DNA from: Rhodobacter sp.
Lineage (GTDB): Bacteria > Pseudomonadota > Alphaproteobacteria > Rhodobacterales > Rhodobacteraceae
Length of the DNA: 64,000 bases
Direction of reading: 5' to 3'
Assembly (NCBI GenBank): GCA_027484145.1
Contig: JAIXUH010000005.1
Span: 62,001-126,000 of the forward strand
A model generated the notes under the pieces. That model did not search any database. It had not been told where the DNA came from and saw only the letters and a list, made by a program, of their open reading frames with translations. Positions 1 through 64,000 of this stretch are shown here, in pieces. Each line of letters starts with the position of its first letter. Position 1 is the first letter of the stretch. Both the position numbers and the translations under genes were made by a program.

Positions 1-56
1 TTCAGGGTCAGGGCCACCGAAAGGCCGAGGCCGAGGTTCGCGATCATATCCCACAT
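1..56 (-). CDS. tctA: Tripartite tricarboxylate transporter large permease TctA, N-terminus only
   Basis: An ATG at 56-54 lies one base beyond the tctB stop and opens a frame that runs off the window edge. The visible residues (MWDMIANLGLGLSVAL) resemble the amino end of TctA proteins, the large multi-spanning membrane subunit of TTT-family secondary carboxylate transporters. Position after tctC and tctB in the same direction fits the usual C-B-A order. Only 18 codons are visible, so the call rests mainly on context. Confidence 0.75.
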   Translation of the reverse strand, partial: MWDMIANLGLGLSVALTL

Positions 57-57
57 G

Positions 58-549
58 TCAGTATCCGATCAGCCAGGGCGCAACGGGGATGGACAGCCCG
101 AGCGCATAACGGAAAATCCCGATGCAGCAGGCCGACAGGACCACGGCAAAGATCAGCAACTCGCCCAGCCGCGCGTCCTTGTCCGCCATCCCTGCGACAA
201 TAATCGTCAAGGGGGCCGCAAGAGCTAGCCCCAGTTCCGGCACTTCGAAACCACCGATGTCAAAGCCTCGGATCGTCAACGCGAATAGGATCGCGCCAGC
301 CGCCACGGGAATGGCGCGGCCCAGCGACCATGCGCCGGTGGAGGGCCCGGGGTTTGCCCGGGCCAGCCAGAGTTGCAAAAGACCAAGGCCGATCACAATG
401 ACCGACAGGCTGCGCGGCATCAGGCCAGACCCGACCCCGCCCGAGGTGAAGAAGGGCAACCGCGCCCCTGCCGCCAGCGTTAAAACGCCAAACCCGAGCA
501 GAACCAGCCCTGCGAGTCTTTCGCGCCCCAGCCACGGCGACCGTGGCAT
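58..549 (-). CDS. tctB: Tripartite tricarboxylate transporter small membrane subunit TctB
   Basis: Small integral-membrane subunit that pairs with TctA to move carboxylates across the inner membrane using an ion gradient. The protein has four hydrophobic segments in about 163 residues, the size and pattern of the TctB family, and ends one base before tctA. I chose the ATG at 549 because a GGGGAGGAAA ribosome site lies eight bases upstream; longer in-frame starts would run into tctC. It is third in a prpF-tctC-tctB-tctA run. Sequence identity in this family is low, so the call leans on topology and neighbours. Confidence 0.85.
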   Translation of the reverse strand: MPRSPWLGRERLAGLVLLGFGVLTLAAGARLPFFTSGGVGSGLMPRSLSVIVIGLGLLQLWLARANPGPSTGAWSLGRAIPVAAGAILFALTIRGFDIGGFEVPELGLALAAPLTIIVAGMADKDARLGELLIFAVVLSACCIGIFRYALGLSIPVAPWLIGY

Positions 550-581
550 GGCGTGCCTTTCCTCCCCCCCCGTCATGGCGC

Positions 582-1556
582 TTACTCGATCTTGATGTCG
601 GCGGCCTTGACCACCTCGCCCCAACGCGCGCGCTCGGCAGCCATGAAGGCCCCGAAGTCTGCCCCGGCGAGGGTCGAGGGGATGGCCCCATCATTCTGCA
701 GTTTGCTGAGGATTTCGGGGTCAGCCAGCGTTTCGGCGGTGGCAGCAGCCAGCTTTGCGCTGATCTCGGGCGGCAGGCCCTTGGGTCCGACAAGGCCGTA
801 CCAGGCCGAGGCGGTGTAGTCCGGCACGCCCGCTTCGATGGCCGTGGGCACATCGGGCAGGGTCGAGAACCGTTCCGGCCCGGTGACTGCCAGCGCGGTC
901 AGCGTGCCGTCCTGGACCAGCCCGATCGCCGAAGGAATCGTCGTGACCATAAAGTCGATGTGACCACCGACAAGGTCGTTCACCGCAGGCCCCGCGCCTT
1001 TGTAGGGAACATGCTTGACAGCAATGCCCGCCTTCTGGCCCAAGAGCAGCGCGCCAAGGTGGCTGGCCGAGGCATTGCCAGCCGAGCCATAGACCAGTTC
1101 GCCCGCCTTTGCTGCCTCAAGGAACTCGGCCATCGTCTTGACCGGCAGCTTCGGCCCGACAACCACGACCAGTGCGGCATCGGCGATCAGCGCGATCGGT
1201 TCCAGCGTCTCGGCCGGGTCCTTCGGCAGATCGAAGAGGTGCGGGTTCACCACCATCGGCCCTTGGTTGCCGATCAGCAGGGTGTAGCCATCGGGGTCGG
1301 CGTCGGCCACGACCTCGGTGCCAATGTTCGCCGCGGCACCCGGGCGGTTTTCCACGATGACGCGCCCGCCAAGTGCAGTTTCAAGCCGTGCAGCAAAGAC
1401 GCGGGCAATCGCATCGGTGCCGCCGCCAGCCGCATAGGACACGACCAGCGTGATCGGCTTGGATGGATAGTCCTGTGCCGTCGCGGGCAAGCTACCCATG
1501 GCAAATGCGGCGAGGCTGGTCAGCAATGCGCCGCGGCGGGTGATTTTGAAAGTCAT
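582..1556 (-). CDS. tctC: TctC-family periplasmic solute-binding protein
   Basis: Extracytoplasmic binding protein of a TTT transporter (Bug/TctC family). It opens with a twin-arginine-like or Sec signal (MTFKITRRGALLTSLAAFAM) ending near ATAQDYPSKP. Next come the family hallmarks ITLVVSYAAGGGTDAIAR and VIVENRPGAAANIGTE, which form the carboxylate-binding loops. Length (324 residues) is normal. The start at 1556 has GGGAGG five bases upstream. TctC proteins bind many different carboxylates, so the ligand cannot be read from sequence. The neighbouring PrpF-family isomerase suggests an unsaturated tricarboxylate such as aconitate or an aromatic breakdown acid. Confidence 0.92.
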   Translation of the reverse strand: MTFKITRRGALLTSLAAFAMGSLPATAQDYPSKPITLVVSYAAGGGTDAIARVFAARLETALGGRVIVENRPGAAANIGTEVVADADPDGYTLLIGNQGPMVVNPHLFDLPKDPAETLEPIALIADAALVVVVGPKLPVKTMAEFLEAAKAGELVYGSAGNASASHLGALLLGQKAGIAVKHVPYKGAGPAVNDLVGGHIDFMVTTIPSAIGLVQDGTLTALAVTGPERFSTLPDVPTAIEAGVPDYTASAWYGLVGPKGLPPEISAKLAAATAETLADPEILSKLQNDGAIPSTLAGADFGAFMAAERARWGEVVKAADIKIE

Positions 1557-1621
1557 GTCGTCCTCCCTTTGGTTTATCATTTCATCCCGCAGTGCCAAAG
1601 GCGACTGGCAGCGCGGGTCGT

Positions 1622-2686
1622 TCAGTTCTGCCTGCGCACCAGAGCTGCCCCCTCGAACAGTCTCCGGCAGGTGCGCATGACAAAGACGGCAGGCGAGCCA
1701 TCCGCCCCGCGTTCCACCCGGACGCCCATTGCGCCGGTCGGATGTTCCCAGGTCAGGTCGCCCTGACGAAACTCGGGCAGTGCAGAGCCGACGATACTGT
1801 CGGGCAACGTCGCGGCCAGTGCCAGCGTGACGGCCCCCGTGGTGGCCAGTGACGAATGGCAGCTGTGCGGGGTGAAGTACCGCACGGCCAGATCGCCGCC
1901 AGCGGCTGGCTGGCCGATCAGCACGGGCTTGGGCAAGACCGACCCTGACACATCGCCAAAGCCCATCCGCGCGCCGGCGATGCGACGGACTGACTCCAGC
2001 CGCGCTTTCAGATCGTGGTTGGCGTCGAGCATCGTGGCGGGTTCACGGCCCGTCACCCCAAAGGTTTCGGCCCGCGCAATGATGACCGGCGTTGCCCCGT
2101 CGACCAATGACACAGGGATGCCCTCGATGATCTCTTGTGCTGCGCCGGTGGGCAAAAAGCGGCCTGTCTTCGCCCCGACCGCCTCGCGGAAGGCAAGGTA
2201 AACCGGCGCGGCCTGTCCCGGCACGCCATCGATGGCTGCACCCCCCTGAAACCGCAGGTCACCCCCGGGCGTTCCGACACGCGCCTCGATGATCGTCCCT
2301 GTGTTCAGGTTGTGCACCCGCACCGTGGTTTCCCCAAGCCCGGCCTGCACCAGACCTGCGGCTATGGCAAAGGGGCCGACAGCCGAAAGCATGTTTCCGC
2401 AGTTCGGCGCGGTGTCGACTGACCTCGTTTCGACGGCCACCTGCGCAAAGAGGTAATCGACATCCGCTCCCGCACGGGTTGCAGGCCCGACGATGGCCAC
2501 TTTGGATGACAAGGTGTTTCCCCCGCCAATGCCATCGATCTGCAGGGGATGTCCCGCGCCCATGATTTCGATCAGCAGTAAGTCGCGGGCGGCGGGGTCG
2601 GCAGGCAGGTCGCTGGACAGGAAGAACGGACCCTTGGACGTTCCGCCGCGCATCAACACGCAAGGTATGCGGATCAGATCGTCCAT
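1622..2686 (-). CDS. PrpF-family isomerase (4-oxalomesaconate tautomerase / methylaconitate isomerase type)
   Basis: The protein shows PrpF/GalD family features: an N-terminal IPCVLMRGGTSKGPFF block, GIGGGNTLSSKVAIV, and the TAPNCGNMLSAVGPFA block with the conserved cysteine. The fold is that of diaminopimelate epimerase, and members shift double bonds in tricarboxylates such as 2-methylaconitate or 4-oxalomesaconate. The start at 2686 has GGGGAGGAG ten bases upstream; the frame is open further upstream but that extension looks non-coding. It leads an operon with tctCBA, so the imported carboxylate is probably the substrate or gives rise to it. Neither prpB/C nor gallate genes are in view, so the exact reaction stays open. 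Confidence 0.85.
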   Translation of the reverse strand: MDDLIRIPCVLMRGGTSKGPFFLSSDLPADPAARDLLLIEIMGAGHPLQIDGIGGGNTLSSKVAIVGPATRAGADVDYLFAQVAVETRSVDTAPNCGNMLSAVGPFAIAAGLVQAGLGETTVRVHNLNTGTIIEARVGTPGGDLRFQGGAAIDGVPGQAAPVYLAFREAVGAKTGRFLPTGAAQEIIEGIPVSLVDGATPVIIARAETFGVTGREPATMLDANHDLKARLESVRRIAGARMGFGDVSGSVLPKPVLIGQPAAGGDLAVRYFTPHSCHSSLATTGAVTLALAATLPDSIVGSALPEFRQGDLTWEHPTGAMGVRVERGADGSPAVFVMRTCRRLFEGAALVRRQN

Positions 2687-2776
2687 TCCTGTGATGCTCC
2701 TCCCCAAGCTGTGCGGACAGGAATGCCGGAACATCATTCTGTTGTGAAATGCGTAGAATCGTGAGATTGATGCGCA
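2687..2776. promoter_or_regulatory. Divergent promoter region between prpF-tct operon and LysR gene
   Basis: A 90-bp gap separates the divergently oriented isomerase/tct operon and the LysR gene, the classical place for a LysR operator. A TTGTGAAA-NNNNNN-AATCGTGAG stretch around 2740-2765 is AT-richer than its surroundings. I could not define a clear T-N11-A operator. Confidence 0.4.
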
Positions 2777-3715
2777 ATGCGGAATAATTTCGAGTTTCTT
2801 GACCTCAAGGCCTTTCTTGCCGTGCTGGAGCATTCGTCGTTCAACGAAGCGGCGCGACGGCTGAACCTGTCACAACCAGCGCTTTCGCGGCGGATCAAGG
2901 GGCTGGAAGAGGCGGTCGGCGCGCAGCTGATCGAGCGAACCACGCGGCATGTTGCCCCGACACAGGTCGGGCGCGAACTGGTGCCGCTGGTGCGCAGGTT
3001 AGTCGACGAATTTGAAGAGTCGATTCTGTCGATTTCCGATCTTGGCGGGCGGCACCGGACGCATATCACTTTGGCCTCTATCCCGACGGCGGCATTCTAT
3101 TTCCTGCCGCGCGTGATCGAATCCTTCAACGCCCGCTATCCCGGCATCCGCTTTCGGATCCTCGATCTTTCAGCCAACGAAGGGTTGGACGCCGTGGCCA
3201 ACGGCGAGGTGGAATTCGGGATCAACATCACCGGAGCCGCGCGCGACGACCTGAGCTTTACCGTGCTGCTCGACGATCCGTTCGTTCTGGCCTGCCGGCG
3301 TGACCATGCCTTCGCACAGGCGCACGCGCTCTCATGGAACGATTTGCAGGGTCACCCCTTGATCGGCGTGTCCAAGAAATCGGGTAACCGTGCTGTGTTG
3401 GATCAGGCATTGGCCCATGCCAACCTCAACCTTAACTGGTTCTACGAGGTCAACCATCTGTCAACCTCGCTTGGACTGGTCGAGGCGGGCCTTGGGGTGT
3501 CGGTTCTGCCGAGGCTTGCCACGCCACAGGTCCAGCATCCCTTGATTGCGTCTGTGGCACTGGTGGACCCTGTGGTCACCCGCTCCATCGGCCTCGTGGA
3601 ACGGCGGGGCCGTCGACTCTCACCCGCCGCCGTCCGGTTCCGCGACATGCTGGTCGATGAATGGGGGGCAGAGGGACGGCGAAACTTGCCCAACCGACCA
3701 GCACCCGCCAGTTAG
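2777..3715 (+). CDS. LysR-family transcriptional regulator, probable regulator of the divergent tct operon
   Basis: The N-terminal winged helix is typical of LysR proteins (LDLKAFLAVLEHSSFNEAAR and NLSQPALSRRIKGLEEAVG, residues about 6-50). It is followed by a two-lobed periplasmic-binding-protein-like effector domain (about 90-300). Length, 312 residues, is normal. It is divergent from the prpF-tctCBA operon with a 90-bp shared promoter region. By family habit it should activate that operon when a carboxylate co-inducer binds and repress itself. The effector is unknown. Confidence 0.93.
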   Translation: MRNNFEFLDLKAFLAVLEHSSFNEAARRLNLSQPALSRRIKGLEEAVGAQLIERTTRHVAPTQVGRELVPLVRRLVDEFEESILSISDLGGRHRTHITLASIPTAAFYFLPRVIESFNARYPGIRFRILDLSANEGLDAVANGEVEFGINITGAARDDLSFTVLLDDPFVLACRRDHAFAQAHALSWNDLQGHPLIGVSKKSGNRAVLDQALAHANLNLNWFYEVNHLSTSLGLVEAGLGVSVLPRLATPQVQHPLIASVALVDPVVTRSIGLVERRGRRLSPAAVRFRDMLVDEWGAEGRRNLPNRPAPAS

Positions 3716-4149
3716 AACTGGGCTGATCGTTTCAGCGGTCGGCAGGTCGTCCGCCATCGCGCAGCTCCCGTTCTCTTGCTGGACGGGATGTCGTGACGGC
3801 CGCTTCCCCTCGGTCGCCAATGGGGCCGCACCTTTCTTCTTCAGTTTGAAGTCAGTGGCGAGGCTGGCAACGGCTTTCCGGCACACTCCACACTCGGCGT
3901 ACGCTCCGTGCCCTGCTTGAGGATGAATGCCTTCTGCCTGTCCATAAACAACTACACATTCATCCGATCCACGCTTTACCAAGCCGGGAAAGCGCAGGGG
4001 AAAACGCCAGTCTCAAGCGGCCGAGTTGGAGAAGACCAGAATGCAGTGCAAAATGTTGCCTCTGACCAGCTGAAGCGCGGAACCCAAGCCACTGGCGATA
4101 CGTTGTTTTTCTTAAGTTGGCTTTGGCATTGCTGAACGAAGGTCCAATA
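3716..4149. other. Intergenic stretch upstream of the puc promoter, no gene seen
   Basis: Between the LysR stop and the first PpsR-type box I find no frame with coding character on either strand; the short open frames here give low-complexity or cysteine-rich shadows. It probably holds the LysR transcript end and the far upstream part of the puc control region. Confidence 0.5.
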
Positions 4150-4167
4150 TGTCAACGTAGGTTTACA
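4150..4167 (+). promoter_or_regulatory. PpsR/CrtJ-type operator, distal copy
   Basis: TGT at 4150-4152 and ACA at 4165-4167 are separated by exactly 12 bases. This is the TGT-N12-ACA palindrome that the aerobic photosynthesis repressor PpsR/CrtJ binds. A second copy starts eight bases further on, and PpsR is known to bind paired sites cooperatively. The site lies 145 bp upstream of pucB. Confidence 0.8.
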
Positions 4168-4168
4168 C

Positions 4169-4197
4169 TTGACATGTAAGGTAACAGTGACATCTTG
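4169..4197 (+). promoter_or_regulatory. Probable sigma70 promoter of the puc operon
   Basis: TTGACA at 4169-4174 is a perfect -35 hexamer; a weak -10 (CATCTT or ATCTTG) follows after 16-17 bases. The second PpsR box fills the spacer exactly, so bound repressor would block RNA polymerase. The transcript leader to pucB would be about 110 bases. Confidence 0.6.
4175..4192 (+). promoter_or_regulatory. PpsR/CrtJ-type operator, promoter-overlapping copy
   Basis: TGT at 4175-4177 and ACA at 4190-4192 with a 12-base spacer. It sits between the -35 and the presumed -10 of the puc promoter, as in puc and bch promoters of purple bacteria. Together with the copy at 4150 it predicts repression of LH2 genes under oxygen and light. 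Confidence 0.8.
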
Positions 4198-4311
4198 ACG
4201 CAGCCCTTACAAGCATGGCGCGATTCGTGTGCTTGTCTGTGCCGGGCAGAGACGATGTCGTCACTCTGCACCTGATTGAAAAAGTGGCGACATGGGCACG
4301 GAGGTAATGAA

Positions 4312-4467
4312 ATGTCCAACGATCCAGACAAGGTCTGGCCGACTGGTCTGACCTTGCGAGAAGCAGAAGAAGTCCACAGCTACCTGATCGATGGCACCCG
4401 CGTATTCGGTGTCATCGCCCTCATCGCGCACCTCTTGGTTGCCGTCTCCACGCCGTGGCTTGGTTGA
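4312..4467 (+). CDS. pucB: Light-harvesting complex 2 beta subunit
   Basis: 51-residue single-span antenna apoprotein that binds bacteriochlorophyll a and carotenoid in the photosynthetic membrane. It aligns end to end with R. sphaeroides PucB: the KVWP-GLT amino end, H22 near the polar face, and IALIAHLL with H40, the axial ligand of the long-wavelength bacteriochlorophyll, then the STPWLG terminus. Start at 4312 has GGAGG eight bases upstream. pucA follows after ten bases with its own GAGGAG site that overlaps the pucB stop, giving the roughly equal synthesis an alpha-beta heterodimer needs. Confidence 0.97.
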
Positions 4468-4477
4468 GGAGCACACC

Positions 4478-4786
4478 ATGAACAATGCAAAGATGTGGCT
4501 TGTCGTAAAGCCAACCGTTGGCGTCCCGTTGTTTCTGAGCGCAGTCGCTGTGGGGTCGTTCGCCGTCCATGTCGCTGTTCTCAGCAACACCACGTGGGTC
4601 GCAGACTTCCTGTCCGGTAAGCCACTGGGCGCGGGCGTGGCGTCAGCGTCGCTTGTCCTGCCCGAGCAGGAGGCAACCAAGGCGTCCTACACCACTTCGG
4701 CAGGGCAACAAGTGCTGATTACGATGCCAGATGGCACCACGGCGCTTGCAGTCATCAAGTTGCCGGAGCAGGTGGCAACGTACTAG
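4478..4786 (+). CDS. pucA: Light-harvesting complex 2 alpha subunit with C-terminal extension and Phe44-Leu45
   Basis: Alpha apoprotein of LH2. Residues 1-48 align without gaps to R. sphaeroides Puc[19 protein letters not shown], axial ligand H31, TTW at 38-40. Two points stand out. Positions 44-45, normally Tyr-Tyr or Tyr-Trp hydrogen-bonding the B850 acetyl groups, are Phe-Leu, the pair found in blue-shifted B800-820 complexes. The protein is 102 residues, against the usual 52-60, with a tail rich in Ala, Thr and Val from about residue 48. Translation is set up by GAGGAG just after the pucB stop. It belongs to the puc operon with pucC downstream. Confidence 0.96.
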
Positions 4787-4792
4787 GCTGAT

Positions 4793-4812
4793 CCGCCCTG
4801 TTTCAAGGGCGG
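4793..4812 (+). terminator. Hairpin between pucA and pucC
   Basis: Perfect 7-bp stem (CCGCCCT / AGGGCGG) with a six-base loop, six bases after the pucA stop, with no T tract. Such a hairpin is expected in puc operons, where it lets a short, stable pucBA transcript accumulate in excess over pucC. Confidence 0.7.
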
Positions 4813-4907
4813 TGCACTACGGTGTGAGGCTCAAGGTCCTCCGGCCTCTGGGCCTCACTCTGCAACTCTCGCACCGGGAATGCATGTTCCCATAGTCGGG
4901 CTGTCCG

Positions 4908-6383
4908 ATGGATAACTTTAAAGGTTTCGCACTTCGCAAGATCTCTGAGGTCAGTGTGCGGTATCTGCCTTTTGCTGACGCGGCGTCGGACGCCGTTCCC
5001 CTGTCGCGATTGCTGCGCCTCTCGCTGTTTCAAGTTACGGTCGGCATGGCCTTGGTGCTGATGGTCGGAACTCTGAACCGCGTGATGATTGTCGAGTTGC
5101 AGGTTCCGGCAACGCTTGTGGGCGTGATGCTTGCGCTGCCTTTGGCATTCGCGCCGTTCCGCGCCTTGATCGGCTTCCGATCTGATCGGTTTCAGTCTGC
5201 ATTGGGCCTGCGGCGCCTGCCCTATATCTTCAAGGGAACAATGCTGCAGTTCGGCGGCTTCGCGATCATGCCATTCGCGCTTTTGGTGTTGTCAGGGTAT
5301 GGTGAGGCGGTTAACGCGCCGCGCTGGATCGGGCTGAGTTCGGCCGCGCTTGCCTTTCTCCTCGTGGGCGCAGGGGTGCATATCGTACAAACGATCGGTC
5401 TGGCCCTTGCCACGGATCTGGTAAAAGAAGAGGCCCAGCCCAAGGTCGTTGGCTTGATGTACGTCATGCTGCTGGTCGGCATGATTGTCAGCGCCTTTGT
5501 CTATGGTGCCCTTTTGCAGAATTACACACCGGGCCGGTTGATCCAGGTCATCCAGGGCTCTGCCGTTGTCACGGTGGCGCTGAACTTTTTCGCGATGTGG
5601 AAGCAAGAGGCGCGCGACCGCGGTCGGGCAATGGCGCCACAGGGCCCGAAGGTCAGTTTTGTCGAAGCTTGGGCCCGCCTGACCCAGCGGAAGGGCATGT
5701 TGCGGCTCTTGACCATCATCGCGCTTGGGACGGTCGGTTTCGGCATGGCAGACGTGCTGCTGGAGCCATTCGGCGGCAAGGTCCTGATGATGAGCGTTGC
5801 CGAGACGACAAGGCTTACGATCTTCCTGGCCTGCGGTAGTCTGGTCGGCTTCGTCATGGCGTCGCGCTGGCTTGGCGCCGGCGCACTTCCGGTCGACATG
5901 GCGCTCTATGGTCTTGCGGCTGGGGTTCCGGCGTTTGGGCTGATTGTCTGGTCATCGATGATGATCTCGGTGCCAATGCTTCTGACGGGAACATTGCTGG
6001 CAGGGTTTGGCGCCGGGCTTTTCGGGCACGGCACCTTGACCGCGACAATGCGGTCGGCCCCGCGTGAGCAGATCGGGCTTTCACTTGGGGCCTGGGGAGC
6101 GGTGCAGGCGACATCTGCAGGGGTTGCCATTGCAATTGCCGGTATCGTACGTGACGCGATCGTGGCAACGGAAGCGGTTGGTACGAGTGCCTCAGCCCCC
6201 TATACATCGGTCTTCCTGATCGAAGCGGCACTTCTGGCGCTGGCCCTTCTTTTGGCTTTGCCACTGCGCAGCAAGGAATCGGGGCGGACCGTTGAAGTCA
6301 ATCCGATCGAGAATACATGCCTTCTGGTCGTCGCGGAACCGCACGCCGTTCCGCAAGCCATAGAAAGTGGACGACCAAGCTGA
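4908..6383 (+). CDS. pucC: PucC, LH2 assembly factor of the major facilitator superfamily
   Basis: Polytopic inner-membrane protein of 491 residues with about twelve hydrophobic segments. It belongs to the BCH/PucC/LhaA family, needed for normal LH2 (or LH1) assembly, possibly by handing bacteriochlorophyll to the apoproteins. Recognisable family blocks include RLSLFQVTVGMALVLMVGTL-NR near residues 35-60, FRALIGFRSD near 84, RRLPYIFKG near 104 and the late GHGTLTATM near 365. It lies 121 bp after pucA behind a hairpin, the usual position in pucBAC. An alternative paralogue, LhaA, sits with puf genes, so the puc context favours PucC. Confidence 0.95.
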   Translation: MDNFKGFALRKISEVSVRYLPFADAASDAVPLSRLLRLSLFQVTVGMALVLMVGTLNRVMIVELQVPATLVGVMLALPLAFAPFRALIGFRSDRFQSALGLRRLPYIFKGTMLQFGGFAIMPFALLVLSGYGEAVNAPRWIGLSSAALAFLLVGAGVHIVQTIGLALATDLVKEEAQPKVVGLMYVMLLVGMIVSAFVYGALLQNYTPGRLIQVIQGSAVVTVALNFFAMWKQEARDRGRAMAPQGPKVSFVEAWARLTQRKGMLRLLTIIALGTVGFGMADVLLEPFGGKVLMMSVAETTRLTIFLACGSLVGFVMASRWLGAGALPVDMALYGLAAGVPAFGLIVWSSMMISVPMLLTGTLLAGFGAGLFGHGTLTATMRSAPREQIGLSLGAWGAVQATSAGVAIAIAGIVRDAIVATEAVGTSASAPYTSVFLIEAALLALALLLALPLRSKESGRTVEVNPIENTCLLVVAEPHAVPQAIESGRPS

Positions 6384-6435
6384 CTGAAAAACACGTCAAC
6401 CGGTCCTGACGGGCCCCAAGAACAGCAGGTGGAAT

Positions 6436-7071
6436 ATGACGACCATCATCACGCGGCTTTATTCTGACCGGTCCGCAGCGGTCGCGGCCAAGGACAGCCT
6501 GTTGAGCTACGGGCTGAACGAAGACATCATCGGGATCATCACCGCTGAAACCGGCGGCGGGGCTTTGGCCGCGATGAAAGCCGCGCGGGTCAGCACCGCG
6601 TCCGCCAACGTCTATCTTGGCGCAATAACGGGCGATCGGGCGCTTCTGGTGGTTGAGGCCCCGTTCAATCCGATCGGCACCGCACGAACCGCGATCAAGG
6701 TTCTGGGCAAACACCCGGCGCTGGATGTGGGGTTGGCAGACGAGGATGTTTATCTGCGCGAGTATCCGAATGTTCGCCATGAAGACAGCCTCTTGAAGGG
6801 CAGCCCTCTGCTGATGTCGAATCCGTTCAGAAAGTTGCCGCATGGGCCAGTCCTCGGCAGCAACCCGATCATTCGTAGCAAAGAGCGCACCTCGGCCATG
6901 CGCGGCGGCGGTTACATGTCCCGTATGTTCTGGCCCATGAAGCTGGTCTCACCGCAAAAGGAACGTAACTCGGCCATTCGCGGCGGGATGCTGTTCTCTT
7001 CACTCTTTGGATTGCCTCTCCTGATGTCGAACTGGGCGTCTCGCGAAGACTTGCCCACGATCATCCGCTGA
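6436..7071 (+). CDS. puc-operon fifth gene, PucD/PucE-position protein with internal repeats
   Basis: A 211-residue soluble-looking protein 52 bp after pucC, start at 6436 with a GGTGGA-type site. Residues 1-95 resemble a small alpha/beta domain. The rest is Pro/Gly/Met-rich and contains two internal repeats: PLLMSN at 124-129 and 194-199, and KERTSAMRGG at 149-158 against KERNSAIRGG at 175-184. R. capsulatus-type puc operons carry pucD and pucE after pucC, one of which encodes a gamma polypeptide co-purifying with LH2, and this gene is placed where they would be. I infer the relationship from position; I cannot confirm homology by eye. Confidence 0.6.
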   Translation: MTTIITRLYSDRSAAVAAKDSLLSYGLNEDIIGIITAETGGGALAAMKAARVSTASANVYLGAITGDRALLVVEAPFNPIGTARTAIKVLGKHPALDVGLADEDVYLREYPNVRHEDSLLKGSPLLMSNPFRKLPHGPVLGSNPIIRSKERTSAMRGGGYMSRMFWPMKLVSPQKERNSAIRGGMLFSSLFGLPLLMSNWASREDLPTIIR

Positions 7072-7467
7072 ATGCTCGGCATCCCGGCCTGAAGAACCAT
7101 CCCGCTGCCTCGGGGCAAACTGAAGCAAAGCCGCGGCGCAGTATTTGTGAACAAGGCTGGAGCTTGCCGGCCACGTCGGTAATTGGGGATATTCAGAGTG
7201 ATCGTCTTTGCGCCAGGCGGCGAGTGTGACGCGTCTGCGATTCCGGGACGGGAACAGGGTTTGATTGAGATGGCGCCTTGACCGCCGCATCAGTTTCCAC
7301 GGTGCGTTCTGATTTCCTCGTGTTGGGGATCAGAACATCTCAGATTGTAGCTTCCGTCACTGTCCGATTTTTGGGGCGAAGCTCAGGTCGACTGTAGGTT
7401 TCGTTGCACGAATGCTGCCCTCAGTTTGAAGAGCTTTCGTTCTTTTGTGTGACGGGCTGAGAGTCTT
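7072..7467. other. Intergenic stretch after the puc operon, no gene seen
   Basis: About 400 bp between the last puc gene and a convergent gene. No frame with coding character, tRNA or insertion-sequence end was recognised. Confidence 0.5.
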
Positions 7468-7497
7468 GTCGGGACCCGGTGCTAAGCGGGTCCCGAC
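7468..7497. terminator. Strong hairpin, likely bidirectional terminator
   Basis: Perfect 11-bp inverted repeat (GTCGGGACCCG at 7468-7478, CGGGTCCCGAC at 7487-7497) with an eight-base loop. It lies ten bases beyond the stop of the minus-strand gene and in the convergent gap with the puc operon. No clear T tract on either side. Confidence 0.65.
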
Positions 7498-7506
7498 GGG
7501 CCGGTG

Positions 7507-8151
7507 TCAGACTTTGACGAAGTTCGTGGTCGACAACGCGCCGAAGGGGAGTTGTGCCAAAGGCCCGCCAGCCGCTTGCGTTCCAAGATCCACCGCGAAG
7601 AAGCCCATCTTTTCAAGGATCGCACGCACCTCGGCCTTTGCCGCCGCATCATCGCCGGAATAGAACAGCACGCGCTGCCCTCCGTTCAGGGTCGGTTCTG
7701 CAAGCACGCTGACATCCAGATGGTTGAAGGCCTTGACCACGCGCGCACCTGGCACAAAGCCTGCGATCACTTCTGTTGAAGGTGTTCCGCCCAGATCAAT
7801 TGCCTTGATGCCATAGGCTGCCAGCGGGTTGGTCGGATCGCTCCGCTCGGGGCTTCCTTCGGCAAGGAAGGCGACGGGGTTCGTGCCGTCGATCACGATG
7901 CGCCCGTTCCATGCTGGCAATGCTGTCAAAACTTTTTCAGCATCTTCCCAACGAATTGCGATCAGCACGATGTCGGCGGCTGCAGCCTCGGCCAAAGTTC
8001 CCGCTTTCAGCGTCGGGCCGATGTCCTTGACCAGATCGGCCAACGTTTCTGGACCGCGGCTGTTGGCGATGGTCACAGGAATGCCGACCTTTGCCAAAGC
8101 CCGTGCCACGCTGCTGCCAAGTGCGCCTGCGCCGATGATTCCGATTGTCAT
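7507..8151 (-). CDS. NADPH-dependent F420 reductase-like NAD(P)-binding protein
   Basis: 214-residue Rossmann-fold protein opening with MTIGIIGAGALGSSVARALA, a GxGxxG dinucleotide loop, followed by IANSRGPETL, where the arginine after the second strand suggests NADPH. The VLIAIRWEDAEKVL and GRIVIDGTNPV blocks match the F420H2:NADP oxidoreductase-like family common in proteobacteria, many of which lack F420 and have unknown substrates. Start at 8151 has GGAG seven bases upstream. A repeat shared with the Rrf2 gene promoter lies in its upstream region, suggesting control by that regulator. Confidence 0.75.
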   Translation of the reverse strand: MTIGIIGAGALGSSVARALAKVGIPVTIANSRGPETLADLVKDIGPTLKAGTLAEAAAADIVLIAIRWEDAEKVLTALPAWNGRIVIDGTNPVAFLAEGSPERSDPTNPLAAYGIKAIDLGGTPSTEVIAGFVPGARVVKAFNHLDVSVLAEPTLNGGQRVLFYSGDDAAAKAEVRAILEKMGFFAVDLGTQAAGGPLAQLPFGALSTTNFVKV

Positions 8152-8230
8152 TTTCGTCTCCAGTTTCAATTGAGGGCCGTAAGGGGAAAGACCGTCAGCG
8201 CCCTATGCCTGCGCGGTCAATTTTATGTAT

Positions 8231-8248
8231 GTGTGTCGTCGTTACACA
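8231..8248 (-). promoter_or_regulatory. Candidate Rrf2 operator upstream of the reductase gene
   Basis: On the minus strand this reads TGTGTAA-CGA-CGACACAC, an imperfect inverted repeat. The same half elements (TGTGTAA and CGACACAC) recur in front of the Rrf2 gene with a longer spacer. The site is about 80 bp upstream of the reductase start. Confidence 0.45.
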
Positions 8249-8287
8249 GACATTTGTGAGAATGCGTTTACTAGGTCATGCAATGCG

Positions 8288-8716
8288 TCACACATGCGCC
8301 GCTGCGTTCACGCGCGCAGCAATTTCGGCGATGGTGGTGCGGCCAAGTTCCGCCTCCATCGCTGTTTGTGCCCGCGTCAGTACGGGGTTGATCGCCGCAA
8401 GGATATTTGCCCCTACCGGGCATTCCGCACAGGGCGGCTGGCGGTGAACGGTAAAAAGCTCCGTATCCTCAACCGCACGATAGACATCCAGCAGACGGAT
8501 TTCATTTGGGGCCTTTGCCAAAAGCGCGCCGCCCCCGCTGCCAAGTTGCGACCGGGTCAATCCGGCCTCGGCCAGACGGGACAAAAGCCCGCGGATCACC
8601 ACGGCCCCGGTGTTGACCGAAGTCGCAAGGTCTTCCGACCGTAGCGGCTTGCCTTCAGTCACGGCAAGGGCGGTCAGGATGTGGGTGGCGACAGCGAAGC
8701 GGGTACTGGTTGGCAT
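8288..8716 (-). CDS. Rrf2-family transcriptional regulator
   Basis: A 142-residue winged-helix protein: FAVATHILTALAVTEGKPLR then SEDLATSVNTGAVVIRGLLSRLAEAGL, the Rrf2 recognition region, and GSGGGALLAKAP wing. Only two cysteines are close together (C96 and C99 in PPCAECPVG), whereas Fe-S members such as IscR and NsrR use three. A cluster is therefore doubtful, and thiol or other sensing is possible. Start at 8716 is preceded by GGAACAG. It is followed after 136 bp by the reductase gene in the same direction. Repeats in both upstream regions suggest it controls itself and the reductase. Confidence 0.88.
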   Translation of the reverse strand: MPTSTRFAVATHILTALAVTEGKPLRSEDLATSVNTGAVVIRGLLSRLAEAGLTRSQLGSGGGALLAKAPNEIRLLDVYRAVEDTELFTVHRQPPCAECPVGANILAAINPVLTRAQTAMEAELGRTTIAEIAARVNAAAHV

Positions 8717-8729
8717 GATCTGTTCCGTT

Positions 8730-8756
8730 TGTGTGTCGATATCACTATTACACACA
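8730..8756 (-). promoter_or_regulatory. Candidate Rrf2 autoregulatory operator
   Basis: TGTGTG at 8730-8735 and CACACA at 8751-8756 form a perfect inverted repeat with a 15-base centre, 14 bp upstream of the Rrf2 start codon. On the minus strand it contains TGTGTAA and CGACACACA, also found at 8231-8248. Confidence 0.5.
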
Positions 8757-8778
8757 TTTCACGCCGTCAAGCACAAAA

Positions 8779-9684
8779 TCATGTCACAGCACTGGTGCAG
8801 CTTTTCAGGTATTCGATCAACCAGCGCCCCGCCGGACCGGGAGGTGATGTGGCCTTGTAGACAGCCGACATCGGCAGGGTGATCCGACCTTGGGGCACAT
8901 CCTGCAGGTCGAGTTCCACCAACCGGCCAGCCTTGATGTCGGCTTCCACCGCATGGGCTGGCATGCTGCCCCAACCAAGGCCGCGCAACAAGAACGCCTG
9001 CTTGGCAAAGAGGTCGGCCAGTCGCCAGGTCGACGGTGAGACCACACCATATTCCGTGCCGGACGAGAGAGCGGAGCGATCTGTCAGCACAAGTTGCACA
9101 TGGCGCGCGAGCTCTGCACGCGGGATGGGCCCCGTGAAGGCCGCCAATGGGTGATCGGCCGATGCAACGGTAATCAGATCAATCCGGGTGATCTGCTCTG
9201 CAATGATCCCCTGGGGTGGGGTCGGAAAGGACGCCAGCAGAGCAAGCCCCGCCCTCCCATCCAGAACAGGTTGGATGACACCGCCTAAAGCCTCGACCGA
9301 GATGCGCAGCGGGGTCGCGGGGAAATGCGCATAGAAGGCATGCGCCGAGTCGGAGAGCGCATCCAAAGGAAAGAACACGTCAAAGACCACGACAAGCTCG
9401 GCCTCCAACCCGCTGGAGATGCCCTTGGCGCGGGCCTTCATCGCGTCGACCCCGGCCACCACGGCACGTGCGTCATTCAGAAGGACCGCGCCCGTCGGCG
9501 TCAGTTTTGGATAGCGGTTGCTGCGATCAAAGATCGTGACCCGCAACTGTGCCTCCAGATTGGCGATGGACTCGCTGACCGCCGATTGCGTCCTGTTCAA
9601 GCTGCGGGCGGCGGCGGAAAAGCTGCCCTCGTTGGCCGCAGCGACGAAGATCCGCAATTGATCAAGTGAAACACCGTCCAGCAT
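8779..9684 (-). CDS. LysR-family transcriptional regulator
   Basis: 301-residue regulator with an N-terminal HTH (LDQLRIFVAAANEGSFSAAARS then LNRTQSAVSESIANLEAQL) and a C-terminal effector domain. Start at 9684 has GGAGG seven bases upstream. It is divergent from the SDR-SnoaL-hydrolase genes beginning at 9790. The 105-bp gap is the likely shared control region, and those genes are its likely targets. The effector cannot be inferred. Confidence 0.92.
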   Translation of the reverse strand: MLDGVSLDQLRIFVAAANEGSFSAAARSLNRTQSAVSESIANLEAQLRVTIFDRSNRYPKLTPTGAVLLNDARAVVAGVDAMKARAKGISSGLEAELVVVFDVFFPLDALSDSAHAFYAHFPATPLRISVEALGGVIQPVLDGRAGLALLASFPTPPQGIIAEQITRIDLITVASADHPLAAFTGPIPRAELARHVQLVLTDRSALSSGTEYGVVSPSTWRLADLFAKQAFLLRGLGWGSMPAHAVEADIKAGRLVELDLQDVPQGRITLPMSAVYKATSPPGPAGRWLIEYLKSCTSAVT

Positions 9685-9789
9685 CGTCCGCCCTCCATCG
9701 GTTCTGCCGATGGATAACACAAACTAACACAGGCTTCTCCTGTTTCTTTTGACATGGCACATCAAGCCGCAAGAAAAAGGGAGCATGAG

Positions 9790-10512
9790 ATGACGCATAA
9801 GGGTCGGATCGCTGTTATAACAGGTGCCGGGCGCGGAATCGGCGCAGCAATCGCCGTGGAGCTGGCGCGGCGCGGTGCGACCGTGGTGTGTGCCGACCTT
9901 CAAATGCCCTCTGACACCGTAGCCTCGATCGGCAAAGCCGCGGTGGGTGTCGCTGCCGATGTGAGTGACCCTGCCGGATGGGCTGCAATCGCTGCAGCAA
10001 GCCCCGGCACAGTGGGTATCGTCGTGAACAACGCAGCCTACTATCCCAACGCCCCGATCGACGCGCTGGATCTTGAGACGTGGCGGCGGACCTTGGCGGT
10101 CAACATGGATTCCCATTTCCTGTCGGCCAAGCAGTTCCTGCCCGGCATGCGCCAGCAGAAGTGGGGCCGCTTTGTGGGCATTTCGTCCAACTCCATCGGC
10201 CTCGCGATCCCGGGCATGAGCCATTACATCGCATCCAAGATGGGCATCATCGGCTTTATGCGTGGTCTAGCCAATGACGTGGCAGGCGATGGCATCACCT
10301 GCAACGCCGTGCTGCCCGGCCTGACCAACACCCCCGCCACCGCTCCGATGGATGACGCGCAGCGCCGTGCCACTTGGCAGGGGCAGGCGATCCAACGCTT
10401 CGCCGAAACCGCCGATGTGGTGGGTCCGGTGCTGTTCCTGACGTCCGATGACGCGGCTTTCATGACGGGCCAAGCGCTTGTCGTGGACGGTGGCCAATAC
10501 CGCGTCGGCTGA
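9790..10512 (+). CDS. SDR-family NAD(P)-dependent oxidoreductase
   Basis: 240-residue classical short-chain dehydrogenase. The TGAGRGIG cofactor loop is at residues 11-18, NNAAYYP stands for the NNAG motif, and the active-site serine is followed by HYIASKMG, giving the Tyr-x3-Lys pair. The C-terminus FLTSDDAAFMTGQALVVDGG is typical. Start at 9790 follows AAGGGAG; an earlier ATG lacks a ribosome site. First gene of a run with a SnoaL-like protein and a Tat-exported hydrolase, divergent from a LysR gene. Substrate unknown, probably a secondary alcohol or ketone. Confidence 0.92.
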   Translation: MTHKGRIAVITGAGRGIGAAIAVELARRGATVVCADLQMPSDTVASIGKAAVGVAADVSDPAGWAAIAAASPGTVGIVVNNAAYYPNAPIDALDLETWRRTLAVNMDSHFLSAKQFLPGMRQQKWGRFVGISSNSIGLAIPGMSHYIASKMGIIGFMRGLANDVAGDGITCNAVLPGLTNTPATAPMDDAQRRATWQGQAIQRFAETADVVGPVLFLTSDDAAFMTGQALVVDGGQYRVG

Positions 10513-10539
10513 CCCCTTTACCCTTGATTGGAGACGATG

Positions 10540-10956
10540 ATGACCAAACTGACTGCTGTCCAAATGCTGGGAAAAAGCTTTGACCGGTTCAAGGCCAAGG
10601 ACATGCGCGGCTGGACCGACCTTTGCGCCCCCGATGTGGTGGCCGAGTTCCCCTTTGCCCCGGCCGGCCTGCCGAACCGGATCGAAGGGCGTGACGCATT
10701 GTATGAGTATCTGAAGGGCTATCCCGATGTGATCGACGTGCAGTCCATGCCGACGATGCGCATTTTCGCCACCGATGACCCGAATGTGGCCATCGCTGAT
10801 TGGAGCGTTTCGGGCAAGGTCCTGACCAACGGCAACCCCTATGAGATGAGTTATGCCACCTTCGCGACGTTCCGCGACGGGCAGTTGGTGAAGTATCGCG
10901 AATACTGGAACCCGATGGCTTTTCTGACAGCGATGGGCAGCGGCGGTTCGTTCTGA
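10540..10956 (+). CDS. SnoaL/NTF2-fold polyketide-cyclase-like protein
   Basis: 138-residue single NTF2-like domain. The pattern KSFDRFKAKDMRGWTDLCAPDVVAEFPFAP, then RIEGRDALYEYLKGYPDV and a final FRDGQLVKYREYWNPMAF is that of SnoaL-like proteins, which act as cyclases, isomerases or small-molecule binders. Start at 10540 is preferred over 10537 because GGAG lies six bases before it. It lies 27 bp after the SDR gene, so the two are probably co-transcribed and act on one compound. Confidence 0.82.
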   Translation: MTKLTAVQMLGKSFDRFKAKDMRGWTDLCAPDVVAEFPFAPAGLPNRIEGRDALYEYLKGYPDVIDVQSMPTMRIFATDDPNVAIADWSVSGKVLTNGNPYEMSYATFATFRDGQLVKYREYWNPMAFLTAMGSGGSF

Positions 10957-11071
10957 TCCCAAGCACAGGCATGCAGGGCTGATCCTTGGCCCTGCCTCGG
11001 TTCTGAACGCGGCTGACCCTGTGGTTGGCTGCGACCACTCCGGCTTTGTCCGGTAACCATTGGAGGAACAC

Positions 11072-12031
11072 ATGTTTAGAGCCAAAACCCAAAACGACGG
11101 CCATCTTGTCCTGAACCGGCGGCGGTTCATGGGCGTGGCGGCGGCGCTGATCGCGACGGGTGCCCTGCCCAAAACGGCGCTTGCGCTGGCTGGTCCGCAG
11201 CGCTTTACCCACGGCGCATTTGATCTGACGGTGCTCAGCGACGGTCAACTCAACTTGCCACTTTCCATTGTCAGCCCGCAGGCAACGATCGACGATCTGA
11301 AGGCGCTGATGGGCGCGGCTGTGCAGCCGGGCGACATGTTCACCTCGGAAATCAACGTGGTTCTGGCCCGAACCGGCAGCGATCTGGTTCTGTTCGACAC
11401 CGGCGCTGCGGGGGCCTTTGGCCCGACGGCGGGGCAGTTGTTCGAAAGTCTGAAGGCCGCTGGTGTTGATCCCGCAGACATCACCAAGGTGATCTTCACC
11501 CACGCCCACCCGGACCATATCCTTGGGGCCATCGGGGCCGACGGCAAACCGACCTTCGCCAATGCGTCATTCCATATGGCGGAGAACGAGTTCAACTTCT
11601 GGTCGCCTGCAGACCTTGCCTCCAAAGTGCCTGCGGGAATGAGGGATATGACCTTGGGCATTCAGGCGGCCTTGGCCGTTCTGGGCGACCGGTTGGTGAC
11701 CTTCAAGGCCGGGGTCGAAGTGCTGCCGGGGATCGGTGTGTTCGAAACGCCCGGCCACACGCCCGGCCACGTGGCTTTTGAACTGGCGGGCGGCGATGGG
11801 CTGGTCCTTATCGGTGACTCCATCCCGCAGGAATCCGTGTTCTTCAGAAACCCCGAATGGACCTTTGGCTTTGACTATGACGGCGCGCAAGCAGGCAAAA
11901 GCCGCCGGTCGTTGCTGGACATGGCAGCCGCAAGCAAGAAGGAGATGCTGGGCTATCACTGGGCCTATCCTGGTCTGGGCCGGGCCGAGGCCAAGGACGG
12001 CGCCTTTGCCTATGTGCCTGCCAATCTGTAA
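11072..12031 (+). CDS. Tat-exported metallo-beta-lactamase-fold hydrolase
   Basis: 319-residue protein with a twin-arginine signal (NRRRFMGVAAALIATGA, residues 15-31). The metallo-beta-lactamase domain carries HAHPDH at 144-149 as the dinuclear zinc motif, later TPGHTPGH and IGDSIPQ supplying further metal ligands. The family includes quorum-quenching lactonases, glyoxalase II types and arylsulfatases; the exported form points to periplasmic hydrolysis of a lactone or ester. Start at 11072 has GGAGG five bases upstream. It is 115 bp after the SnoaL gene and probably in the same regulon. Confidence 0.88.
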   Translation: MFRAKTQNDGHLVLNRRRFMGVAAALIATGALPKTALALAGPQRFTHGAFDLTVLSDGQLNLPLSIVSPQATIDDLKALMGAAVQPGDMFTSEINVVLARTGSDLVLFDTGAAGAFGPTAGQLFESLKAAGVDPADITKVIFTHAHPDHILGAIGADGKPTFANASFHMAENEFNFWSPADLASKVPAGMRDMTLGIQAALAVLGDRLVTFKAGVEVLPGIGVFETPGHTPGHVAFELAGGDGLVLIGDSIPQESVFFRNPEWTFGFDYDGAQAGKSRRSLLDMAAASKKEMLGYHWAYPGLGRAEAKDGAFAYVPANL

Positions 12032-12073
12032 ACGCCAGACTTTGACGGGGCCTTCTTGCTTTCGGAGATGCAA

Positions 12074-13667
12074 GTGAGCGAAGTAGCTTATGACGTCATC
12101 ATCGTTGGTGGTGGCTCGGCAGGTGCTTCTGATCGAGGCGGGCAAGGCCTATGCGCCGAACGCCTATCTCAACATCATGCGCCGGCAAGACATGCTTAGC
12201 GGGGATGCCGCGCATGACTGGGGCTTTGCCAGCACGCCGGGCGTGATAGGGCGGTTGATCCCGCGGAATCGTGGCAAGGTTCTGGCCGGTACATCCGCCA
12301 TCAACGGCGCGGTTGCGATGCGACTGCCGCAATCAGACCATGCGCGGTGGGCGGCCGTTTACGGGCTGACCGACTTTGCATGGGAGGACGCCCAGCCACA
12401 TTACCGGTCTTTGGAGCGGACGTCCGGCGCCGGAGGGCAGGGCAAGGATGGTCCCTTTCCGATCCATCAACTGGGGATGGAAGAAGTTTCGGATCTGCAC
12501 AGCGCCTTTGTCGCCTCGACTCTCGCCGCCGGGTTCAAACCTATGGCCGGGTTCAACACGCCGGAACCGCTGGGGGTTGGGCCTTATGTGATGAACGCGC
12601 GCATGGGGCAGCGGTTGAACACCGGCATGACATTGCTGAACGACGATGTCCGCGCCCGCCCCAACCTGACCATTCGCGATGAAACACCGGTGGACCGGGT
12701 GATTGTCGAAGGCGGTCGCGGCGTGCGGGTGCGCCTTGCGGATGGCGCCGAGATTGCGAGGGTCGAGATCATCCTGTCGGCGGGCACCTATGTCAGCCCT
12801 GCCATCCTGATGCGGTCCGGCATCGGCCCGCGCGCTGTGCTGGACCCCTTGGGTATTCCGGTGATTGCAGACCTGCCCGTCGGCAAACGCCTGCAGGATC
12901 ACCCGATCATGCCGACGGTCTGGGCGATCCGCGCCGAGGCGGTCGGGCTGACCTTCCCGCCGATCGGTGCCATGCTGTGGGAGGCGTCACCCCATGCCGC
13001 ACCGGGTGAGGCCGATATCAACATCACGACCATGCCGATTGCCGATGGCGGCGGGTCGCCCACCGGTGCGATGTTCCTGCTGGCGGCAGCCTTGGTGCGG
13101 CCAAAGTCGAAGGGCTCTTTGCGGATCGACAGCATCGACCCCGCCGCTTCCCCGGTGATCGACCTTGGCTTCTTGCGCGACTCTGCCGACCGGGGGCCTT
13201 TGATCGAAGCGGTCGAGATCATCCGCAAGATCGCCACCCATGCGCCCTTTGTCGACATGGTCGGGATGGAGTTGATGCCAGGGGCCGCCGCACAGGACCG
13301 TGCGGGCATCAATGCGGCACTGGCGGGCGCGCTGGTGACCTATCAGCATCCGACTTCGACCGTGCCGATGGGGGGAGACAACGATCCAACAGCGCTGGTC
13401 GACAGCCAAAGGCGGGTGCGCGGAATTGCGGGCCTGCGGGTGGTCGATGCCTCGATCTGGCCGGATGTGCCATCGGTCGCGATGGGCTTTCCATCCATTA
13501 TGCTGGCAGAACACATCGTCCGCAGCATGATGTGGCAAAAGCCCGGCCAGAATGTAATGGCCGGGCTCGATCAGGTCATGGACCTGCGCCCTGAGGGTGC
13601 GTCGTGGTCCAGCACCGGGCCCAAAGGCACGATGCCCGAAGGGTTCAGCCACAGGTGGCTGGAGTAG
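12074..13667 (+). pseudogene. GMC-family FAD-dependent oxidoreductase, frameshifted near the N-terminus
   Basis: A GTG at 12074 behind GGAG opens a frame reading SEVAYDVIIVGGGSAG, the FAD-binding start of choline dehydrogenase-like GMC enzymes. This frame then goes out of register and stops at 12199. The rest of the enzyme lies in another frame from about 12111: RQVLLIEAG, the GTSAINGAV block, and at the end YQHPTSTVPMGG plus VPSVAMGFPSIMLAEHI with the active-site region. About a dozen codons normally between GGGSAG and VLLIEAG are absent, and CGGCAGGTG at the join suggests loss between two short repeats. Without the GxGxxG loop the product is unlikely to bind FAD. Confidence 0.8.
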
Positions 13668-14527
13668 TAGTGCCGCTTGATATGCTCGAAATCGACTGTC
13701 GGGCGAATGGCGGGATGCTGGAAAAGATCGCGGGTAAAGGCCCAAAGCGCCGGGTAGTCCTTCAGGGCCCGCAGGTTGCATTTGAAATGCCCGTGATAGA
13801 CCGGGTCAAACCGCACCAGCGTTGTGAAGAGCCGGATGTCGGCCTCGGTCAGCTTGCCGCCAACTAGATAGCGCTGATGGGTCAGCCGGGACTCCAGCCA
13901 ATCCAGTGTCTCGAAAAGCGCGGTCACCGCCGTCTCGTAGGCGGCTTGGGTCTTGGCAAACCCCGCCCGGTAGACGCCGTTGTTCACGGTTGCATAAATC
14001 CGCGCGTTGACTTCGTCGATTTCGGCCAGATGAGCGGCGGGCGAATAGTCCCCGGGTGCTGCGCCAACCTCGTCAAAAGCGCTGTTGAACATCCGCAGGA
14101 TTTCCGAGGATTCGTTGGACACGATCTTGCGGCTGACCTTGTCCCACAGAACTGGCACCGTCACCCGAGAGGTGCATGCCGGATCGGACAGCGTATAGAT
14201 CTGGTGCAACGCGCTGACCCCGTTGACTGTATCGGGAATGACGCCAGCGGCCGTATCAAAGGTCCAGCCGTCCTCCCCCATCAACCAATGCACCACCGAC
14301 AGCCCGATGATGCCCTGCAAGCCCTTCAGCCGGTGCAGGATCAGCGTGCGATGTGCCCAAGGGCAGGCCAGCGACACGTAAAGATGATAGCGACCCGCCG
14401 CAGGGGGAAACTCCCCCTCTGGCGCAATCCAGTTGCGGAAGGTTGAGGGCGGACGGCGCATCTCTCCGTCTTTCAAGATGCTGTCGATGCCGCTGCGGTG
14501 CCAGATGCCGTCGATCAACTCACCCAT
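13571..14527 (-). CDS. Glutathionyl-hydroquinone reductase, Xi-class glutathione S-transferase
   Basis: 318-residue protein of the YqjG/PcpF family, which removes glutathione from S-glutathionyl-hydroquinones and is long for a GST. CPWAHR is at 55-60 with the catalytic cysteine 55. The SNESSEILRMFN block binds glutathione, and GKLTEADIRLFTTLVRFDPVY is typical of the Xi class C-terminal domain. The ATG at 14527 overlaps the LLM stop by eight bases, so translation is probably coupled. Its last 97 bases overlap the end of the convergent GMC pseudogene. Confidence 0.9.
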   Translation of the reverse strand: MGELIDGIWHRSGIDSILKDGEMRRPPSTFRNWIAPEGEFPPAAGRYHLYVSLACPWAHRTLILHRLKGLQGIIGLSVVHWLMGEDGWTFDTAAGVIPDTVNGVSALHQIYTLSDPACTSRVTVPVLWDKVSRKIVSNESSEILRMFNSAFDEVGAAPGDYSPAAHLAEIDEVNARIYATVNNGVYRAGFAKTQAAYETAVTALFETLDWLESRLTHQRYLVGGKLTEADIRLFTTLVRFDPVYHGHFKCNLRALKDYPALWAFTRDLFQHPAIRPTVDFEHIKRHYYSSHLWLNPSGIVPLGPVLDHDAPSGRRSMT

Positions 14528-15554
14528 TGCGGGCACGGATCGCCGGGGCGACTTCCTGACCCAAAAGCGTGATCGACCGTTGCATTGCCTCGGTCTCCAG
14601 CATCGCTGAACTCATCTGGAACGTCAGCCTGTCGATCCCGCCAAGCGCGCGGTCGGCGGCCATGATCTTGTCACGCACCGTCTGCGGGCTGCCGATCAGG
14701 AACGCCCCCTGCGGGCCGCACATCGCATCGAACTGTGCCCGCGTGGCGCGTGACCAGCCGCGTTCGCGCCCGATTTCTGTGAACATATGCGCCCAACCGG
14801 GGAAGAAGGCGTCGCGGGCGGCCTCGTCGTTGTCGCCCACAAAGCCCATCGCGTGAATGCCGACGCGCAGGGTTTCGGGTGCATGGCCCGCCTGCTGCCC
14901 GGCTTTGCGGTAAAGGTCGACAAGCGGGCGGAACCTGTCGAAACTGCCCCCGATGATCGCCACCATCAAGGGCAACCCCAAGGTGCCCGCCCGCACAAAA
15001 GACTGCGGCGTGCCGCCCACCCCCAGCCAGATCGGCAACTTCGCCTGATGCGGGCGCGGATAGACCCCTTGGCCGGTCAAGGCCGGACGAAACCGGCCTT
15101 TCCATGTGATCTCGGTCGTCTCGCGCAGCTTCAAAAGCAGATCCAGCTTTTCGGTAAACAGCGCGTCGTAGTCGTCGAAAGCGAATCCGAACAGCGGATA
15201 GGCCTCGCCGAACGACCCGCGACCGGCCACAATCTCGGCCCGGCCTTTCGAAATCAGGTCGATGGTCGCAAATTCCTGAAATGTCCGCACCGGATCGGTC
15301 GCGCTTAGCACTGTGACGGCGCTGGCAAGGCGGATTGTCTTTGTCCGCGCCGCAGCGGCCGCCAGAAGGACCGTGGGGGCGGAATCGAGGAATTCTTTCC
15401 GGTGATGTTCGCCGATGCCAAAGACATCCAGCCCAACACGGTCGGCGGTTTCCACCTCGTCGAGCAGGGCGGAAATTCGGTCGGCGGGAGGCACCACCTC
15501 GCCGGTCGCGGGGTTCGGGATGGTGGCCGCAAAACTGTCTATGCCGATTTCCAT
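14520..15554 (-). CDS. LLM-class flavin-dependent oxidoreductase (luciferase-like)
   Basis: 344-residue TIM-barrel flavin enzyme of the bacterial luciferase-like family. It has the early FGIGEHHRKEFLDSAP block, the ISKGRAEIVAGRGSFGEAYPL region binding flavin phosphate, and IWLGVGGTPQSFVRAG. Most such proteins are monooxygenases using FMNH2 from a partner reductase. Start at 15554 has GGAG six bases upstream. Together with the coupled GST gene it suggests oxidation and detoxification of a quinone-forming compound. Substrate unknown. Confidence 0.88.
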   Translation of the reverse strand: MEIGIDSFAATIPNPATGEVVPPADRISALLDEVETADRVGLDVFGIGEHHRKEFLDSAPTVLLAAAAARTKTIRLASAVTVLSATDPVRTFQEFATIDLISKGRAEIVAGRGSFGEAYPLFGFAFDDYDALFTEKLDLLLKLRETTEITWKGRFRPALTGQGVYPRPHQAKLPIWLGVGGTPQSFVRAGTLGLPLMVAIIGGSFDRFRPLVDLYRKAGQQAGHAPETLRVGIHAMGFVGDNDEAARDAFFPGWAHMFTEIGRERGWSRATRAQFDAMCGPQGAFLIGSPQTVRDKIMAADRALGGIDRLTFQMSSAMLETEAMQRSITLLGQEVAPAIRARNG

Positions 15555-15949
15555 GGTGTCTCCAAAGTCGTGCCGGGCGAATTGCTCAAAAGGTCAAGGC
15601 CTTAGCATGGCATGATGCGAAGCACAGGTGAAGACGGTATAACTCAATGGCATCTATCGGCTGGGCCGATCAAACTTTGTCCTGCCACCTGTTTCCACAG
15701 ATGGGAATTTGATCCGTTGAACCAGCCTGATCGCATGGTACACTTCAGCGTCGAAAGGATTGATCGCGAAGTGAAGACTGCATGGTGACCTGTTGGTTTG
15801 GCAGAACTGCGGTATCATCGGTTGACGGTAAGCGACCTTTGCTGCATCCGGTAAAGGGTTAGCCAAAGTAATCCGACGGACAAAGCATGTGAGTTCTGCA
15901 ACGGTGGAATAGTCTTCGATCAGCGCCAAAATTATGCCATTCTGCGCGT
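15555..15949. other. Divergent intergenic region, no gene seen
   Basis: About 395 bp between the LLM gene and the DUF1612-like gene. No coding frame was credible. It should hold both promoters; no operator was recognised. Confidence 0.5.
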
Positions 15950-16987
15950 GTGAGAAAGATACCCTCAGATTTTGATGACACTGATCTGAACCGGCCCGGC
16001 CCCTATGACGGCGACGGACGGGAGGATACGTGGTTTCTGCGCGACGCCGAGGAGGAGGGCAGTTTTCTTCCGCGTGAGCCGGATGCGGGATTGGTTGATC
16101 GGGGGGCGTGGCGCGCGGCTGAGGCTGCACTTGCATCTGACCTGTCGGACCTTGCATTTGACGCCGGACGGCTGGCCGAGCGGATGCTGATTGCTGGGCC
16201 GGGGGCCGTGCAGCGACTGGCACAGGCCGAAGCGGCAAGTCTAAGCTGGTGGACTGGCGACCGTATTTCGACGGATCGGCTGGCGCTTTGGCAGTCTTAC
16301 CGGATTGGCGCGGCGGATGAGGATGGTGCCGGATTGATCCGCACGGCTTGGGCCGCGCGGCGCTTGGCCGCGCGCGGGCAGGGGGCTGATCTGGCATTGA
16401 TGCTGGCTGGCAACCTTGGGGAAGAAGGTCGCGCGGATGACGCGCTGATCCGTGATGCCGTCGCCGCGCTGGAGACGGTTGGCGATCTGTCGTCGTTCAC
16501 CCGCGGTTGTGCGCTTTTTCATCTGTGGCGCAGTCTGGAAGAACGCCCCGATCATCTGAGGGGTCTGGAGGCCGCTGTTCTGGGCGCAAGGCTTGCGGCA
16601 TGGCGTGCCGGTGGCGGATTGAATTTCCTGCCGATCAGCCTGACGGGCTTTACGGCCCTGACGGTAACCGGCGCACCAGATCGACGTCTGTCAGGCTGGG
16701 TCGCGGGGGCACACCGTGCGGTCCTTTCGGCCTTGATGACGCTTGATCGGTTGGCGGCATGGCGCAACCGGGCCGAAACCGAAACAGCAGACCTGCAAGG
16801 CCGAACGCCTGCCCGGCTGATCGCGGCCCTTGCAGCACAGCCGATGCTGGGCGCAGTTCAGGCTGCCGCCGAAACAGGTGCCAGCCGGGCAGCCGTTCTG
16901 CGGAACCTTGACGTTCTGGTCAAGCGCGAGCTTGCGCGCGAGGTCACCGGGCAGGGCCGGTTCCGCGTCTGGGCGGCGAAAGTGTGA
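15950..16987 (+). CDS. DUF1612-like protein with C-terminal helix-turn-helix (RHE_PE00001 type)
   Basis: 345-residue alpha-helical protein with GTG start at 15950. The amino part (WRAAEAALASDLSDLAFDAG) and middle are Ala/Arg-rich helices. The end (TGASRAAVLRNLDVLVKREL then AREVTGQGRFRVWAAKV) looks like a winged helix and matches the REVTGRGRYRAWG-type ending of DUF1612/RHE_PE00001 proteins, often found on alphaproteobacterial plasmids next to mobile genes. Function is unknown. It stands alone between divergent and convergent neighbours. Assignment is from memory of the family pattern. Confidence 0.6.
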   Translation: MRKIPSDFDDTDLNRPGPYDGDGREDTWFLRDAEEEGSFLPREPDAGLVDRGAWRAAEAALASDLSDLAFDAGRLAERMLIAGPGAVQRLAQAEAASLSWWTGDRISTDRLALWQSYRIGAADEDGAGLIRTAWAARRLAARGQGADLALMLAGNLGEEGRADDALIRDAVAALETVGDLSSFTRGCALFHLWRSLEERPDHLRGLEAAVLGARLAAWRAGGGLNFLPISLTGFTALTVTGAPDRRLSGWVAGAHRAVLSALMTLDRLAAWRNRAETETADLQGRTPARLIAALAAQPMLGAVQAAAETGASRAAVLRNLDVLVKRELAREVTGQGRFRVWAAKV

Positions 16988-17141
16988 CCTTTGTTGGAAG
17001 CCATGGGCGAACCTTTCGCTTGCGACCCACGGTTGATGTTCCGGGTGTTGTTGCTCCTCGGGACATGACGTTTGAACAGCTTACAACGCTTATGCTGGCG
17101 TTGGCAGCTATCGGTCCGCGTGATTGCACGGCGGCAATCCT

Positions 17142-17744
17142 TTAGAAGGTCGGGGGCGTGTTGACCCAGAGGATGCGCGCGGTTCTATCTCCGAGGTTGC
17201 GATATCCATGGGGGCGTTCCGACCGAAAGTGAAAGCTGTCGCCCGGTTCAAGCCGCCAACGTTGGCTGTCCACGATCAATTCGACGATGCCATCCAGTAC
17301 ATAGCCCATCTCTTCGCCCTGATGCGTGATCAAGCCGTCAGATGCGCCGCCGGGTGCAATTTCGTGAATGTCGGCTTGCAAGGTGATGCCCTGCGCATGG
17401 GGAACAAGACGTTCCAGCATGACGCCGTCGCCGTGGCGAAGATTGCCGTCGTTCAGGCGTGGACGCTGGCCTGCGCGCTGTACGATGCCCGGCATAAACG
17501 CGTCGTCAAACAAGGCGGCAATGTTCACTTGCAATGCTTGCGCCAGACGCCGCAGCAGGGTGATCGATGGGTTCACCTTGCCCGTCTCGATCTTGCACAG
17601 CATGCTTTCGGAACATCCTGCGCGCGACGCGACCTGATCCAGCGTCAGATCAAGCCCCCGCCGCCGAAGCCGCAGCGTGACGCCGACATGCGCGGCACGT
17701 GTGCTGTCCGCTGATTCAAGTTTCTTGAATTCTGGTAAAGTCAT
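17142..17744 (-). CDS. XRE-cupin transcriptional regulator
   Basis: 200 residues: an HTH_XRE domain at about 20-75 (LTLDQVASRAGCSESMLCKI then NPSITLLRRLAQAL) and a cupin at about 115-195 (ITHQGEEMGYVLDGIVELIV, RLEPGDSFHFRSERPHGYRN). This is the architecture of PuuR and related regulators of amine, amide or amino-acid catabolism. It is divergent from urtA with about 216 bp between, so the urt-amidase operon is its probable target. The ligand would be a small nitrogen compound held by the cupin. Confidence 0.88.
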   Translation of the reverse strand: MTLPEFKKLESADSTRAAHVGVTLRLRRRGLDLTLDQVASRAGCSESMLCKIETGKVNPSITLLRRLAQALQVNIAALFDDAFMPGIVQRAGQRPRLNDGNLRHGDGVMLERLVPHAQGITLQADIHEIAPGGASDGLITHQGEEMGYVLDGIVELIVDSQRWRLEPGDSFHFRSERPHGYRNLGDRTARILWVNTPPTF

Positions 17745-17960
17745 TTCGCCGCCTCGAACGCTTCAATCTGTATGACCCGCCCGAACGTGCAGCAAAGCCC
17801 CTGAATAATAGCGTTTTCTTTAGACAATATCGAATCCTTGGGTCGCAGGCCTGGGTCAAATCATTGACTGGCATTCAAGCTTATCAACCTCATCAACCAT
17901 CGTCGCATCGTAACCTTAGAAAAACCGGCCCACAACCGGGCGCGCAACATGGAGAGTGGA
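17745..17960. promoter_or_regulatory. Divergent control region between XRE-cupin regulator and urtA
   Basis: 216-bp gap between two divergent starts. An AT-rich core around 17808-17832 is the likely regulator or promoter site. No sigma54 element with correct GG/GC spacing was found. Confidence 0.4.
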
Positions 17961-19223
17961 ATGACCCTTGGACTGACCCGCCGTCGTCTTCTGAAAACCG
18001 CTGGTGCCTCGCTGTTGGGTGTGGGTGCGGCCAGCTTTCCGATGCCCGGACTGATCCGCAGTGCGCGGGCGGCCGATACTGTCAAGCTGGGCTGCCTGTT
18101 CTCATCGTCAGGGGCGATGGCTAACGTCGAGGGGCGTCTGACATCGGTCGTGCGGATGGCGGCAGAAGAGCTGAACGCCAAGGGCGGCGTGATGGGTCGC
18201 ACAGTCGAAGTGGTGGGCACCGATCCGGCCTCGGACTGGCCGCTTTATGCCCAGCTTAGCCGGCAACTGATTGAACAGGATCAGGTTGCGGCGCTGTTTG
18301 GCTGCTGGACCTCGGTCAGCCGAAAGTCGGTGCTGCCGGTGGTCGAGCAGTCGGATGCGCTGCTGTATTACCCGCTGCATTTCGAAGGCGAGGAGAACAG
18401 CAAGAACGTGGTCTATCTGAACTCGCCCCCTTCGTCTTCGGTTCTGCCGGCGGTCGAATACCTGATGGGCCCGGATGGCGGCGAAGCAAAGCGGTTCTTC
18501 ATGCTGGGGTCGGATTATGTCTGGCCGCGCACAATCAACCAGCAACTCAAGGGCTATTGGGCCTCCAAAGGGATTCCCGAAACCGACTGGCGCGAGGAAT
18601 ATGTGCCGGTGGGCCATTCCAACTTCCAGACGCTGGTCAACCAGATCCGCGAATTCGCCGATCAACCGGGTGGTCAGCCGGTGGTGGTGCTGACAGTGGT
18701 CGGCAACTCTATCCCCGATTTCTTCCGCGAATTCGCCAATCAGGGCATCAGCGCTTTGGACGTGCCTGTGCTGGGTCTGGATGCGCTGGAGGCTGATTTC
18801 GAAGGTCTGGATACTGCGGCCCTTGCCGGGCACCTGAACTGCTGGGCTTACCTGCAAACCGCCAAAGGCCCAGCGAACGACGCGTTCAAGGCAGCATGGG
18901 CCAAGCATGTGGCCGATACGGGCGTGCCGTATCGCGGCGATGTGGCGATTGACCCAATGGTTTCAGTCTATGACGGGGTGCATCTTTGGGCATTGGCCGC
19001 CGAAAAGGCCGGCTCTTTTGCCGTTCCCGAGGTGCGGGCGGCCAGCCCGTCGGTGTCGTTCGCGTGCCCGTCGGGCTATGAGATCGCGATGATGGCGGAC
19101 AGCACCTATGTCAAACGGGGGGTGTTCATCGGCTCGTTGAACGAGACGCAAGGCTTTGACGTGCTGTGGCAATCGGAAGGCACGCCTGACCCGCTGCCTT
19201 TCAGCCCCTACATGAAAGCCTGA
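17961..19223 (+). CDS. urtA: Urea/amide ABC transporter substrate-binding protein UrtA
   Basis: 420-residue binding protein with a twin-arginine signal (TRRRLLKTAGASLLGVGAAS, residues about 6-25). The mature domain is Peripla_BP_5/UrtA-like, as shown by KLGCLFSSSGAMANVEG, the FGCWTSVSRKSVLPVVEQ block and YYPLHFEGEENSKN, characteristic of UrtA/FmdD/AmiC relatives that bind urea or short amides. The start at 17961 has GGAG six bases upstream of it; an ATG 12 bases earlier lacks a site. It heads a five-gene urt operon plus an amidase rather than urease genes. The in vivo ligand may be urea or an aliphatic amide such as formamide or acetamide. Confidence 0.92.
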   Translation: MTLGLTRRRLLKTAGASLLGVGAASFPMPGLIRSARAADTVKLGCLFSSSGAMANVEGRLTSVVRMAAEELNAKGGVMGRTVEVVGTDPASDWPLYAQLSRQLIEQDQVAALFGCWTSVSRKSVLPVVEQSDALLYYPLHFEGEENSKNVVYLNSPPSSSVLPAVEYLMGPDGGEAKRFFMLGSDYVWPRTINQQLKGYWASKGIPETDWREEYVPVGHSNFQTLVNQIREFADQPGGQPVVVLTVVGNSIPDFFREFANQGISALDVPVLGLDALEADFEGLDTAALAGHLNCWAYLQTAKGPANDAFKAAWAKHVADTGVPYRGDVAIDPMVSVYDGVHLWALAAEKAGSFAVPEVRAASPSVSFACPSGYEIAMMADSTYVKRGVFIGSLNETQGFDVLWQSEGTPDPLPFSPYMKA

Positions 19224-19270
19224 TCGTGCAACGCGCGGCGGGGCAACCCGCCGCGCAAAGGAAAGCCCCG

Positions 19271-20860
19271 ATGCCCGTGATCCGACTGCTGATCCTTTTG
19301 GCGGCCCTGTTCGGCTCGCCTGCCTATGCCGACCGCGCGGTGCTGAGCGGGGCGTTGTGCGCGCCTGCCTTGGCCGATCAGATCGCCGCACTTGGGGCCT
19401 TGGCCGAGGCAGGGGCAACCGGCGGTAAAGATGAGGCAGCCTGGGCTCGGACCGTCGTCGAGGCGGTCGACGCGCGCGCCTTGCGTTGTGCGGCCAGCCT
19501 TGCGTTCATCGGCGAAGGTGATGCGGCGCTGGATGCAGCAAGCCTTGCGCCATCGCCCGCACCGGTCGACGCCGCCCCGATGCCGATCAACAACCGCCTG
19601 CGCGCCGCCGCTGCTTCGGCCGCCGCCGCGTTGACGCTGTTTGTCGACACAGAACCCGCCGCCCGCGCCAAGGCCGCCACCACGCTGGAGCGGCGGCGCG
19701 AGGCATTGAGCCTGACCATCCTTGACGCCGCTCTGGCGGCAGAAACCGAACCGACGGTGCTGGCGGTGCTGGAACCCCTGCGTGCGCGGATGATGCTGGC
19801 TGATCCTGATCCGCAGAACCGCATCCGTGCGATTGACGCCATTGCGGCAGAAACCACGCTGCGCAACCGCACGCTGATTGCCGAGGCGCTTTCCGAAGAG
19901 GCCGACACAACCGTGCAGGCGGCAGGGCAGGCGGCGATGGCGCGGATTGACCGCCAGATTGCCATCGGGCAGGTGCTGGCCACGCTTTACAGCGGACTCA
20001 GCTATGCGAGCGTTCTGCTGCTGGCCGCATTGGGGCTGGCGATCATCTTCGGCCTGATGGGCGTGATCAACCTTGCCCAAGGCGAGTTCATCATGATCGG
20101 GGCCTATGCGGCGTGGTTCGTCCAGAACGCCATCCGCGCCCTGCTGCCGGGATTGATCGACTGGTATCTGATCATCGCGCTGCCCATATCCTTTCTTGTG
20201 GCGGCACTGGTCGGGGTGGTGATGGAAGCGCTGGTTCTGCGGCGGCTTTATAACCGCCCGCTGATGACGCTGCTGGCAACATGGGCGGTCAGCCTCCTTC
20301 TCATAAATCTGGTGCGCGTCACAATCGGCACACAGAACCTTGAGTTCCATCAGCCGTTCTATGTTGTGGGGGGGGTTCCGGTGGTGGGCGACTTTATCGT
20401 GACACTGAACCGCCTGTTCGCGATCGCCATCGCGGCACTGGCCTTTGTCGGCGTGGTCTTGCTGTTGCGCGTGACCACCTTTGGAATGAATGTCCGCGCC
20501 GTGGCACAGAACCGTGCCATGGCCGGGGCGGCAGGCATTGATGCGCGCCAGACTGACCGGCTGGCGATTGCGCTTGGCTCCGGACTGGCCGGGCTGGCGG
20601 GTGTGGCGCTGGCCCCGCTGTACAACGTCAACCCCAATATGGGCGCAGGGTTCATTGTGGACAGCTTTATGGTTGTGGTGCTGGGCGGTGTGGGCAGCCT
20701 TGCCGGGGCGGTGGCGGCATCGTTCGGCATCGGACAGATCAACGTGATCATGGAGCCGCTCTATGGGGCAGTAGCAGCCAAGGTTGTGGTGCTGCTTCTG
20801 GTGATCGCCTTCATTCAGCGGCGACCCGAGGGGCTGTTTGCCCCGAAAGGGCGGCGATGA
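19271..20860 (+). CDS. urtB: UrtB, ABC permease with N-terminal periplasmic domain
   Basis: 529 residues. A Sec signal (MPVIRLLILLAALFGSPAYA) and an Ala-rich helical region to about residue 230 precede the LivH-like permease domain of about 290 residues (AIIFGLMGVINLAQGEF and the late VNPNMGAGFIVDSFMVVVLG). The long amino extension is typical of proteobacterial UrtB and distinguishes it from plain LivH. Start at 19271 follows AAGGAAAG. Stop overlaps the urtC start (ATGA). Forms the transmembrane pore with UrtC. Confidence 0.93.
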   Translation: MPVIRLLILLAALFGSPAYADRAVLSGALCAPALADQIAALGALAEAGATGGKDEAAWARTVVEAVDARALRCAASLAFIGEGDAALDAASLAPSPAPVDAAPMPINNRLRAAAASAAAALTLFVDTEPAARAKAATTLERRREALSLTILDAALAAETEPTVLAVLEPLRARMMLADPDPQNRIRAIDAIAAETTLRNRTLIAEALSEEADTTVQAAGQAAMARIDRQIAIGQVLATLYSGLSYASVLLLAALGLAIIFGLMGVINLAQGEFIMIGAYAAWFVQNAIRALLPGLIDWYLIIALPISFLVAALVGVVMEALVLRRLYNRPLMTLLATWAVSLLLINLVRVTIGTQNLEFHQPFYVVGGVPVVGDFIVTLNRLFAIAIAALAFVGVVLLLRVTTFGMNVRAVAQNRAMAGAAGIDARQTDRLAIALGSGLAGLAGVALAPLYNVNPNMGAGFIVDSFMVVVLGGVGSLAGAVAASFGIGQINVIMEPLYGAVAAKVVVLLLVIAFIQRRPEGLFAPKGRR

Positions 20861-21927
20861 TGGGCGGGGGTATGCTGTTTCGCGTCATCGCCCTGTCTTT
20901 GGCGGCGCTGACCATTGCCTTGCCCATCCTTGGTGGCCCCTTGGCGGGCAGTGGGATCGGCATTTCGCCCTATCTGGCCAACATCATCGGCCAAATCGCG
21001 ACGTTTGCCCTTTTGGCCATCGCGCTTGACCTGATCTGGGGCTTTGCGGGGGTACTGTCGCTGGGGCATGGGCTGTTCTTTGCGCTCGGCGGATATCTGA
21101 TCGCGATGCACATGCTGAAAGACGGCTATGTGAATGCTGGTGTGGTGCCAGACCTGATGACTTTTATGGGCTGGACCGAACTGCCGGGCTATTGGGCCTT
21201 CTTCGAAAGCTTCCCCTATGCGGCTGTGTTGATCCTTGTCCTGCCGGGTCTTCTGGCTTTTGCCTATGGCTGGATATCGTTCCGCAGCCGGGTCAGCGGG
21301 GTTTCTTTCGCGATCATCACGCAGGCGCTGACCTACGTGGCCATGCTCCTGATGTTCCGCAACGATACCGGCTTTGGCGGCAACAACGGGATGACCGGGT
21401 TCGTCAGCCTTTTGGGCATGCCGATGGGCGCGCCATCGACGGCAGTATGGCTGGCCACAGCGTCAACCGCTGCGGCCTTAGGGGCATTCCTTCTGTGCGG
21501 GCGGCTGGTGCGGTCACCTTTCGGACGCATGCTGATCGCGGTGCGTGACGACGAGGCCCGCTTGCGGTTTCTGGGTTATGATCCGGTCTGGCCCAAGCTG
21601 GCGGCTTGGACCCTGTCTGGCGTCATGGCGGCCATCGCAGGTGCGCTTTATGCGCCGCAGGTTGGCATCATCAACCCGCGGCTGTTGTCGCCCGAAGTGT
21701 CGATCGAGATTGCCGTCTGGGTTGCCCTTGGCGGGCGGGGTACGCTGTCCGGTGCGGTGATTGGCGCGGTGGTGATTTCTGCGCTGAAGTTCTGGCTGAC
21801 CGGTTTTGCGCCGGACCTCTGGCCCTTCATCCTGTCGCTCTTGGTGCTGATTGTGGTTGTGGGCCTGCCTAACGGGTTGACCGACTTGCGCCTGCCAAAG
21901 CTGAAAGGGGCGCGCCATGGCGGCTGA
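20857..21927 (+). CDS. urtC: UrtC, LivM-like ABC permease
   Basis: 356-residue polytopic permease with LivM family blocks: AIALDLIWGFAGVLSLGHGL, FFALGGYLIAMHM, SPFGRMLIAVRDDEARLRFL and the cytoplasmic coupling region that contacts the ATPases. Starts inside the urtB stop (four-base overlap) and overlaps urtD by 11 bases, so the genes are translationally coupled. Together with UrtB it makes the heterodimeric channel. Confidence 0.93.
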   Translation: MMGGGMLFRVIALSLAALTIALPILGGPLAGSGIGISPYLANIIGQIATFALLAIALDLIWGFAGVLSLGHGLFFALGGYLIAMHMLKDGYVNAGVVPDLMTFMGWTELPGYWAFFESFPYAAVLILVLPGLLAFAYGWISFRSRVSGVSFAIITQALTYVAMLLMFRNDTGFGGNNGMTGFVSLLGMPMGAPSTAVWLATASTAAALGAFLLCGRLVRSPFGRMLIAVRDDEARLRFLGYDPVWPKLAAWTLSGVMAAIAGALYAPQVGIINPRLLSPEVSIEIAVWVALGGRGTLSGAVIGAVVISALKFWLTGFAPDLWPFILSLLVLIVVVGLPNGLTDLRLPKLKGARHGG

Positions 21928-22681
21928 GATGCGTGGCGCGCACGCCATTCAGGTCGAAGGGTTGCGCGTCACCTTTGGCGATTTTGTGGCCATCCCAAAC
22001 CTGACCTTTACCGCCAGTTATGGCGAGATTCATGGGGTGATCGGGCCGAACGGGGCGGGCAAGACCACGCTTTTGGACGTGATCACCGGCAAGACGCGGC
22101 CAAAGGAAGGCACGGTTCTGCTGGATGGCAAGATCGACCTTCGGCGCCTTTCCGAACCTCAGATCGCCTTGGCCGGGGTGGGGCGCAAGTTCCAGAAACC
22201 CAGCGTGTTCGAGGCGCTGAGTGTGCGCGAAAACCTTGAACTGGCTTTGCGGCTTCGTGCGGGTTCGATCCTGTCGGAACTGCGTGGCTGGACTGACCCG
22301 CGCCGTGCGGCCCGCGTGGCCGAGGTGCTGGGGGAAACCGGCCTGACAGACCGTGCCGATGCACCGGCCGGCATTCTGGCCCATGGGCAAAAGCAATGGC
22401 TGGAGATCGGTATGCTCCTGATGCAGCGGCCGAAACTGCTGATGCTGGACGAACCCGTGGCGGGCATGACTGACTCTGAAACCAGCCACACCGCCGATCT
22501 GGTGCGCCGCCTGCGTGCGCCAGATCGGGCCATTCTGGTGATCGAGCATGACATGGCCTTTGTCGAGGAAATCGCCACCCGCGTCACCGTTCTGCATGAA
22601 GGCACACCGATTTTTGCGGGCGCCATGGCTGATGCGCGAACCGATGCACGGGTGCGCGATGTTTATCTGGGGCGCCACTGA
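21917..22681 (+). CDS. urtD: UrtD, ABC transporter ATPase (LivG type)
   Basis: 254-residue ATPase: Walker A GPNGAGKTT, Q-loop region GVGRKFQKPSVFEALSVREN, and Walker B LLMLDEPVAGMT. The signature is ILAHGQKQWLEIGM, in which HGQKQ replaces the usual SGGQ, a known trait of UrtD/LivG-type subunits. DVYLGRH at the end matches the LivG tail. Overlaps urtE by one base. Confidence 0.93.
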   Translation: MAAEMRGAHAIQVEGLRVTFGDFVAIPNLTFTASYGEIHGVIGPNGAGKTTLLDVITGKTRPKEGTVLLDGKIDLRRLSEPQIALAGVGRKFQKPSVFEALSVRENLELALRLRAGSILSELRGWTDPRRAARVAEVLGETGLTDRADAPAGILAHGQKQWLEIGMLLMQRPKLLMLDEPVAGMTDSETSHTADLVRRLRAPDRAILVIEHDMAFVEEIATRVTVLHEGTPIFAGAMADARTDARVRDVYLGRH

Positions 22682-23376
22682 TGTCATTGACCGTCTCTTC
22701 GCTTCGCCAGCGATATGGCTCGGCCCTGATCCTTGAAGGGGTGGGTTTCGAGATTGCGCCGCTATCATGTATGGCCCTTCTGGGCCGCAACGGGGCGGGC
22801 AAGACCACGCTTTTGCGCACGTTGATGGGGGTGCTTCCTTCAGAAGGTGGAACGATCCGGTTCGAGGGGGCCGATATGACCCGCGCGCCCTCGCATATCC
22901 GGGCGCGGGCGGGCATGGGTTATGTTCCGCAGGGGCGTGAGATTTTCGCCGATCTGACCGTGGGCCAGAACATCGATATTGTGCTCCGCAATCATCGCAC
23001 GGCTGAGCCGGATGCTGCCCGCGATGAGGTTGTGGCGCTGTTCCCTGTTCTGGGCCAGATGTGGGCACGGCGCGGCGGCGATCTTTCGGGGGGGCAGCAG
23101 CAGCAACTTGCCATCGCCCGCGCGCTGGCGCCCCGGCCCAAACTGCTGATCCTGGACGAGCCGACCGAAGGGGTGCAGCCATCCATCGTGGCGGCGATCG
23201 AGGCGGCGATTGCGGCGCTGAAAGGCCGGATGGCGATCTTGCTGGTCGAGCAGTATTATGAATTCGCACGATCCCTGGCGGATGGGTATGTCGTGCTGGA
23301 CCGTGGGCGCGTGGCCCTGCGGGGTGAAGGTAAGAATATGGAAGCCGACGGCGTGTCGCGCTTTCTGTCGGTCTGA
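22681..23376 (+). CDS. urtE: UrtE, ABC transporter ATPase (LivF type)
   Basis: 231-residue ATPase with GRNGAGKTTLLRTLMG (Walker A), GYVPQGREIFADLTVGQN (the LivF/UrtE Q-loop motif), DLSGGQQQQLAIARAL (signature) and LLILDEPTEGVQPSIV (Walker B). Forms the ATPase heterodimer with UrtD. Last transporter gene; an amidase gene begins 20 bp later, linking import to hydrolysis. Confidence 0.94.
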   Translation: MSLTVSSLRQRYGSALILEGVGFEIAPLSCMALLGRNGAGKTTLLRTLMGVLPSEGGTIRFEGADMTRAPSHIRARAGMGYVPQGREIFADLTVGQNIDIVLRNHRTAEPDAARDEVVALFPVLGQMWARRGGDLSGGQQQQLAIARALAPRPKLLILDEPTEGVQPSIVAAIEAAIAALKGRMAILLVEQYYEFARSLADGYVVLDRGRVALRGEGKNMEADGVSRFLSV

Positions 23377-23395
23377 AGCAAAGGGGTCATCCAGA

Positions 23396-24349
23396 ATGTC
23401 GAAATCGCATCACCTTGATTCACGCCCAGAAAACCTTTTCTGGGGTTATTTCGATGCCACGACGCCCGCCGTGCTGGAAGTGGACAGCGGCGATGAGGTG
23501 ACGCTGGACTGCCTACCTGCCTGCCTGATCGATGATCTGCCACCCGGCCATGCGGGCGTTCTGGCAGAACATCTTGTTGCCCTGCAGGCCCATGCGCAAC
23601 TTCGTGGGGAGGGGCCGCATTTCATGACCGGGCCGGTCTATGTGCGCGGGGCAGAACCGGGCGATATGCTGCAGATTGATATTCTTGAGGCGGTGCCCCT
23701 GCAGGACTGGGGTTTCACCGCGATCCTGCCATGGCTGGGTGCCCTGCCGGATGAGTTCACGAACTACCAGAACATGTATATTTCGATCAATCGCAATGCA
23801 GGCACCTGCACCACGCCGTGGGGTCTGACCATGCCGCTGGAGCCATTCTTTGGCGTGATGGGGGTTGCACCGCCATCGGCTTGGGGTCGGATTGGCTCGC
23901 CCCAGCCCCGCGCACATGGTGGCAACATGGACAACAAAGAATTGCAGGCTGGCACCACGCTGTATCTGCCCGTCCACCAGCCCGGCGCGCTGTTCTCGGT
24001 CGGTGATGGTCATGGCCGGCAGGGCGATGGCGAGGTGTCGATTGCCGCGCTGGAAACCTCGCTGCGCGGGCGGTTCCGCCTGACGGTGCGAAAGGATGTC
24101 GCGCTGACCGGCCCCTTCGCCGAGTCTGCCAGCCATCTGATTTCGATGGGCTTTCATGAATCGCTGGATGAGGCGATGCGCCGGGCGGTGCGCCAGATGG
24201 TCGGTCTGGTGTCTGATCGGGCCGGGATCAGTCGGGATCAGGCCTATATGCTGCTCAGCCTTGCCGGAGACTTGCGGATCACCCAGGTCGTCGACGGGGA
24301 AAAAGGCGTTCACATGATGATGCGCAAAGATTGGCTGGCGACGGCCTGA
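23396..24349 (+). CDS. Acetamidase/formamidase family enzyme (first copy)
   Basis: 317-residue cytoplasmic amidase of the FmdA/AmdA family, which releases ammonia from formamide or acetamide. Family hallmarks are TGPVYVRGAEPGDMLQIDIL, AHGGNMDNKEL, the GDGHGRQGDGE metal/active-site loop, and the C-terminal ISRDQAYMLLSLAGDLRITQ. Start at 23396 is 20 bp after urtE behind AAAGGGG; the frame is open upstream but that part overlaps urtE. Its place in the urt operon suggests the imported substrate is an amide or that amide nitrogen is co-assimilated with urea. Confidence 0.9.
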   Translation: MSKSHHLDSRPENLFWGYFDATTPAVLEVDSGDEVTLDCLPACLIDDLPPGHAGVLAEHLVALQAHAQLRGEGPHFMTGPVYVRGAEPGDMLQIDILEAVPLQDWGFTAILPWLGALPDEFTNYQNMYISINRNAGTCTTPWGLTMPLEPFFGVMGVAPPSAWGRIGSPQPRAHGGNMDNKELQAGTTLYLPVHQPGALFSVGDGHGRQGDGEVSIAALETSLRGRFRLTVRKDVALTGPFAESASHLISMGFHESLDEAMRRAVRQMVGLVSDRAGISRDQAYMLLSLAGDLRITQVVDGEKGVHMMMRKDWLATA

Positions 24350-24358
24350 GCGGAAGGT

Positions 24359-24399
24359 GGGGGGATTCTCGCGGTGCCCGAATTCGCGCCAATCCCCCC
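24359..24399 (+). terminator. Hairpin after the urt-amidase operon
   Basis: GGGGGGATT (24359-24367) pairs perfectly with AATCCCCCC (24391-24399) around a 23-base loop that can form a smaller GCG/CGC stem. It starts nine bases after the amidase stop. No T tract follows, so factor-dependent or partial termination is possible. Confidence 0.55.
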
Positions 24400-24479
24400 G
24401 GCCTGCCGCGTATTCCCTTGGCGCTATCTGGTATCGCCGGGGACGACTGCCTTGAGCGCGGCGCGGGCCATATGATTTC

Positions 24480-24507
24480 TTGACGGAATCACCGGCGCGT
24501 GTATCGT
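24480..24507 (+). promoter_or_regulatory. Candidate promoter for amiC-amiR
   Basis: TTGACG at 24480-24485 and TATCGT at 24502-24507 are separated by 16 bases. The remainder of the 285-bp gap gives a leader of about 120 bases before amiC. I could not identify a convincing ANTAR-type paired hairpin in it. Confidence 0.35.
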
Positions 24508-24634
24508 CTTGGTTGTGGCGTTTGATCTCAATGGCGAGAGAGCCACGTTCTCAGAACACTCATACCGACTCAGCCGGATGGCAACGTAGCCCCAAGCGCC
24601 TGTGCGCATGGGGTTTGTTTGTTTTGGAGATGCA

Positions 24635-25795
24635 ATGGTCAAGACATCGATCCCGCTTGGGCTGATGTTCTCGCAAGAGGGCCCTTATGCTGCTGTCGGC
24701 ATGACCATGTTCCGCGGCGCGCAACTGGCTGTCAGCGAGATCGAGGATGATGCCGACTATGACTTTCGGTTTGACGTGCTCAGCGCCGAACCAGGTGGGC
24801 GCAATGACGGTTATGTGGCTGGCGCGCAGGCCCTGTTGGCTGTGCCGGGGCTGACGCATGTGGTGGGCTGCTACACGTCATCAAGTCGCAAAGAGGTGCT
24901 GCCGGTCTTTGAAAAGCTGGATGGCGTGCTGTGGTATCCGTCGCACTATGAAGGCTTCGAGACGAGCGAGAACATCGTCTATACCGGCGCCGCCCCCAAC
25001 CAGCACGTTGTGCCCCTGACCCATTACATCCTGTCCGAAGGCGGGCGGCGGGCCTTCATGGTGGGGTCGAACTACATTTGGGCGTGGGAAAACAACCGCA
25101 TCATGCGCGAGATTCTGGGCCGCAACGGCGGGCAGGTCTTGGGTGAGCGCTACTTGCCGGTCGATGATGTTCAGATGGACGAAATCGTTGATCTGATCCT
25201 GCGGCACCGACCGGATTTCATCTTTTCCACGTTGATCGGCGAGTCGGCCTATAGCTTCTTTCGCTGCCTACGCCGCAAATGCATTGCGGCCAGTCTGGAT
25301 CAGCCGCGCGATCTGCCGGTGCTCAGCTGCAGTTTGGCCGAATTCGAGTTACCGCTGATCGGTGGCGCCTGTGACGGGCACATTTCCAGCAGTGTGTATT
25401 TCTCTTCGGTGAAAACCGAGGCGAATGAGCGGTTTCTGACAGCGTGGGAGCACCACTATCCCGGCGCGGGGCAGACATCTGCCGATGCTGAGGCCAGCTA
25501 TATCGCGGTTCATATGCTGGCGCGTGCCATCAAGCGGGCAAGCAGCGCCTCCCCGGATGCAGTCTTGCAGGAACTGAGCGCGGTGTCCTTTGATGCGCCG
25601 CAAGGGTTGGTACGGATAGACCCGGAAAACCGCCACAGCTTTTTGTGGCCACGGATCGGGCGGTCACGCGCCGATGGCACGTTCGAGATCCTGCACAGCA
25701 GTACCAAACTGGTGCGGCCAGACCCCTATCTGGTGTGGGAGCCATTGTCGCTTGCGGCCCTGACGGGTGAAAAGATGTTGCGGGTGGTGTCATGA
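24635..25795 (+). CDS. amiC: AmiC-like cytoplasmic amide-sensing regulator
   Basis: 386-residue protein with a periplasmic-binding-protein fold but no signal peptide (MVKTSIPLGLMFSQEGPYAA), as in Pseudomonas AmiC, which senses short amides and silences the antiterminator AmiR. It has the VGCYTSSSRKEVLPVFEKLD and LWYPSHYEGFETSENIVYTG blocks shared with AmiC and UrtA. Start at 24635 has GGAG five bases before it. The stop overlaps the next gene's start (ATGA), so AmiC and AmiR would be made in fixed ratio, as expected for a complex. Confidence 0.88.
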   Translation: MVKTSIPLGLMFSQEGPYAAVGMTMFRGAQLAVSEIEDDADYDFRFDVLSAEPGGRNDGYVAGAQALLAVPGLTHVVGCYTSSSRKEVLPVFEKLDGVLWYPSHYEGFETSENIVYTGAAPNQHVVPLTHYILSEGGRRAFMVGSNYIWAWENNRIMREILGRNGGQVLGERYLPVDDVQMDEIVDLILRHRPDFIFSTLIGESAYSFFRCLRRKCIAASLDQPRDLPVLSCSLAEFELPLIGGACDGHISSSVYFSSVKTEANERFLTAWEHHYPGAGQTSADAEASYIAVHMLARAIKRASSASPDAVLQELSAVSFDAPQGLVRIDPENRHSFLWPRIGRSRADGTFEILHSSTKLVRPDPYLVWEPLSLAALTGEKMLRVVS

Positions 25796-26403
25796 CAACA
25801 CCGGTGCGGTCAAACTTTCGTGGAGCACGGGCATGGGTGGCCTTGCCGCAAGACCAGAACCGCGAGGTGCTGGCGCGCACATTGGAACGGCTGGGCCTTC
25901 AGGTCACGGAACGCGACCCGGATGACACCGATTTCGCTGCTGGTTCGCAGGATGTGGTCTTTGTCGATGCGGACCGCGACTTTCTGGTGATGGGGTCAGA
26001 CATCCCCCATATTGCGCTGATCGGGATGGAGGCACCCAGCCGTCTGGCGCGTGTGGTGCGCCATCGTGCTGCGTCGGTGCTGATGAAGCCTGTCCGGCCA
26101 ACGGGAATCTTTACCGCGCTGTTTCTAGCTTTCAACGAACACGCCATCCGGCAGCGAGAAATGCTTGACCGCGAAAGCCTTTCCCGCCGCGCCGAAGGCC
26201 GCCGGGTGGTGGTCAAGGCCATTCTCAAGATCATGCAAGAGAACGGTCTGACAGATGATGAAGCCTATCGTGAGATGCGCGTGGCAAGCATGGCCAAGCG
26301 CATCTCGATAGAAGAATTCGCGGCCGAAGTGGTGGCCGCGTCCACGTCCTCCATGCGTCTCGCCGGCACAGCAGCGCATGAGCGGAAAACCAAACAAACA
26401 TAA
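25792..26403 (+). CDS. amiR: AmiR-like antiterminator with ANTAR domain
   Basis: 203 residues: a pseudo-receiver domain (about 10-120) lacking the usual phosphorylation pocket, a coiled-coil linker rich in Arg/Glu (about 120-145), and an ANTAR RNA-binding domain (VVVKAILKIMQENGLTDDEA then YREMRVASMAKRISIEEFA). AmiR binds leader RNA and prevents early termination of amidase genes when AmiC is loaded with amide. It precedes the second amide transporter by 14 bp. RNA targets are likely in this region; none was located with certainty. Confidence 0.88.
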   Translation: MTTPVRSNFRGARAWVALPQDQNREVLARTLERLGLQVTERDPDDTDFAAGSQDVVFVDADRDFLVMGSDIPHIALIGMEAPSRLARVVRHRAASVLMKPVRPTGIFTALFLAFNEHAIRQREMLDRESLSRRAEGRRVVVKAILKIMQENGLTDDEAYREMRVASMAKRISIEEFAAEVVAASTSSMRLAGTAAHERKTKQT

Positions 26404-26417
26404 CAAGGAGGTCTACT

Positions 26418-27656
26418 ATGCCCAGAGTAACTCAACTCGTAAAGGCCCTGCGCCTTGGGGTGGCCGTTGCTGCCCTGACGGCGTCCGCCGGTTTGGCGCA
26501 AGACGCGATCAAGATCGGTGTTCTGGAAGATCAGTCGGGCGATTTCGCGGCCGCGACCATGGTCAAGGTGAACGCGATCACGCTGGCCGCCGAAGAAATC
26601 AATGCCGCCGGAGGCATTGGTGGGCGGCCCATCGAACTGATCGCCTATGACACCCAATCTGACAACACACGGTATCAGGAGTTCATGCGCCGCGTGCTGC
26701 AAAGCGACAAGGTCGATGTGGTTTTCGCAGGCTTTTCATCGGCTTCGCGCGAAGCCTATCGCCCGATCGTGAACCAGTTTGAAGGTCTGGCCTTTTACAA
26801 CAACCAGTATGAAGGCGGTGTTTGTGACGCCAATATGATCGTCACGGGTGCGGTGCCGGAACAGCAGTTCTCGACCCTGATCCCCTGGATGATGGAGAAA
26901 TACGGCAAGAACGTCTACACGCTGGCCGCCGACTATAACTTTGGCCAGATCTCGGCCGAATGGGTGCGCAACATCGTCGAGGCGAATGGAGGCACGATGG
27001 TGGGCGAAGAGTTCATTCCGCTCGGCGTGTCGCAATTCGGTCAGTCGATCCAGAACATTCAGGCCGCCAAGCCGGGTTTCGTGGTGACGCTTCTGGTCGG
27101 TGCCGCGCAGGCCTCCTACTATGAACAGGCGGCTGCGGCCAACGTGAACCTGCCGATGGCCTCCTCGGTGAACGTGGGGCAGGGGTATGAGCACAAGCGC
27201 TTTACGCCCCCCAGTCTGAAAGACATGTATGTGACCACCAACTTCATCGAGGAAGTGGACACGCCTGCCGCCAAGGCCTTTGTCGAAAAGTTCCGCGCCC
27301 GCTTCCCGGATGAGCCCTATATCAACCAGGAAGCCGCCAACTCCTACATCGCCATGTATCTTTACAAGCAAATGGTGGAACGCGCCGGCACAACCGAACA
27401 CGCCGCGCTGCGGGCCGAGCTTGCCAAGGGCGATGTCTGCTTTGACGGGCCATCGGGCAAGGTTTGCCTTGATCCGAAAAGCCAGCACATGTCGCACACC
27501 ATCTATCTGGCCAAGGTCGAAGCCGACCACAGCATCAGCTTTCCCACCGTCTGGGAAAACATCGCCCCCTATTGGCTGGGTGAGGCAGGCTGCGACCTGA
27601 CCAAGAACGACCCAAGCGCCCAATACACCCCGTCCAGCCCGCCTCCAGCAAACTAA
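26418..27656 (+). CDS. Branched-chain-amino-acid/amide-type substrate-binding protein
   Basis: 412-residue Peripla_BP_6 protein with Sec signal (MPRVTQLVKALRLGVAVAAL, cleavage after GLAQ-ish) and the mature start DAIKIGVLEDQSGDFAAATM. NNQYEGGVCDANMIVTGAVP and SASREAYRPIVNQFEGLAFY place it close to short-chain amide-binding proteins of the FmdD type. Start at 26418 has AAGGAGG. It opens a transporter operon after amiR and is separated from its permease gene by a hairpin, which should raise binding-protein output relative to membrane parts. Confidence 0.9.
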   Translation: MPRVTQLVKALRLGVAVAALTASAGLAQDAIKIGVLEDQSGDFAAATMVKVNAITLAAEEINAAGGIGGRPIELIAYDTQSDNTRYQEFMRRVLQSDKVDVVFAGFSSASREAYRPIVNQFEGLAFYNNQYEGGVCDANMIVTGAVPEQQFSTLIPWMMEKYGKNVYTLAADYNFGQISAEWVRNIVEANGGTMVGEEFIPLGVSQFGQSIQNIQAAKPGFVVTLLVGAAQASYYEQAAAANVNLPMASSVNVGQGYEHKRFTPPSLKDMYVTTNFIEEVDTPAAKAFVEKFRARFPDEPYINQEAANSYIAMYLYKQMVERAGTTEHAALRAELAKGDVCFDGPSGKVCLDPKSQHMSHTIYLAKVEADHSISFPTVWENIAPYWLGEAGCDLTKNDPSAQYTPSSPPPAN

Positions 27657-27667
27657 GGGCAGACGAT

Positions 27668-27689
27668 CCGGGGGCGGTCACGCCCCCGG
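27668..27689 (+). terminator. Intra-operon hairpin after the binding-protein gene
   Basis: Perfect 9-bp stem (CCGGGGGCG / CGCCCCCGG) with a four-base loop, 11 bases after the stop, followed by TCCATTCCTTTCC. It is a candidate attenuator or 3-prime mRNA stabiliser, and a possible target of antitermination by AmiR. Confidence 0.7.
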
Positions 27690-27752
27690 TCCATTCCTTT
27701 CCAAACGCCTGGCCTTTGCGGGTTGGGTGCGGATTTTGACAAGGAGACGGGT

Positions 27753-28619
27753 GTGCTATCGACCTTATTTTCGTTTTTCTACCAGTTCGGGGATGCATTC
27801 GCCTTTCTGGTGATCGCGTCGATGGGGCTGGCCATCATCTTCGGGATGATGGGGGTCATCAACCTTGCGCATGGGGAATTCATCATGTGCGGGGCCTACA
27901 CAACCGTCAGCCTTGCCCAGCTTGGCCTGCCCTTGCCGCTGGCCATCATCGGGGGCGCTGCTGTTGCGGGCCTGATCGGCATGCTGCTTGAGGTGACCAT
28001 CATCAGGCACCTGTATCATCGCCCGCTGGATTCGATCGTGGCCACGTGGGGTCTGAGCATGATCGCCACCCAAGGCGTGCTGATCGTTCTGGGCTCGACC
28101 ATGCAGGGCGTGGGCACGCCTTTGGGAAGTTTCACCGTGGGCGGGTTTTCCTATTCGACCTATCGCATGGTGCTGATGGGTATTGCGGTGCTGCTGTTGG
28201 TGGGCCTTTACCTGCTGTTCTATCACACCCGCGCCGGGGTGATCGCGCGGGCAACAATCCAGTTGCCGCGCATGGCGCGGGCCACGGGGGTTGATACCGG
28301 GCGGGTCTATACGCTGACCTTTGGCCTTGGCGCTGCGCTGGCCGGGCTCGCGGGCGGGCTTTATGCGCCAACGATGACGCTGGTGCCCACGATGGGTGCC
28401 ACGTTCATGGTGGAAAGCTTTGTGACCGTGGTGATCGGCGGCGGCGACATCTTCCTTGGCGCAGCCCCTGCGGCAGCCATTCTTGCCGTGATCCGGTCGG
28501 GCATGACGGCATGGCAGGGTCAGTTGTTCGGGCAGATCGGCCTGTTGATCACCGTGATCATTGTCATCCGCGTGTTGCCGGGCGGGTTGTCGGGCTGGAT
28601 TCTGGGGGGTCGCAAATGA
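27753..28619 (+). CDS. LivH-like ABC permease of the second amide transporter
   Basis: 288-residue polytopic permease. GLAIIFGMMGVINLAHGEFI near residues 25-45 is the LivH family signature, with VPTMGATFMVESFVTVVIGG near the end. I chose the GTG at 27753, six bases after AAGGAG; a TTG 30 bases earlier has no site. Its stop overlaps the next permease start by four bases. Confidence 0.92.
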   Translation: MLSTLFSFFYQFGDAFAFLVIASMGLAIIFGMMGVINLAHGEFIMCGAYTTVSLAQLGLPLPLAIIGGAAVAGLIGMLLEVTIIRHLYHRPLDSIVATWGLSMIATQGVLIVLGSTMQGVGTPLGSFTVGGFSYSTYRMVLMGIAVLLLVGLYLLFYHTRAGVIARATIQLPRMARATGVDTGRVYTLTFGLGAALAGLAGGLYAPTMTLVPTMGATFMVESFVTVVIGGGDIFLGAAPAAAILAVIRSGMTAWQGQLFGQIGLLITVIIVIRVLPGGLSGWILGGRK

Positions 28620-29746
28620 CCGGGCCGGGCAACTCCGGCCTGAGTGTTGGGCCGTCGCTGATTGACGCCACGCCAAAGCGGCAGCGCAATACACTGGCCC
28701 TGTGGCTGTCGCGGCTTGAAGGGCCACAAACGATTGGGCGAGGGCGGGGGTTCTGGATCACCTTCGTGCTGGCCGTGCTGGCGGCGGCAATCTATCCCAT
28801 GTTTGTTGATGGCTGGACGGTCGGAAACACCGCCTATTTCCTCGTCTGGACCTTTATGGCGATGGGGCTTGGGGTGATCTGGGGCTACGCCGGATCGCTG
28901 TCGTTTGGCCAGACCGCGTTCTTCGGGCTGGCGGGTTATGGCTATGGCGTGCTGACCTTGAACTTTGGCGCGGCATACGGATTCACGCTTTTGGCGCTGG
29001 TGCTGGCGGTTGGATTGGCGGCCTTGCTGGCGGTGGTCTTGGGCTACTTCATGTTCTATGGCCGGGTGCAGGGTGTCTTTATCGGCATTGTGACCCTGTC
29101 GGTCACGCTGGTGTTTCAGGCCTTCATGGCGCAGACCGCCGGGCCGGAATGGGCGATCGGTGCCGCGCGGCTGAACGGGTTCAACGGCATGTCCGGCATG
29201 CCGCCGTTGACGATCCCGTGGCCGGGGGGCGATGTGCTGCTTTATGCCGACATCGCGCTTTACTATGTGCTCTTGGGCCTGATGCTGCTGGTCTACCTTG
29301 GCCTGCGGATGCTGCTGAACGCACCCTTTGGCAATGTGCTTGTCGCCATCCGGGAAAACCCCGAACGGGCCGAGATGCTGGGCTATGATGTGCGCCGGTA
29401 TCAGTTGTTGGGCTTTGTGCTGGGCGGAGCCTTGGCGGGCCTGTCTGGGGTGCTTTACACCGCTTGGGGGCAATACATTACCCCCAGTTCCATGAGCATA
29501 ACGGCCGCTGCACTACCCGTCATATGGGTGGCCTTCGGCGGGCGAAAGGATGTGACGGCCACGCTGATCGGCACGCTGGTGATGATCTTCCTGTATCAGT
29601 GGCTGACGATCTACGGCAGCCAATATGCCATCGTGGTGATGGGGGTGATCCTTGTGCTGACGGTGCTGTTCGCGCCGGAAGGGATCGTGCTGTCGTTGAT
29701 GCGCTGGATTTCCGCGCGCCTGAAACCTGCCGGAGGCCGCGCATGA
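28616..29746 (+). CDS. LivM-like ABC permease of the second amide transporter
   Basis: 376-residue permease starting at the ATGA overlap with the LivH-like gene. The first 50 residues are a soluble amino tail (PSLIDATPKRQRNTLALWLS). Then come about ten spans with VIWGYAGSLSFGQTAFFGLA and APFGNVLVAIRENPERAEML, both LivM family blocks. Partner of the preceding permease in the channel. Ends with a four-base overlap to the ATPase gene. Confidence 0.92.
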   Translation: MTGPGNSGLSVGPSLIDATPKRQRNTLALWLSRLEGPQTIGRGRGFWITFVLAVLAAAIYPMFVDGWTVGNTAYFLVWTFMAMGLGVIWGYAGSLSFGQTAFFGLAGYGYGVLTLNFGAAYGFTLLALVLAVGLAALLAVVLGYFMFYGRVQGVFIGIVTLSVTLVFQAFMAQTAGPEWAIGAARLNGFNGMSGMPPLTIPWPGGDVLLYADIALYYVLLGLMLLVYLGLRMLLNAPFGNVLVAIRENPERAEMLGYDVRRYQLLGFVLGGALAGLSGVLYTAWGQYITPSSMSITAAALPVIWVAFGGRKDVTATLIGTLVMIFLYQWLTIYGSQYAIVVMGVILVLTVLFAPEGIVLSLMRWISARLKPAGGRA

Positions 29747-30456
29747 TTTTGCAGACCAAGGGCCTGTGCAAACGCTTTGGCGGGGTGCATGTCGCGCGCA
29801 ACATCGACTTCGGCATCGAGGCCGGAGAGATCCATTGCCTGATTGGCCCGAATGGGGCGGGAAAATCGTCGCTGTTCCGCCTGATCCTTGGCGCGCACCG
29901 GCCAGACTCGGGCAGCATCCTGTTCCGGGGCGAGGATGTCACCGGCCTGCCGTCCTTTGCCCGCATCCGCAAAGGGATGAGCGTCAAGTTTCAGGTGCCC
30001 GGTATCTTCAAGGACCTGAGCGTGCGGCAGAACCTTGTGATCTCGTTCCAGCACCACCTGCACGGCCATGATCTGGAGGCGACGATTCAGCGTGTGCTGG
30101 CCTTTGCCGGGCTGGAGGGATTGGAGGAGCAGGCCGCAGGCACACTGTCACACGGGCGTCAGCAATGGCTGGAGATTGGCATGGCGGTGGGGGTCGAGCC
30201 GCAGCTTTTGCTGCTGGATGAACCAACAGCCGGCATGTCGCCCGAAGAGACCCGCCAGACCGGGGAAATGCTGCGGGCCCTGAACGCCCAAGGCGTCACC
30301 ATCCTCGCCGTCGAACATGACATGTCCTTTGTCCAGCAGATCGCCGACCGGGTGACGGTGCTGCACTTTGGCGAGATATTTGCCCAAGGGTCGGTGGCAG
30401 AGATCATCTCGCACCCCGGCGTGGCCGACATCTATCTGGGGGCAACCGATGACTGA
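29743..30456 (+). CDS. LivG-like ABC ATPase of the second amide transporter
   Basis: 237-residue ATPase: GPNGAGKSSLFRLILG (Walker A), KGMSVKFQVPGIFKDLSVRQ (Q-loop), LSHGRQQWLEIGMAVG (signature variant, HGRQQ) and LLLLDEPTAGMSPEET (Walker B). DIYLGATDD is the LivG-type end. Start at 29743 overlaps the permease stop. Confidence 0.92.
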   Translation: MILQTKGLCKRFGGVHVARNIDFGIEAGEIHCLIGPNGAGKSSLFRLILGAHRPDSGSILFRGEDVTGLPSFARIRKGMSVKFQVPGIFKDLSVRQNLVISFQHHLHGHDLEATIQRVLAFAGLEGLEEQAAGTLSHGRQQWLEIGMAVGVEPQLLLLDEPTAGMSPEETRQTGEMLRALNAQGVTILAVEHDMSFVQQIADRVTVLHFGEIFAQGSVAEIISHPGVADIYLGATDD

Positions 30457-31153
30457 CATGCTGAACGTCACCGACCTGCGCGCAGGATATGGCGGCGAGC
30501 CTGTGCTGCAAGGCGTCTCGCTGCGCGTGGGCAAGGGCGAGATTGTGGCCGTGATCGGTCGCAACGGCGTGGGCAAAAGCACGTTGATGCGTGCGCTGAT
30601 CGGGCTGTTGCCGGTGGGGGCGGGCAAGATCGAATTTTCTGGGCAAATGGTGAACAAAATCACCGCACAGGCCCGCGCGCGGATGGGCATCGGCTATATC
30701 CCGCAAGGGCGCGATGTGTTTCCACGCCTGACCGTTCGGGAAAACCTGCTTGTCGGTGAAACCGCACGGCGCGGCGGTAGCCCCGATTACGACAAGGTTT
30801 ATGAGTTCTTTCCCATCCTGAAGGAACGCGCGCGGCAGGCCGCAGGCACGCTTTCGGGCGGGCAGCAGCAACAGCTTGCCATCGGCCGCGCTATGGTCGG
30901 CGGGCCCGACCTAATGCTGCTGGACGAGCCGTCCGAAGGCATTCAGCCATCGATCGTCAAGGACATCGCCCGCAACATCAAGCGGCTGAACGCCGAAACC
31001 GGACTGACCGTCCTGTTCGTCGAACAAAACCTCGATCTTATCGTCAACCTCGCGCAGCGCGGTTTTGTCATCGACAAGGGCCGCATCATTGCCGAGGTCG
31101 GCCCGGAGGAGATCAAGGATCGGGAAAAGGTGAAGAAATGGCTGGCACTGTAA
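30449..31153 (+). CDS. LivF-like ABC ATPase of the second amide transporter
   Basis: 234-residue ATPase with GRNGVGKSTLMRALIG, GYIPQGRDVFPRLTVREN, LSGGQQQQLAIGRAM and MLLDEPSEGIQPSIV. Start at 30449 overlaps the LivG-like gene by eight bases; an ATG nine bases later is also possible. The following amidase gene starts 28 bp after its stop. Confidence 0.93.
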   Translation: MTDMLNVTDLRAGYGGEPVLQGVSLRVGKGEIVAVIGRNGVGKSTLMRALIGLLPVGAGKIEFSGQMVNKITAQARARMGIGYIPQGRDVFPRLTVRENLLVGETARRGGSPDYDKVYEFFPILKERARQAAGTLSGGQQQQLAIGRAMVGGPDLMLLDEPSEGIQPSIVKDIARNIKRLNAETGLTVLFVEQNLDLIVNLAQRGFVIDKGRIIAEVGPEEIKDREKVKKWLAL

Positions 31154-31181
31154 GATCATCGCATCAAAAGGGAGACTGGGC

Positions 31182-32171
31182 ATGAGCTGGTTTGATGCCT
31201 CGGTAATGGCGAAAAAAGGCGTGGCGCAGGGGAAACCCGGAGCAAGCCACTTCATCGGGATCAAGGATCAGGGCACGTTCCATTACGTTTATGGGCCCTA
31301 TGCCTCTCCGGTGTTGGAGGTGGACCCCGGCGCTGTGGTCACTGTCGAGACGCATGATGCGTTCGAAGGCAAGATCACCTCGGAATCTGACCGTCCGTCC
31401 GAGATCTTGAACTTCCCGTTCCTCAATCCGCAGACTGGACCGATCTTCGTGCGCGGTGCGGAAAAGGGCGATTGTCTGGCGGTCAAGATCATCTCGATCA
31501 AGCCGCGCGGTCCGCAACCCGTGGGCACCACCTGCCTCTTGCCGGAATTTGGCGGGCTGGTGGCCACAGGCCAGACCGCCATGCTGAACGCGCCCTTGCC
31601 GGAAAAGGTGAAAAAGGTGCGGCTGGATGAAAACGGGGTCTATTGGTCTGATACCATCACCTTGCCGTATGAGCCGTTCATCGGCACCATTGGCACCAGC
31701 CCCGAAATCGAGGCGATCTCCTCCCTGGTTCCCGATTACTACGGCGGCAACATGGACCTGCCTGATGTGGGGCCGGGGTCGATCATCTATCTGCCGGTCA
31801 ACAAGGCGGGGGCGCTGCTCTATCTGGGCGATTGCCATGCCATTCAGGGCGATGGCGAATTGTGCGGCGTGGCCATGGAAATGCCTGCGACCGTGCAATT
31901 GCAGGTCGATCTGATCAAGGGCCATACCATCGGCTGGCCCCGGCTGGAAACCGAAACCACCATCATGACCATTGGCAGCGCGCGCCCGCTGGAGGATGCA
32001 GCCCGCATCGCCTATCGCGAGTTGGTGCGCTGGATCGATCAGGAAACTGGCATGGGGCAGGAAGAGGCCTATATGCTGCTAACCATGGCGGGCAAGGCGC
32101 GGTTGGGCAACATGGTGGACCCGAAATACACCATCGGCACCGGCATCGCCAAGAAATACATCGGGCTCTAG
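31182..32171 (+). CDS. Acetamidase/formamidase family enzyme (second copy)
   Basis: 329-residue FmdA/AmdA-family amidase. Markers: FVRGAEKGDCLAVKIISI, YYGGNMDLPDVGPGS, the GDCHAIQGDGELCG loop, and MGQEEAYMLLTMAGKARLGN. It follows the transporter with only 28 bp, so amide uptake and cleavage are co-expressed. It differs clearly from the copy in the urt operon, suggesting a different chain-length preference. Confidence 0.9.
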   Translation: MSWFDASVMAKKGVAQGKPGASHFIGIKDQGTFHYVYGPYASPVLEVDPGAVVTVETHDAFEGKITSESDRPSEILNFPFLNPQTGPIFVRGAEKGDCLAVKIISIKPRGPQPVGTTCLLPEFGGLVATGQTAMLNAPLPEKVKKVRLDENGVYWSDTITLPYEPFIGTIGTSPEIEAISSLVPDYYGGNMDLPDVGPGSIIYLPVNKAGALLYLGDCHAIQGDGELCGVAMEMPATVQLQVDLIKGHTIGWPRLETETTIMTIGSARPLEDAARIAYRELVRWIDQETGMGQEEAYMLLTMAGKARLGNMVDPKYTIGTGIAKKYIGL

Positions 32172-32184
32172 CGCCCGACGGGCG

Positions 32185-32211
32185 GCCTTGGCGGTCGCAC
32201 CCCGCCAAGGC
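32185..32211 (+). terminator. Hairpin after the second amidase gene
   Basis: Perfect 10-bp stem (GCCTTGGCGG / CCGCCAAGGC) with a seven-base loop, 13 bases after the stop. No T run. It sits between two amidase genes and may reduce read-through into the third. Confidence 0.6.
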
Positions 32212-32296
32212 GGTCTGACGCTTGCGCGGATGGCTTGCACAGCGCAAGCTCTGCTCTAGCTTTCCACCACGAGACAAAGATTTCAGGGGGGTTACC

Positions 32297-33613
32297 ATGC
32301 CAGATGGCAGCAACACGCCGTCACGCCGCAGCATCGTGGTGTCGGAATTCACCAATAGCGTGCTCGATCCAGATGCACCCATGCTGGGGCCGGTGGAGAA
32401 TGGCGGTACGATCATCGCCAATACCGCACCCGGTTGCTGGGGGCCGATGATTACACCCGCCCTGCGCGGCGGGCATGAGGTGACCCGCCCGGTGTTTGTG
32501 GAGGGTGCTGAGGTGGGCGATGGTGTGGCCATCCGTATCCGCGACATCACAGTGACCTCGATTGCCACCGCGTCAGGGCACGATTCCTCGCCCGAGGGGT
32601 TTTGCCTTGGTGACCCCTATGTCGCCGGGCGCTGCCCGGTCTGCGATACGGTCTGGCCCGAAACCCATGTCGAGGGGATTGGCCAGAACGCGGTCAAGTG
32701 CAACACCTGCGGCAATGCGGTGACGCCTTTTGCCATCGTGCATGGCTATACCGTGACCTTTGACGAAACCCGCGCGGTCGGGCTCACGCTGCCACAGGCG
32801 GCGGCGGAAACCATCGCGCGCGATGCCAACCATTATTCCGCCCTGCCGGATCAAAGCCGCCAGCACTCGATCCTGACCTTCGCGCCGTCGGACATGCCGG
32901 GCACGCTGGTGCGGATGCGCCCCTTTATGGGGCAGCTTGGCACCTGCCCGTCGATGGCAATGCCCGACAGTCACAATGCAGGCGATTTCGGCTCGTTCCT
33001 TGTGGGCGCTCCACATGAATATGCCATCACTGCCGAGCAGTTGGCCCAGCACAAGACTGATGGTCACATGGACATCGATGCCGTGCGCGCCGGGGCCATC
33101 ATCGTTTGCCCGGTCAAGGTGCGTGGTGCGGGCGTCTATATGGGCGACATGCACGCAGGTCAGGGCGATGGCGAGATTGCAGGCCATACGATGGATGTGG
33201 CGGGCAGCGTCACCTTGCAGATTGAGGTAGTGAAGAACTATCCGCTCGACGGCCCGGTTCTCTTCCCGCTGGAAGAGGATTTGCCACCGATGGCACGCCC
33301 TTTTACCGCGGCGGAACAAGCCAAGGGGCAGCGACTTGCCGCGAAATGGGGCGTGGCCGCGATTGAGCCGCTGGCCCCGATTTCGGTGGTCGGCACCGCT
33401 GCCAACCTGAACCTTGCCATCGAAAACGGTCTGGCGCGGGCGGCCAAGTTGCTGGGCATGACCGTGGCCGAGGTGCGCAACCGCGCCACCGTCAATGGTG
33501 CCATCGAAATCGGTCGCGCGCCGGGGGTAATTCAGGTTACCTTCCTTGCCCCTCTGGCAAAGCTAGATGCCGTGGGGTTGGGGGACTACGCCCGCGAACA
33601 GTATAATCTGTGA
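32297..33613 (+). CDS. Acetamidase/formamidase family enzyme with a four-cysteine insert (third copy)
   Basis: 438-residue member of the FmdA family, about 110 residues longer than its two neighbours. Markers: TRPVFVEGAEVGDGVAIRI, MPDSHNAGDFGSFLVG and the GDMHAGQGDGEIAGH loop. The extra length includes a zinc-ribbon-like insert with cysteines 113, 116, 135 and 138 (CPVC and CNTC). Start at 32297 follows a G-rich AGGGGGG site. It comes 125 bp after the second amidase, past a hairpin, and ends the amide region. The insert may bind zinc and alter substrate range. Confidence 0.87.
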   Translation: MPDGSNTPSRRSIVVSEFTNSVLDPDAPMLGPVENGGTIIANTAPGCWGPMITPALRGGHEVTRPVFVEGAEVGDGVAIRIRDITVTSIATASGHDSSPEGFCLGDPYVAGRCPVCDTVWPETHVEGIGQNAVKCNTCGNAVTPFAIVHGYTVTFDETRAVGLTLPQAAAETIARDANHYSALPDQSRQHSILTFAPSDMPGTLVRMRPFMGQLGTCPSMAMPDSHNAGDFGSFLVGAPHEYAITAEQLAQHKTDGHMDIDAVRAGAIIVCPVKVRGAGVYMGDMHAGQGDGEIAGHTMDVAGSVTLQIEVVKNYPLDGPVLFPLEEDLPPMARPFTAAEQAKGQRLAAKWGVAAIEPLAPISVVGTAANLNLAIENGLARAAKLLGMTVAEVRNRATVNGAIEIGRAPGVIQVTFLAPLAKLDAVGLGDYAREQYNL

Positions 33614-33617
33614 CCAC

Positions 33618-33643
33618 TGGCGCGGGACCAACCTCCCGCGCCA
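33618..33643 (+). terminator. Terminator-like hairpin ending the amide cluster
   Basis: Perfect 10-bp stem (TGGCGCGGGA / TCCCGCGCCA) with loop CCAACC, four bases after the stop of the third amidase, followed by a pyrimidine-rich CCTCACCTTCCTTTT stretch. Confidence 0.75.
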
Positions 33644-33871
33644 CCTCACCTTCCTTTTGCAGCGACAGCCGATCGAGCGAGACAGCTTTCAAACAAAGGC
33701 GTCGGCACCACCGCGGTCTTTCAGAACAACGACAACGCCCAAGTCCCGTGCCGGGCGGGCATACTTGTAACCTGACCCCTCGGCAGCCGATCATCGATGT
33801 GGTCCAACGCAGACCAAACTAAAGTGCACATAGGCAAACGGCGGACCACGACAGGTCAGCGCTGCGCAACC

Positions 33872-34132
33872 CTATTGGGCATACCCTTTGCGCTGTTTGG
33901 CTTGGGCAAGTTTCAGTAGGGCAGTGAGGGCGAGGTCTTCGTCAGGATGTGTTTCGACCAGCATCCGGCCCCGCGATCCGATCCGCCCCCATTCCCGCAC
34001 AAGGCTTGCTTGACCAAAGAGGTCACGGTGGATCGACATCCGGTAGTAGCGGCGCATGTTGCAAGCGTGGTCAATCCGCTGCAAATGCAGATCGGTCGGA
34101 GAGACGTCACGTTGCGAACCCGTATCGAACAT
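33872..34132 (-). CDS. Small WGR-domain protein
   Basis: 86 residues consisting almost entirely of a WGR domain: RRYYRMSIHRDLFGQASLVR, then EWGRIGSRGRMLVETHPDED and a C-terminal helix ALTALLKLAQAKQRKGY. WGR domains occur in DNA-damage proteins such as PARPs; bacterial stand-alone copies have no known function but probably bind nucleic acid. The start is uncertain because no strong ribosome site precedes it. The gene stands alone in a 655-bp gap. The rest of that gap (33644-33871 and 34133-34268) shows nothing recognisable. Confidence 0.75.
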   Translation of the reverse strand: MFDTGSQRDVSPTDLHLQRIDHACNMRRYYRMSIHRDLFGQASLVREWGRIGSRGRMLVETHPDEDLALTALLKLAQAKQRKGYAQ

Positions 34133-34268
34133 GTGGTGATCCTGCCAGACACGTATACCATATCAGGTATAACCCGCGGCTTCCATCTTTCTCTTGTGTT
34201 GAAAGCCTTCTTGGGCATTTGGCGCAAATCGGGGCTAATCCTGCAATCGCAATGCGCCTGAGCGTGGA

Positions 34269-35306
34269 TCAATCGTCGTAGCCTGTCATCTCCAGATATC
34301 CCACACCGTCATGACTGCCCGAGATGGTGACCGGCCCCTCCCAATAGGGCACCGAGGTTGCCATCCATGCATCCGGGTTCAATGCCTTGATCTCGACATC
34401 CACATCCTTTTCCGGCAAACGGACCCGCCATTCCACCGGTACCATGCGTCCTGCAACGCTGTGGTGCGACAGCGGCTTGGCTGTGAAGGCACCATCGGGC
34501 AGGGCGGTGGTGGTGCCCTCTGCTGTGATCCATGTCGCCGATGTGTAATCACTGCTACCCCGAAGCACGAACCCCATCAACTTGTCGCCACTGTTGAAGG
34601 ACAGGGAAAACCAGTCCCAACCGGTCTGATCCTGTGCCAAAGGTTGCGACGACCATTCCCGGTCAAGCCATGCTGTGCCGGTTACGGCTATGTCACCTTC
34701 GGGCAGGGTCAGCGTGCCGGACAGTTGGTAAAACGGCTGGGAGTAGTAGTGGCTTGCCTGTCCGGCGGATGATTTGACGGAATAGCCGTTTTGCCCGTGC
34801 AGCACCAAGGGCCCCATTGCGGTCAGGCCGACATCATAGGCGAAATCAGGCCCCGATGCGGTCAGGCGGAGGGTATCCAGATCCGGCCCTTCCATCCGCC
34901 AATCGTCGATCCATGCGGCAAATGGTGCGGCGGTGACGCCGGCCTGCCCGATCCCGCCCCGTGCCAGCCGTTCGGTCACGTAATGCGCATCGGGCGTGGT
35001 CACTGCCGCGTGTCCCATCCACAGTTGCGGCGTATCCCAGCCCTGCCCGTCGCGCGGGGCAAGGGCAGAGCGGAACAGGGTCCACTGCAGGCCGTATGGC
35101 GTGCCATCCGGCCCTGTCAGATTGGCGGTCAGATACCACCACTCGATCCGGTAATCTGGGTGGGGGCCGTGATCGGCGGGAAACTGCAACCGCGTGTCGG
35201 GCCGGGGTTGGGCAAACCCCTCTGCATCGGTGCCGAGGCCCGCAAAGCCCTGCGCCATGGCCTGAAACGGCAACCACAGAAGAATGGCGATCAGCTTAAC
35301 GTTCAT
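34269..35306 (-). CDS. AttH-like secreted lipocalin/CrtC-fold protein
   Basis: 345-residue protein with Sec signal (MNVKLIAILLWLPFQAMAQ). The mature part has two lipocalin-like beta barrels of the AttH/carotenoid 1,2-hydratase family: HPDYRIEWWYLTANL near the start, TAWLDREWSSQPL and WDWFSLSFNSGDKLMGFVLR in the middle. Start at 35306 overlaps the permease stop by 11 bases. The order ATPase-permease-AttH is a widespread cluster, first named in Agrobacterium (attEFGH). A role in exporting or modifying lipophilic compounds is assumed, not shown. Confidence 0.85.
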   Translation of the reverse strand: MNVKLIAILLWLPFQAMAQGFAGLGTDAEGFAQPRPDTRLQFPADHGPHPDYRIEWWYLTANLTGPDGTPYGLQWTLFRSALAPRDGQGWDTPQLWMGHAAVTTPDAHYVTERLARGGIGQAGVTAAPFAAWIDDWRMEGPDLDTLRLTASGPDFAYDVGLTAMGPLVLHGQNGYSVKSSAGQASHYYSQPFYQLSGTLTLPEGDIAVTGTAWLDREWSSQPLAQDQTGWDWFSLSFNSGDKLMGFVLRGSSDYTSATWITAEGTTTALPDGAFTAKPLSHHSVAGRMVPVEWRVRLPEKDVDVEIKALNPDAWMATSVPYWEGPVTISGSHDGVGYLEMTGYDD

Positions 35307-37683
35307 TCCGAAACACCCCCAGCAATTGCGTGGGCGGCATGCGCGAAAGCCGCCACGCAGGCCACAGCGCAGCCAAAGTGGCGGCAAGCAAGGCAAGCGC
35401 ACCCAGACGCAGATAATCCATTGGAAACAGATACATCGGCAATCGCCAGCCAAAGGCCTCGACATTCACCACGGCCAAAAGCGCCCAAGCCAGTGCCAGA
35501 CCCAGCGGTAAGGCCAGTGCCCCGGTGAGCGCAGCCAGAACCACGGCGCGCAAAAGGTCCAGCGCCGCCAGCCTGCGCCGGGGCAACCCCAGCGCCCAGA
35601 CCGGGGCCAGTTGCGGCAGGCGCATGACGGCCAAAGTCAGCAAACTCATCAGCATGGCAAAGCCCGCCACCGCAAGGGTCAGGATGTTCAGCGCTGTTGT
35701 CACCGTGAATGTGCGTTCAAACACCGACAGCGACATGGCCTTGATCACGGCCTGATCCACCATCGCACTGTCGGCCACCCCTGCCTGATCGCGCAAGGCG
35801 GCGCGAAAGGCATCAACTTTTGACGGGTCCAGACGCAGGCCGAAGCGAAGGGCCGTGACATCGGGGAACTGCCGGGTGAACACCGCGTCGTTCAGGATGA
35901 CCTGCCCCACGGGATTGCCATAGTCGCCGTAAATGCCCACGATCGGCAACTCCAGCCCCGGCGCGATGGGAACCATCGTCCCCAGATCGAGATCGGCGCG
36001 GCGGTAAAGCTGCTCATTGACCAGCACGCCCTCGCCTCGTGCCAGCACGCTCCACGCATCTGGCACTGCGCGCAAGAGTTGCCAGTTGTCGCGATAGGTG
36101 GCGTGATCGCGCGCGCCATAGATCTCGGCCGGTTGGCCCGCCACCTTCGCGTCAACCGCAAGGATCGGCAAAACCACCACCCCCTGCGCCATGGCAACGG
36201 CAGCAATCCGCTCGGCCTGCGCGGCATCGGTTGCGGAAACATAAAGCTCGGACGCCAGACGCTGATCCAGAAACCCGACGAAGGTCAGACGGAAGGACGA
36301 CACCATGGTGGACACGCCGACGTTCGCCGTCATGGCCAAGAGCAATGCCATCAAGGCAAGTGACAAACCCGGCACCTGTTGGCGCGTATCAGCCCAAAAC
36401 CACTGCGCCACGGGCGAACGCGCACGCGCCTGCCCAAACCGCAGCGCCAGTGTCAGCAGGGGCGGCAAGGCCAGCGCCCCGCCCACCAAGAGCGCGCCCA
36501 ACATGATGAACCCTGCACTCAGCCCTTGCCCCCAGATCGCCAGCCCCCCTGCCAGCATCAGCAAGGTCAGTGACAGCATGGAAAGCGCTACCCCCTGCCG
36601 CGCCATGACCCAGGCGCGCGGCTGTGCACTGGCCAAAAGCGGCATCCGCGCCAAGGACCACAGCGCACCCGCCGATGCGACAGCCGTGCCCCCCACTGCA
36701 ATAGCAAGCCCGGAAATCCACCACGCTGGCCTTAGGGTCAGTTGGCCCGAGACATCTGCCCCATACAAACCACGCAAAGTGGCCGCGACATCTGGCAAAA
36801 GCGCCGCCGCCACTACGTAGCCAAGGGCGACCCCCACCAGCCCCGCAATCAGGCCAAGCGTCGCCAGTTCAACAGCCATCAGCCAGATCAACCGCCGCAG
36901 TGGTACGCCCAAGGCGCGCAACGTGCGCACCATCGGTCGGCGCTGTTCGAACGCAAGACCGATGGCACCGTGCACGATGAACAGGCCCACAACAAAAGAC
37001 AGCAGGCCAAAAGCGGTCAGGTTCAGGTGAAAGCTGTCTGTCAGTCGCGCCACTTCGCTGCTGTCCGGCGGAGCCGTTTCGATCAAGCCGGGTGCAATAG
37101 TGTCCAGTGGACGGCGCTTGATCGGCTGTTCGGGCAGCACGATCAGCCGGTCAATCTGCCCCGCGCGGCCCAGCAGGCGCTGTGCAAGGCCGATGTCCAC
37201 GATGGCCGTGTTGGGGGCGACGTCCGGGGTGATGATGACCGTGGCATCCGTTTCGGGCAGAGCTGCCAGTGTATCCGCGCGCGCAAGAATCTGCCCTGTG
37301 CCGGTCACGAATGCCCCAAGATCAGCACCGCCACCCACGGACACCGGGCCAATTCCGCGCGGGGCTGTCAACGGGTCGATCCCCACGATCCGCACGCGAC
37401 CCAGATCTCCTTCAACCACGGGCGACACAAGCCAGCCTGCCCGCCGCAGCCCAACATAGGTTTGCTGGGGGATGGCGGCACCGTCCTGTGCCACGATCTG
37501 TGCATAGGTGCCTTCACCCAGAGTCGCTGCTGCAGCATCATAGCTGGCCCGTGCTTCGGCATTGATGGCCTGCACGCCCGACCAAAGGGCCGTTCCCAAG
37601 GCCAGTCCGGCCAGAAGGGTGATCAGGTGCAGGGGGTTGCGTCGCCAATGACTGAACAGGGCGGAAAAGATGGTGCGGGTCAC
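35296..37683 (-). CDS. FtsX-like ABC permease, 795 residues
   Basis: Large permease of the FtsX/LolC superfamily. After a first span (HLITLLAGLALGTALWSGVQ) comes a periplasmic domain. A three-span FtsX core follows at about 200-330, then a group of central spans, a second periplasmic domain, and a second FtsX core at the end (VFERTFTVTTALNILTLAVA onward). Two FtsX cores in one chain imply it acts as a self-contained pore with the ATPase. GTG start at 37683 overlaps the ATPase stop (GTGA). Likely moves a lipid-like substrate outwards with AttH. Confidence 0.87.
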   Translation of the reverse strand: MTRTIFSALFSHWRRNPLHLITLLAGLALGTALWSGVQAINAEARASYDAAAATLGEGTYAQIVAQDGAAIPQQTYVGLRRAGWLVSPVVEGDLGRVRIVGIDPLTAPRGIGPVSVGGGADLGAFVTGTGQILARADTLAALPETDATVIITPDVAPNTAIVDIGLAQRLLGRAGQIDRLIVLPEQPIKRRPLDTIAPGLIETAPPDSSEVARLTDSFHLNLTAFGLLSFVVGLFIVHGAIGLAFEQRRPMVRTLRALGVPLRRLIWLMAVELATLGLIAGLVGVALGYVVAAALLPDVAATLRGLYGADVSGQLTLRPAWWISGLAIAVGGTAVASAGALWSLARMPLLASAQPRAWVMARQGVALSMLSLTLLMLAGGLAIWGQGLSAGFIMLGALLVGGALALPPLLTLALRFGQARARSPVAQWFWADTRQQVPGLSLALMALLLAMTANVGVSTMVSSFRLTFVGFLDQRLASELYVSATDAAQAERIAAVAMAQGVVVLPILAVDAKVAGQPAEIYGARDHATYRDNWQLLRAVPDAWSVLARGEGVLVNEQLYRRADLDLGTMVPIAPGLELPIVGIYGDYGNPVGQVILNDAVFTRQFPDVTALRFGLRLDPSKVDAFRAALRDQAGVADSAMVDQAVIKAMSLSVFERTFTVTTALNILTLAVAGFAMLMSLLTLAVMRLPQLAPVWALGLPRRRLAALDLLRAVVLAALTGALALPLGLALAWALLAVVNVEAFGWRLPMYLFPMDYLRLGALALLAATLAALWPAWRLSRMPPTQLLGVFRNER

Positions 37684-38330
37684 GTCAACTGTCCGGCGCG
37701 CAGATGCAGGCGGCGGCCAAGGCGAGCGGCAAGGCGTTCGGAATGGGTGACAAGGATCAGGCCTGCCCCGGTTTCCGCCACCAACTCGCACAACAGCGCA
37801 AAGACCGTATCTGCCGTTGCCTCATCCAGATTGCCCGTCGGTTCATCTGCCAGCACCAACCGCGGCTGCGGCGCAAGCGTGCGGGCAATGGCTACGCGTT
37901 GCTGCTGCCCTCCGGACAATTGTTCAGGGTATTTTCCCAGATGGTCGCCCAGACCCAGCCGCGTTGTCAGCCGTTGCACACGGTCTGGGTTATACCGCCC
38001 CGCCAGCCGCGCCTGAAATGCGATGTTGGCGGCAACCGTAAGCGAGGGGATCAGATTGAACTGCTGAAAGATGACGCCGACCGTGCCGCGCCGCAGTGCT
38101 GCCCGCCCCGGATCATCCAAGGGGGTCAGGTCCGTGCCATCAATCGCGACGATGCCGCGATCTGCCGTATCGAGGCCACCGGTCAGATGCAAAAGCGTGC
38201 TTTTGCCCGATCCGGACTCACCCGTCAGTGCCAGCATCTCTCCCGCATGCAAATCCAGCGAGATGCGCTGAAGCACCGGTGCTTCTGCCCCGGGGTAGGT
38301 CTTTGTCACATCGCGCAGGCTCAAGAGCAT
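37680..38330 (-). CDS. LolD/MacB-type ABC ATPase
   Basis: 216-residue ATPase: GESGSGKSTLLHLTGGLD (Walker A), GVIFQQFNLIPSLTVAANI (Q-loop of the LolD/MacB type), LSGGQQQRVAIARTL (signature) and LVLADEPTGNLDEATAD (Walker B). This is the mechanotransmission-type subfamily that works with FtsX-like permeases. Start at 38330 has AAAGGAAA four bases upstream. First gene of a three-gene operon with the large permease and AttH-like protein. Confidence 0.92.
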   Translation of the reverse strand: MLLSLRDVTKTYPGAEAPVLQRISLDLHAGEMLALTGESGSGKSTLLHLTGGLDTADRGIVAIDGTDLTPLDDPGRAALRRGTVGVIFQQFNLIPSLTVAANIAFQARLAGRYNPDRVQRLTTRLGLGDHLGKYPEQLSGGQQQRVAIARTLAPQPRLVLADEPTGNLDEATADTVFALLCELVAETGAGLILVTHSERLAARLGRRLHLRAGQLT

Positions 38331-38444
38331 CCGGTTTCCTTTCCCCATAGGTAAGCCGAAGACTTCCAGCGAACAGGGTATGCCTGCTGCAGAACGCTTT
38401 TCGCACAAGGATCATGGTTAGGCCTGCATTAAACCGGCTGGTGG

Positions 38445-39230
38445 CTAGTAGCCCTTTACCGTTTCGGCACTGGTCTGTCGCACCTCGGCCAATGACCTTG
38501 AAAGAGCGCCCATGAAAAGGCGAACATCGGTCAGAAGCGATGCGAAGTGAAATCCTTTGGTCAGCATATCCCTGATCATGGCCGGGGAACCGGTGTGTAT
38601 TCCCGCAATGCGGCCAGTAGCGCGGGTGCGCGCGACGATATCGAAAATGGCATCAAGGACTTCGGTCGCTGTGGGTTCAAGTGTCGGCTCATATCCCATG
38701 GACAGCCCAAGATCAGATGGGCCAACGTAGATTCCGTCGATGCCTTCGACGGACAGGATGCCGTCAAGGTTCGCCAAGGCCTCGCGGGTTTCGATCATCG
38801 CCAGAACGAGAATGGCTTGATTGGCCGTGCGGGCATAGGTTTGGCCGTAAACCATATTGGCGCGCGTGGGGCCAAACGAGCGCTCGCCAAGGGGCGCGTA
38901 GCGCGCGGACTGCACCAGTCGGCGCGCATCATCGACCGTGTTGATCATTGGGCAGATCACACCGGCGAAGCCTGCGTCGAGGGTTTTCATGACAATGCCG
39001 GGCTCGTTCCACGGCACACGCACCAAGACAGGCGCAGGCAGCCCTTGAAGCACCTGGAGCATGGTCAGGGCGGTCTGATAGTCGATCAGCCCGTGCTGAA
39101 GATCGACAGTTGTCATGTCGAACCCGGCTCGGCCGATGATTTCGGCCGTCACCGGCGAAGGGATGGAACACCAGCCGTTCACGGCCGTGCCGCCCGCAGC
39201 GAAATGCATTTTCAGATCAGTGATCGGCAT
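38445..39230 (-). CDS. HpcH/HpaI-family class II aldolase
   Basis: 261-residue TIM-barrel aldolase of the 2-keto-3-deoxy acid type. GFDMTTVDLQHGLIDY carries the conserved Asp and His, LVRVPWNEPGIVMKTLDAGF the conserved Arg, and LAMIETREALANLDGILSVE the metal-binding Glu. IYVGPSDLGLSMGYEP completes the family pattern. It splits a hydroxy-keto acid to pyruvate and an aldehyde, a typical last step of a catabolic route. It is the last gene of a six-gene operon, 12 bp after the hydrolase gene. Confidence 0.9.
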   Translation of the reverse strand: MPITDLKMHFAAGGTAVNGWCSIPSPVTAEIIGRAGFDMTTVDLQHGLIDYQTALTMLQVLQGLPAPVLVRVPWNEPGIVMKTLDAGFAGVICPMINTVDDARRLVQSARYAPLGERSFGPTRANMVYGQTYARTANQAILVLAMIETREALANLDGILSVEGIDGIYVGPSDLGLSMGYEPTLEPTATEVLDAIFDIVARTRATGRIAGIHTGSPAMIRDMLTKGFHFASLLTDVRLFMGALSRSLAEVRQTSAETVKGY

Positions 39231-39242
39231 GGGCTGGGTCCT

Positions 39243-39926
39243 TCAGGCAAGCCATTCGCGCAAGGCGCGCAGGGTGGTGCCGGGTTGCTCTAGAGGTGGA
39301 AGATGCGCCGCGCCAGAGATGATGTGAAGCCGCGATTGTGGCATAAGTCTATGCATCAACTGGTGGCGGTCGAGCGGGCAAAGTTTGTCGCCGGCCCCCA
39401 TCAGCACCAGCGCGGGGCGGGTGAATGTGGCCAGCGTGCCTTGCTGATCCAGCCTGTCGCGCAGAGCGCGAGACTGGCGGGCAAAAACCCTTGGCCCCAA
39501 GGTCAGCGCCATATCCATACAAAGATCAAGGATCACCGCCTTGTTCGGGCCGGCGTCAAGGTAGTTCGGTTTCATGTCCTCGCGAATCACACCTTCCAGA
39601 TCCCCGGCCAAGGCGCGGGATATCTGCGGGCCGCGTCGCATTTGTGCTTCCGGCGTTTCGGCACGCGGGTTGGTGTCCAACAACGCCAGCCTGTCAACAC
39701 GCTCGGGGGCCTGACGCAGAATCTCCATCGCAAGGATGCCGCCCATCGACAGACCGGCAAGGGCAAAGGTCGGGGGGGCGTCGGCGAGGAATATCGCCGC
39801 AAGTACCATCATCGTTTGTGCGGTGGTCGGCAGGTGGTGAATGATCGGAACCCCCAGATCGCGGTCAATGCCGCCCCACATTCTGGCGTCGCACATCATG
39901 CCGGGGATGAGTACCAGCGGGGTCAC
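39243..39926 (-). CDS. Alpha/beta-hydrolase
   Basis: 227-residue serine hydrolase with GTG start at 39926. LVLIPGMMCDARMW is the oxyanion-hole region, GLSMGGILAM carries the nucleophile serine, LVLMGAGDKLCPL the acid and SGAAHLPPLEQP the catalytic His. Related to carboxylesterases and 3-oxoadipate enol-lactonases, but short. In this operon it could open an ester or lactone. Ribosome site is weak, so translation may depend on the upstream gene 54 bp away. Confidence 0.85.
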   Translation of the reverse strand: MTPLVLIPGMMCDARMWGGIDRDLGVPIIHHLPTTAQTMMVLAAIFLADAPPTFALAGLSMGGILAMEILRQAPERVDRLALLDTNPRAETPEAQMRRGPQISRALAGDLEGVIREDMKPNYLDAGPNKAVILDLCMDMALTLGPRVFARQSRALRDRLDQQGTLATFTRPALVLMGAGDKLCPLDRHQLMHRLMPQSRLHIISGAAHLPPLEQPGTTLRALREWLA

Positions 39927-39980
39927 GGGGTCCGGAGACCTTTCGGGGCATCTGGAACGGTTTTGGAAGACGTCGCACCC

Positions 39981-41102
39981 TTAGCCAACACGTCTAGCGC
40001 CTTCCTTCAGGGCGGCCAGTTTGGCCCAGGCAATCTCGGGGTCGACCGCGCCAAAACCCGCAAAGGTGCCAAAGCCGCAGTCACTGCCGGCAATCACCCT
40101 GTCGGTCCCAAGGATGTTGGTGAACCGTTCTAATCGTTGGGCCACGAGATCGGGGTGTTCGACAAAGTTTGTCGTGGTGTCGACTGCGCCGGGGATCAGG
40201 ATCTTGTCTTCTGGTATGTCGGCGGCGCGATTGCGGAACACGGTCCATTCGTGGCCGTGCCGGGGGTTGGCGGTTTCGAACAGCACATAACGAGCAGGCA
40301 CCGACATCAGCAGGGGAAAGACCTTTGCCATATCGATATCGCAGACATGTGGGCCCTCGTAATTCCCCCAGCAGATGTGCAGACGGATGCGGTCCTGCGG
40401 CAGTCCTTGCAGGGCATGGCGCAGGGCTTCGACATGGACAGCGGCAATTTTCAGAAACTCGGCGTCTGACAGGCTGTTGAAGAGCATGTGCCGTGACAGC
40501 GCAAGGTCAGGGCAATCAAGTTGCAGGTCTAAGCCAGCATCAAGGATGGTGCGGTATTCATCATGCATCGCATCCGCAAGGGCGAAGAGATAATCTTCGC
40601 GCGTCGGATAGTGGGCGTTCTGCAGGAACAAGCTGATGACACCGGGGGAGGCCGCATTCATAAAGCCACGCGTCACCCCATGCGCGGCCATTGCGGCAGT
40701 CAGGTTGACGATATCCTTGCCAAGCTCGCCCTGGCCCTTGCTGGTGACGGGCCCAACACATTGCGGGCGGGCATATTTTGGCGTGCCGCCCTCTTTCGCC
40801 AGCCGGTCAAGGAAGGTCGGAAACAGCTTCAGGTCAGCGGGCGCATTCCTGGGGCTATCGCCGCCAAAGCCGGTATACCGGTCTTTGACATAGGTGGCAT
40901 AGCTGATCTTCGATGCCTCGCCGTCCGAAACGATGTCGATTCCTGCCTCTGCCTGGCGCCGGACATTCTCCATCACCGCTGCGGCCATGCAGGCATCAAA
41001 AGCGACAGGATCATAGGTTTCTCCCCTTTCGCGTGCAAAAAGGAAGTCCACCACCTGTTGCGGGCGGGGCAGAGAGCCGACATGCGTGGCGAGAAGGGCC
41101 AT
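39981..41102 (-). CDS. MetE-like cobalamin-independent methyltransferase (C-terminal-domain type)
   Basis: 373-residue TIM-barrel protein related to the catalytic half of cobalamin-independent methionine synthase, starting THVGSLPRPQQVVDFL. The zinc ligands appear intact: His242 and Cys244 in RLHICWGN, Glu276 in LFETANPRH, and Cys342 in GSDCGFGTF. Short stand-alone proteins of this family sit in many catabolic clusters, where they probably take a methyl group from a substrate rather than make methionine. Start at 41102 has AAGGAC six bases upstream. It lies ten bases after the bicupin gene in the operon. Confidence 0.85.
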   Translation of the reverse strand: MALLATHVGSLPRPQQVVDFLFARERGETYDPVAFDACMAAAVMENVRRQAEAGIDIVSDGEASKISYATYVKDRYTGFGGDSPRNAPADLKLFPTFLDRLAKEGGTPKYARPQCVGPVTSKGQGELGKDIVNLTAAMAAHGVTRGFMNAASPGVISLFLQNAHYPTREDYLFALADAMHDEYRTILDAGLDLQLDCPDLALSRHMLFNSLSDAEFLKIAAVHVEALRHALQGLPQDRIRLHICWGNYEGPHVCDIDMAKVFPLLMSVPARYVLFETANPRHGHEWTVFRNRAADIPEDKILIPGAVDTTTNFVEHPDLVAQRLERFTNILGTDRVIAGSDCGFGTFAGFGAVDPEIAWAKLAALKEGARRVG

Positions 41103-41112
41103 GATATTGTCC

Positions 41113-42081
41113 TTACAGAAGGCGGCCGGTCAAACCGGCCGGATCGTCGGTGGCAACAACGCGGTAAAGGCTGGCTTCGCCGGTCATCGACGGGGCAATT
41201 GCGTGCGCAAACCCCGGCGGAATCGCGGCAGTGTCGCCGGGGTTCAGGACGGTGCTACCGCCGGACCAAGACAGCCGCCAGTGACCGCGCATCGGCATCA
41301 GAACCTCGTGCTTTGTCTGGGTATAGAGCGTGTCGGGGATTGAGTTGCGCGAGAGGAATTCAACATCAAAGCCGGGTCGGTCACGCAGCTTGCCGTTCGC
41401 GCCGATCACCTTGGCGGGCTGGCGGTCGGACAGGGCCATCAGGTCCCAATAACGGGCGACGCAGTTCGGGATCACTTCGGCGGTGGTAGGTTCGGGAAAA
41501 GTGGTCAGTTCTTCTTCTGTCAAAAGCGGCATCGGCGGAACGCCGTCGGGTAGTATCTGGCCCTTTTTGCTGTCGTAAAGCTTGCCATTCTTGCCCAGAA
41601 CCAGACCGTAATTCTTGGCATCGGTAATCACCTGCGGTGCCCAGATCACACCGCCCCCGGCATCATCGCCGCCAAGGATCGCCATGATCATTCCGTAGTC
41701 GGTGCCGACATTTTCAAACGCCCGGAAAATGCCGGTCGGGATGTTGAAGATGTCGCCCTCTTCCGCAATGAACTCACCTGCGGTTCCCCAGCGGCCCCAA
41801 AAAAAGCGCCAACGGCCCTTCAGGACGAAGAAAACTTCGGCCGTGCGGTGCGAATGGAGGGAGTTGCGGCATCCTGGAGGCTGGCCTGCAGCGCCGATGT
41901 TGAAGCCGGGGGTATCACGAATATGCACATGCTGGTCGGGGCTCTCCGACACGCCGCCGCCGATGATGCTAAAGTTTTCCTTCCGGTCGCTGCCCGGCGT
42001 GTGCGCGTCGATGAACGCGGTTTTGCAGGGGCGCAGGTCGCCATAGCGGACGATGCGGGCTTCCATCTGGTCGGGGGTCAT
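41113..42081 (-). CDS. Bicupin protein
   Basis: 322 residues with two cupin barrels. The first has NSLHSHRTAEVFFVLKGRWR (two His and a Glu of the metal site) and FIAEEGDIFNIPTGIFRAFE. The second has TQTKHEVLMPMRGHWRLSWS and LNPGDTAAIPPGFAHAIAPS. Resembles gentisate dioxygenase-like or isomerase-type bicupins; the first barrel looks metal-competent, the second less so. Start at 42081 has AAAGGAAG. It lies 11 bases after the SDR gene. Reaction unknown. Confidence 0.85.
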   Translation of the reverse strand: MTPDQMEARIVRYGDLRPCKTAFIDAHTPGSDRKENFSIIGGGVSESPDQHVHIRDTPGFNIGAAGQPPGCRNSLHSHRTAEVFFVLKGRWRFFWGRWGTAGEFIAEEGDIFNIPTGIFRAFENVGTDYGMIMAILGGDDAGGGVIWAPQVITDAKNYGLVLGKNGKLYDSKKGQILPDGVPPMPLLTEEELTTFPEPTTAEVIPNCVARYWDLMALSDRQPAKVIGANGKLRDRPGFDVEFLSRNSIPDTLYTQTKHEVLMPMRGHWRLSWSGGSTVLNPGDTAAIPPGFAHAIAPSMTGEASLYRVVATDDPAGLTGRLL

Positions 42082-42092
42082 GGATCTTCCTT

Positions 42093-42857
42093 TCAACCGG
42101 CGGTCCAGCCGCCATCGACAAACAGTGAGGTTCCTGTGACCAGCGCTGCCGCGTCTGAGGCAAGAAAGACGACCGCGCCCATGATGTCGGTTGTTTCGCC
42201 CACGCGGCCTAGCTTGATCTTGGACGCGATCCACGCCGCACGTTCGGGGTTGGCAAAGGTGCCGACCGTCATGGGCGTGCGAATGAAGGTGGGGGCGATC
42301 GTGTTGACACGGATGCCATGCGGTCCCCATTCGATTGCCATCGATTTGGTCATCCCTTCGACGGCATGCTTTGTGGCGGAATAAACCGCCCGGTCGATCC
42401 CGCCGACATGGGCCATTTGGCTGGTGATGTTGATCAGGGATCCTGGCTTGCCAGCGGCGAGAAGGCCCTTGGCGACCGACCGGGTCAGGAAATACGCCGC
42501 GCGGAAATTGAGGTTCGCTGCGGTGTCGAAGTCCTCCGGCGTTGTCTCTGTTGCGGGAGAATGGCGGGCCAGCCCGGCAGAATTCACTAGCACATCAAAG
42601 GCTGGTCGCTCGGCGAGGGCCGCCTGCGTGGCGTCAAGATCGGTGACGTCGAGCGGCAGCGTTTCAGCCCGCCATCCCTCGGCACGCATGTCCTTGGCCA
42701 GAATCTCCAGTTCTGCCTCGCGCCGGGCGCATAGGGTAACCTCGGCCCCGTATTCGGCCAAGGCCACCGCGCAGGCCGCCCCGATTCCCGACGAAGCCCC
42801 CGCAACCAGTGCGCGGCGACCATCCAAACGAAACGAGGGGGTTCGCGGCAGGGTCAT
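42093..42857 (-). CDS. SDR-family oxidoreductase
   Basis: 254-residue classical [20 protein letters not shown] cofactor loop, [13 protein letters not shown], catalytic Ser in [11 protein letters not shown], and [11 protein letters not shown] with Tyr-x3-Lys. C-terminal [20 protein letters not shown]. The arginine pair after the second strand (CARREAELE) suggests NADP(H). The ATG overlaps the upstream HisD-like stop (ATGA), so the two dehydrogenases are translated together and probably act in sequence. Confidence 0.92.
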
Positions 42858-44164
42858 TCGGCGGCGGTTCCATAGGCCACGTTGCGGCCCCCATACCGGC
42901 GGACGCGAATGTTGCATTGTTCAGCGTGGCCAACGAAGCCTTCCAGCATGCACAGGCGACTGCCGTATTCGCCAATCATCGCGGCAGCAGCATCCGTCGT
43001 TATGCGCTGATAGCTGTGGGTTTTCAGAAATTTGCCAACCCAAAGCCCGCCGGTATAGCGCCCGGCCTTTTTCGTTGGCAGCGTGTGGTTGGTGCCAATG
43101 ACCTTGTCACCGTTCGCCACGTTGGTGCGTGGGCCAAGGAAGAGGGCGCCATAGCTGTGCATGTGCTGCAAATACCAATCATCACGGTCGGTCATCACCT
43201 GCACATGTTCCGACGCGATGTCATTGGCAACCGCCAGCATTTCGTCATGTGTACCGCACAGGATCACCTCGCCATAGTCGCGCCAACTGACCGCAGCTGT
43301 CGGGGCCGTGGGCAGGATGTGCAGCAGGCGGTCAATTTCGGCTAAAGTGCCTTCGGCCAGCTTGCGGGAATTGGTGACCAGCACGGCGGGGGAGTTGTAG
43401 CCGTGTTCAGCCTGACCCAGAAGGTCGGTCGCGCAAAGCTCGGCATCGACGGTGTCATCAGCGATGACCATCGTCTCGGTCGGACCGGCGAACAGGTCAA
43501 TCCCGACACGGCCATAAAGCTGGCGCTTGGCCTCGGCCACGAAAGCATTGCCGGGGCCGACTAGCATGTCGACGGGTCTGATCGTCTCGGTGCCGATGGC
43601 CATGGCGCCGACGGCTTGCATGCCGCCGAGGACATAGATTTCATGTGCGCCGCCCATGTGCATGGCGGCGACGATGGCAGGGTGGGGGGCACCGTTTACC
43701 GGCGGTGCGCTGGCGATGATGCGCGGCACGCCTGCCACGGCAGCGGTCAGAACAGACATGTGGGCCGATGCGACCATAGGAAACTTGCCGCCTGGCACAT
43801 AGCAACCAACCGACTGGACGGGGATATTGCGGTGGCCAAGAATGACACCGGGCAGGGTTTCCACCTCTACATCCGTCAGGCTGGCGCGCTGCACCTCAGC
43901 AAAGCGGCGGATCTGAGTTTGGGCAAACCGGATATCCTCAATATCGCGGGGGGCTACCTTTTGAATTGCGGCTTCGATCTGGGGGGCGGTCAGCCGAAAA
44001 GCGGGGGGATCATACTTGTCGAACTTAACGGACAGGTCGCGCACTGCTGTATCGCCGCGGGCGGAGATATCGGCAAGAACCCCTTCCACCGTCGCCCGAA
44101 CCTGCGCATCATCGGCTGCGCGATCCGCATCGGATTTGCCGCGCTTGAGCCAGATGATCGCCAT
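42854..44164 (-). CDS. Histidinol-dehydrogenase-family enzyme (first copy), catabolic
   Basis: 436-residue HisD-family NAD-dependent dehydrogenase. Zinc and catalytic positions look intact: DLLGQAEHG (Gln and His), SEHVQVMTD (Glu-His pair), [20 protein letters not shown] and VGHAEQCN near the end. The pattern is closer to catabolic members such as sulfopropanediol dehydrogenase (HpsN) than to histidine-pathway HisD, and no his genes are near. It probably oxidises a primary alcohol through the aldehyde to an acid. First gene of the six-gene operon, with a LacI-type operator 13 bp upstream of the start. Confidence 0.9.
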
Positions 44165-44176
44165 GGGGAGCCTCGA

Positions 44177-44194
44177 TTTGAATACGTGTGCAAT
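44177..44194. promoter_or_regulatory. LacI-type operator A (before first HisD-like operon)
   Basis: TTTGAATACGTGTGCAAT, an imperfect match to the 18-bp palindrome found at three other places, with the central CG typical of LacI-family operators. It lies just ahead of the minus-strand HisD-like gene start. Confidence 0.65.
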
Positions 44195-44299
44195 ATCATT
44201 AGATCAAGCAAAGTAGAGATGGCAAGCATTAACTCTCGGCAGAGGATCGCCTGATTGATCAGGGGCGGTTTCCTGCCAGCTTCCATCATGAAAGATCTA

Positions 44300-44317
44300 T
44301 TTGCAGACGTATGCAAA
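44300..44317. promoter_or_regulatory. LacI-type operator B (before second HisD-like gene)
   Basis: TTTGCAGACGTATGCAAA: perfect TTTGCA/TGCAAA arms around six bases with central CG. It lies 53 bp upstream of the plus-strand HisD-like gene. Same motif as operators at 52758 and 54102. Confidence 0.75.
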
Positions 44318-44369
44318 AATCTTTACAAAGCCGGTGGCAGATACCCGGCCCGCGCCAAAAGGAGACATC

Positions 44370-45665
44370 ATGTCTATCGCATCCGAAGCCTATACCTCTG
44401 ACAAGGTCAAATGGGTGAAATCCCCGACCCGAAGCGCCGAGAATGACAACAAGCCAGTGGCTGAGTTGGTTGCCGGTGTTCTTGCCGACGTGAAGGCAAG
44501 GGGCGACGCGGCGGTGCGAGATTATTCGGCCAAGTTTGACAAGGCCGAGGTCGGGGCGCTCGAAATCTCATTGGCCGAGCGCGAGGCAGCCGTGGCCGCA
44601 CTGGACCCGCAGACACGGGCAGACACCGAGTTTGCCATCGCCAACGTCAGACGGTTCGCCGAGGCGCAACTGGCGACGATCCTGCCGCTGGACATGGAAT
44701 CGTTGCCGGGGGTGCATATGGGCCACCGGGTGATCCCGATTTCCCGCGTGGGGTGCTATGTCCCGGGTGGGCGCTTTCCGCTGCTGTCGGCGCCGATCAT
44801 GACCATCGTTCCAGCCAAGGTGGCGGGGGTGGGTGAGGTGATAGCCTGCCTGCCGCCGAATGCGCATCAGGCGATGGTGGCCGGATGCCACCTGTCGGGC
44901 GCGGATCGGGTATTCAGGATCGGGGGCGCGCAGGCGATTGCCGCGATGGCCTATGGTACCGAGTCTGTGCCACCAGTCATGAAGATCATGGGGCCGGGCA
45001 ATGCCTTTGTAAACGAAGCGAAGCGGCAGGTTTTTGGCCCTGTCGGGATCGACCAGTTGGCCGGGCCATCAGAGATTTACATTCTGGCGGATGAGACGGG
45101 CGATGCCGAGATGATTGCGACGGACCTGCTGGCGCAGGCCGAACATGACGTTCGCACACGGGTGGGGCTGATCACGACAGACCGGACATTGGCCGAAACC
45201 GTGGTTGCGGAGGTTGAAAAACAACTGGTGGGGCTGTCGACGGCGTCGGTGGCGGCACCGGCGTGGGCCGACTATGGCGAAGTCGCAGTATGTGAGGACG
45301 AGGCGGCGATGATCGCCTATTCGGATTTTATCGCGGCAGAGCATCTGCAGGTTCATACCCGTGATCCGCATGACTTTGCCAAGAAGCTGACGAACTATGG
45401 GTCGCTTTTCATCGGCGAGTTGGCCAGCGTGGTCTATTCGGACAAGTGTTCGGGGACGAACCACACCCTGCCGACTATGGCGGCGGGGCGATATACGGGG
45501 GGTCTGTGGGTCGGGGCTTACGTGAAGATTGCGACGCATCAGTGGCTGTCGGAAGAGGGCGTCAAGCAGGTCGCCCCCCCGGCAGCGCGGCAGGCAGCAA
45601 GCGAGGGGCTGGAGGGCCACCGGCGGGCGGCGCAGTTGCGGCTGGACCGGATGCAGGTGCGCTGA
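44370..45665 (+). CDS. Histidinol-dehydrogenase-family enzyme (second copy), catabolic
   Basis: 431-residue paralogue of the divergently encoded first copy, sharing [60 protein letters not shown] and [20 protein letters not shown]. Zinc and catalytic residues appear kept. Start at 44370 has AAGGAGA seven bases upstream. Two such enzymes facing each other with operators between them suggest they oxidise two stereoisomers or two successive intermediates. It is a single-gene unit closed by hairpins. Confidence 0.9.
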   Translation: MSIASEAYTSDKVKWVKSPTRSAENDNKPVAELVAGVLADVKARGDAAVRDYSAKFDKAEVGALEISLAEREAAVAALDPQTRADTEFAIANVRRFAEAQLATILPLDMESLPGVHMGHRVIPISRVGCYVPGGRFPLLSAPIMTIVPAKVAGVGEVIACLPPNAHQAMVAGCHLSGADRVFRIGGAQAIAAMAYGTESVPPVMKIMGPGNAFVNEAKRQVFGPVGIDQLAGPSEIYILADETGDAEMIATDLLAQAEHDVRTRVGLITTDRTLAETVVAEVEKQLVGLSTASVAAPAWADYGEVAVCEDEAAMIAYSDFIAAEHLQVHTRDPHDFAKKLTNYGSLFIGELASVVYSDKCSGTNHTLPTMAAGRYTGGLWVGAYVKIATHQWLSEEGVKQVAPPAARQAASEGLEGHRRAAQLRLDRMQVR

Positions 45666-45669
45666 GGCT

Positions 45670-45692
45670 GGGTGTCCCGGGCAGGGACACCC
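45670..45692 (+). terminator. Hairpin after the second HisD-like gene
   Basis: Perfect 9-bp stem (GGGTGTCCC / GGGACACCC) with a five-base loop, four bases after the stop. Confidence 0.65.
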
Positions 45693-45717
45693 CTTCGGAC
45701 CATATGAAATCAATGGG

Positions 45718-45750
45718 TTAATGGGCCGTTTTAAGCGGCCCTTAACTTTT
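45718..45750. terminator. Bidirectional terminator between convergent genes
   Basis: TTAA-T-GGGCCG and CGGCCC-TTAA pair around loop TTTTAAG, followed on the plus strand by CTTTT. It separates the HisD-like gene from the convergent amidase gene. Confidence 0.7.
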
Positions 45751-45765
45751 GCCCCGGGCTAGTCA

Positions 45766-47118
45766 TCAGCGGGGTGGGCGCTGGACGGAGTGATCGGTGG
45801 CGCGTTCAAAGGCGTGGCCAGCGGCGCAGAGCACATCTTCATCGCCGTGCCGTGCGACCAGTTGAAGGCCAAGGGGCAGGCCGTTCTCGAACCCTGCGGG
45901 CAGCGACAGGGCGGGTTGCCCGGTCAGGTTGAAGGCGATGGTGCGCATCGGGGTCCAGACGGCATTCTCGCCATCGAAGGCCGAGAATGGCAGCGCTGGG
46001 GTCAGGGTGGTTGCGGTCAGGATCAGGTCATATCCGTCCATCGCCGCCAGCATGTCTGCGGTCAGACGGGTCTGGGCCTGACGGGCGCGTGCCACGTCTT
46101 TCGCGTCGATCGCGGCCCCGAAGGCAAGGCATTGCAGGGTCGGGCGGCCATAGTCGTTCGCGTGGTCACGGATCAGGGTGCGGTGTTCTTCCAGCGCCTG
46201 GGCGTGAAGGATCACGGAAGCGGAAGCCTCATACGGGGCGTAGTCGGGCAGCGTGACCAGCGTGATCTGCGCGCCGAGGAGGGAGAGGGTGGACGCAGCC
46301 GCATCCATCGCTTTAATCAGGGCGGGGCTGGCTTGCGGGTCGTCGGCGAACCAATCGCGGGCATAGGCGATTTTCAGGCCGCTGACAGGCTGGCCGATCC
46401 GCGCCGAGGCGGGGCGCCAGTCGCCAGCCGTCATCGCGTCCAGCGCGAGGGCAGCTTCTTCGACCGTCGCCGCAAGGGGGCCGGTGTGGTCAAGGCTGGG
46501 CGAGAGGGGGAAGGCTCCTGCCCGGCTTACCCGGTCATAGGTGGGTTTCAGGCCGACGCAGCCACAATAGGCCGAGGGGGAGCGGATCGATCCGCCGGTG
46601 TCGGTGCCGATGGCGAGGCGGACAAGGCCCCCGGCCACGGCGGCAGCCGAGCCGGAAGAGGAACCGCCGGTGATGTTTGCAAGGTTCCATGGGTTGCGGG
46701 CGGGCGGGTTGGGAAGGCTAAGGTCTGGGCCGACCATCGCGAATTCGTAAGTCGCAACCTTGCCGATCAGCACCGCGCCTTGGTCGCGCAAGCAGGCGAT
46801 GGCGGGGGCGTCAGTTTCGGCAATCCGACCAGATAGAACGCGGGAGCCGGAGGTGGCGGGCTGACCTGCGACGTCGATCAGGTCTTTCACAGCGATGGGC
46901 AGGCCGCAGAGTGGGCCCGCGTTGCCTGACGCAAGCTGTGCATCGGCGCGGTCGGCCTGCGCCAGTGCATCGGCGGCGATGTGGGTGAAGACGTGAAGAC
47001 GGGGGTTCCGCGCGGCGACGCGGTCAAGGACAGCTTCGGTCAGCGTGCGGGATGTGAGCGTTCCGGCGCGCAGCATCGCGGCGGCCTCAAGCAGGGAAAG
47101 ATCACATGGGTTTGTCAT
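45766..47118 (-). CDS. Amidase-signature-family hydrolase
   Basis: 450-residue amidase of the Ser-cisSer-Lys type: Lys78 in PIAVKDLIDV, the serine run GGSSSGSAAAVAGG at 151-163, and nucleophile Ser177 in GTDTGGSIRSPSAYCG. The family includes AtzE/AtzF, GatA and aryl amidases. It follows, with a four-base overlap, a 49-residue AtzG-like protein. AtzE-type amidases need such a small GatC-like partner, which favours that branch over free-standing amidases. Part of the LacI-regulated transporter operon; would cleave an amide or ureido bond in the imported substrate. Confidence 0.92.
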   Translation of the reverse strand: MTNPCDLSLLEAAAMLRAGTLTSRTLTEAVLDRVAARNPRLHVFTHIAADALAQADRADAQLASGNAGPLCGLPIAVKDLIDVAGQPATSGSRVLSGRIAETDAPAIACLRDQGAVLIGKVATYEFAMVGPDLSLPNPPARNPWNLANITGGSSSGSAAAVAGGLVRLAIGTDTGGSIRSPSAYCGCVGLKPTYDRVSRAGAFPLSPSLDHTGPLAATVEEAALALDAMTAGDWRPASARIGQPVSGLKIAYARDWFADDPQASPALIKAMDAAASTLSLLGAQITLVTLPDYAPYEASASVILHAQALEEHRTLIRDHANDYGRPTLQCLAFGAAIDAKDVARARQAQTRLTADMLAAMDGYDLILTATTLTPALPFSAFDGENAVWTPMRTIAFNLTGQPALSLPAGFENGLPLGLQLVARHGDEDVLCAAGHAFERATDHSVQRPPR

Positions 47119-47264
47119 GACTTAAGGTAAGCTTCGACCTTGGCAACCTCGGCCCGCAGGTGCTGTGCCCCGGCCCACGCAGCGGCAAAGGCCTTGTCGT
47201 CAAGGGTCAGGCCCAGGGCGGCCAGACGGGCACGGAACGCGGCTTCGTTGAGTTCGGTTTTCAT
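47115..47264 (-). CDS. 49-residue AtzG/DUF4089-like amidase partner
   Basis: A small frame starting at ATG 47264 (overlapping the LacI stop as ATGA) and ending at 47115 within the amidase start (TCATGAC). It encodes MKTELNEAAFRARLAALGLT, then two amphipathic helices with AAWAGAQHLRAEVAKVEAYL. Size, two-helix pattern and coupling on both sides match AtzG-like (DUF4089) proteins, small GatC-like subunits that stabilise amidases. Identification is by pattern and context; no catalytic residues are expected. Confidence 0.75.
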   Translation of the reverse strand: MKTELNEAAFRARLAALGLTLDDKAFAAAWAGAQHLRAEVAKVEAYLKS

Positions 47265-48277
47265 CTGGCATCCCCGTAGCGGCGGGTGGAGGCACGGATG
47301 ATAAGTTCACCCTGCAAGACCACATGCGTGGTTGCGGGTTCCTTCGCGGCGATCCACGCGGTGAGCATCGACACGGTTTCGGCCACCATCACATCGACCC
47401 GCTGGCGGAAGGTGGTGAGGTTATAGGCGAGCCATGCCGCAGGGGGGACATCGTCAAAGCCGACCACGGAGACATCCTCCGGGATTCGCAGCCCCAGCTC
47501 GAAGCGAAGGACGTCCATCACGGCAAAGGCCATGTGATCATTGGCGACAAAGACGGCATCGGGGCGGCGGGAGGTGGCGAAAAGCTCCCGCGCGGCGGCT
47601 TGCGCCGTGCGGTAGTCAAAGTTGCCTTCGGCGCGGGCGAAGAGGTCTTGCCCCGCCTCTGCCAGCCCGGCACGGAAACCGGCCTCGCGGTCGATCTGGG
47701 TCGTCGCACCCGAGAACCCGGCAATGTAGGCAATGCGCTGGTGGCCTAGTGAACAAAGGTAGTCGGCCAAAGCCTTGCCACCCGCGTAGTTGTCGGAAGT
47801 AACCGAGCAAAGGTTCGGATCGGCGTGGCCCCGGTTGAAAAGGACAACGGGGATGCCGGTCGACTGGCAACGCGCGGCAAGATCGGAGGAAACGGATACC
47901 GAGGCGAGGACAATGCCATCCACCTGATAATCCATGATCTCGCGCACGACCTTGTCGACGTTTTCCGCGGAAACGGGGGCGAGAAAGATCAGGACATGGT
48001 AGCCGACCTTTTGCAGTTCCACCGACAGGCGTTCGACCATTTCGGGGTAAAAGTAGTTCTCCAGATAGGCGACGACGAGGCCGATGATGCGGCTTTTGCC
48101 AGATTTCATCGCACGGGCCAGCACGTTCGGGCGGTAGCCAAGCTGAGCGGCGGCAGCAAGGACCTTGTCTGCAGTTTTCTTTGAGACGGATGAGCCGGGG
48201 GTGAAGACCCGGCTGACGGCCGACTGGCTGACGCCCGCAAGGGCCGCGACTTCCAGCGAGGTTACTTTTTCAGCCAT
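47261..48277 (-). CDS. LacI-family transcriptional regulator
   Basis: 338-residue regulator: N-terminal HTH with hinge helix (TSLEVAALAGVSQSAVSRVF, then SVSKKTADKVLAAAAQLGYR and PNVLARAMKSGKSRIIG), then a sugar-binding-like effector domain (FVANDHMAFAVMDVLR, VSVVGFDDVPPAAWLAYNLT). It sits inside the transporter-amidase operon. Four operator-like palindromes with the central CG expected for LacI proteins lie before the four transcription units at 42-54 kb, making it the probable repressor of all. The inducer is probably the transported compound or an early product. Confidence 0.93.
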   Translation of the reverse strand: MAEKVTSLEVAALAGVSQSAVSRVFTPGSSVSKKTADKVLAAAAQLGYRPNVLARAMKSGKSRIIGLVVAYLENYFYPEMVERLSVELQKVGYHVLIFLAPVSAENVDKVVREIMDYQVDGIVLASVSVSSDLAARCQSTGIPVVLFNRGHADPNLCSVTSDNYAGGKALADYLCSLGHQRIAYIAGFSGATTQIDREAGFRAGLAEAGQDLFARAEGNFDYRTAQAAARELFATSRRPDAVFVANDHMAFAVMDVLRFELGLRIPEDVSVVGFDDVPPAAWLAYNLTTFRQRVDVMVAETVSMLTAWIAAKEPATTHVVLQGELIIRASTRRYGDAR

Positions 48278-48334
48278 GTGCCCTCCGACTTTTGCGGCCA
48301 GTCTTGGGCGAGTTGGCGGTGGCGGGCAAGTGCG

Positions 48335-49375
48335 TCATGCCAGCCGCGCGCCAGTCTTTGCGTCAAAGAGGTGGATCTTGTCGCTGGAGATTACCACGTG
48401 AAGGGGCGCGCCGATGCTTATGCGGTAGTCTTTCGGGGCGCGGATGGAGACGAGGGCAGAGCCGATGCGGACGGAGACGAGGGTGGCATCGCCCAAAAGC
48501 TCCATCGAGTAGACTGGGGCAGAAAGTTCGGCGGGGGTGTCGCTGACGCGGACATCTTCGGCGCGAAAGCCGAGGGTGACGGGGCCCGCGCCCTTGGCAG
48601 GCAGGCTGATGCCCTCGGCGCGAAAGGTGCCGTCGGTGATCGTGCCGTCGATCAAGTTCATAGCGGGGGAGCCGATAAAGCTGGCAACAAACGTGTTCGC
48701 CGGGCGGTCATAGATCTCGGTCGGGGTGCCAAGCTGCTGGACAAGGCCGTTGCTCATGACGACGACGCGGTCGGCCAGCGTCATTGCCTCGATCTGGTCG
48801 TGGGTGACGTAGATGGTTGTCCGGCGCAACGTGTGGTGCAGGTGCTTGATCTGCGCGCGGGTAGAGACCCGCAGCTTGGCGTCAAGGTTGGAAAGGGGTT
48901 CGTCCATCAAGAAGGCGTTCGGCTCGCGGACGATGGCGCGGGCAAGTGCAACGCGCTGGCGTTGGCCACCGGAAAGGGCGGCGGGGCGGCGGTCGAGGAA
49001 GGGGCCCAGTTCAACCATCTGGGCGGCTTTCATTACCCGTTCGTTGTGTTCGTTGGCCGGGATACGGCGGACACGAAGGGGAAAGCGGATGTTCTCATAG
49101 ACGGTTAGGTTTGGGTAAAGACCGTAAGACTGAAACACCATCGAGATGTCGCGGTCCTTTGGCTCGAGTTTGTTGACCATACGGTCGCCGATCCAGATTT
49201 CACCTTCGGTGACGTCTTCCAACCCCGCGATCATGCGCATCGTCGTGGTCTTGCCACAGCCCGAGGGGCCGAGCAGGACAAGGAATTCGGCATCAGCGAT
49301 GTCGAGGGAAAGGTTGTTGACGCCAACGTAGGAGCCCCAGCGTTTGCTGACATTCTTCAGGCGGATCTGAGCCAT
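48335..49375 (-). CDS. UgpC/MsmX-type ABC importer ATPase
   Basis: 346 residues: GPSGCGKTTTMRMIAGLE (Walker A), LSGGQRQRVALARAI (signature), FLMDEPLSNLDAKLRV (Walker B) and a C-terminal TOBE/OB region from about 240. This is the CUT1-type carbohydrate importer class. Starts three bases before the permease stop region, in tight operon with two permeases; the LacI gene follows 57 bp later. Confidence 0.93.
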   Translation of the reverse strand: MAQIRLKNVSKRWGSYVGVNNLSLDIADAEFLVLLGPSGCGKTTTMRMIAGLEDVTEGEIWIGDRMVNKLEPKDRDISMVFQSYGLYPNLTVYENIRFPLRVRRIPANEHNERVMKAAQMVELGPFLDRRPAALSGGQRQRVALARAIVREPNAFLMDEPLSNLDAKLRVSTRAQIKHLHHTLRRTTIYVTHDQIEAMTLADRVVVMSNGLVQQLGTPTEIYDRPANTFVASFIGSPAMNLIDGTITDGTFRAEGISLPAKGAGPVTLGFRAEDVRVSDTPAELSAPVYSMELLGDATLVSVRIGSALVSIRAPKDYRISIGAPLHVVISSDKIHLFDAKTGARLA

Positions 49376-49378
49376 GGG

Positions 49379-50257
49379 TTATCCTTTGACAGCGCCAGCG
49401 GTCAGACCCGAGACGATCTGGCGCTGGAAGAATAAGACGAGGAGGAAGAGCGGCACGGTGGCCGAAACGACAGCCGCAACGGCATACATCACGTTGCCCT
49501 CGTTCTGGATCGAGCCAAGGAAGCTGGCGATCTTTGGCACCATCGTCTGATTGTCCTGAGACAGCAGCATCGAGGTTACGGCAAAGTCGTTGTAGCCAAG
49601 GAGGAAGGAGAAAAGGCCGGTGGTGATCACACCGGGCCACATCACCGGCATGATCACCAAGCGGAAGGCTTGGAAGCGGGTGCAACCGTCAACCATGGCG
49701 CTTTCGTCAAGATCCTTGGGGATCGACAGAAAGAAGCTATGCAGCATCCATAGGGTGAAGGGCTGGTTAATGGCGACGAGGACGATGATCGTGGTGGGCA
49801 GCACACCCCAGATGTTCAGCTGAAAGAACGGCAGCATATAGCCCGACACCAGCGTGATATGCGGCATGGCGCGAAAGACGAGCGCGGCAATCAGAATCCA
49901 GAACGCGTAGCGATAGCTGGAACGGGCAAGTGCGTAGCCACCCAACGTGCCGATGGTGAGAGAGATGATCGTCACCGACAGCGTCACGATCAGCGTGTTG
50001 ATCGCGGCCTTCCAGAATTCGTTCTTCACCCACGCGCCTTCGTAGCCCGCAAGGGTGAAGGCTGACCCGGTCTGCGCCTGCGTTCGCGTGCCTTCGATGG
50101 CCATCCACCATGACTGGCGCGAGAAGAAGTCAGCCTCAGCCTTGAAGCTGCCCCAAACGGTCCAAGCAAAGGGGAATGCGGCGGCGACGACCCAAAGGAT
50201 CAAAAAGCCGACGACAAGGGCATGTAGCGCTGCAGGGCGGCGGGAGGCGAAGGACAT
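49379..50257 (-). CDS. MalG-type ABC permease
   Basis: 292-residue inner-membrane permease, six spans, with the cytoplasmic EAA loop ESAMVDGCTRFQAFRLVIMP contacting the ATPase. A large loop after the first span (about 35-80) is longer than usual. Start at 50257 lies two bases past the stop of the partner permease, implying coupled translation. Confidence 0.92.
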   Translation of the reverse strand: MSFASRRPAALHALVVGFLILWVVAAAFPFAWTVWGSFKAEADFFSRQSWWMAIEGTRTQAQTGSAFTLAGYEGAWVKNEFWKAAINTLIVTLSVTIISLTIGTLGGYALARSSYRYAFWILIAALVFRAMPHITLVSGYMLPFFQLNIWGVLPTTIIVLVAINQPFTLWMLHSFFLSIPKDLDESAMVDGCTRFQAFRLVIMPVMWPGVITTGLFSFLLGYNDFAVTSMLLSQDNQTMVPKIASFLGSIQNEGNVMYAVAAVVSATVPLFLLVLFFQRQIVSGLTAGAVKG

Positions 50258-50259
50258 GG

Positions 50260-51291
50260 CTACACCGCCTTCTGCGTGAAATCGCGCCACGTGCGGCGCA
50301 AAACAGGGGCAACAAGCATCAACACGCCGATGATGGTGATGACCGATGTCGCGGCGGCAGAGCCGAAAAGTTGCGAGTCTTGACCGACAAGGTCGTTGAA
50401 GACGAGCCAGCTGAGTGAGGTTGCATTCGCCTCTGCCGAAAAGCCGACGATGGGTTCGAAAACGCGGAAGTTGTCCATCAGCTGCACAAGGGCCACAAAG
50501 GTCGCCAAGGGCGCAAGATGCGGGATGATGACATGGCGGATGACCTCCCACCGGGAGGCGCCGTCGATCTTTGCAGATTCCACGGTGTCTTGTGGCACCG
50601 TTTGCAGGCCTGCGTAAAAGACGACGAAGGAGAAGGGGCCGTTGGTCCAGACCCCATAAGCCAACAGCACGATCCAAGTGAGGACCGGCGATGCCCGCAA
50701 AGACAGGGTGGGGTCTCCGGTCAGGCTTTGGAGGGACGCGCCCAAGATGCCGGTGGGGTTGAACATCCAAGCGAGGATCAAGGAGCCGACAAGGGGTGTG
50801 ATAATCATCGGCAGGATCGAGACGAAGATCGTTGGCCCTTTCAGCAGTCGCGGCAGCGTGTTGACAGCCAGGGCGATGGCAAAGCCGAGAGCCATGGCAA
50901 GCGGTGTGACAAGGAAGCAGTAGACGAGCGTGAAGGACAGCGCCTTGTAGAACGGCAGGTTGAACACGCGACCGACAATATCGCCGATGCCCTGATTGTC
51001 AGACAGGATCGACGCGATTTCACTGAGCGCCAGATGGTTGCGATTGAAATAGTTGGCAAAGCCCGCGAACTGGCCCAAGGGCCGTTCCTCTTGCAGCTTT
51101 GCCATTGCCTCGGTGTCGACCCGCGTTTGCGTTTCGCAGCCAAAGGGCGTGCAGTTTTCGACCGTGATCAACACTGCCTCGTGCTGCACAAACAGCGACT
51201 GCACCACGACCGAAATGATGGGCAATGTGATGAACAGCGCCATCGCCAGAATAGAGGGCAAGATGAAGGCAAAGAAGGTGCGATGCGGCAT
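50260..51291 (-). CDS. MalF-type ABC permease with large periplasmic loop
   Basis: 343-residue permease with EAA loop ESAKIDGASRWEVIRHVIIP. Between the first and second spans it has an about 80-residue periplasmic segment (residues 30-115) holding two cysteines close together (ENCTPFGCETQ), possibly a disulfide. Such a loop recalls the P2 loop of MalF that contacts the binding protein. Next gene follows after two bases. Confidence 0.9.
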   Translation of the reverse strand: MPHRTFFAFILPSILAMALFITLPIISVVVQSLFVQHEAVLITVENCTPFGCETQTRVDTEAMAKLQEERPLGQFAGFANYFNRNHLALSEIASILSDNQGIGDIVGRVFNLPFYKALSFTLVYCFLVTPLAMALGFAIALAVNTLPRLLKGPTIFVSILPMIITPLVGSLILAWMFNPTGILGASLQSLTGDPTLSLRASPVLTWIVLLAYGVWTNGPFSFVVFYAGLQTVPQDTVESAKIDGASRWEVIRHVIIPHLAPLATFVALVQLMDNFRVFEPIVGFSAEANATSLSWLVFNDLVGQDSQLFGSAAATSVITIIGVLMLVAPVLRRTWRDFTQKAV

Positions 51292-51361
51292 CGGGGCAAT
51301 CCGGGGCTAAGGGGCGGCAAGGCCCCGGGGACAACGCTTCATCAATGGTGAGGGTGAAATG

Positions 51362-51394
51362 GACCCGGCGGCAAGGGAGTTTTGCCACCGGGTC
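51362..51394 (-). terminator. Hairpin between binding-protein and permease genes
   Basis: GACCCGG-c-GGCAA pairs with TTGCC-a-CCGGGTC around a short loop. It lies 18 bases after the binding-protein stop on the transcribed strand. Likely lowers expression of the membrane genes relative to the binding protein. Confidence 0.6.
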
Positions 51395-51412
51395 GCGGCA
51401 CAGAAGGTGCCT

Positions 51413-52660
51413 TTACTTCAGGAAGCCGCCTTCTTTTGCAGCGGTGTCATAGGCGGCCTTTACGTCGGCCAGCGCCTGGTCCGCCTCTTCCTTGCCGGCG
51501 ATGAAGTCAGCCAGTTCAGCCGACAGCGCGGTGTGCAAAAGGCCCATATAGGGCTGCATCGGATAGGCGCGGGCGCCGCCCGTGGCATTGCCGATCACGC
51601 CAACGGCCGCCGGGCCAGGTTCGTACCCTGCAACCAGCCAAGTTGCGGCGTGCGGGTGGGCGGCCACGGTTTCCGGGCTGATCCCTTTGACCATGGCTTG
51701 GAAGGAAACTTCGGCATCAGCGTCTGAGATGTTCTTGGCAATGCTGAATCCGTCCCACCACAGGGCCGCAGCCGGGATCGTGCCACCGCCGATTGTGGGA
51801 GCTGCGGCAAAGGCGGTGTTGGCTGCGATGTCAGCGTTAGCGGTGGCCGGGTCGGTCGCAGCCCCGGCCAAAGAGCCCCACTGGCTCATGATGGCGACAG
51901 AGCCTGCATCCCAAATCTTGTTCAGCTCGTTCGCGTCATAGGTCAGGTAATCGGGGTTCATGAAGCCTGTCATCGCCCGCATGGTTTCCAGCACCTTGCG
52001 GCCATTTTCATTGTCGATCGCCAGTTCGGCACTGCCGGGCGCAAAGAAATCAGCGCCGGTGCCCAGATACATGTTCACGAATTCGGCGGCGAGGTCCCAA
52101 CCCGGCTTGTCTGAGGCCGCCAGCGGGTAGTCCATCAACCCGGCGTCCTTGATCTTTTGCGCGGCGACAAGCACCTCTTCATAGCTGGTCGGCACGGCGA
52201 CGCCGGCCTTTTCAAGAATATCCTTTCGGTAAAACATGTGCTGGCCGTTGCCCATGAAGGCGATGGCCATGACCTTGCCGTCGATCTTGATCAACTGGTT
52301 TGGCTGCAACGACTGACCGTACTTGGCGACCAAATCATCGAGGGGACGGATCAGGTCTTCGTTCAAGAGTGGAACAATGGAGTTATTGGCAACGACCGCG
52401 ACGGAGTATTCCGCCGGGTTTACGGTAAGGGCCGGGCCTTGGATGTTCTTATGCTCTGCCGTGGCGTTGGCGGTTACAGTGACCGCGGCGGTGGCGCAGG
52501 ATGTGGCGACGTCGTTGACGATGCGCAGGGCCTCGAAATCATTGGACAGGATTCGGACCGAGCCTGCCCCTTGAATGCCGCAATCAGCAAATGCAGCAGT
52601 GCCGGCGATGAGTGCTGCCAGGCTGACGGCGCCGGCGGCGAAGGTTTTGGTAAACTTCAT
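51413..52660 (-). CDS. CUT1-type extracellular solute-binding protein
   Basis: 415 residues with Sec signal (MKFTKTFAAGAVSLAALIAG, cut after AAFA). The mature part is a family 1 solute-binding protein: FMGNGQHMFYRKDILEKAGV and VPTSYEEVLVAAQKIKDAGL are classic. It contains two cysteines near the mature start (DCGIQGAG and SCATA), possibly bridged. It heads the LacI-regulated transporter operon; operator C is 98 bp upstream. Ligand is not deducible: carbohydrates, polyols and amides are all possible. Confidence 0.92.
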   Translation of the reverse strand: MKFTKTFAAGAVSLAALIAGTAAFADCGIQGAGSVRILSNDFEALRIVNDVATSCATAAVTVTANATAEHKNIQGPALTVNPAEYSVAVVANNSIVPLLNEDLIRPLDDLVAKYGQSLQPNQLIKIDGKVMAIAFMGNGQHMFYRKDILEKAGVAVPTSYEEVLVAAQKIKDAGLMDYPLAASDKPGWDLAAEFVNMYLGTGADFFAPGSAELAIDNENGRKVLETMRAMTGFMNPDYLTYDANELNKIWDAGSVAIMSQWGSLAGAATDPATANADIAANTAFAAAPTIGGGTIPAAALWWDGFSIAKNISDADAEVSFQAMVKGISPETVAAHPHAATWLVAGYEPGPAAVGVIGNATGGARAYPMQPYMGLLHTALSAELADFIAGKEEADQALADVKAAYDTAAKEGGFLK

Positions 52661-52757
52661 AGTGGTTCGTTCCCCTCTGCTGGCGAAACGCTCGCCGGTT
52701 GGCTGTTGGACGGCAGGACTCAGATGGCGCCTGCCTTAGGCGAAAAGGTAAACACCT

Positions 52758-52775
52758 TTTGCATACGATTGCAAA
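52758..52775. promoter_or_regulatory. LacI-type operator C (before transporter operon)
   Basis: TTTGCATACGATTGCAAA: perfect six-base arms around TACGAT with the central CG. Located 98 bp upstream of the binding-protein start. Confidence 0.8.
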
Positions 52776-52815
52776 CACTATGTGCTATGGCCGTCATTCG
52801 GGCCTGAAAGCACAT

Positions 52816-52838
52816 CGGCCCGCCTTGGAGGCGGGCCG
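52816..52838 (-). terminator. Terminator-like hairpin after the double-NTF2 gene
   Basis: Perfect 9-bp GC-rich stem (CGGCCCGCC / GGCGGGCCG) with a five-base loop, 23 bases beyond the stop of the minus-strand gene and ahead of operator C. Confidence 0.65.
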
Positions 52839-52861
52839 CTTACCGGTCGGTTGCATAATGA

Positions 52862-54022
52862 TCAGGCGTTGGCCGTCAGGCTGGCAGATTTGACGTCAGC
52901 CATCTGGGCAAGTTTGATCTGGACCAGTGCCGAGGCCTCATCATAAACGCGCCATTCGTCGACGATCTTGCCGTTCTTGTAGTGGAAATGGGTGATGCCC
53001 ATGATCTGCACCCGTTTGCCCGTGGGCGTGCCGAGGTGGTTCAGGATGCCAAAGCCAATGTGGTGGCCTTCCATGATCCAACGAACTGCAACTTTCTCGC
53101 CGCCTTCTTCGCAGGGGGTCGAGCAGATGTGGTGCACGGTAAAGGCTGCGTCGGGGATAGAGCCGATCAGGCCAAGCGTCTGGTGGATGATCGCGGCGTG
53201 ACCATAGAGTTCAGCCATCAGAGGGCCGTGATACTGCGCGGTGGCTGCATAGACCTTGGCGATGGTTCCCAGCATCTTGCGGTTAAAGACATCATGCAGC
53301 CAGCGAAGGGTGTGACGTTCCAGATCTGAATTCGCAAGTGCCAGGTCAGGCTCTGCTTCGGGCGGGTATTGGCCGATCATGTGGCGGTTTTCGCCGATAT
53401 CCAGCGAAACCATGCCCTTGTCGAAGGCAGATTTGGCAATCCGCTCGGCATAGCCCTGCACATCAACGCCAAGTTGCTGCAAGATCGCGGTGGTGTCGGC
53501 GACAACCCATTCCCGGTAAATCTTGTTCTCATAGATCATGCAGTCGGCGACAGTGCGCGAGGTGAACATGCGGCCTGTTGCAGGCCCGAGGTGCCCGTTC
53601 TGGCTGTGCCGCCCTGTGCCGGTGACCAGGTGTGAGGTGTAAAAGCCTTCGTCTTCGTTTCCTTTCCAGATGACATGCGTGGCCATTCCGCGCCGTTCGG
53701 GAAAGCTGACAAGCCGTTGGATTGTGTCGCGGACAACCTCTTCGCGGGTGTAAAGCGTGCCCGTGGTGCCATAGAGGACACAGTTGTGCGTGTAATGGCT
53801 GTAGATCAGCCCGATATCACGTTCGTCCCAGATAAGATGAGTGCAGCGGACGATGTAGTCGACAATGTCGGTGTAGATCGGGTCGAAGCCGCGCATCGGT
53901 TGCGTGCGCGTGCCATTACGCGGCGCAAGGTCGGGGTAGTCATGTCGTTCAACTTGCCTGACACGATCAGGGTGGGTGGGAGTCAACTCTCCACCCTTCT
54001 GGCTGTCCACCTTTTCCGACAT
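52862..54022 (-). CDS. Double SnoaL/NTF2-fold protein
   Basis: 386 residues made of two NTF2-like domains: the first around residues 50-180 (HLIWDERDIGLIYSHYTHNC, REWVVADTTAILQQLGVDV), the second around 225-365 (FNRKMLGTIAKVYAATAQYH, ITHFHYKNGKIVDEWRVYDE). Each carries the acidic/His residues typical of ester cyclase or SnoaL-like proteins. I prefer the start at 54022, six bases after GGGAG; upstream ATGs at 54028 and 54037 are less well placed. It is a separate unit with operator D 80 bp upstream, so probably in the LacI regulon. Function unknown. Confidence 0.82.
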   Translation of the reverse strand: MSEKVDSQKGGELTPTHPDRVRQVERHDYPDLAPRNGTRTQPMRGFDPIYTDIVDYIVRCTHLIWDERDIGLIYSHYTHNCVLYGTTGTLYTREEVVRDTIQRLVSFPERRGMATHVIWKGNEDEGFYTSHLVTGTGRHSQNGHLGPATGRMFTSRTVADCMIYENKIYREWVVADTTAILQQLGVDVQGYAERIAKSAFDKGMVSLDIGENRHMIGQYPPEAEPDLALANSDLERHTLRWLHDVFNRKMLGTIAKVYAATAQYHGPLMAELYGHAAIIHQTLGLIGSIPDAAFTVHHICSTPCEEGGEKVAVRWIMEGHHIGFGILNHLGTPTGKRVQIMGITHFHYKNGKIVDEWRVYDEASALVQIKLAQMADVKSASLTANA

Positions 54023-54101
54023 GCTCATCTCCCTCATGCGCCCAATCGCCGACTCACGGTCCAGCAAAGCATTCTTCCAGATCAAACAACAAGTGATGCA
54101 A

Positions 54102-54119
54102 TCAGCATACGTATGCAAG
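54102..54119. promoter_or_regulatory. LacI-type operator D (before double-NTF2 gene)
   Basis: TCAGCATACGTATGCAAG contains the perfect 12-bp palindrome GCATACGTATGC with central CG and matches the core of operators B and C. Located about 80 bp upstream of the start. Confidence 0.7.
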
Positions 54120-54331
54120 TCCTTATTGTCTACAAGGTTTGGCGCCCTGTCCTTGGCTTCATTTTCAGGGCTGAAGGGTGACCGTGCATGCAAAGAGAAG
54201 GTTAGCCTGAATGACGTGTTCGACCGAAAGAAACCGGTCGCGCGACTGATGTAGGCTTACCGAGGCACTACACAATCCTTGACTTCTGATACAGACCCGA
54301 AACTATGATCCAAATCGAAACGGAGGTTGCC

Positions 54332-55399
54332 TTGGCTGGAATCGTTCTTGATCGTGTGTCCAAGAAGTTCGGGGCGGTAGAGGTCATTCGTGACATCAGC
54401 CTGCAGATACAGCCGGGCGAGTTCGTGGTTTTTCTGGGCCCGTCCGGCTCGGGCAAGACCACATTGCTGCGGATGATCGCGGGTTTGGAAAGCATCGACG
54501 CTGGTGGCTTGATGATCAACAGCGTCCGGTCCGAAGGTCTGGCGCCCGGTCAACGCAATCTGGCGATGGTGTTCCAGAACTATGCACTTTATCCGCATAT
54601 GACTGTGGCCGAAAACATGGCCTTCGGGCTAAAGAACATCGGCCTGCCCAGCGATCAGATCAAGGCGCGTGTGGCCGAGGCGGCTCGGATGCTTGAAATG
54701 GAAAAACTGCTCGACCGCCGTCCGGCGGAACTGTCCGGCGGTCAGCGGCAGCGCGTCGCCATCGGCCGGGCCATCGTGAAAGAACCAAAGGCTTTTCTGT
54801 TTGACGAGCCGCTGTCGAACCTCGACGCAGCGCTGCGGGTGCGGACGCGGGTTGAACTTGCAGAACTGCACCAGCGACTGGGATCGACGATGATCTACGT
54901 CACGCATGACCAGACCGAAGCGATGACACTGGCCGACCGGATCGTGATCCTGAACAACTGCCGGATCGAACAGGTTGGCACGCCGATCGAGGTTTACACC
55001 CGCCCCGTCTCGCGCTTTGTAGCAGGCTTTGTCGGATCGCCGTCGATGAACTTTCTGCCAGTCACATTGACAGGCAGTGGTGACAGGGTGGCGGCCCGTC
55101 TGGCGGATGGCGCCGTGATAAACTTGCCCTCGGCTCCGAAAGGTGATGGCCCGTGGGAACTTGGAATCCGGCCCGAAGCATTGACCGTGGTATCCCAAGG
55201 GCTGACCAAGGCAACGGCCACCGTGGTGGAACGGCTGGGTGACCGGACGCTGGTCTATGCCAAGTTGTCGGACGGCACGCAGGTGATTGCGCAGGATCAT
55301 GGCAAGTCGGTCGTCAAAGCTGGGGACACTGTCAGCCTTGGGTTCGACACGTCCGAGTTGCATCTGTTCGACGGGCAGGGCCGCGCGGTGTTGCCGTAG
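54332..55399 (+). CDS. UgpC/MalK-type ABC ATPase for the arabinoside importer
   Basis: 355 residues: GPSGSGKTTLLRMIAGLE, LSGGQRQRVAIGRAI, FLFDEPLSNLDAALRV and a TOBE domain with ELGIRPEALTVV. I chose the TTG at 54332 because GGAGG lies five bases before it and the protein then begins MAGIVLDRVSKKFG as in the family; an ATG 27 bases earlier has no ribosome site. It points towards, not along, the two permease genes at 55401-57121, its likely partners, which otherwise lack an ATPase. Such ATPases can serve several importers. Confidence 0.9.
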   Translation: MAGIVLDRVSKKFGAVEVIRDISLQIQPGEFVVFLGPSGSGKTTLLRMIAGLESIDAGGLMINSVRSEGLAPGQRNLAMVFQNYALYPHMTVAENMAFGLKNIGLPSDQIKARVAEAARMLEMEKLLDRRPAELSGGQRQRVAIGRAIVKEPKAFLFDEPLSNLDAALRVRTRVELAELHQRLGSTMIYVTHDQTEAMTLADRIVILNNCRIEQVGTPIEVYTRPVSRFVAGFVGSPSMNFLPVTLTGSGDRVAARLADGAVINLPSAPKGDGPWELGIRPEALTVVSQGLTKATATVVERLGDRTLVYAKLSDGTQVIAQDHGKSVVKAGDTVSLGFDTSELHLFDGQGRAVLP

Positions 55400-55400
55400 G

Positions 55401-56243
55401 CTAGCCCTTTATCCCGGCTGAAAGGGTGATTGCTTCGGTCACTTTGCGCTGGAACAACAGATAGGCCACGGCGACAGGCAGGCCCGCCAGCACTGCCGCA
55501 GCAAGCTGACGCGCGTAATAGACGCCAAAAGCGTCATTCACCTGCGTGATCCCTACCGGCATTGTCATCATCTCTGTCCGCGTGACCGACAGGAAGGGCC
55601 ACAGAAATGCGTTCCATGTCCAGATGAACGTCACAATCGCCAATGCAGTCGTTACGCCCCAGTTCATGGGCAGATAAATCTTGAACAGAATGCCGAATTC
55701 GCCTGCGTTGTCCATCACAGCTGCCTCGCGGAAATCCTTTGGCACCTGATCGAAGAACTGCTTGTAGACGATGATGATCACTGGATGAATCAACTGCGGC
55801 AACATGATCCCGGCCCATGTATTGATCAGGCCAAGCTGCGAGACGAGGACGAAGTGGTTGATGATCAGGGCCTGCGTCGGAACCATGAAACTGGCTAGGA
55901 TCAGCCACCACAACGCGGTGCGGCCCGGGAACTGCAGTTGTGACAGGGCATAGCCGCAAAGCATCGAGGTAACGATGGTGATCACCGTCACCCCGACGGC
56001 CACTGCCACTGAGTTCAGATACCAATTGCCGATCTGAGTCGTGGTGAGTGCGGTCAGATAGTGATCGAAGGTCAGATTCTCGGGCCAAAGCTCAATATAG
56101 GGGCGTACGACTTCGTCCTCGGGTTTCAAGGATGAGATGACGCCCCAATAAAGCGGAAAGGCCCATAGGACGGCGGCCAGCACCGTGGCAACGGTCAGAA
56201 CCCCGCCCCAGAAGTTAGCAGTCTGGATGCCCGGTCTGGTCAT
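55401..56243 (-). CDS. MalG-type ABC permease (arabinoside importer)
   Basis: 280-residue six-span permease with EAA loop EAAVMDNAGEFGILFKIYLP and the FIWTWNAFLWPFLSV region. Start at 56243 overlaps the partner permease stop (ATGA). Ends one base from the convergent ATPase stop. Confidence 0.92.
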   Translation of the reverse strand: MTRPGIQTANFWGGVLTVATVLAAVLWAFPLYWGVISSLKPEDEVVRPYIELWPENLTFDHYLTALTTTQIGNWYLNSVAVAVGVTVITIVTSMLCGYALSQLQFPGRTALWWLILASFMVPTQALIINHFVLVSQLGLINTWAGIMLPQLIHPVIIIVYKQFFDQVPKDFREAAVMDNAGEFGILFKIYLPMNWGVTTALAIVTFIWTWNAFLWPFLSVTRTEMMTMPVGITQVNDAFGVYYARQLAAAVLAGLPVAVAYLLFQRKVTEAITLSAGIKG

Positions 56244-57121
56244 CTGCGGCCCCCCGCAAGACGCAGAAGCTGGAATTGCAGCACCGATACAACGACAACC
56301 AGCACAAAAAGCGTGACTGCCACGGCCGCGGCGCGGCCGCCCTGATCCTGCTGAAAGGCGCGTTGAAAGACATAGTAGACCAGCACCATGTTGTCGTTCG
56401 GGCGGCCCCCTTGCGAGAACAGGTAAACCTGATCGAAGATCTTCAGCTGCGCGATCAATTGAATGGTAAACACCAGAGAGGTTACGGGCCACAGAAGCGG
56501 CCACGTGATACGCCGGAACGTCGTCCAGCGCCCGGCATTATCCAGGGCTGCGGCCTCGTAAATCTCGACCGGAATGGCGCGCAGACCCGCAAGAAAAAGC
56601 AGGATCGAAAAGCCCGCAGTCCACCAGATCGTCACGATCGCAACAGCAGGCATGAACCAGTCACGGGTTTTCATGATCGGAATTCGATCCATGCCCAAAA
56701 GGTCAAGGATGTGCATTAGGATGCCGAACTGAAAGTTCAGCACCCAATCCCAGATCAGGTAGACGACCGAGACGGGCAGGATGTAAGGCAGGAAGAACAG
56801 CGCCAGGATCACAGATTGCAGCCGCCCCTTAAGGCGCGAAATGCTGAGCCCGATCAGGAGCGCAATGATGGTGCCGGGCAGAACGGTAAGCAGCACAAAA
56901 TATGCGGTATTCCAGGCGGCTGTACGAAAACGCGGATCTTTGGGCAGGCGCTCGTAGTTTTCGGTGCCGACCCAGTCTCCGTCGCCGATCAGGGGGGCAT
57001 CGGTGAAGGAAATCCCAAACATCTGGATTGTGGGCCAGACAAAGACCAGAAGGTAGATGGCAAGGAAAGGCGCCACCAGAACGGCGGCGACGAGGGCATC
57101 CTTGCGGCGGTTGGTCAGCAT
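56240..57121 (-). CDS. MalF-type ABC permease (arabinoside importer)
   Basis: 293-residue permease with EAA loop EAAALDNAGRWTTFRRITWP. Opens MLTNRRKDALVAAVLVAPFL with a first span and lacks a long periplasmic loop. Follows the binding-protein gene across a hairpin. Confidence 0.92.
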   Translation of the reverse strand: MLTNRRKDALVAAVLVAPFLAIYLLVFVWPTIQMFGISFTDAPLIGDGDWVGTENYERLPKDPRFRTAAWNTAYFVLLTVLPGTIIALLIGLSISRLKGRLQSVILALFFLPYILPVSVVYLIWDWVLNFQFGILMHILDLLGMDRIPIMKTRDWFMPAVAIVTIWWTAGFSILLFLAGLRAIPVEIYEAAALDNAGRWTTFRRITWPLLWPVTSLVFTIQLIAQLKIFDQVYLFSQGGRPNDNMVLVYYVFQRAFQQDQGGRAAAVAVTLFVLVVVVSVLQFQLLRLAGGRR

Positions 57122-57139
57122 GGCATTCCTTGCAAAGGC

Positions 57140-57165
57140 GGGCCGTCCACACGAACGGACGGCCC
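57140..57165 (-). terminator. Hairpin between binding-protein and permease genes
   Basis: Perfect 9-bp stem (GGGCCGTCC / GGACGGCCC) with an eight-base loop, 15 bases after the binding-protein stop. Likely attenuator or mRNA-stabilising stem. Confidence 0.7.
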
Positions 57166-57180
57166 TATGAATCGTTCAGA

Positions 57181-58452
57181 TTAAAGCGCGTTCAGCTCTT
57201 CCTTGATTGATTCGACAGCTTCTGCTGGCTCCATCTCGCCGTTCAGGGTCGGGACAAAGTAGGTGGACATGACATCAAAGATCGGCCCGGCCACGCCTGC
57301 CAGTGGCGATTTCGGGTCGAAGATCATGTTGGCCGTGAGCGAAGAATAGGTCGCGTTCGGCTCCATCGCAGCGTATTCCGGCGAGGCCGTCACCGGACCA
57401 TAGGCCGGAATGTGACCTGCCGTGGCCCACAGAAGCGAGTTCTTCTCGATCCAGGACACCACTTCCAGAACCGCGGCGCGCTTCTCGGGCGTCATTTCCT
57501 TGCCTTGGTTCGCAGGAATCGCGAACGAGTGGCTGTCGGCATAGGTCGCGGGTTTGTCAAAGATCACTGGCAGTTCGACGGCGCCCCAGTTGAACAACTT
57601 TCCTTGGGCGTTCAGGTCGGTCATCGTCGGTACTTCCCAGACACCGTTGATCATCATCGCCGCCTCACCCGAGGTGAACAGGGCAACAGTGGCCGGATAG
57701 TCGGTGTAGGTCGATTGCAGGCCACCCTTGGTCCATTCCGCCAGAACACCCAGCGCGTTTGCCAGCTTGTCGCCGTTGTCGCCCGCAAGGAATTCGCCAC
57801 CCGTCATCAACTCGCCGTTCTGCTGGCCCATCAGCGAATAGATGGTCCGGAACATAAAGTTACCGTCAGCTGTGACAGAGCCCAACGGGAACTTGACGCC
57901 ACCATCCTTCAGGGCCTGAAGTGTGGCAGTAAACCCCTCGCGGCTGTCAAGGCCCTTGGGTTTGCCAGCTTCATCCAGCAGTCCGGCTTTCTCTAGGATG
58001 TCCTTGTTGTAGTAAAGCACGATGGGGTGTGTATCGAGCGGCACGGCATATTGCTTGCCTTCGATGGTCACTGCGTCCCACGTGGCGGGCGCGAAATCTG
58101 CCGACGAGAGGCCCATCGCTGCCCAGTCATCGGCAGTGAGTTCTTGCAACACGCCCTGCTGCACCGCCAGCGGGATGCGGCTGGCATGATAGGTCATGAC
58201 GTCCGGCGCCTCTCCCACGGCGGCCGAGGTCTGAACCTTGGCATAGAACGGGGTGCCCCATTCCAGCGTGGTGGCGTCGATCTTGATCGCGCCGGCGTGG
58301 GCAGCGTTGAAGTCCTCGATCAGTTTCTTCATCCGCACGCCATCGCCGCCGCCCAGGAAATCCCACCAGACGACGGTCTCTTCCGCCCGTGCGACGCCGG
58401 TAAAGCCCAGCGTCGCAACGATGGCAGCCTTCAGCATTCCATTTACGGTCAT
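57181..58452 (-). CDS. Extracellular solute-binding protein, probable arabinoside-binding
   Basis: 423 residues, Sec signal (MTVNGMLKAAIVATLGFTGV, cut after ARAE-ish), then a family 1 binding domain with VWWDFLGGGDGVRMKKLIED and VPLDTHPIVLYYNKDILEKA. Start at 58452 has GGAGG seven bases upstream. It follows the GH51 gene by 107 bp, with a palindrome in between, and precedes two permeases. Ligand inferred as arabinose oligosaccharides or other furanosides from the neighbour enzyme. Confidence 0.9.
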   Translation of the reverse strand: MTVNGMLKAAIVATLGFTGVARAEETVVWWDFLGGGDGVRMKKLIEDFNAAHAGAIKIDATTLEWGTPFYAKVQTSAAVGEAPDVMTYHASRIPLAVQQGVLQELTADDWAAMGLSSADFAPATWDAVTIEGKQYAVPLDTHPIVLYYNKDILEKAGLLDEAGKPKGLDSREGFTATLQALKDGGVKFPLGSVTADGNFMFRTIYSLMGQQNGELMTGGEFLAGDNGDKLANALGVLAEWTKGGLQSTYTDYPATVALFTSGEAAMMINGVWEVPTMTDLNAQGKLFNWGAVELPVIFDKPATYADSHSFAIPANQGKEMTPEKRAAVLEVVSWIEKNSLLWATAGHIPAYGPVTASPEYAAMEPNATYSSLTANMIFDPKSPLAGVAGPIFDVMSTYFVPTLNGEMEPAEAVESIKEELNAL

Positions 58453-58542
58453 TCTTTTCCTCCCTCATGGCGGCGTGGTTCGCCGCGTCTCCGGGTAAAA
58501 GCGTACCGCCTTTCCCGATTCGATCAACGAAAACCTGATATA

Positions 58543-58559
58543 TATCCGAAATGCGGATA
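58543..58559. promoter_or_regulatory. Palindrome TATCCG-N5-CGGATA, candidate operator
   Basis: Perfect six-base arms around AAATG in the gap between the GH51 gene and the binding-protein gene, about 90 bp upstream of the latter. It ends at the GH51 stop codon. The winged-helix regulator upstream of the GH51 gene is the natural candidate binder. Confidence 0.5.
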
Positions 58560-60065
58560 CTATAGTTCGACCCGGATCATCGAGTATGAATGCGGTTGAA
58601 GGGTCAACGTCACGCCCTTGCCCTCCAGCTTTGCCCCGCTGCCCTTTTGCGGAGCCACGTTGTCCGGGTTGGTCTTCGAGTTCCGTGCCTCAAGATCGGC
58701 ATGCTTGATCAGTGTATGTTCCACCGTCTTGGCAACAAAGCCATCTAAGGCCAGATCAACCTCCATCGTCTCGGTGGCCGAACGATTGATGGCGAAAAAG
58801 GTCAGCGTGCCCGCGTCATCGTCACGCACACCCGCGATATCCAGCCATGGCACGCGTGCCGCCGCATCAGCGTCGTAGGTCGGCACCTCGACCGCCAATT
58901 GCATCGCCGTGCCACGCCCATGTTTTGAAGCAAAGAGGAAGGGCCAGTAGATCGTCTGCCGCCACGCCGCACCGCCAGGCTCGGTCATGATCGGTGCGAT
59001 CACGTTCACCAATTGTGCGATGCAAGCGATCTTCACCACATCGGCGCGGCGGATGAAGGTGTTCAGAATGCAGCCGACCTGCAGCACATCCTCGAAATTG
59101 TATTGGTCCTCCAGCAAAACCGGTGCTTCCGGCCAGTCCCACGTCCGCATCCTTTCGGCATCCGCCTTGCGTTCGTGATACCAGACGTTCCATTCGTCAA
59201 AGGAAATGGTCACCTGCCGCTTTGACCGCTTCTTCGCCTTCACATAGTCGATGATGCCTGCGACCGTGCCGACGTAAGTGTCCAGCTTCTGTGATAGTGC
59301 GAGGAATTCGTTGGAATTCTTCTCGTAATTCTCGAAATACATGTGCAGGCTGATGTGGTCGACCTGATCGTAGGTTTCCTCCAGCACCGTCGCTTCCCAC
59401 TGGGGATAGGTCGGCATGTTGGAGTGTGAAGAACCGCACACCACTAGCTCCAGCGTCGGGTCAAGGCCACGCAGGGCCTTGGCGGTTTCATTGGCAAGGT
59501 GCCCATATTCCCCGGCTGTCTTGTGGCCAACCTGCCACGGCCCATCCATCTCGTTGCCCAGACACCAAAGGCGGCAATTCCAAGGCTCTTTCCGACCGTT
59601 CTTCGCTCGCAGGTCTGACCAGTAGGTTCCGCCTTTGTGGTTCACGTATTCAACAAAGGCCCGCGCTTCATCCAGTCCCCTTGAGCCGAGGTTCACCGCC
59701 AGCATCATCTCGGTCCCGGCCTTTTCGGCCCAATCGGCGAATTCGTGGATACCAACCTGGTTTGATTCCGTCGTGCGCCAGGCAAGGTCCAGCCGCTTTG
59801 GCCGCTGGTCCTTTGGACCGATGCCATCTTCCCAGTTGTAGGCCGAAACAAAGTTGCCGCCCGGATAGCGACAAATCGGGGTGTCGATGGCGCGCACAAG
59901 GTCGATCACATCGCGGCGCATTCCCTCTGCGTCAGCAGTCGGATGGCCGGGTTCATAGATCCCGGTATAGACTGCACGCCCAAGATGTTCCAGAAATGAC
60001 CCATACAACCTTTTGTCAATATCCGCGATTGTATAGGCGCTGTGCGCCGTGACCCGAGCCTTCAT
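58560..60065 (-). CDS. abfA: GH51 alpha-L-arabinofuranosidase
   Basis: 501-residue cytoplasmic glycosidase that removes terminal arabinofuranose from arabinan or arabinoxylan fragments. The TIM barrel has RYPGGNFVSAYNWEDGIGP, the acid/base Glu172 in CLGNEMDGPW, and nucleophile Glu291 in ISFDEWNVWY. A beta domain closes the C-terminus (residues about 390-500). No signal peptide, so it acts on imported oligosaccharides. Start at 60065 has GGGAGG five bases upstream. Grouped with the ABC importer and a regulator. Confidence 0.95.
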   Translation of the reverse strand: MKARVTAHSAYTIADIDKRLYGSFLEHLGRAVYTGIYEPGHPTADAEGMRRDVIDLVRAIDTPICRYPGGNFVSAYNWEDGIGPKDQRPKRLDLAWRTTESNQVGIHEFADWAEKAGTEMMLAVNLGSRGLDEARAFVEYVNHKGGTYWSDLRAKNGRKEPWNCRLWCLGNEMDGPWQVGHKTAGEYGHLANETAKALRGLDPTLELVVCGSSHSNMPTYPQWEATVLEETYDQVDHISLHMYFENYEKNSNEFLALSQKLDTYVGTVAGIIDYVKAKKRSKRQVTISFDEWNVWYHERKADAERMRTWDWPEAPVLLEDQYNFEDVLQVGCILNTFIRRADVVKIACIAQLVNVIAPIMTEPGGAAWRQTIYWPFLFASKHGRGTAMQLAVEVPTYDADAAARVPWLDIAGVRDDDAGTLTFFAINRSATETMEVDLALDGFVAKTVEHTLIKHADLEARNSKTNPDNVAPQKGSGAKLEGKGVTLTLQPHSYSMIRVEL

Positions 60066-60162
60066 CGCTTCCTCCCGTCCGGATATGACCATCCGCTTCT
60101 CTGGTTAATACCAGCTTTCCGGGTATAGTTCGTCAGGAGTCGCCGCTGGTCAAGCGAAAACG

Positions 60163-61089
60163 TCAGGCTCGGATCAGTCGCAGCGTAATGTCCTGATCAT
60201 GGTTGCCGAAACCCCGACCAAAGATGTTGAGACCACCCGGGTGGCGGGCATCCTCTTTCACCCCGACCCGGACCCGGATGGAACGGTGGTCGTTCAACTC
60301 CAGATCGCCAAGGCTGCAATCTGACACGCGAACCCCGTCGCGAAACGTGCCTTCGGCTGTCAAGCGCCATTGTTTCAGATCGCCGTATTGCGACCCGGCG
60401 AGCTTCCACCAGTCAGGAGTGAACTTGCCCCGCTTGTCGCCAAAATCGCCGGGCGAGGTCCATGTATCGATCTCGTGTCCGTTGATGGCAACCGTGATAT
60501 CCGACGGCCAGTCTTTAGATGTTCCCGGCACCTCGGACGACAGTTCCATCGATAGTTCAAAGGCTTGCACGGCAGTCCCTGCCAGCTTTGCATTGTTTGG
60601 AAACTGATATTCGACAAAGCCGCGGGTGAACCACAAAAGGCCTGCGCGCATCCGATCAGGGTCAAGAAAGGTGTCTGGCACGTCTAGCAGCCCGATGATC
60701 CCTTCGGAAGAACACAGCCCGCAGGGCGCACTTACTTCGCACCGGGTGTAAAGCCCAAGTGGCATCGAAACCTCAATCGCATTTGATACCTGCGCCGGGG
60801 GCCGCTCCTTGAATGCGATCAGCAGTTCGGTGAAGGTCGAAAGGCAAATCTTCTGACTGCCCTTTCGCCCCTTTTCCGAACGGGTTTGCACCAAACCCGC
60901 ATCCACAAGGATCTGAATGTTGGATGACACCGTCGATTGCGGCAGATCCAACTCTTCCGCCACCTGATTGACGTTGCGAGGGCCCTGTCGTGTCAGGTGC
61001 TCCAAGATCCGGACCCGGACTTCACTGGCAAGACTGCGCAGGATATCCTGCCGCTCAAGGGGATCAACGACGAGAATTTGATTGGTCAT
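60163..61089 (-). CDS. ArsR-like winged-helix regulator with C-terminal sensing domain
   Basis: 308 residues. Residues 10-80 are an ArsR-type winged helix (DILRSLASEVRVRILEHLTR, NQVAEELDLPQSTVSSNIQI, LVDAGLVQTRSEKGRKG). The rest, about 100-308, is a beta-rich domain (ELSMELSSEVPGTSKDWPSD, DLELNDHRSIRVRVGVKEDA) that may bind sugar. Cysteines 117, 123 and 126 (RCEVSAPCGLC) could bind metal. Long for ArsR. It is 97 bp upstream of the GH51 gene in the same direction and is its likely regulator. Confidence 0.82.
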   Translation of the reverse strand: MTNQILVVDPLERQDILRSLASEVRVRILEHLTRQGPRNVNQVAEELDLPQSTVSSNIQILVDAGLVQTRSEKGRKGSQKICLSTFTELLIAFKERPPAQVSNAIEVSMPLGLYTRCEVSAPCGLCSSEGIIGLLDVPDTFLDPDRMRAGLLWFTRGFVEYQFPNNAKLAGTAVQAFELSMELSSEVPGTSKDWPSDITVAINGHEIDTWTSPGDFGDKRGKFTPDWWKLAGSQYGDLKQWRLTAEGTFRDGVRVSDCSLGDLELNDHRSIRVRVGVKEDARHPGGLNIFGRGFGNHDQDITLRLIRA

Positions 61090-62334
61090 GGCTGCACACT
61101 GTTTGACATCACGGTTTCGTATCAGGAAATCCGATGCAAATAAAGCAAGCCAGATATCGTGGCGCCCCTGTCCAGTCGAAGGTCTTGGAACCTGCTGGAT
61201 TCACAGGCGCTGACTGCAAAGAATGGCGTTTCCCGAAGCGCCAAACCCGCGCATCGTCCAATTCCGCAGTTTGCATTCCATTTTGGCGATCCTGCTGACG
61301 GTTCTGATCAAGGTTCATTTGGCACTCAGGACCGAAGACTGGTTGCAATCAGCTGTTTCGACGTGCGTGCCGCAGCCGTCGTCGGCCAAGCCGAGTCACC
61401 GGATGCAGCCGCCGACGGTTTAGCTTGATACTGCTTGGCGCGCCGACATCAGTCCGGCGTCTTCGGCACGAGTCAGGATGACCACAGCGTAGTTTGGATG
61501 GTCAGCAAAACGTTAGGGCCTGTGCGCGACCATATGTTCCCCCGGCACGACCAGAATCCGTGCCGTTCAGCGCGCACCGAATGTGGTCAAGACCCTATGC
61601 CCTGCGACCTGCAACAGCGAAAAGACCGTAGGCCAAAGGGGTTGAGCAGGCAGTTCAAAGCCGAGTACCCAAAGTACCGCGAGCCAAAACGAATGTCAGA
61701 GCCCAATTGCCGAGCTCTGGTAGGGCGCAACCTCATGGACCCCTTTCGCAAAAAGCGCTTGCACGTTAGCGCGTGCCAGAACTAACTCGCCCAGTTGCCC
61801 TATCGCGACGGGTGCCGGCAGCGGTACGGCAAACATCACAATGCTGCCAAATGCGAAACACAGCTATCTGTACAGAACGGACCCATGGCACTCAGCAGGG
61901 AGCGCGGTGGCAGCCCCGACTTCACCGCGCAGTCCCGAACGAACAGCGTGGTTAGAGCCGACATAGTCTGATAGTCGGCCTGCACCGTGCGCTCATGGTC
62001 CAGTGTACCCTGATTCAGGGAAAACCCACGTTCCGGCGCGGTGACCACATTTGAGCCTCTCGGTTGGCAGGTGGACCGATCCATATCGCCGCAGAGCCTG
62101 GGTTGTTTTGCCACCTGCGCACCAATACTAGTCCATGATGTAGTGACGACCATATGGACCTCCGCCGCAGTCAGCGTTGCATCCGCCACATCGCGTGATG
62201 CGGCGTCGACAAACAGGGTACGGACCGCCCATCCTGTTGGGCCGCGTTGCGTTCAGACCAGCCGTACTGTTCCAGATATCACTCAACGGGCTGGACAAGG
62301 TAATGCCGCCATATGCTCGAACTTTCAGCCACCT
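61090..62334. other. 1.2-kb stretch without recognisable genes
   Basis: No frame on either strand has coding character, ribosome sites or a familiar motif, and the base composition is more even than in the flanking genes. It separates the metabolic region from plasmid mobilisation genes and probably holds decayed DNA, including the lost 3-prime part of the relaxase gene. Confidence 0.5.
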
Positions 62335-62724
62335 TCACAAGGCGTTCAAAATCTTCGTCGTGCGCGGAAAAACTGTCATGCGCCGCACGCGCTGATCAGT
62401 CACTTTGGGGGACAGCTGTTTGGCGTCAGCAGCTATCACGACCCCGTTGCCGAAGATCGAGGCTGACTTCGAGAACAGATAGTCCATCTGCGCCGCCAGC
62501 TCTTTGGTGTTCGCCGTCCCGCCCTTGCCGATCTTCTTCAGAACCGCCGCGTTTGACCCCAGCGAAAACCGCCACAGCTGGCTGGCTCGGGTTGAGAAAC
62601 TGAACCCGCGCTTGGGCGAAGACGCGCCGCCCGCTTTCACCCTGCCATGCTGCGGCCGCAGGAAATTGATCTCCCCGAGGACAGCTTCGGCGACCCCGAT
62701 CGGACGCGACCCAAGCTTAACCAT
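62335..62724 (-). pseudogene. Truncated relaxase/mobilisation nuclease, N-terminal fragment
   Basis: 129 residues starting MVKLGSRPIGVAEAVLGEIN, eight bases inside the mobC end, then ELAAQMDYLFSKSASIFGNG. This matches my recollection of the leading part of relaxases found on Rhodobacterales plasmids. The usual continuation, with the His-rich metal site and catalytic Tyr domain, is missing: after about residue 98 the sequence diverges and soon stops. It therefore cannot nick DNA. The downstream 1.2 kb without genes suggests deletion or decay. Confidence 0.65.
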
Positions 62725-63274
62725 GGCGCGCTCCCTCGTGAGCTTCGACAAACTTGCGCAATAGAGCCACGCCCTGCCGTCGGCGTTCGGCAACGACTTG
62801 GCTCAGTGCCTTCGCAACCATCGGCAACGACCGCCGCAACTCGTCCACCGATGCCCACTGCGCCTTGACCATCGGCGCCCTACCCCGGTTCGCCGCCAGG
62901 GCAATCTGGTTCACGTTGGTCCCGATCTTGCCCAACTCGTAGCGGATTTCTTCCAGCTTGGCGCTGTCCTCCCGGCTGAACTCGAGGAAACCTGAGGCCA
63001 TCCGCACCACCGACCGCACCCCATCCGAGCGGGATTTCGGGCCAAGCTGGGTGCAAAGCGCGTCGAAGGCATGGAGTTCTTCGGCAGGCAGGCGGCAGCT
63101 CACGACCTGGCCCTTGTCCGCCGACTGAGGCCGCCCGCGCCCAGCCCTTTGCTGCACTGCAGAATCAGCAACTTCATTGCCAACACCCGTCAAAACCTTG
63201 GACCGCGACTTAAAGCTTGTTTCGCGAGGATCTGATTTTACCGCCAACTTCTGCCACCGATTATTTGTAGACAC
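62717..63274 (-). CDS. mobC: MobC-like relaxosome accessory protein
   Basis: 185 residues, GTG start at 63274 behind AGGA. A basic amino tail is followed by VVSCRLPAEELHAFDALCTQ, a ribbon-helix-helix-like region, then the MobC hallmark EIRYELGKIGTNVNQIALAA with NRG. MobC helps the relaxase open DNA at oriT. It overlaps the truncated relaxase gene by eight bases, the normal arrangement. It is likely idle for self-mobilisation here unless a relaxase acts in trans. Confidence 0.85.
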   Translation of the reverse strand: MSTNNRWQKLAVKSDPRETSFKSRSKVLTGVGNEVADSAVQQRAGRGRPQSADKGQVVSCRLPAEELHAFDALCTQLGPKSRSDGVRSVVRMASGFLEFSREDSAKLEEIRYELGKIGTNVNQIALAANRGRAPMVKAQWASVDELRRSLPMVAKALSQVVAERRRQGVALLRKFVEAHEGARHG

Positions 63275-63521
63275 ATCGCATTTCCTGCCACTCTTCCTAC
63301 CCCTTCCTTCAGCTCCCTTTCAAGTGCAATCTAAGCGCGATTTATGCTCTTGCAGATTGCGCTGACCTTGGGTAACTCGCCCGCCATCGAATGCGTTTCG
63401 CTGATCGCGCAACACACAAGGTCAGACAAGGACCGCGCACCCCCAGCCACGTGGCCAGAGGCGCATTTTCCGTGTGAGTATGGGCCTAAAGCCTTGTTTT
63501 GTTTGCCGTGCGGCCCCTGTC
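63275..63521. other. Possible oriT-side intergenic region
   Basis: Between divergent mobC and ParA-like genes, the usual place of an oriT. An inverted repeat GCAATCT (63326-63332) / AGATTGC (63354-63360) lies 50 bp before mobC. No nic consensus could be assigned. Confidence 0.35.
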
Positions 63522-63577
63522 GTTCAGTGTTCAGTGTTCAGTGTTCAGTGTTCAGTGTTCAGTGTTCAGTGTTCAGG
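63522..63577 (+). repeat. Tandem 7-bp repeat, eight units
   Basis: GTTCAGT is repeated seven times exactly (63522-63570), with an eighth unit GTTCAGG and a degenerate ninth GTTCGGG. It lies in the gap before the ParA-like gene. Could be a protein-binding array or a slippage-prone microsatellite. Confidence 0.9.
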
Positions 63578-63727
63578 GTTCGGGGAAAGGAAGTGTGGGA
63601 TGCGTCTTGTGGCATCAGGGATGTGTGTTCGGGGTTCCGCCTTGTGATACACGCACTGCGCGATCAGATAAAAGACATACGCATCCAGTAATCAGACAAA
63701 TGATCAAAGAAACGCGCTTTATGCAAT

Positions 63728-63837
63728 AAGATTTTCGCGAGCCAGTTTCTGATATCCGCAGTCGGCGGTCAGATTAAAGCGATGTGAGTTAAGATAAAAG
63801 AATTTCGCGATCCGCATTGTGAGAAACGCAATCGGCG
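63728..63837 (+). repeat. Two imperfect direct repeats 70 bp apart upstream of the ParA-like gene
   Basis: TTTCGCGA with flanks at 63728-63743 recurs at 63798-63813, and CGCAGTCGGCG at 63757-63767 recurs as CGCAATCGGCG at 63827-63837. Both pairs have the same 70-bp offset. AGATAAAAG also occurs twice (63666, 63792). AT-rich, directly before the ParA-like start; possible autoregulatory or partition sites. Confidence 0.6.
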
Positions 63838-63853
63838 AAGTGAGGAAGGTGGT

Positions 63854-64000
63854 ATGGATTACGGGATACGTGTTGTGCTGGTGATGAACCGCAAAGGGGG
63901 ATCCGGCGCGAGCACGCTCTGCCGCGCCCTGGCTTCCGCTGCGGCGGCACGGGGCAAGACGGTGACGATCTTCGACACCGATGCCTCAACATCCTGCCTC
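63854..64000 (+). CDS. ParA/VirC1-like ATPase, N-terminus only
   Basis: Start at 63854 with GAGGAAGG upstream; 49 codons before the window ends. The opening VVLVMNRKGGSGASTLCRAL and VTIFDTDAS match the deviant Walker A and A-prime strands of ParA/MinD/VirC1 ATPases. VirC1-type members sit beside mob genes and promote conjugative processing; ParA members segregate plasmids. The second P-loop lysine expected in KGGxGK is alanine here, though the signature lysine before GG is kept. Confidence 0.75.
   Translation, partial: MDYGIRVVLVMNRKGGSGASTLCRALASAAAARGKTVTIFDTDASTSCL

Follow-up and report, generated by a model that had tools for sequence, protein, structure and literature searches.

A predicted LacI regulon joining a CUT1 importer to HisD-family, MetE-like, bicupin and aldolase genes in Rhodobacter and its relatives

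DHPS catabolism in marine Rhodobacterales, as described in an excerpt of PMC11131964, combines a HisD-family four-electron dehydrogenase with an SDR and a transporter, and in CpHpsN the sulfonate is recognised by His126 (PMC11382572, in excerpt). For core-MetE, the types of the four zinc-ligand residues are named in the available part of PMC12478193. A sequence-only reading of the locus studied here knew of no described pathway with its gene set, and we likewise found none in the titles and abstract starts of the open-licence papers searched; in the portion consulted of a LacI regulon review, its main text holds no 'HisD', 'histidinol' or 'cupin' (PMC4052901).

Gene set and operator of the Rhodobacter locus

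The window is the whole 64,000-nucleotide stretch analysed, from a Rhodobacter sp. contig (JAIXUH010000005.1). All genes listed by the earlier reading (aldolase, hydrolase, MetE-C-like protein, bicupin, SDR, two HisD proteins, amidase with AtzG-like partner, LacI, CUT1 importer and double SnoaL/NTF2 protein) were confirmed where it had placed them, as follows in window coordinates, with the predicted operators:

38445..39230, minus strand: HpaI-type class II pyruvate aldolase (PF03328; TIGR02311 below cut-off)
39243..39926, minus strand: alpha/beta hydrolase, PcaD/BioH-like
39981..41102, minus strand: MetE-C-like (core-MetE-like) protein (PF01717)
41113..42081, minus strand: bicupin
42093..42857, minus strand: SDR oxidoreductase (PF13561; start 42857)
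42854..44164, minus strand: HisD-A dehydrogenase, first gene of unit 4 (PF00815)
44178..44193, no strand: LacI operator of unit 4 (HisD-A), 2 mismatches
44301..44316, no strand: LacI operator of unit 3 (HisD-B), 1 mismatch
44370..45665, plus strand: HisD-B dehydrogenase, unit 3 (PF00815)
45766..47118, minus strand: AtzE-like amidase (PF01425; GTDTGGSIR stretch)
47115..47264, minus strand: AtzG-like small subunit, 49 aa (from the translation; family name from the sequence-only reading)
47261..48277, minus strand: LacI-family repressor (PF00356 and PF13377)
48335..49375, minus strand: importer ATPase with OB_MalK/TOBE (PF00005, PF17912, PF08402)
49379..50257, minus strand: CUT1 permease 2 (PF00528; start 50257 assigned in this analysis)
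50260..51291, minus strand: CUT1 permease 1 (PF00528)
51413..52660, minus strand: CUT1 solute-binding protein, unit 2 (from its place in the importer operon)
52759..52774, no strand: LacI operator of unit 2 (importer), 2 mismatches
52862..54022, minus strand: double SnoaL/NTF2-like protein, unit 1 (PF07366/PF12680; start 54022)
54103..54118, no strand: LacI operator of unit 1 (double SnoaL), 2 mismatches

At up to 2 mismatches, the palindrome TTGCATACGTATGCAA has four sites in the whole 4.97-Mb genome (window positions 44178, 44301, 52759 and 54103), one directly upstream of each unit, at distances from the start codon of 14 bp for HisD-A, 54 for HisD-B, 99 for the solute-binding protein and 81 for the double SnoaL protein. 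Thirty first-order Markov simulations gave an expected count of 0.0, and the reversed word, used as a control, had no match in the whole genome at the same threshold. The proposal that one operator motif is common to the four units is thereby borne out, and the sequences support a single predicted LacI regulon, for which a catabolic role is also supported. The solute-binding protein had no Pfam match at E ≤ 0.001 and one weak NCBIfam match, to NgcE (E = 1.2e-4).

Distribution of the gene set and its operator

A neighbourhood search, as the earlier reading had suggested, found a recurring gene set around the MetE-like gene across loci of the family: HisD, SDR, LacI, NTF2 proteins (two to four per cluster), bicupin, alpha/beta hydrolase, a pyruvate-type aldolase and a CUT1 importer. 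The MetE-like gene was present in 117 of 295 same-family genomes, the Rhodobacter genome included, and in 117 of 294 sampled genera; genomes with such loci include some labelled Planktomarina, HTCC2255, Octadecabacter and Ruegeria. The LacI cluster was found in 74 of 103 loci, the window included; the locus counts (103 and 121) take in the same contig twice for at least L054/L081, L051/L117, L063/L154 and L057/L091, and are lowered by occasional calls of the antisense frame where GC content is high (L052 and L053, for example). Most of the set, with the operator, also occurs in other families, for instance in Pantoea dispersa. Relatives of the double SnoaL protein adjoin HisD-B in Pantoea (64%) and lie near a cupin and HisD-B in Novosphingobium resinovorum (58%). 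MetE relatives in Rhodococcus and Halobaculum were uninformative; near them an incomplete gene table lists neither a HisD nor a cupin, aldolase or NTF2 gene.

The amidase and second HisD were found in only 11 of 121 MetE-bearing loci (nine distinct genomes), the core running without them elsewhere. Judged by gene content, they are an accessory module, and in the window region a wider conserved regulon takes a form specific to its lineage. That regulon is common to many aquatic and some plant-associated bacteria and is apparently undescribed. An amide as the defining feature of the substrate, as first proposed, is therefore not upheld by the other loci, where the core lacks the amidase. That the substrate is a methylated, hydroxylated amide, with amide cleavage as the first step, would be compatible with our preferred reading for the window version, and the amidase and AtzG-like genes do lie inside the LacI operon here, whilst an amidase at another locus carries a perfect operator; against the rarity of the amidase, however, we consider it unlikely. 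Small frames similar to the AtzG-like one precede the amidase in four of the six loci inspected (L054, L055, L081, L084), none being seen in L059 and L082, and the amidase scored below the cut-off of both AtzE models (271.4 of 461 and 262.8 of 425.75 bits).

The operator word and the enzyme core recur together in relatives of several families. Loci of the same type in three other genera held four (G285), three (G202) and two (G077) sites, all on the cluster contig, with none for the control. The scan of the family covered 102 loci (the set of 103 additionally counts the window) and gave 55 matches, seven of them inside called frames (L047, L053 twice, L063, L082 twice, L159); outside the family, one match lay inside a gene (L217) and another did not adjoin a core gene (L216). 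Two of nine operator places away from the cluster (L173, L175) had no adjoining core gene, 45 of 80 MetE-bearing genomes had no site at up to 1 mismatch, and in one scan at up to 2 mismatches the reversed control word matched once or twice in five of nine genomes. In G301 the same word belongs to a maltose-type regulon with a different LacI, so the motif alone is insufficient to identify the regulon.

Enzymes of the core and the reactions they suggest

HisD-A falls in a clade adjoining HpsN and HisD-B in a clade of its own, in a tree and alignment of 19 of the 94 long HisD proteins of the family and 8 from outside. Both lack the HpsN marker His: the position of His126 is Met, Leu or Ile in all 27 aligned HisD-A/B sequences, which all keep the catalytic Glu-His and Asp-Lys of HpsN (E-H-D-K). 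By the published marker residue, neither is predicted to be a DHPS dehydrogenase. Sulfonate (DHPS-like) catabolism with the two proteins as HpsN enzymes would accord with their closest solved structures, both DHPS dehydrogenases, but no sulfo-lyase is named among the core clusters, and we ruled the pathway out on the missing His, leaving it extremely improbable.

In the MetE-like protein, H242, C244, E276 and C342 are invariant across 28 sequences and are presumably the zinc ligands. The demethylation step of the earlier reading depends on one MetE-like protein; its zinc-ligand residues are conserved, but six of the seven full clusters from other families carry the remaining genes and no MetE-like one.

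The bicupin fold lies near ring-cleaving dioxygenases, including salicylate and gentisate dioxygenase, with oxalate decarboxylase and seed vicilins tied. The usual cupin metal site is a 3His/1Glu motif; in the first cupin H76, H78 and E82 are invariant, whilst an invariant R120 takes the place of the second-motif His, leaving the site incomplete. The bicupin is accordingly only a candidate dioxygenase, given the tie with decarboxylase and vicilins and the Arg at the fourth ligand place.

The window encodes an HpaI aldolase, and most relatives in which an aldolase was seen an RraA. Three loci carry the two together, their HpaI relatives being 31, 33 and 56%. None of the four aldolase genes searched was found in 42 of 121 loci; a number of these are cut at contig or locus ends, but they also include the window-type loci L055 and L082. 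Citryl-CoA lyase with a CoA-transferase, tried as a substitute for RraA, was rejected: it occurs in two loci without RraA but also in one with it, and so is not a clean replacement. The RraA motif E-x20-R-D-x2-[DE] is present in 60 of 60 relatives and in 25 of 2607 other proteins, its Glu having been fitted after the form we had assumed, with Asp/Gly at the first place, matched 0 of 60. Against the LigK model RraA reached 29.7 of 304.5 bits, far below cut-off.

These weak LigK matches and the bicupin fold would fit ordinary aromatic degradation of a methoxylated phenolic acid by a gentisate/salicylate-like bicupin, a PcaD-like hydrolase and an HpaI or CHA aldolase, as would Novosphingobium US6-1, where a 50% relative of the MetE-like protein lies beside an aminomethyltransferase (which we take to be LigM-like), LigA, a class III extradiol dioxygenase, MetF and PurU. 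We nevertheless regard this as quite improbable: the core clusters hold no monooxygenase or Rieske enzyme, the bicupin lacks the full 3His/1Glu motif, and we know of no HisD-type oxidation or CUT1 import for phenolic acids.

A route for breaking down an O-methylated sugar or sugar acid is possible, though not probable. The dehydrogenases would yield a sugar acid, the bicupin would be an isomerase, the alpha/beta hydrolase and, in some relatives, a PF04909 protein would be lactonases, and HpaI or RraA 2-keto-3-deoxy acid aldolases, with no ring cleavage and no O2. CUT1 importers and LacI typically go with sugars; GarL-type models score HpaI nearly as well (155-158 against 168 bits); the PF04909 protein, present in five loci, has L-fucono-1,5-lactonase as its sole NCBIfam match (124 of 400 bits, below cut-off); and distant cupin-HpaI-hydrolase trios lie beside tetronate genes (OtnK, a class II aldolase and an OtnI-type isomerase in L222; also in Salinivibrio; OtnK and the aldolase in Ensifer). 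Yet the core clusters lack a sugar kinase and a glycosidase, several of the structures nearest to the bicupin in fold are ring-cleaving dioxygenases, and the NTF2 proteins, two or more in each cluster, have to our knowledge no role in sugar-acid routes.

Predicted pathway and comparison with described systems

We lean slightly towards a regulon whose products would import a small, polar, hydroxylated compound with a hydroxymethyl beside a hydroxyl, O-methylated in the alphaproteobacterial version, and degrade it with O2 along a route ending at a pyruvate aldolase. Without inducer LacI would repress importer and enzymes, and the CUT1 importer would take the compound up. HisD-A, here with HisD-B, may convert a CH2OH beside C-OH or C-N to the carboxylate in one four-electron NAD+ step, like HpsN/HisD; the SDR would oxidise or reduce a hydroxyl on ring or chain; and the NTF2 proteins may carry out dehydration, isomerisation or hydrolysis. 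A thiol would receive the methyl group from the core-MetE-like zinc protein. The bicupin may be a dioxygenase that uses O2 on a reductone or enol-ketone, and the ester or lactone formed would be opened by the PcaD/BioH-like hydrolase; the class II aldolase would release pyruvate, whilst amidase/AtzG and HisD-B could widen the range to an N-substituted form.

A specific and rather unlikely version is catabolism of the ring of gadusol or of mycosporine-like amino acids (MAAs), which are common algal sunscreens, via a cyclic reductone. HisD-A would oxidise the hydroxymethyl group that neighbours the ring's tertiary OH to COOH, and the core-MetE-like protein would strip the 2-methoxy group to give the reductone. 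Bicupin and O2 would yield 4-carboxy-4-hydroxy-2-oxoadipate, or its methyl ester and then the hydrolase, and RraA or HpaI would split this into pyruvate and oxaloacetate. Side chains derived from an amine or amino alcohol (glycine, serinol, glutaminol) would fall to the NTF2 proteins, amidase/AtzG and HisD-B. On the structures as we take them to be, the carbon skeletons match atom by atom. The titles and abstract starts of the open-licence papers searched describe neither this gene set nor this route.

The frequency of the MetE-like marker in the family and the genome labels suggest a common environmental compound with an unmapped breakdown, and the conserved operator, dedicated binding protein and cupin/hydrolase/aldolase end make its substrate directly searchable. 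Should the compound prove to be a methylated cyclitol, whether a mycosporine-type sunscreen or a different one, its breakdown would close a gap in the aquatic carbon cycle.

The regulon resembles LacI-family sugar regulons, such as the maltose-type one, in operator word and LacI control, but its targets are not amylases or glucosidases. With core-MetE methionine synthases it shares the short MetE catalytic domain and the conserved His, Cys, Glu and Cys, but here the protein sits inside a catabolic regulon and scores far below the cut-off of the five matching methionine synthase models in NCBIfam. The class II pyruvate aldolase, with the RraA fold and R-D signature in relatives, recalls the end of gallate/protocatechuate 4,5-cleavage (HMG/CHA aldolase), whereas the candidate dioxygenase here is a bicupin and the LigK model is not reached. 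With DHPS catabolism (hpsN-hpsO-hpsP), as far as the excerpted source describes it, the locus has in common a HisD-family dehydrogenase, an SDR and a transporter; it differs in lacking the sulfonate-recognising His and in adding LacI/CUT1, NTF2, cupin and aldolase.

One operator before four transcription units

All genes of the set were found where the sequence-only reading had placed them, in four units:

52862-54022, double SnoaL/NTF2 protein, at the right-hand end of the set
52660 down to 45766, operon SBP-permease-permease-ATPase-LacI-AtzG-like-amidase
44370-45665, + strand, HisD-B (one of two HisD-family dehydrogenases), divergent
44164 down to 38445, operon HisD-A-SDR-bicupin-MetE-like-hydrolase-HpaI

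The single operator motif proposed for these units was also borne out: TTGCATACGTATGCAA matched at four sites in the window at ≤2 mismatches (vs. 0.0 expected, 30 simulations), one before each unit and all upstream of the start codon, at 14 bp (HisD-A), 54 bp (HisD-B), 99 bp (SBP) and 81 bp (double SnoaL). The whole source genome held the same four sites only at this threshold, with none for the reversed-word control, and this shared operator is the strongest point of the finding.

Adjoining the set, positions 54305-61089 hold a second CUT1-type importer, made up of an ATPase, a permease and an SBP_bac_8 protein. An alpha-L-arabinofuranosidase C-terminal-domain protein and a winged-helix regulator accompany it, and the operator at 54103 lies between this region and the double SnoaL gene. 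A MobC/VirD1-like mobilisation protein (62717-63274) raises the possibility of a plasmid origin for the 173-kb contig. On the other side, an ABC ATPase, an FtsX-type permease and a CrtC/lipocalin protein follow consecutively at 34269-38408, and a tandem pair of acetamidase/formamidase family genes lies at 31182-33613.

Conservation of the regulon in the Rhodobacteraceae

The MetE-like protein was present in 117 of 295 same-family genomes (E ≤ 1e-20, own genome included), mostly at 70–80% identity, and a named-genome scan confirmed at least 588 relatives among at least 595 pattern matches, 80 being kept, with labels including Ruegeria, Planktomarina, HTCC2255, SAR116, Octadecabacter and Microvirga. 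In the window and 102 other loci in which a MetE-like gene was called (103 in all; locus counts here and below include repeats of the same locus and lack some genes where the fetched stretches stop), the neighbours of this gene were HisD (80), SDR (78), bicupin (77), LacI (74), SnoaL5 (73), hydrolase (68), RraA-family (55), SnoaL18 (54) and SnoaL9 (46). HTCC2255 (locus L118) carries the complete core in a single row, and Ruegeria sp. THAF33 and Marinovum algicola DG898 are annotated examples. In Novosphingobium pentaromativorans US6-1 (L076), a 50% MetE-like relative lies among genes for an aminomethyltransferase, which we take to be LigM-like, LigA, an extradiol dioxygenase, MetF, PurU and FolD, a neighbourhood that hints at methyl-group chemistry for the protein family.

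The regulon itself is conserved. The 102 loci (1.96 Mb) gave 55 operator matches in 34 loci at ≤3 mismatches, vs. 4 for the reversed word, with 7 of the 55 inside called frames. In the search at ≤2 mismatches that covered the source genome, genomes with same-type loci had four (G285), three (G202) and two (G077) sites, each on the contig that carries the cluster, and no reversed-word match. At ≤1 mismatch, a whole-genome search of 80 of the 117 MetE-bearing genomes found 44 sites in 35 genomes (control, 1 site in 1 genome), 33 on the MetE contig near the MetE-like gene and 11 elsewhere. These 11 fall in nine places, and gene content was read at all but L171: core genes stand behind the operator in L172 (cupin), L177 (cupin and hydrolase) and L179 (HisD), while L174, L176 and L178 contain set members from the importer, SnoaL18 or both, and the fetched loci L173 and L175 show no core gene. 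The word alone does not single out this regulator: in genome G301 (L232, contig 22) a maltose/starch-type regulon of another LacI uses it at four sites (≤1 mismatch).

Variants of the gene set within and beyond the family

Compared with its relatives, the window version adds the amidase/AtzG pair and HisD-B, replaces their usual NTF2 families with a different double NTF2 protein, and carries HpaI in place of the RraA-family protein of most. The amidase occurred in 11 of 121 loci (9 genomes), and HisD-B in all 11 plus two loci cut near HisD-B; in L059, L063/L154 and L130 the core, RraA and this module adjoin one another. RraA alone was found in 67 of the 121 loci, HpaI alone in 6 (5 genomes; all ≥76% to the window HpaI), both in 3 (HpaI relatives at 31, 33 and 56%), citryl-CoA lyase and CoA-transferase alone in 2 and with RraA in 1, and none of the four searched genes in 42, including the window-type loci L055 and L082. 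The hydrolase search gave no match in L056.

Genes for CoA-transferase family III and citryl-CoA lyase lie in L180 (2372-4320), L105 and L091, ending an importer operon of the same regulon in L180. A PF04909 amidohydrolase, whose sole NCBIfam match (L-fucono-1,5-lactonase) is below cut-off, occurs in L182, L183, L178, L074 and L133; in the first three, it and SnoaL18 are adjacent genes of a divergent unit preceded by the operator.

Among 398 genomes across the phylum, the bicupin profile found relatives in 25: 16 genomes from this family, 1 from a different family in the same class and 8 from other classes. Thirteen loci were fetched, nine from outside the family, and seven of these (L214-L216, L218-L220, L224) retain SDR, LacI and hydrolase together with HisD (63–72% to the closest counterpart in the family), a cupin (36–46%) and an HpaI relative (26–51%); L217 has the cupin-HpaI-hydrolase trio alone and L221 none of the set's genes. 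The MetE-like gene was present in one of the seven (L216, 62%), both HisD types with a window-type double SnoaL (65–68%) in L219, L220 and L224, and the transporters tested were MFS or SSF. Operator sites occurred in L215, L219, L220, L224 and, as a perfect match at the HisD start as called, L218 (control 0), and none at ≤2 mismatches in G568, the genome of L216; in G487 a perfect site lies at an amidase on a different contig, close to the contig end. Pantoea dispersa YSD_J2 has the order amidase-HisD-ester cyclase-NTF2-LacI, then MFS-HisD-SDR-hydrolase-aldolase-cupin, with two operator sites, control 0. Single two-mismatch sites mean little in the nine-genome search that covered G568 and G487, as the reversed control gave 1–2 matches in five of the nine.

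Proposed catabolic route

Judged from protein families, all reactions being predicted in this way, the compound would be imported, a hydroxymethyl group oxidised in a four-electron step, a methyl group transferred, the product cleaved by the bicupin with O2 and hydrolysed, and pyruvate released by aldol cleavage. A bolder and improbable reading is catabolism of the gadusol/mycosporine-like amino acid ring through a cyclic reductone. Demethylated 4-deoxygadusol is such a reductone, and the RraA-fold CHA aldolase acts on 4-carboxy-4-hydroxy-2-oxoadipate (CHA); by chemical reasoning from these structures, the CH2OH group would be oxidised first and reductone cleavage would then give CHA. Against this, most full clusters outside the family lack the MetE-like gene, and trios linked to tetronate genes suggest sugar acids instead. 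Three cupin-HpaI-hydrolase trios that lack HisD stand with tetronate genes (L222, Salinivibrio kushneri, Ensifer adhaerens) and a fourth with an SDR (Rhizorhabdus wittichii RW1); the operator is absent from all four loci at ≤3 mismatches.

The tetronate-linked trios (L222, L228 and L231, with OtnK and partners) represent a putative sister pathway.

The open-licence literature searched held no published account of this gene set or route. The exchange of HpaI and RraA among the 121 loci agrees with the evolutionary convergence of HpaI and the RraA-fold CHA aldolase, as worded in the title of a reference in PMC5065237.
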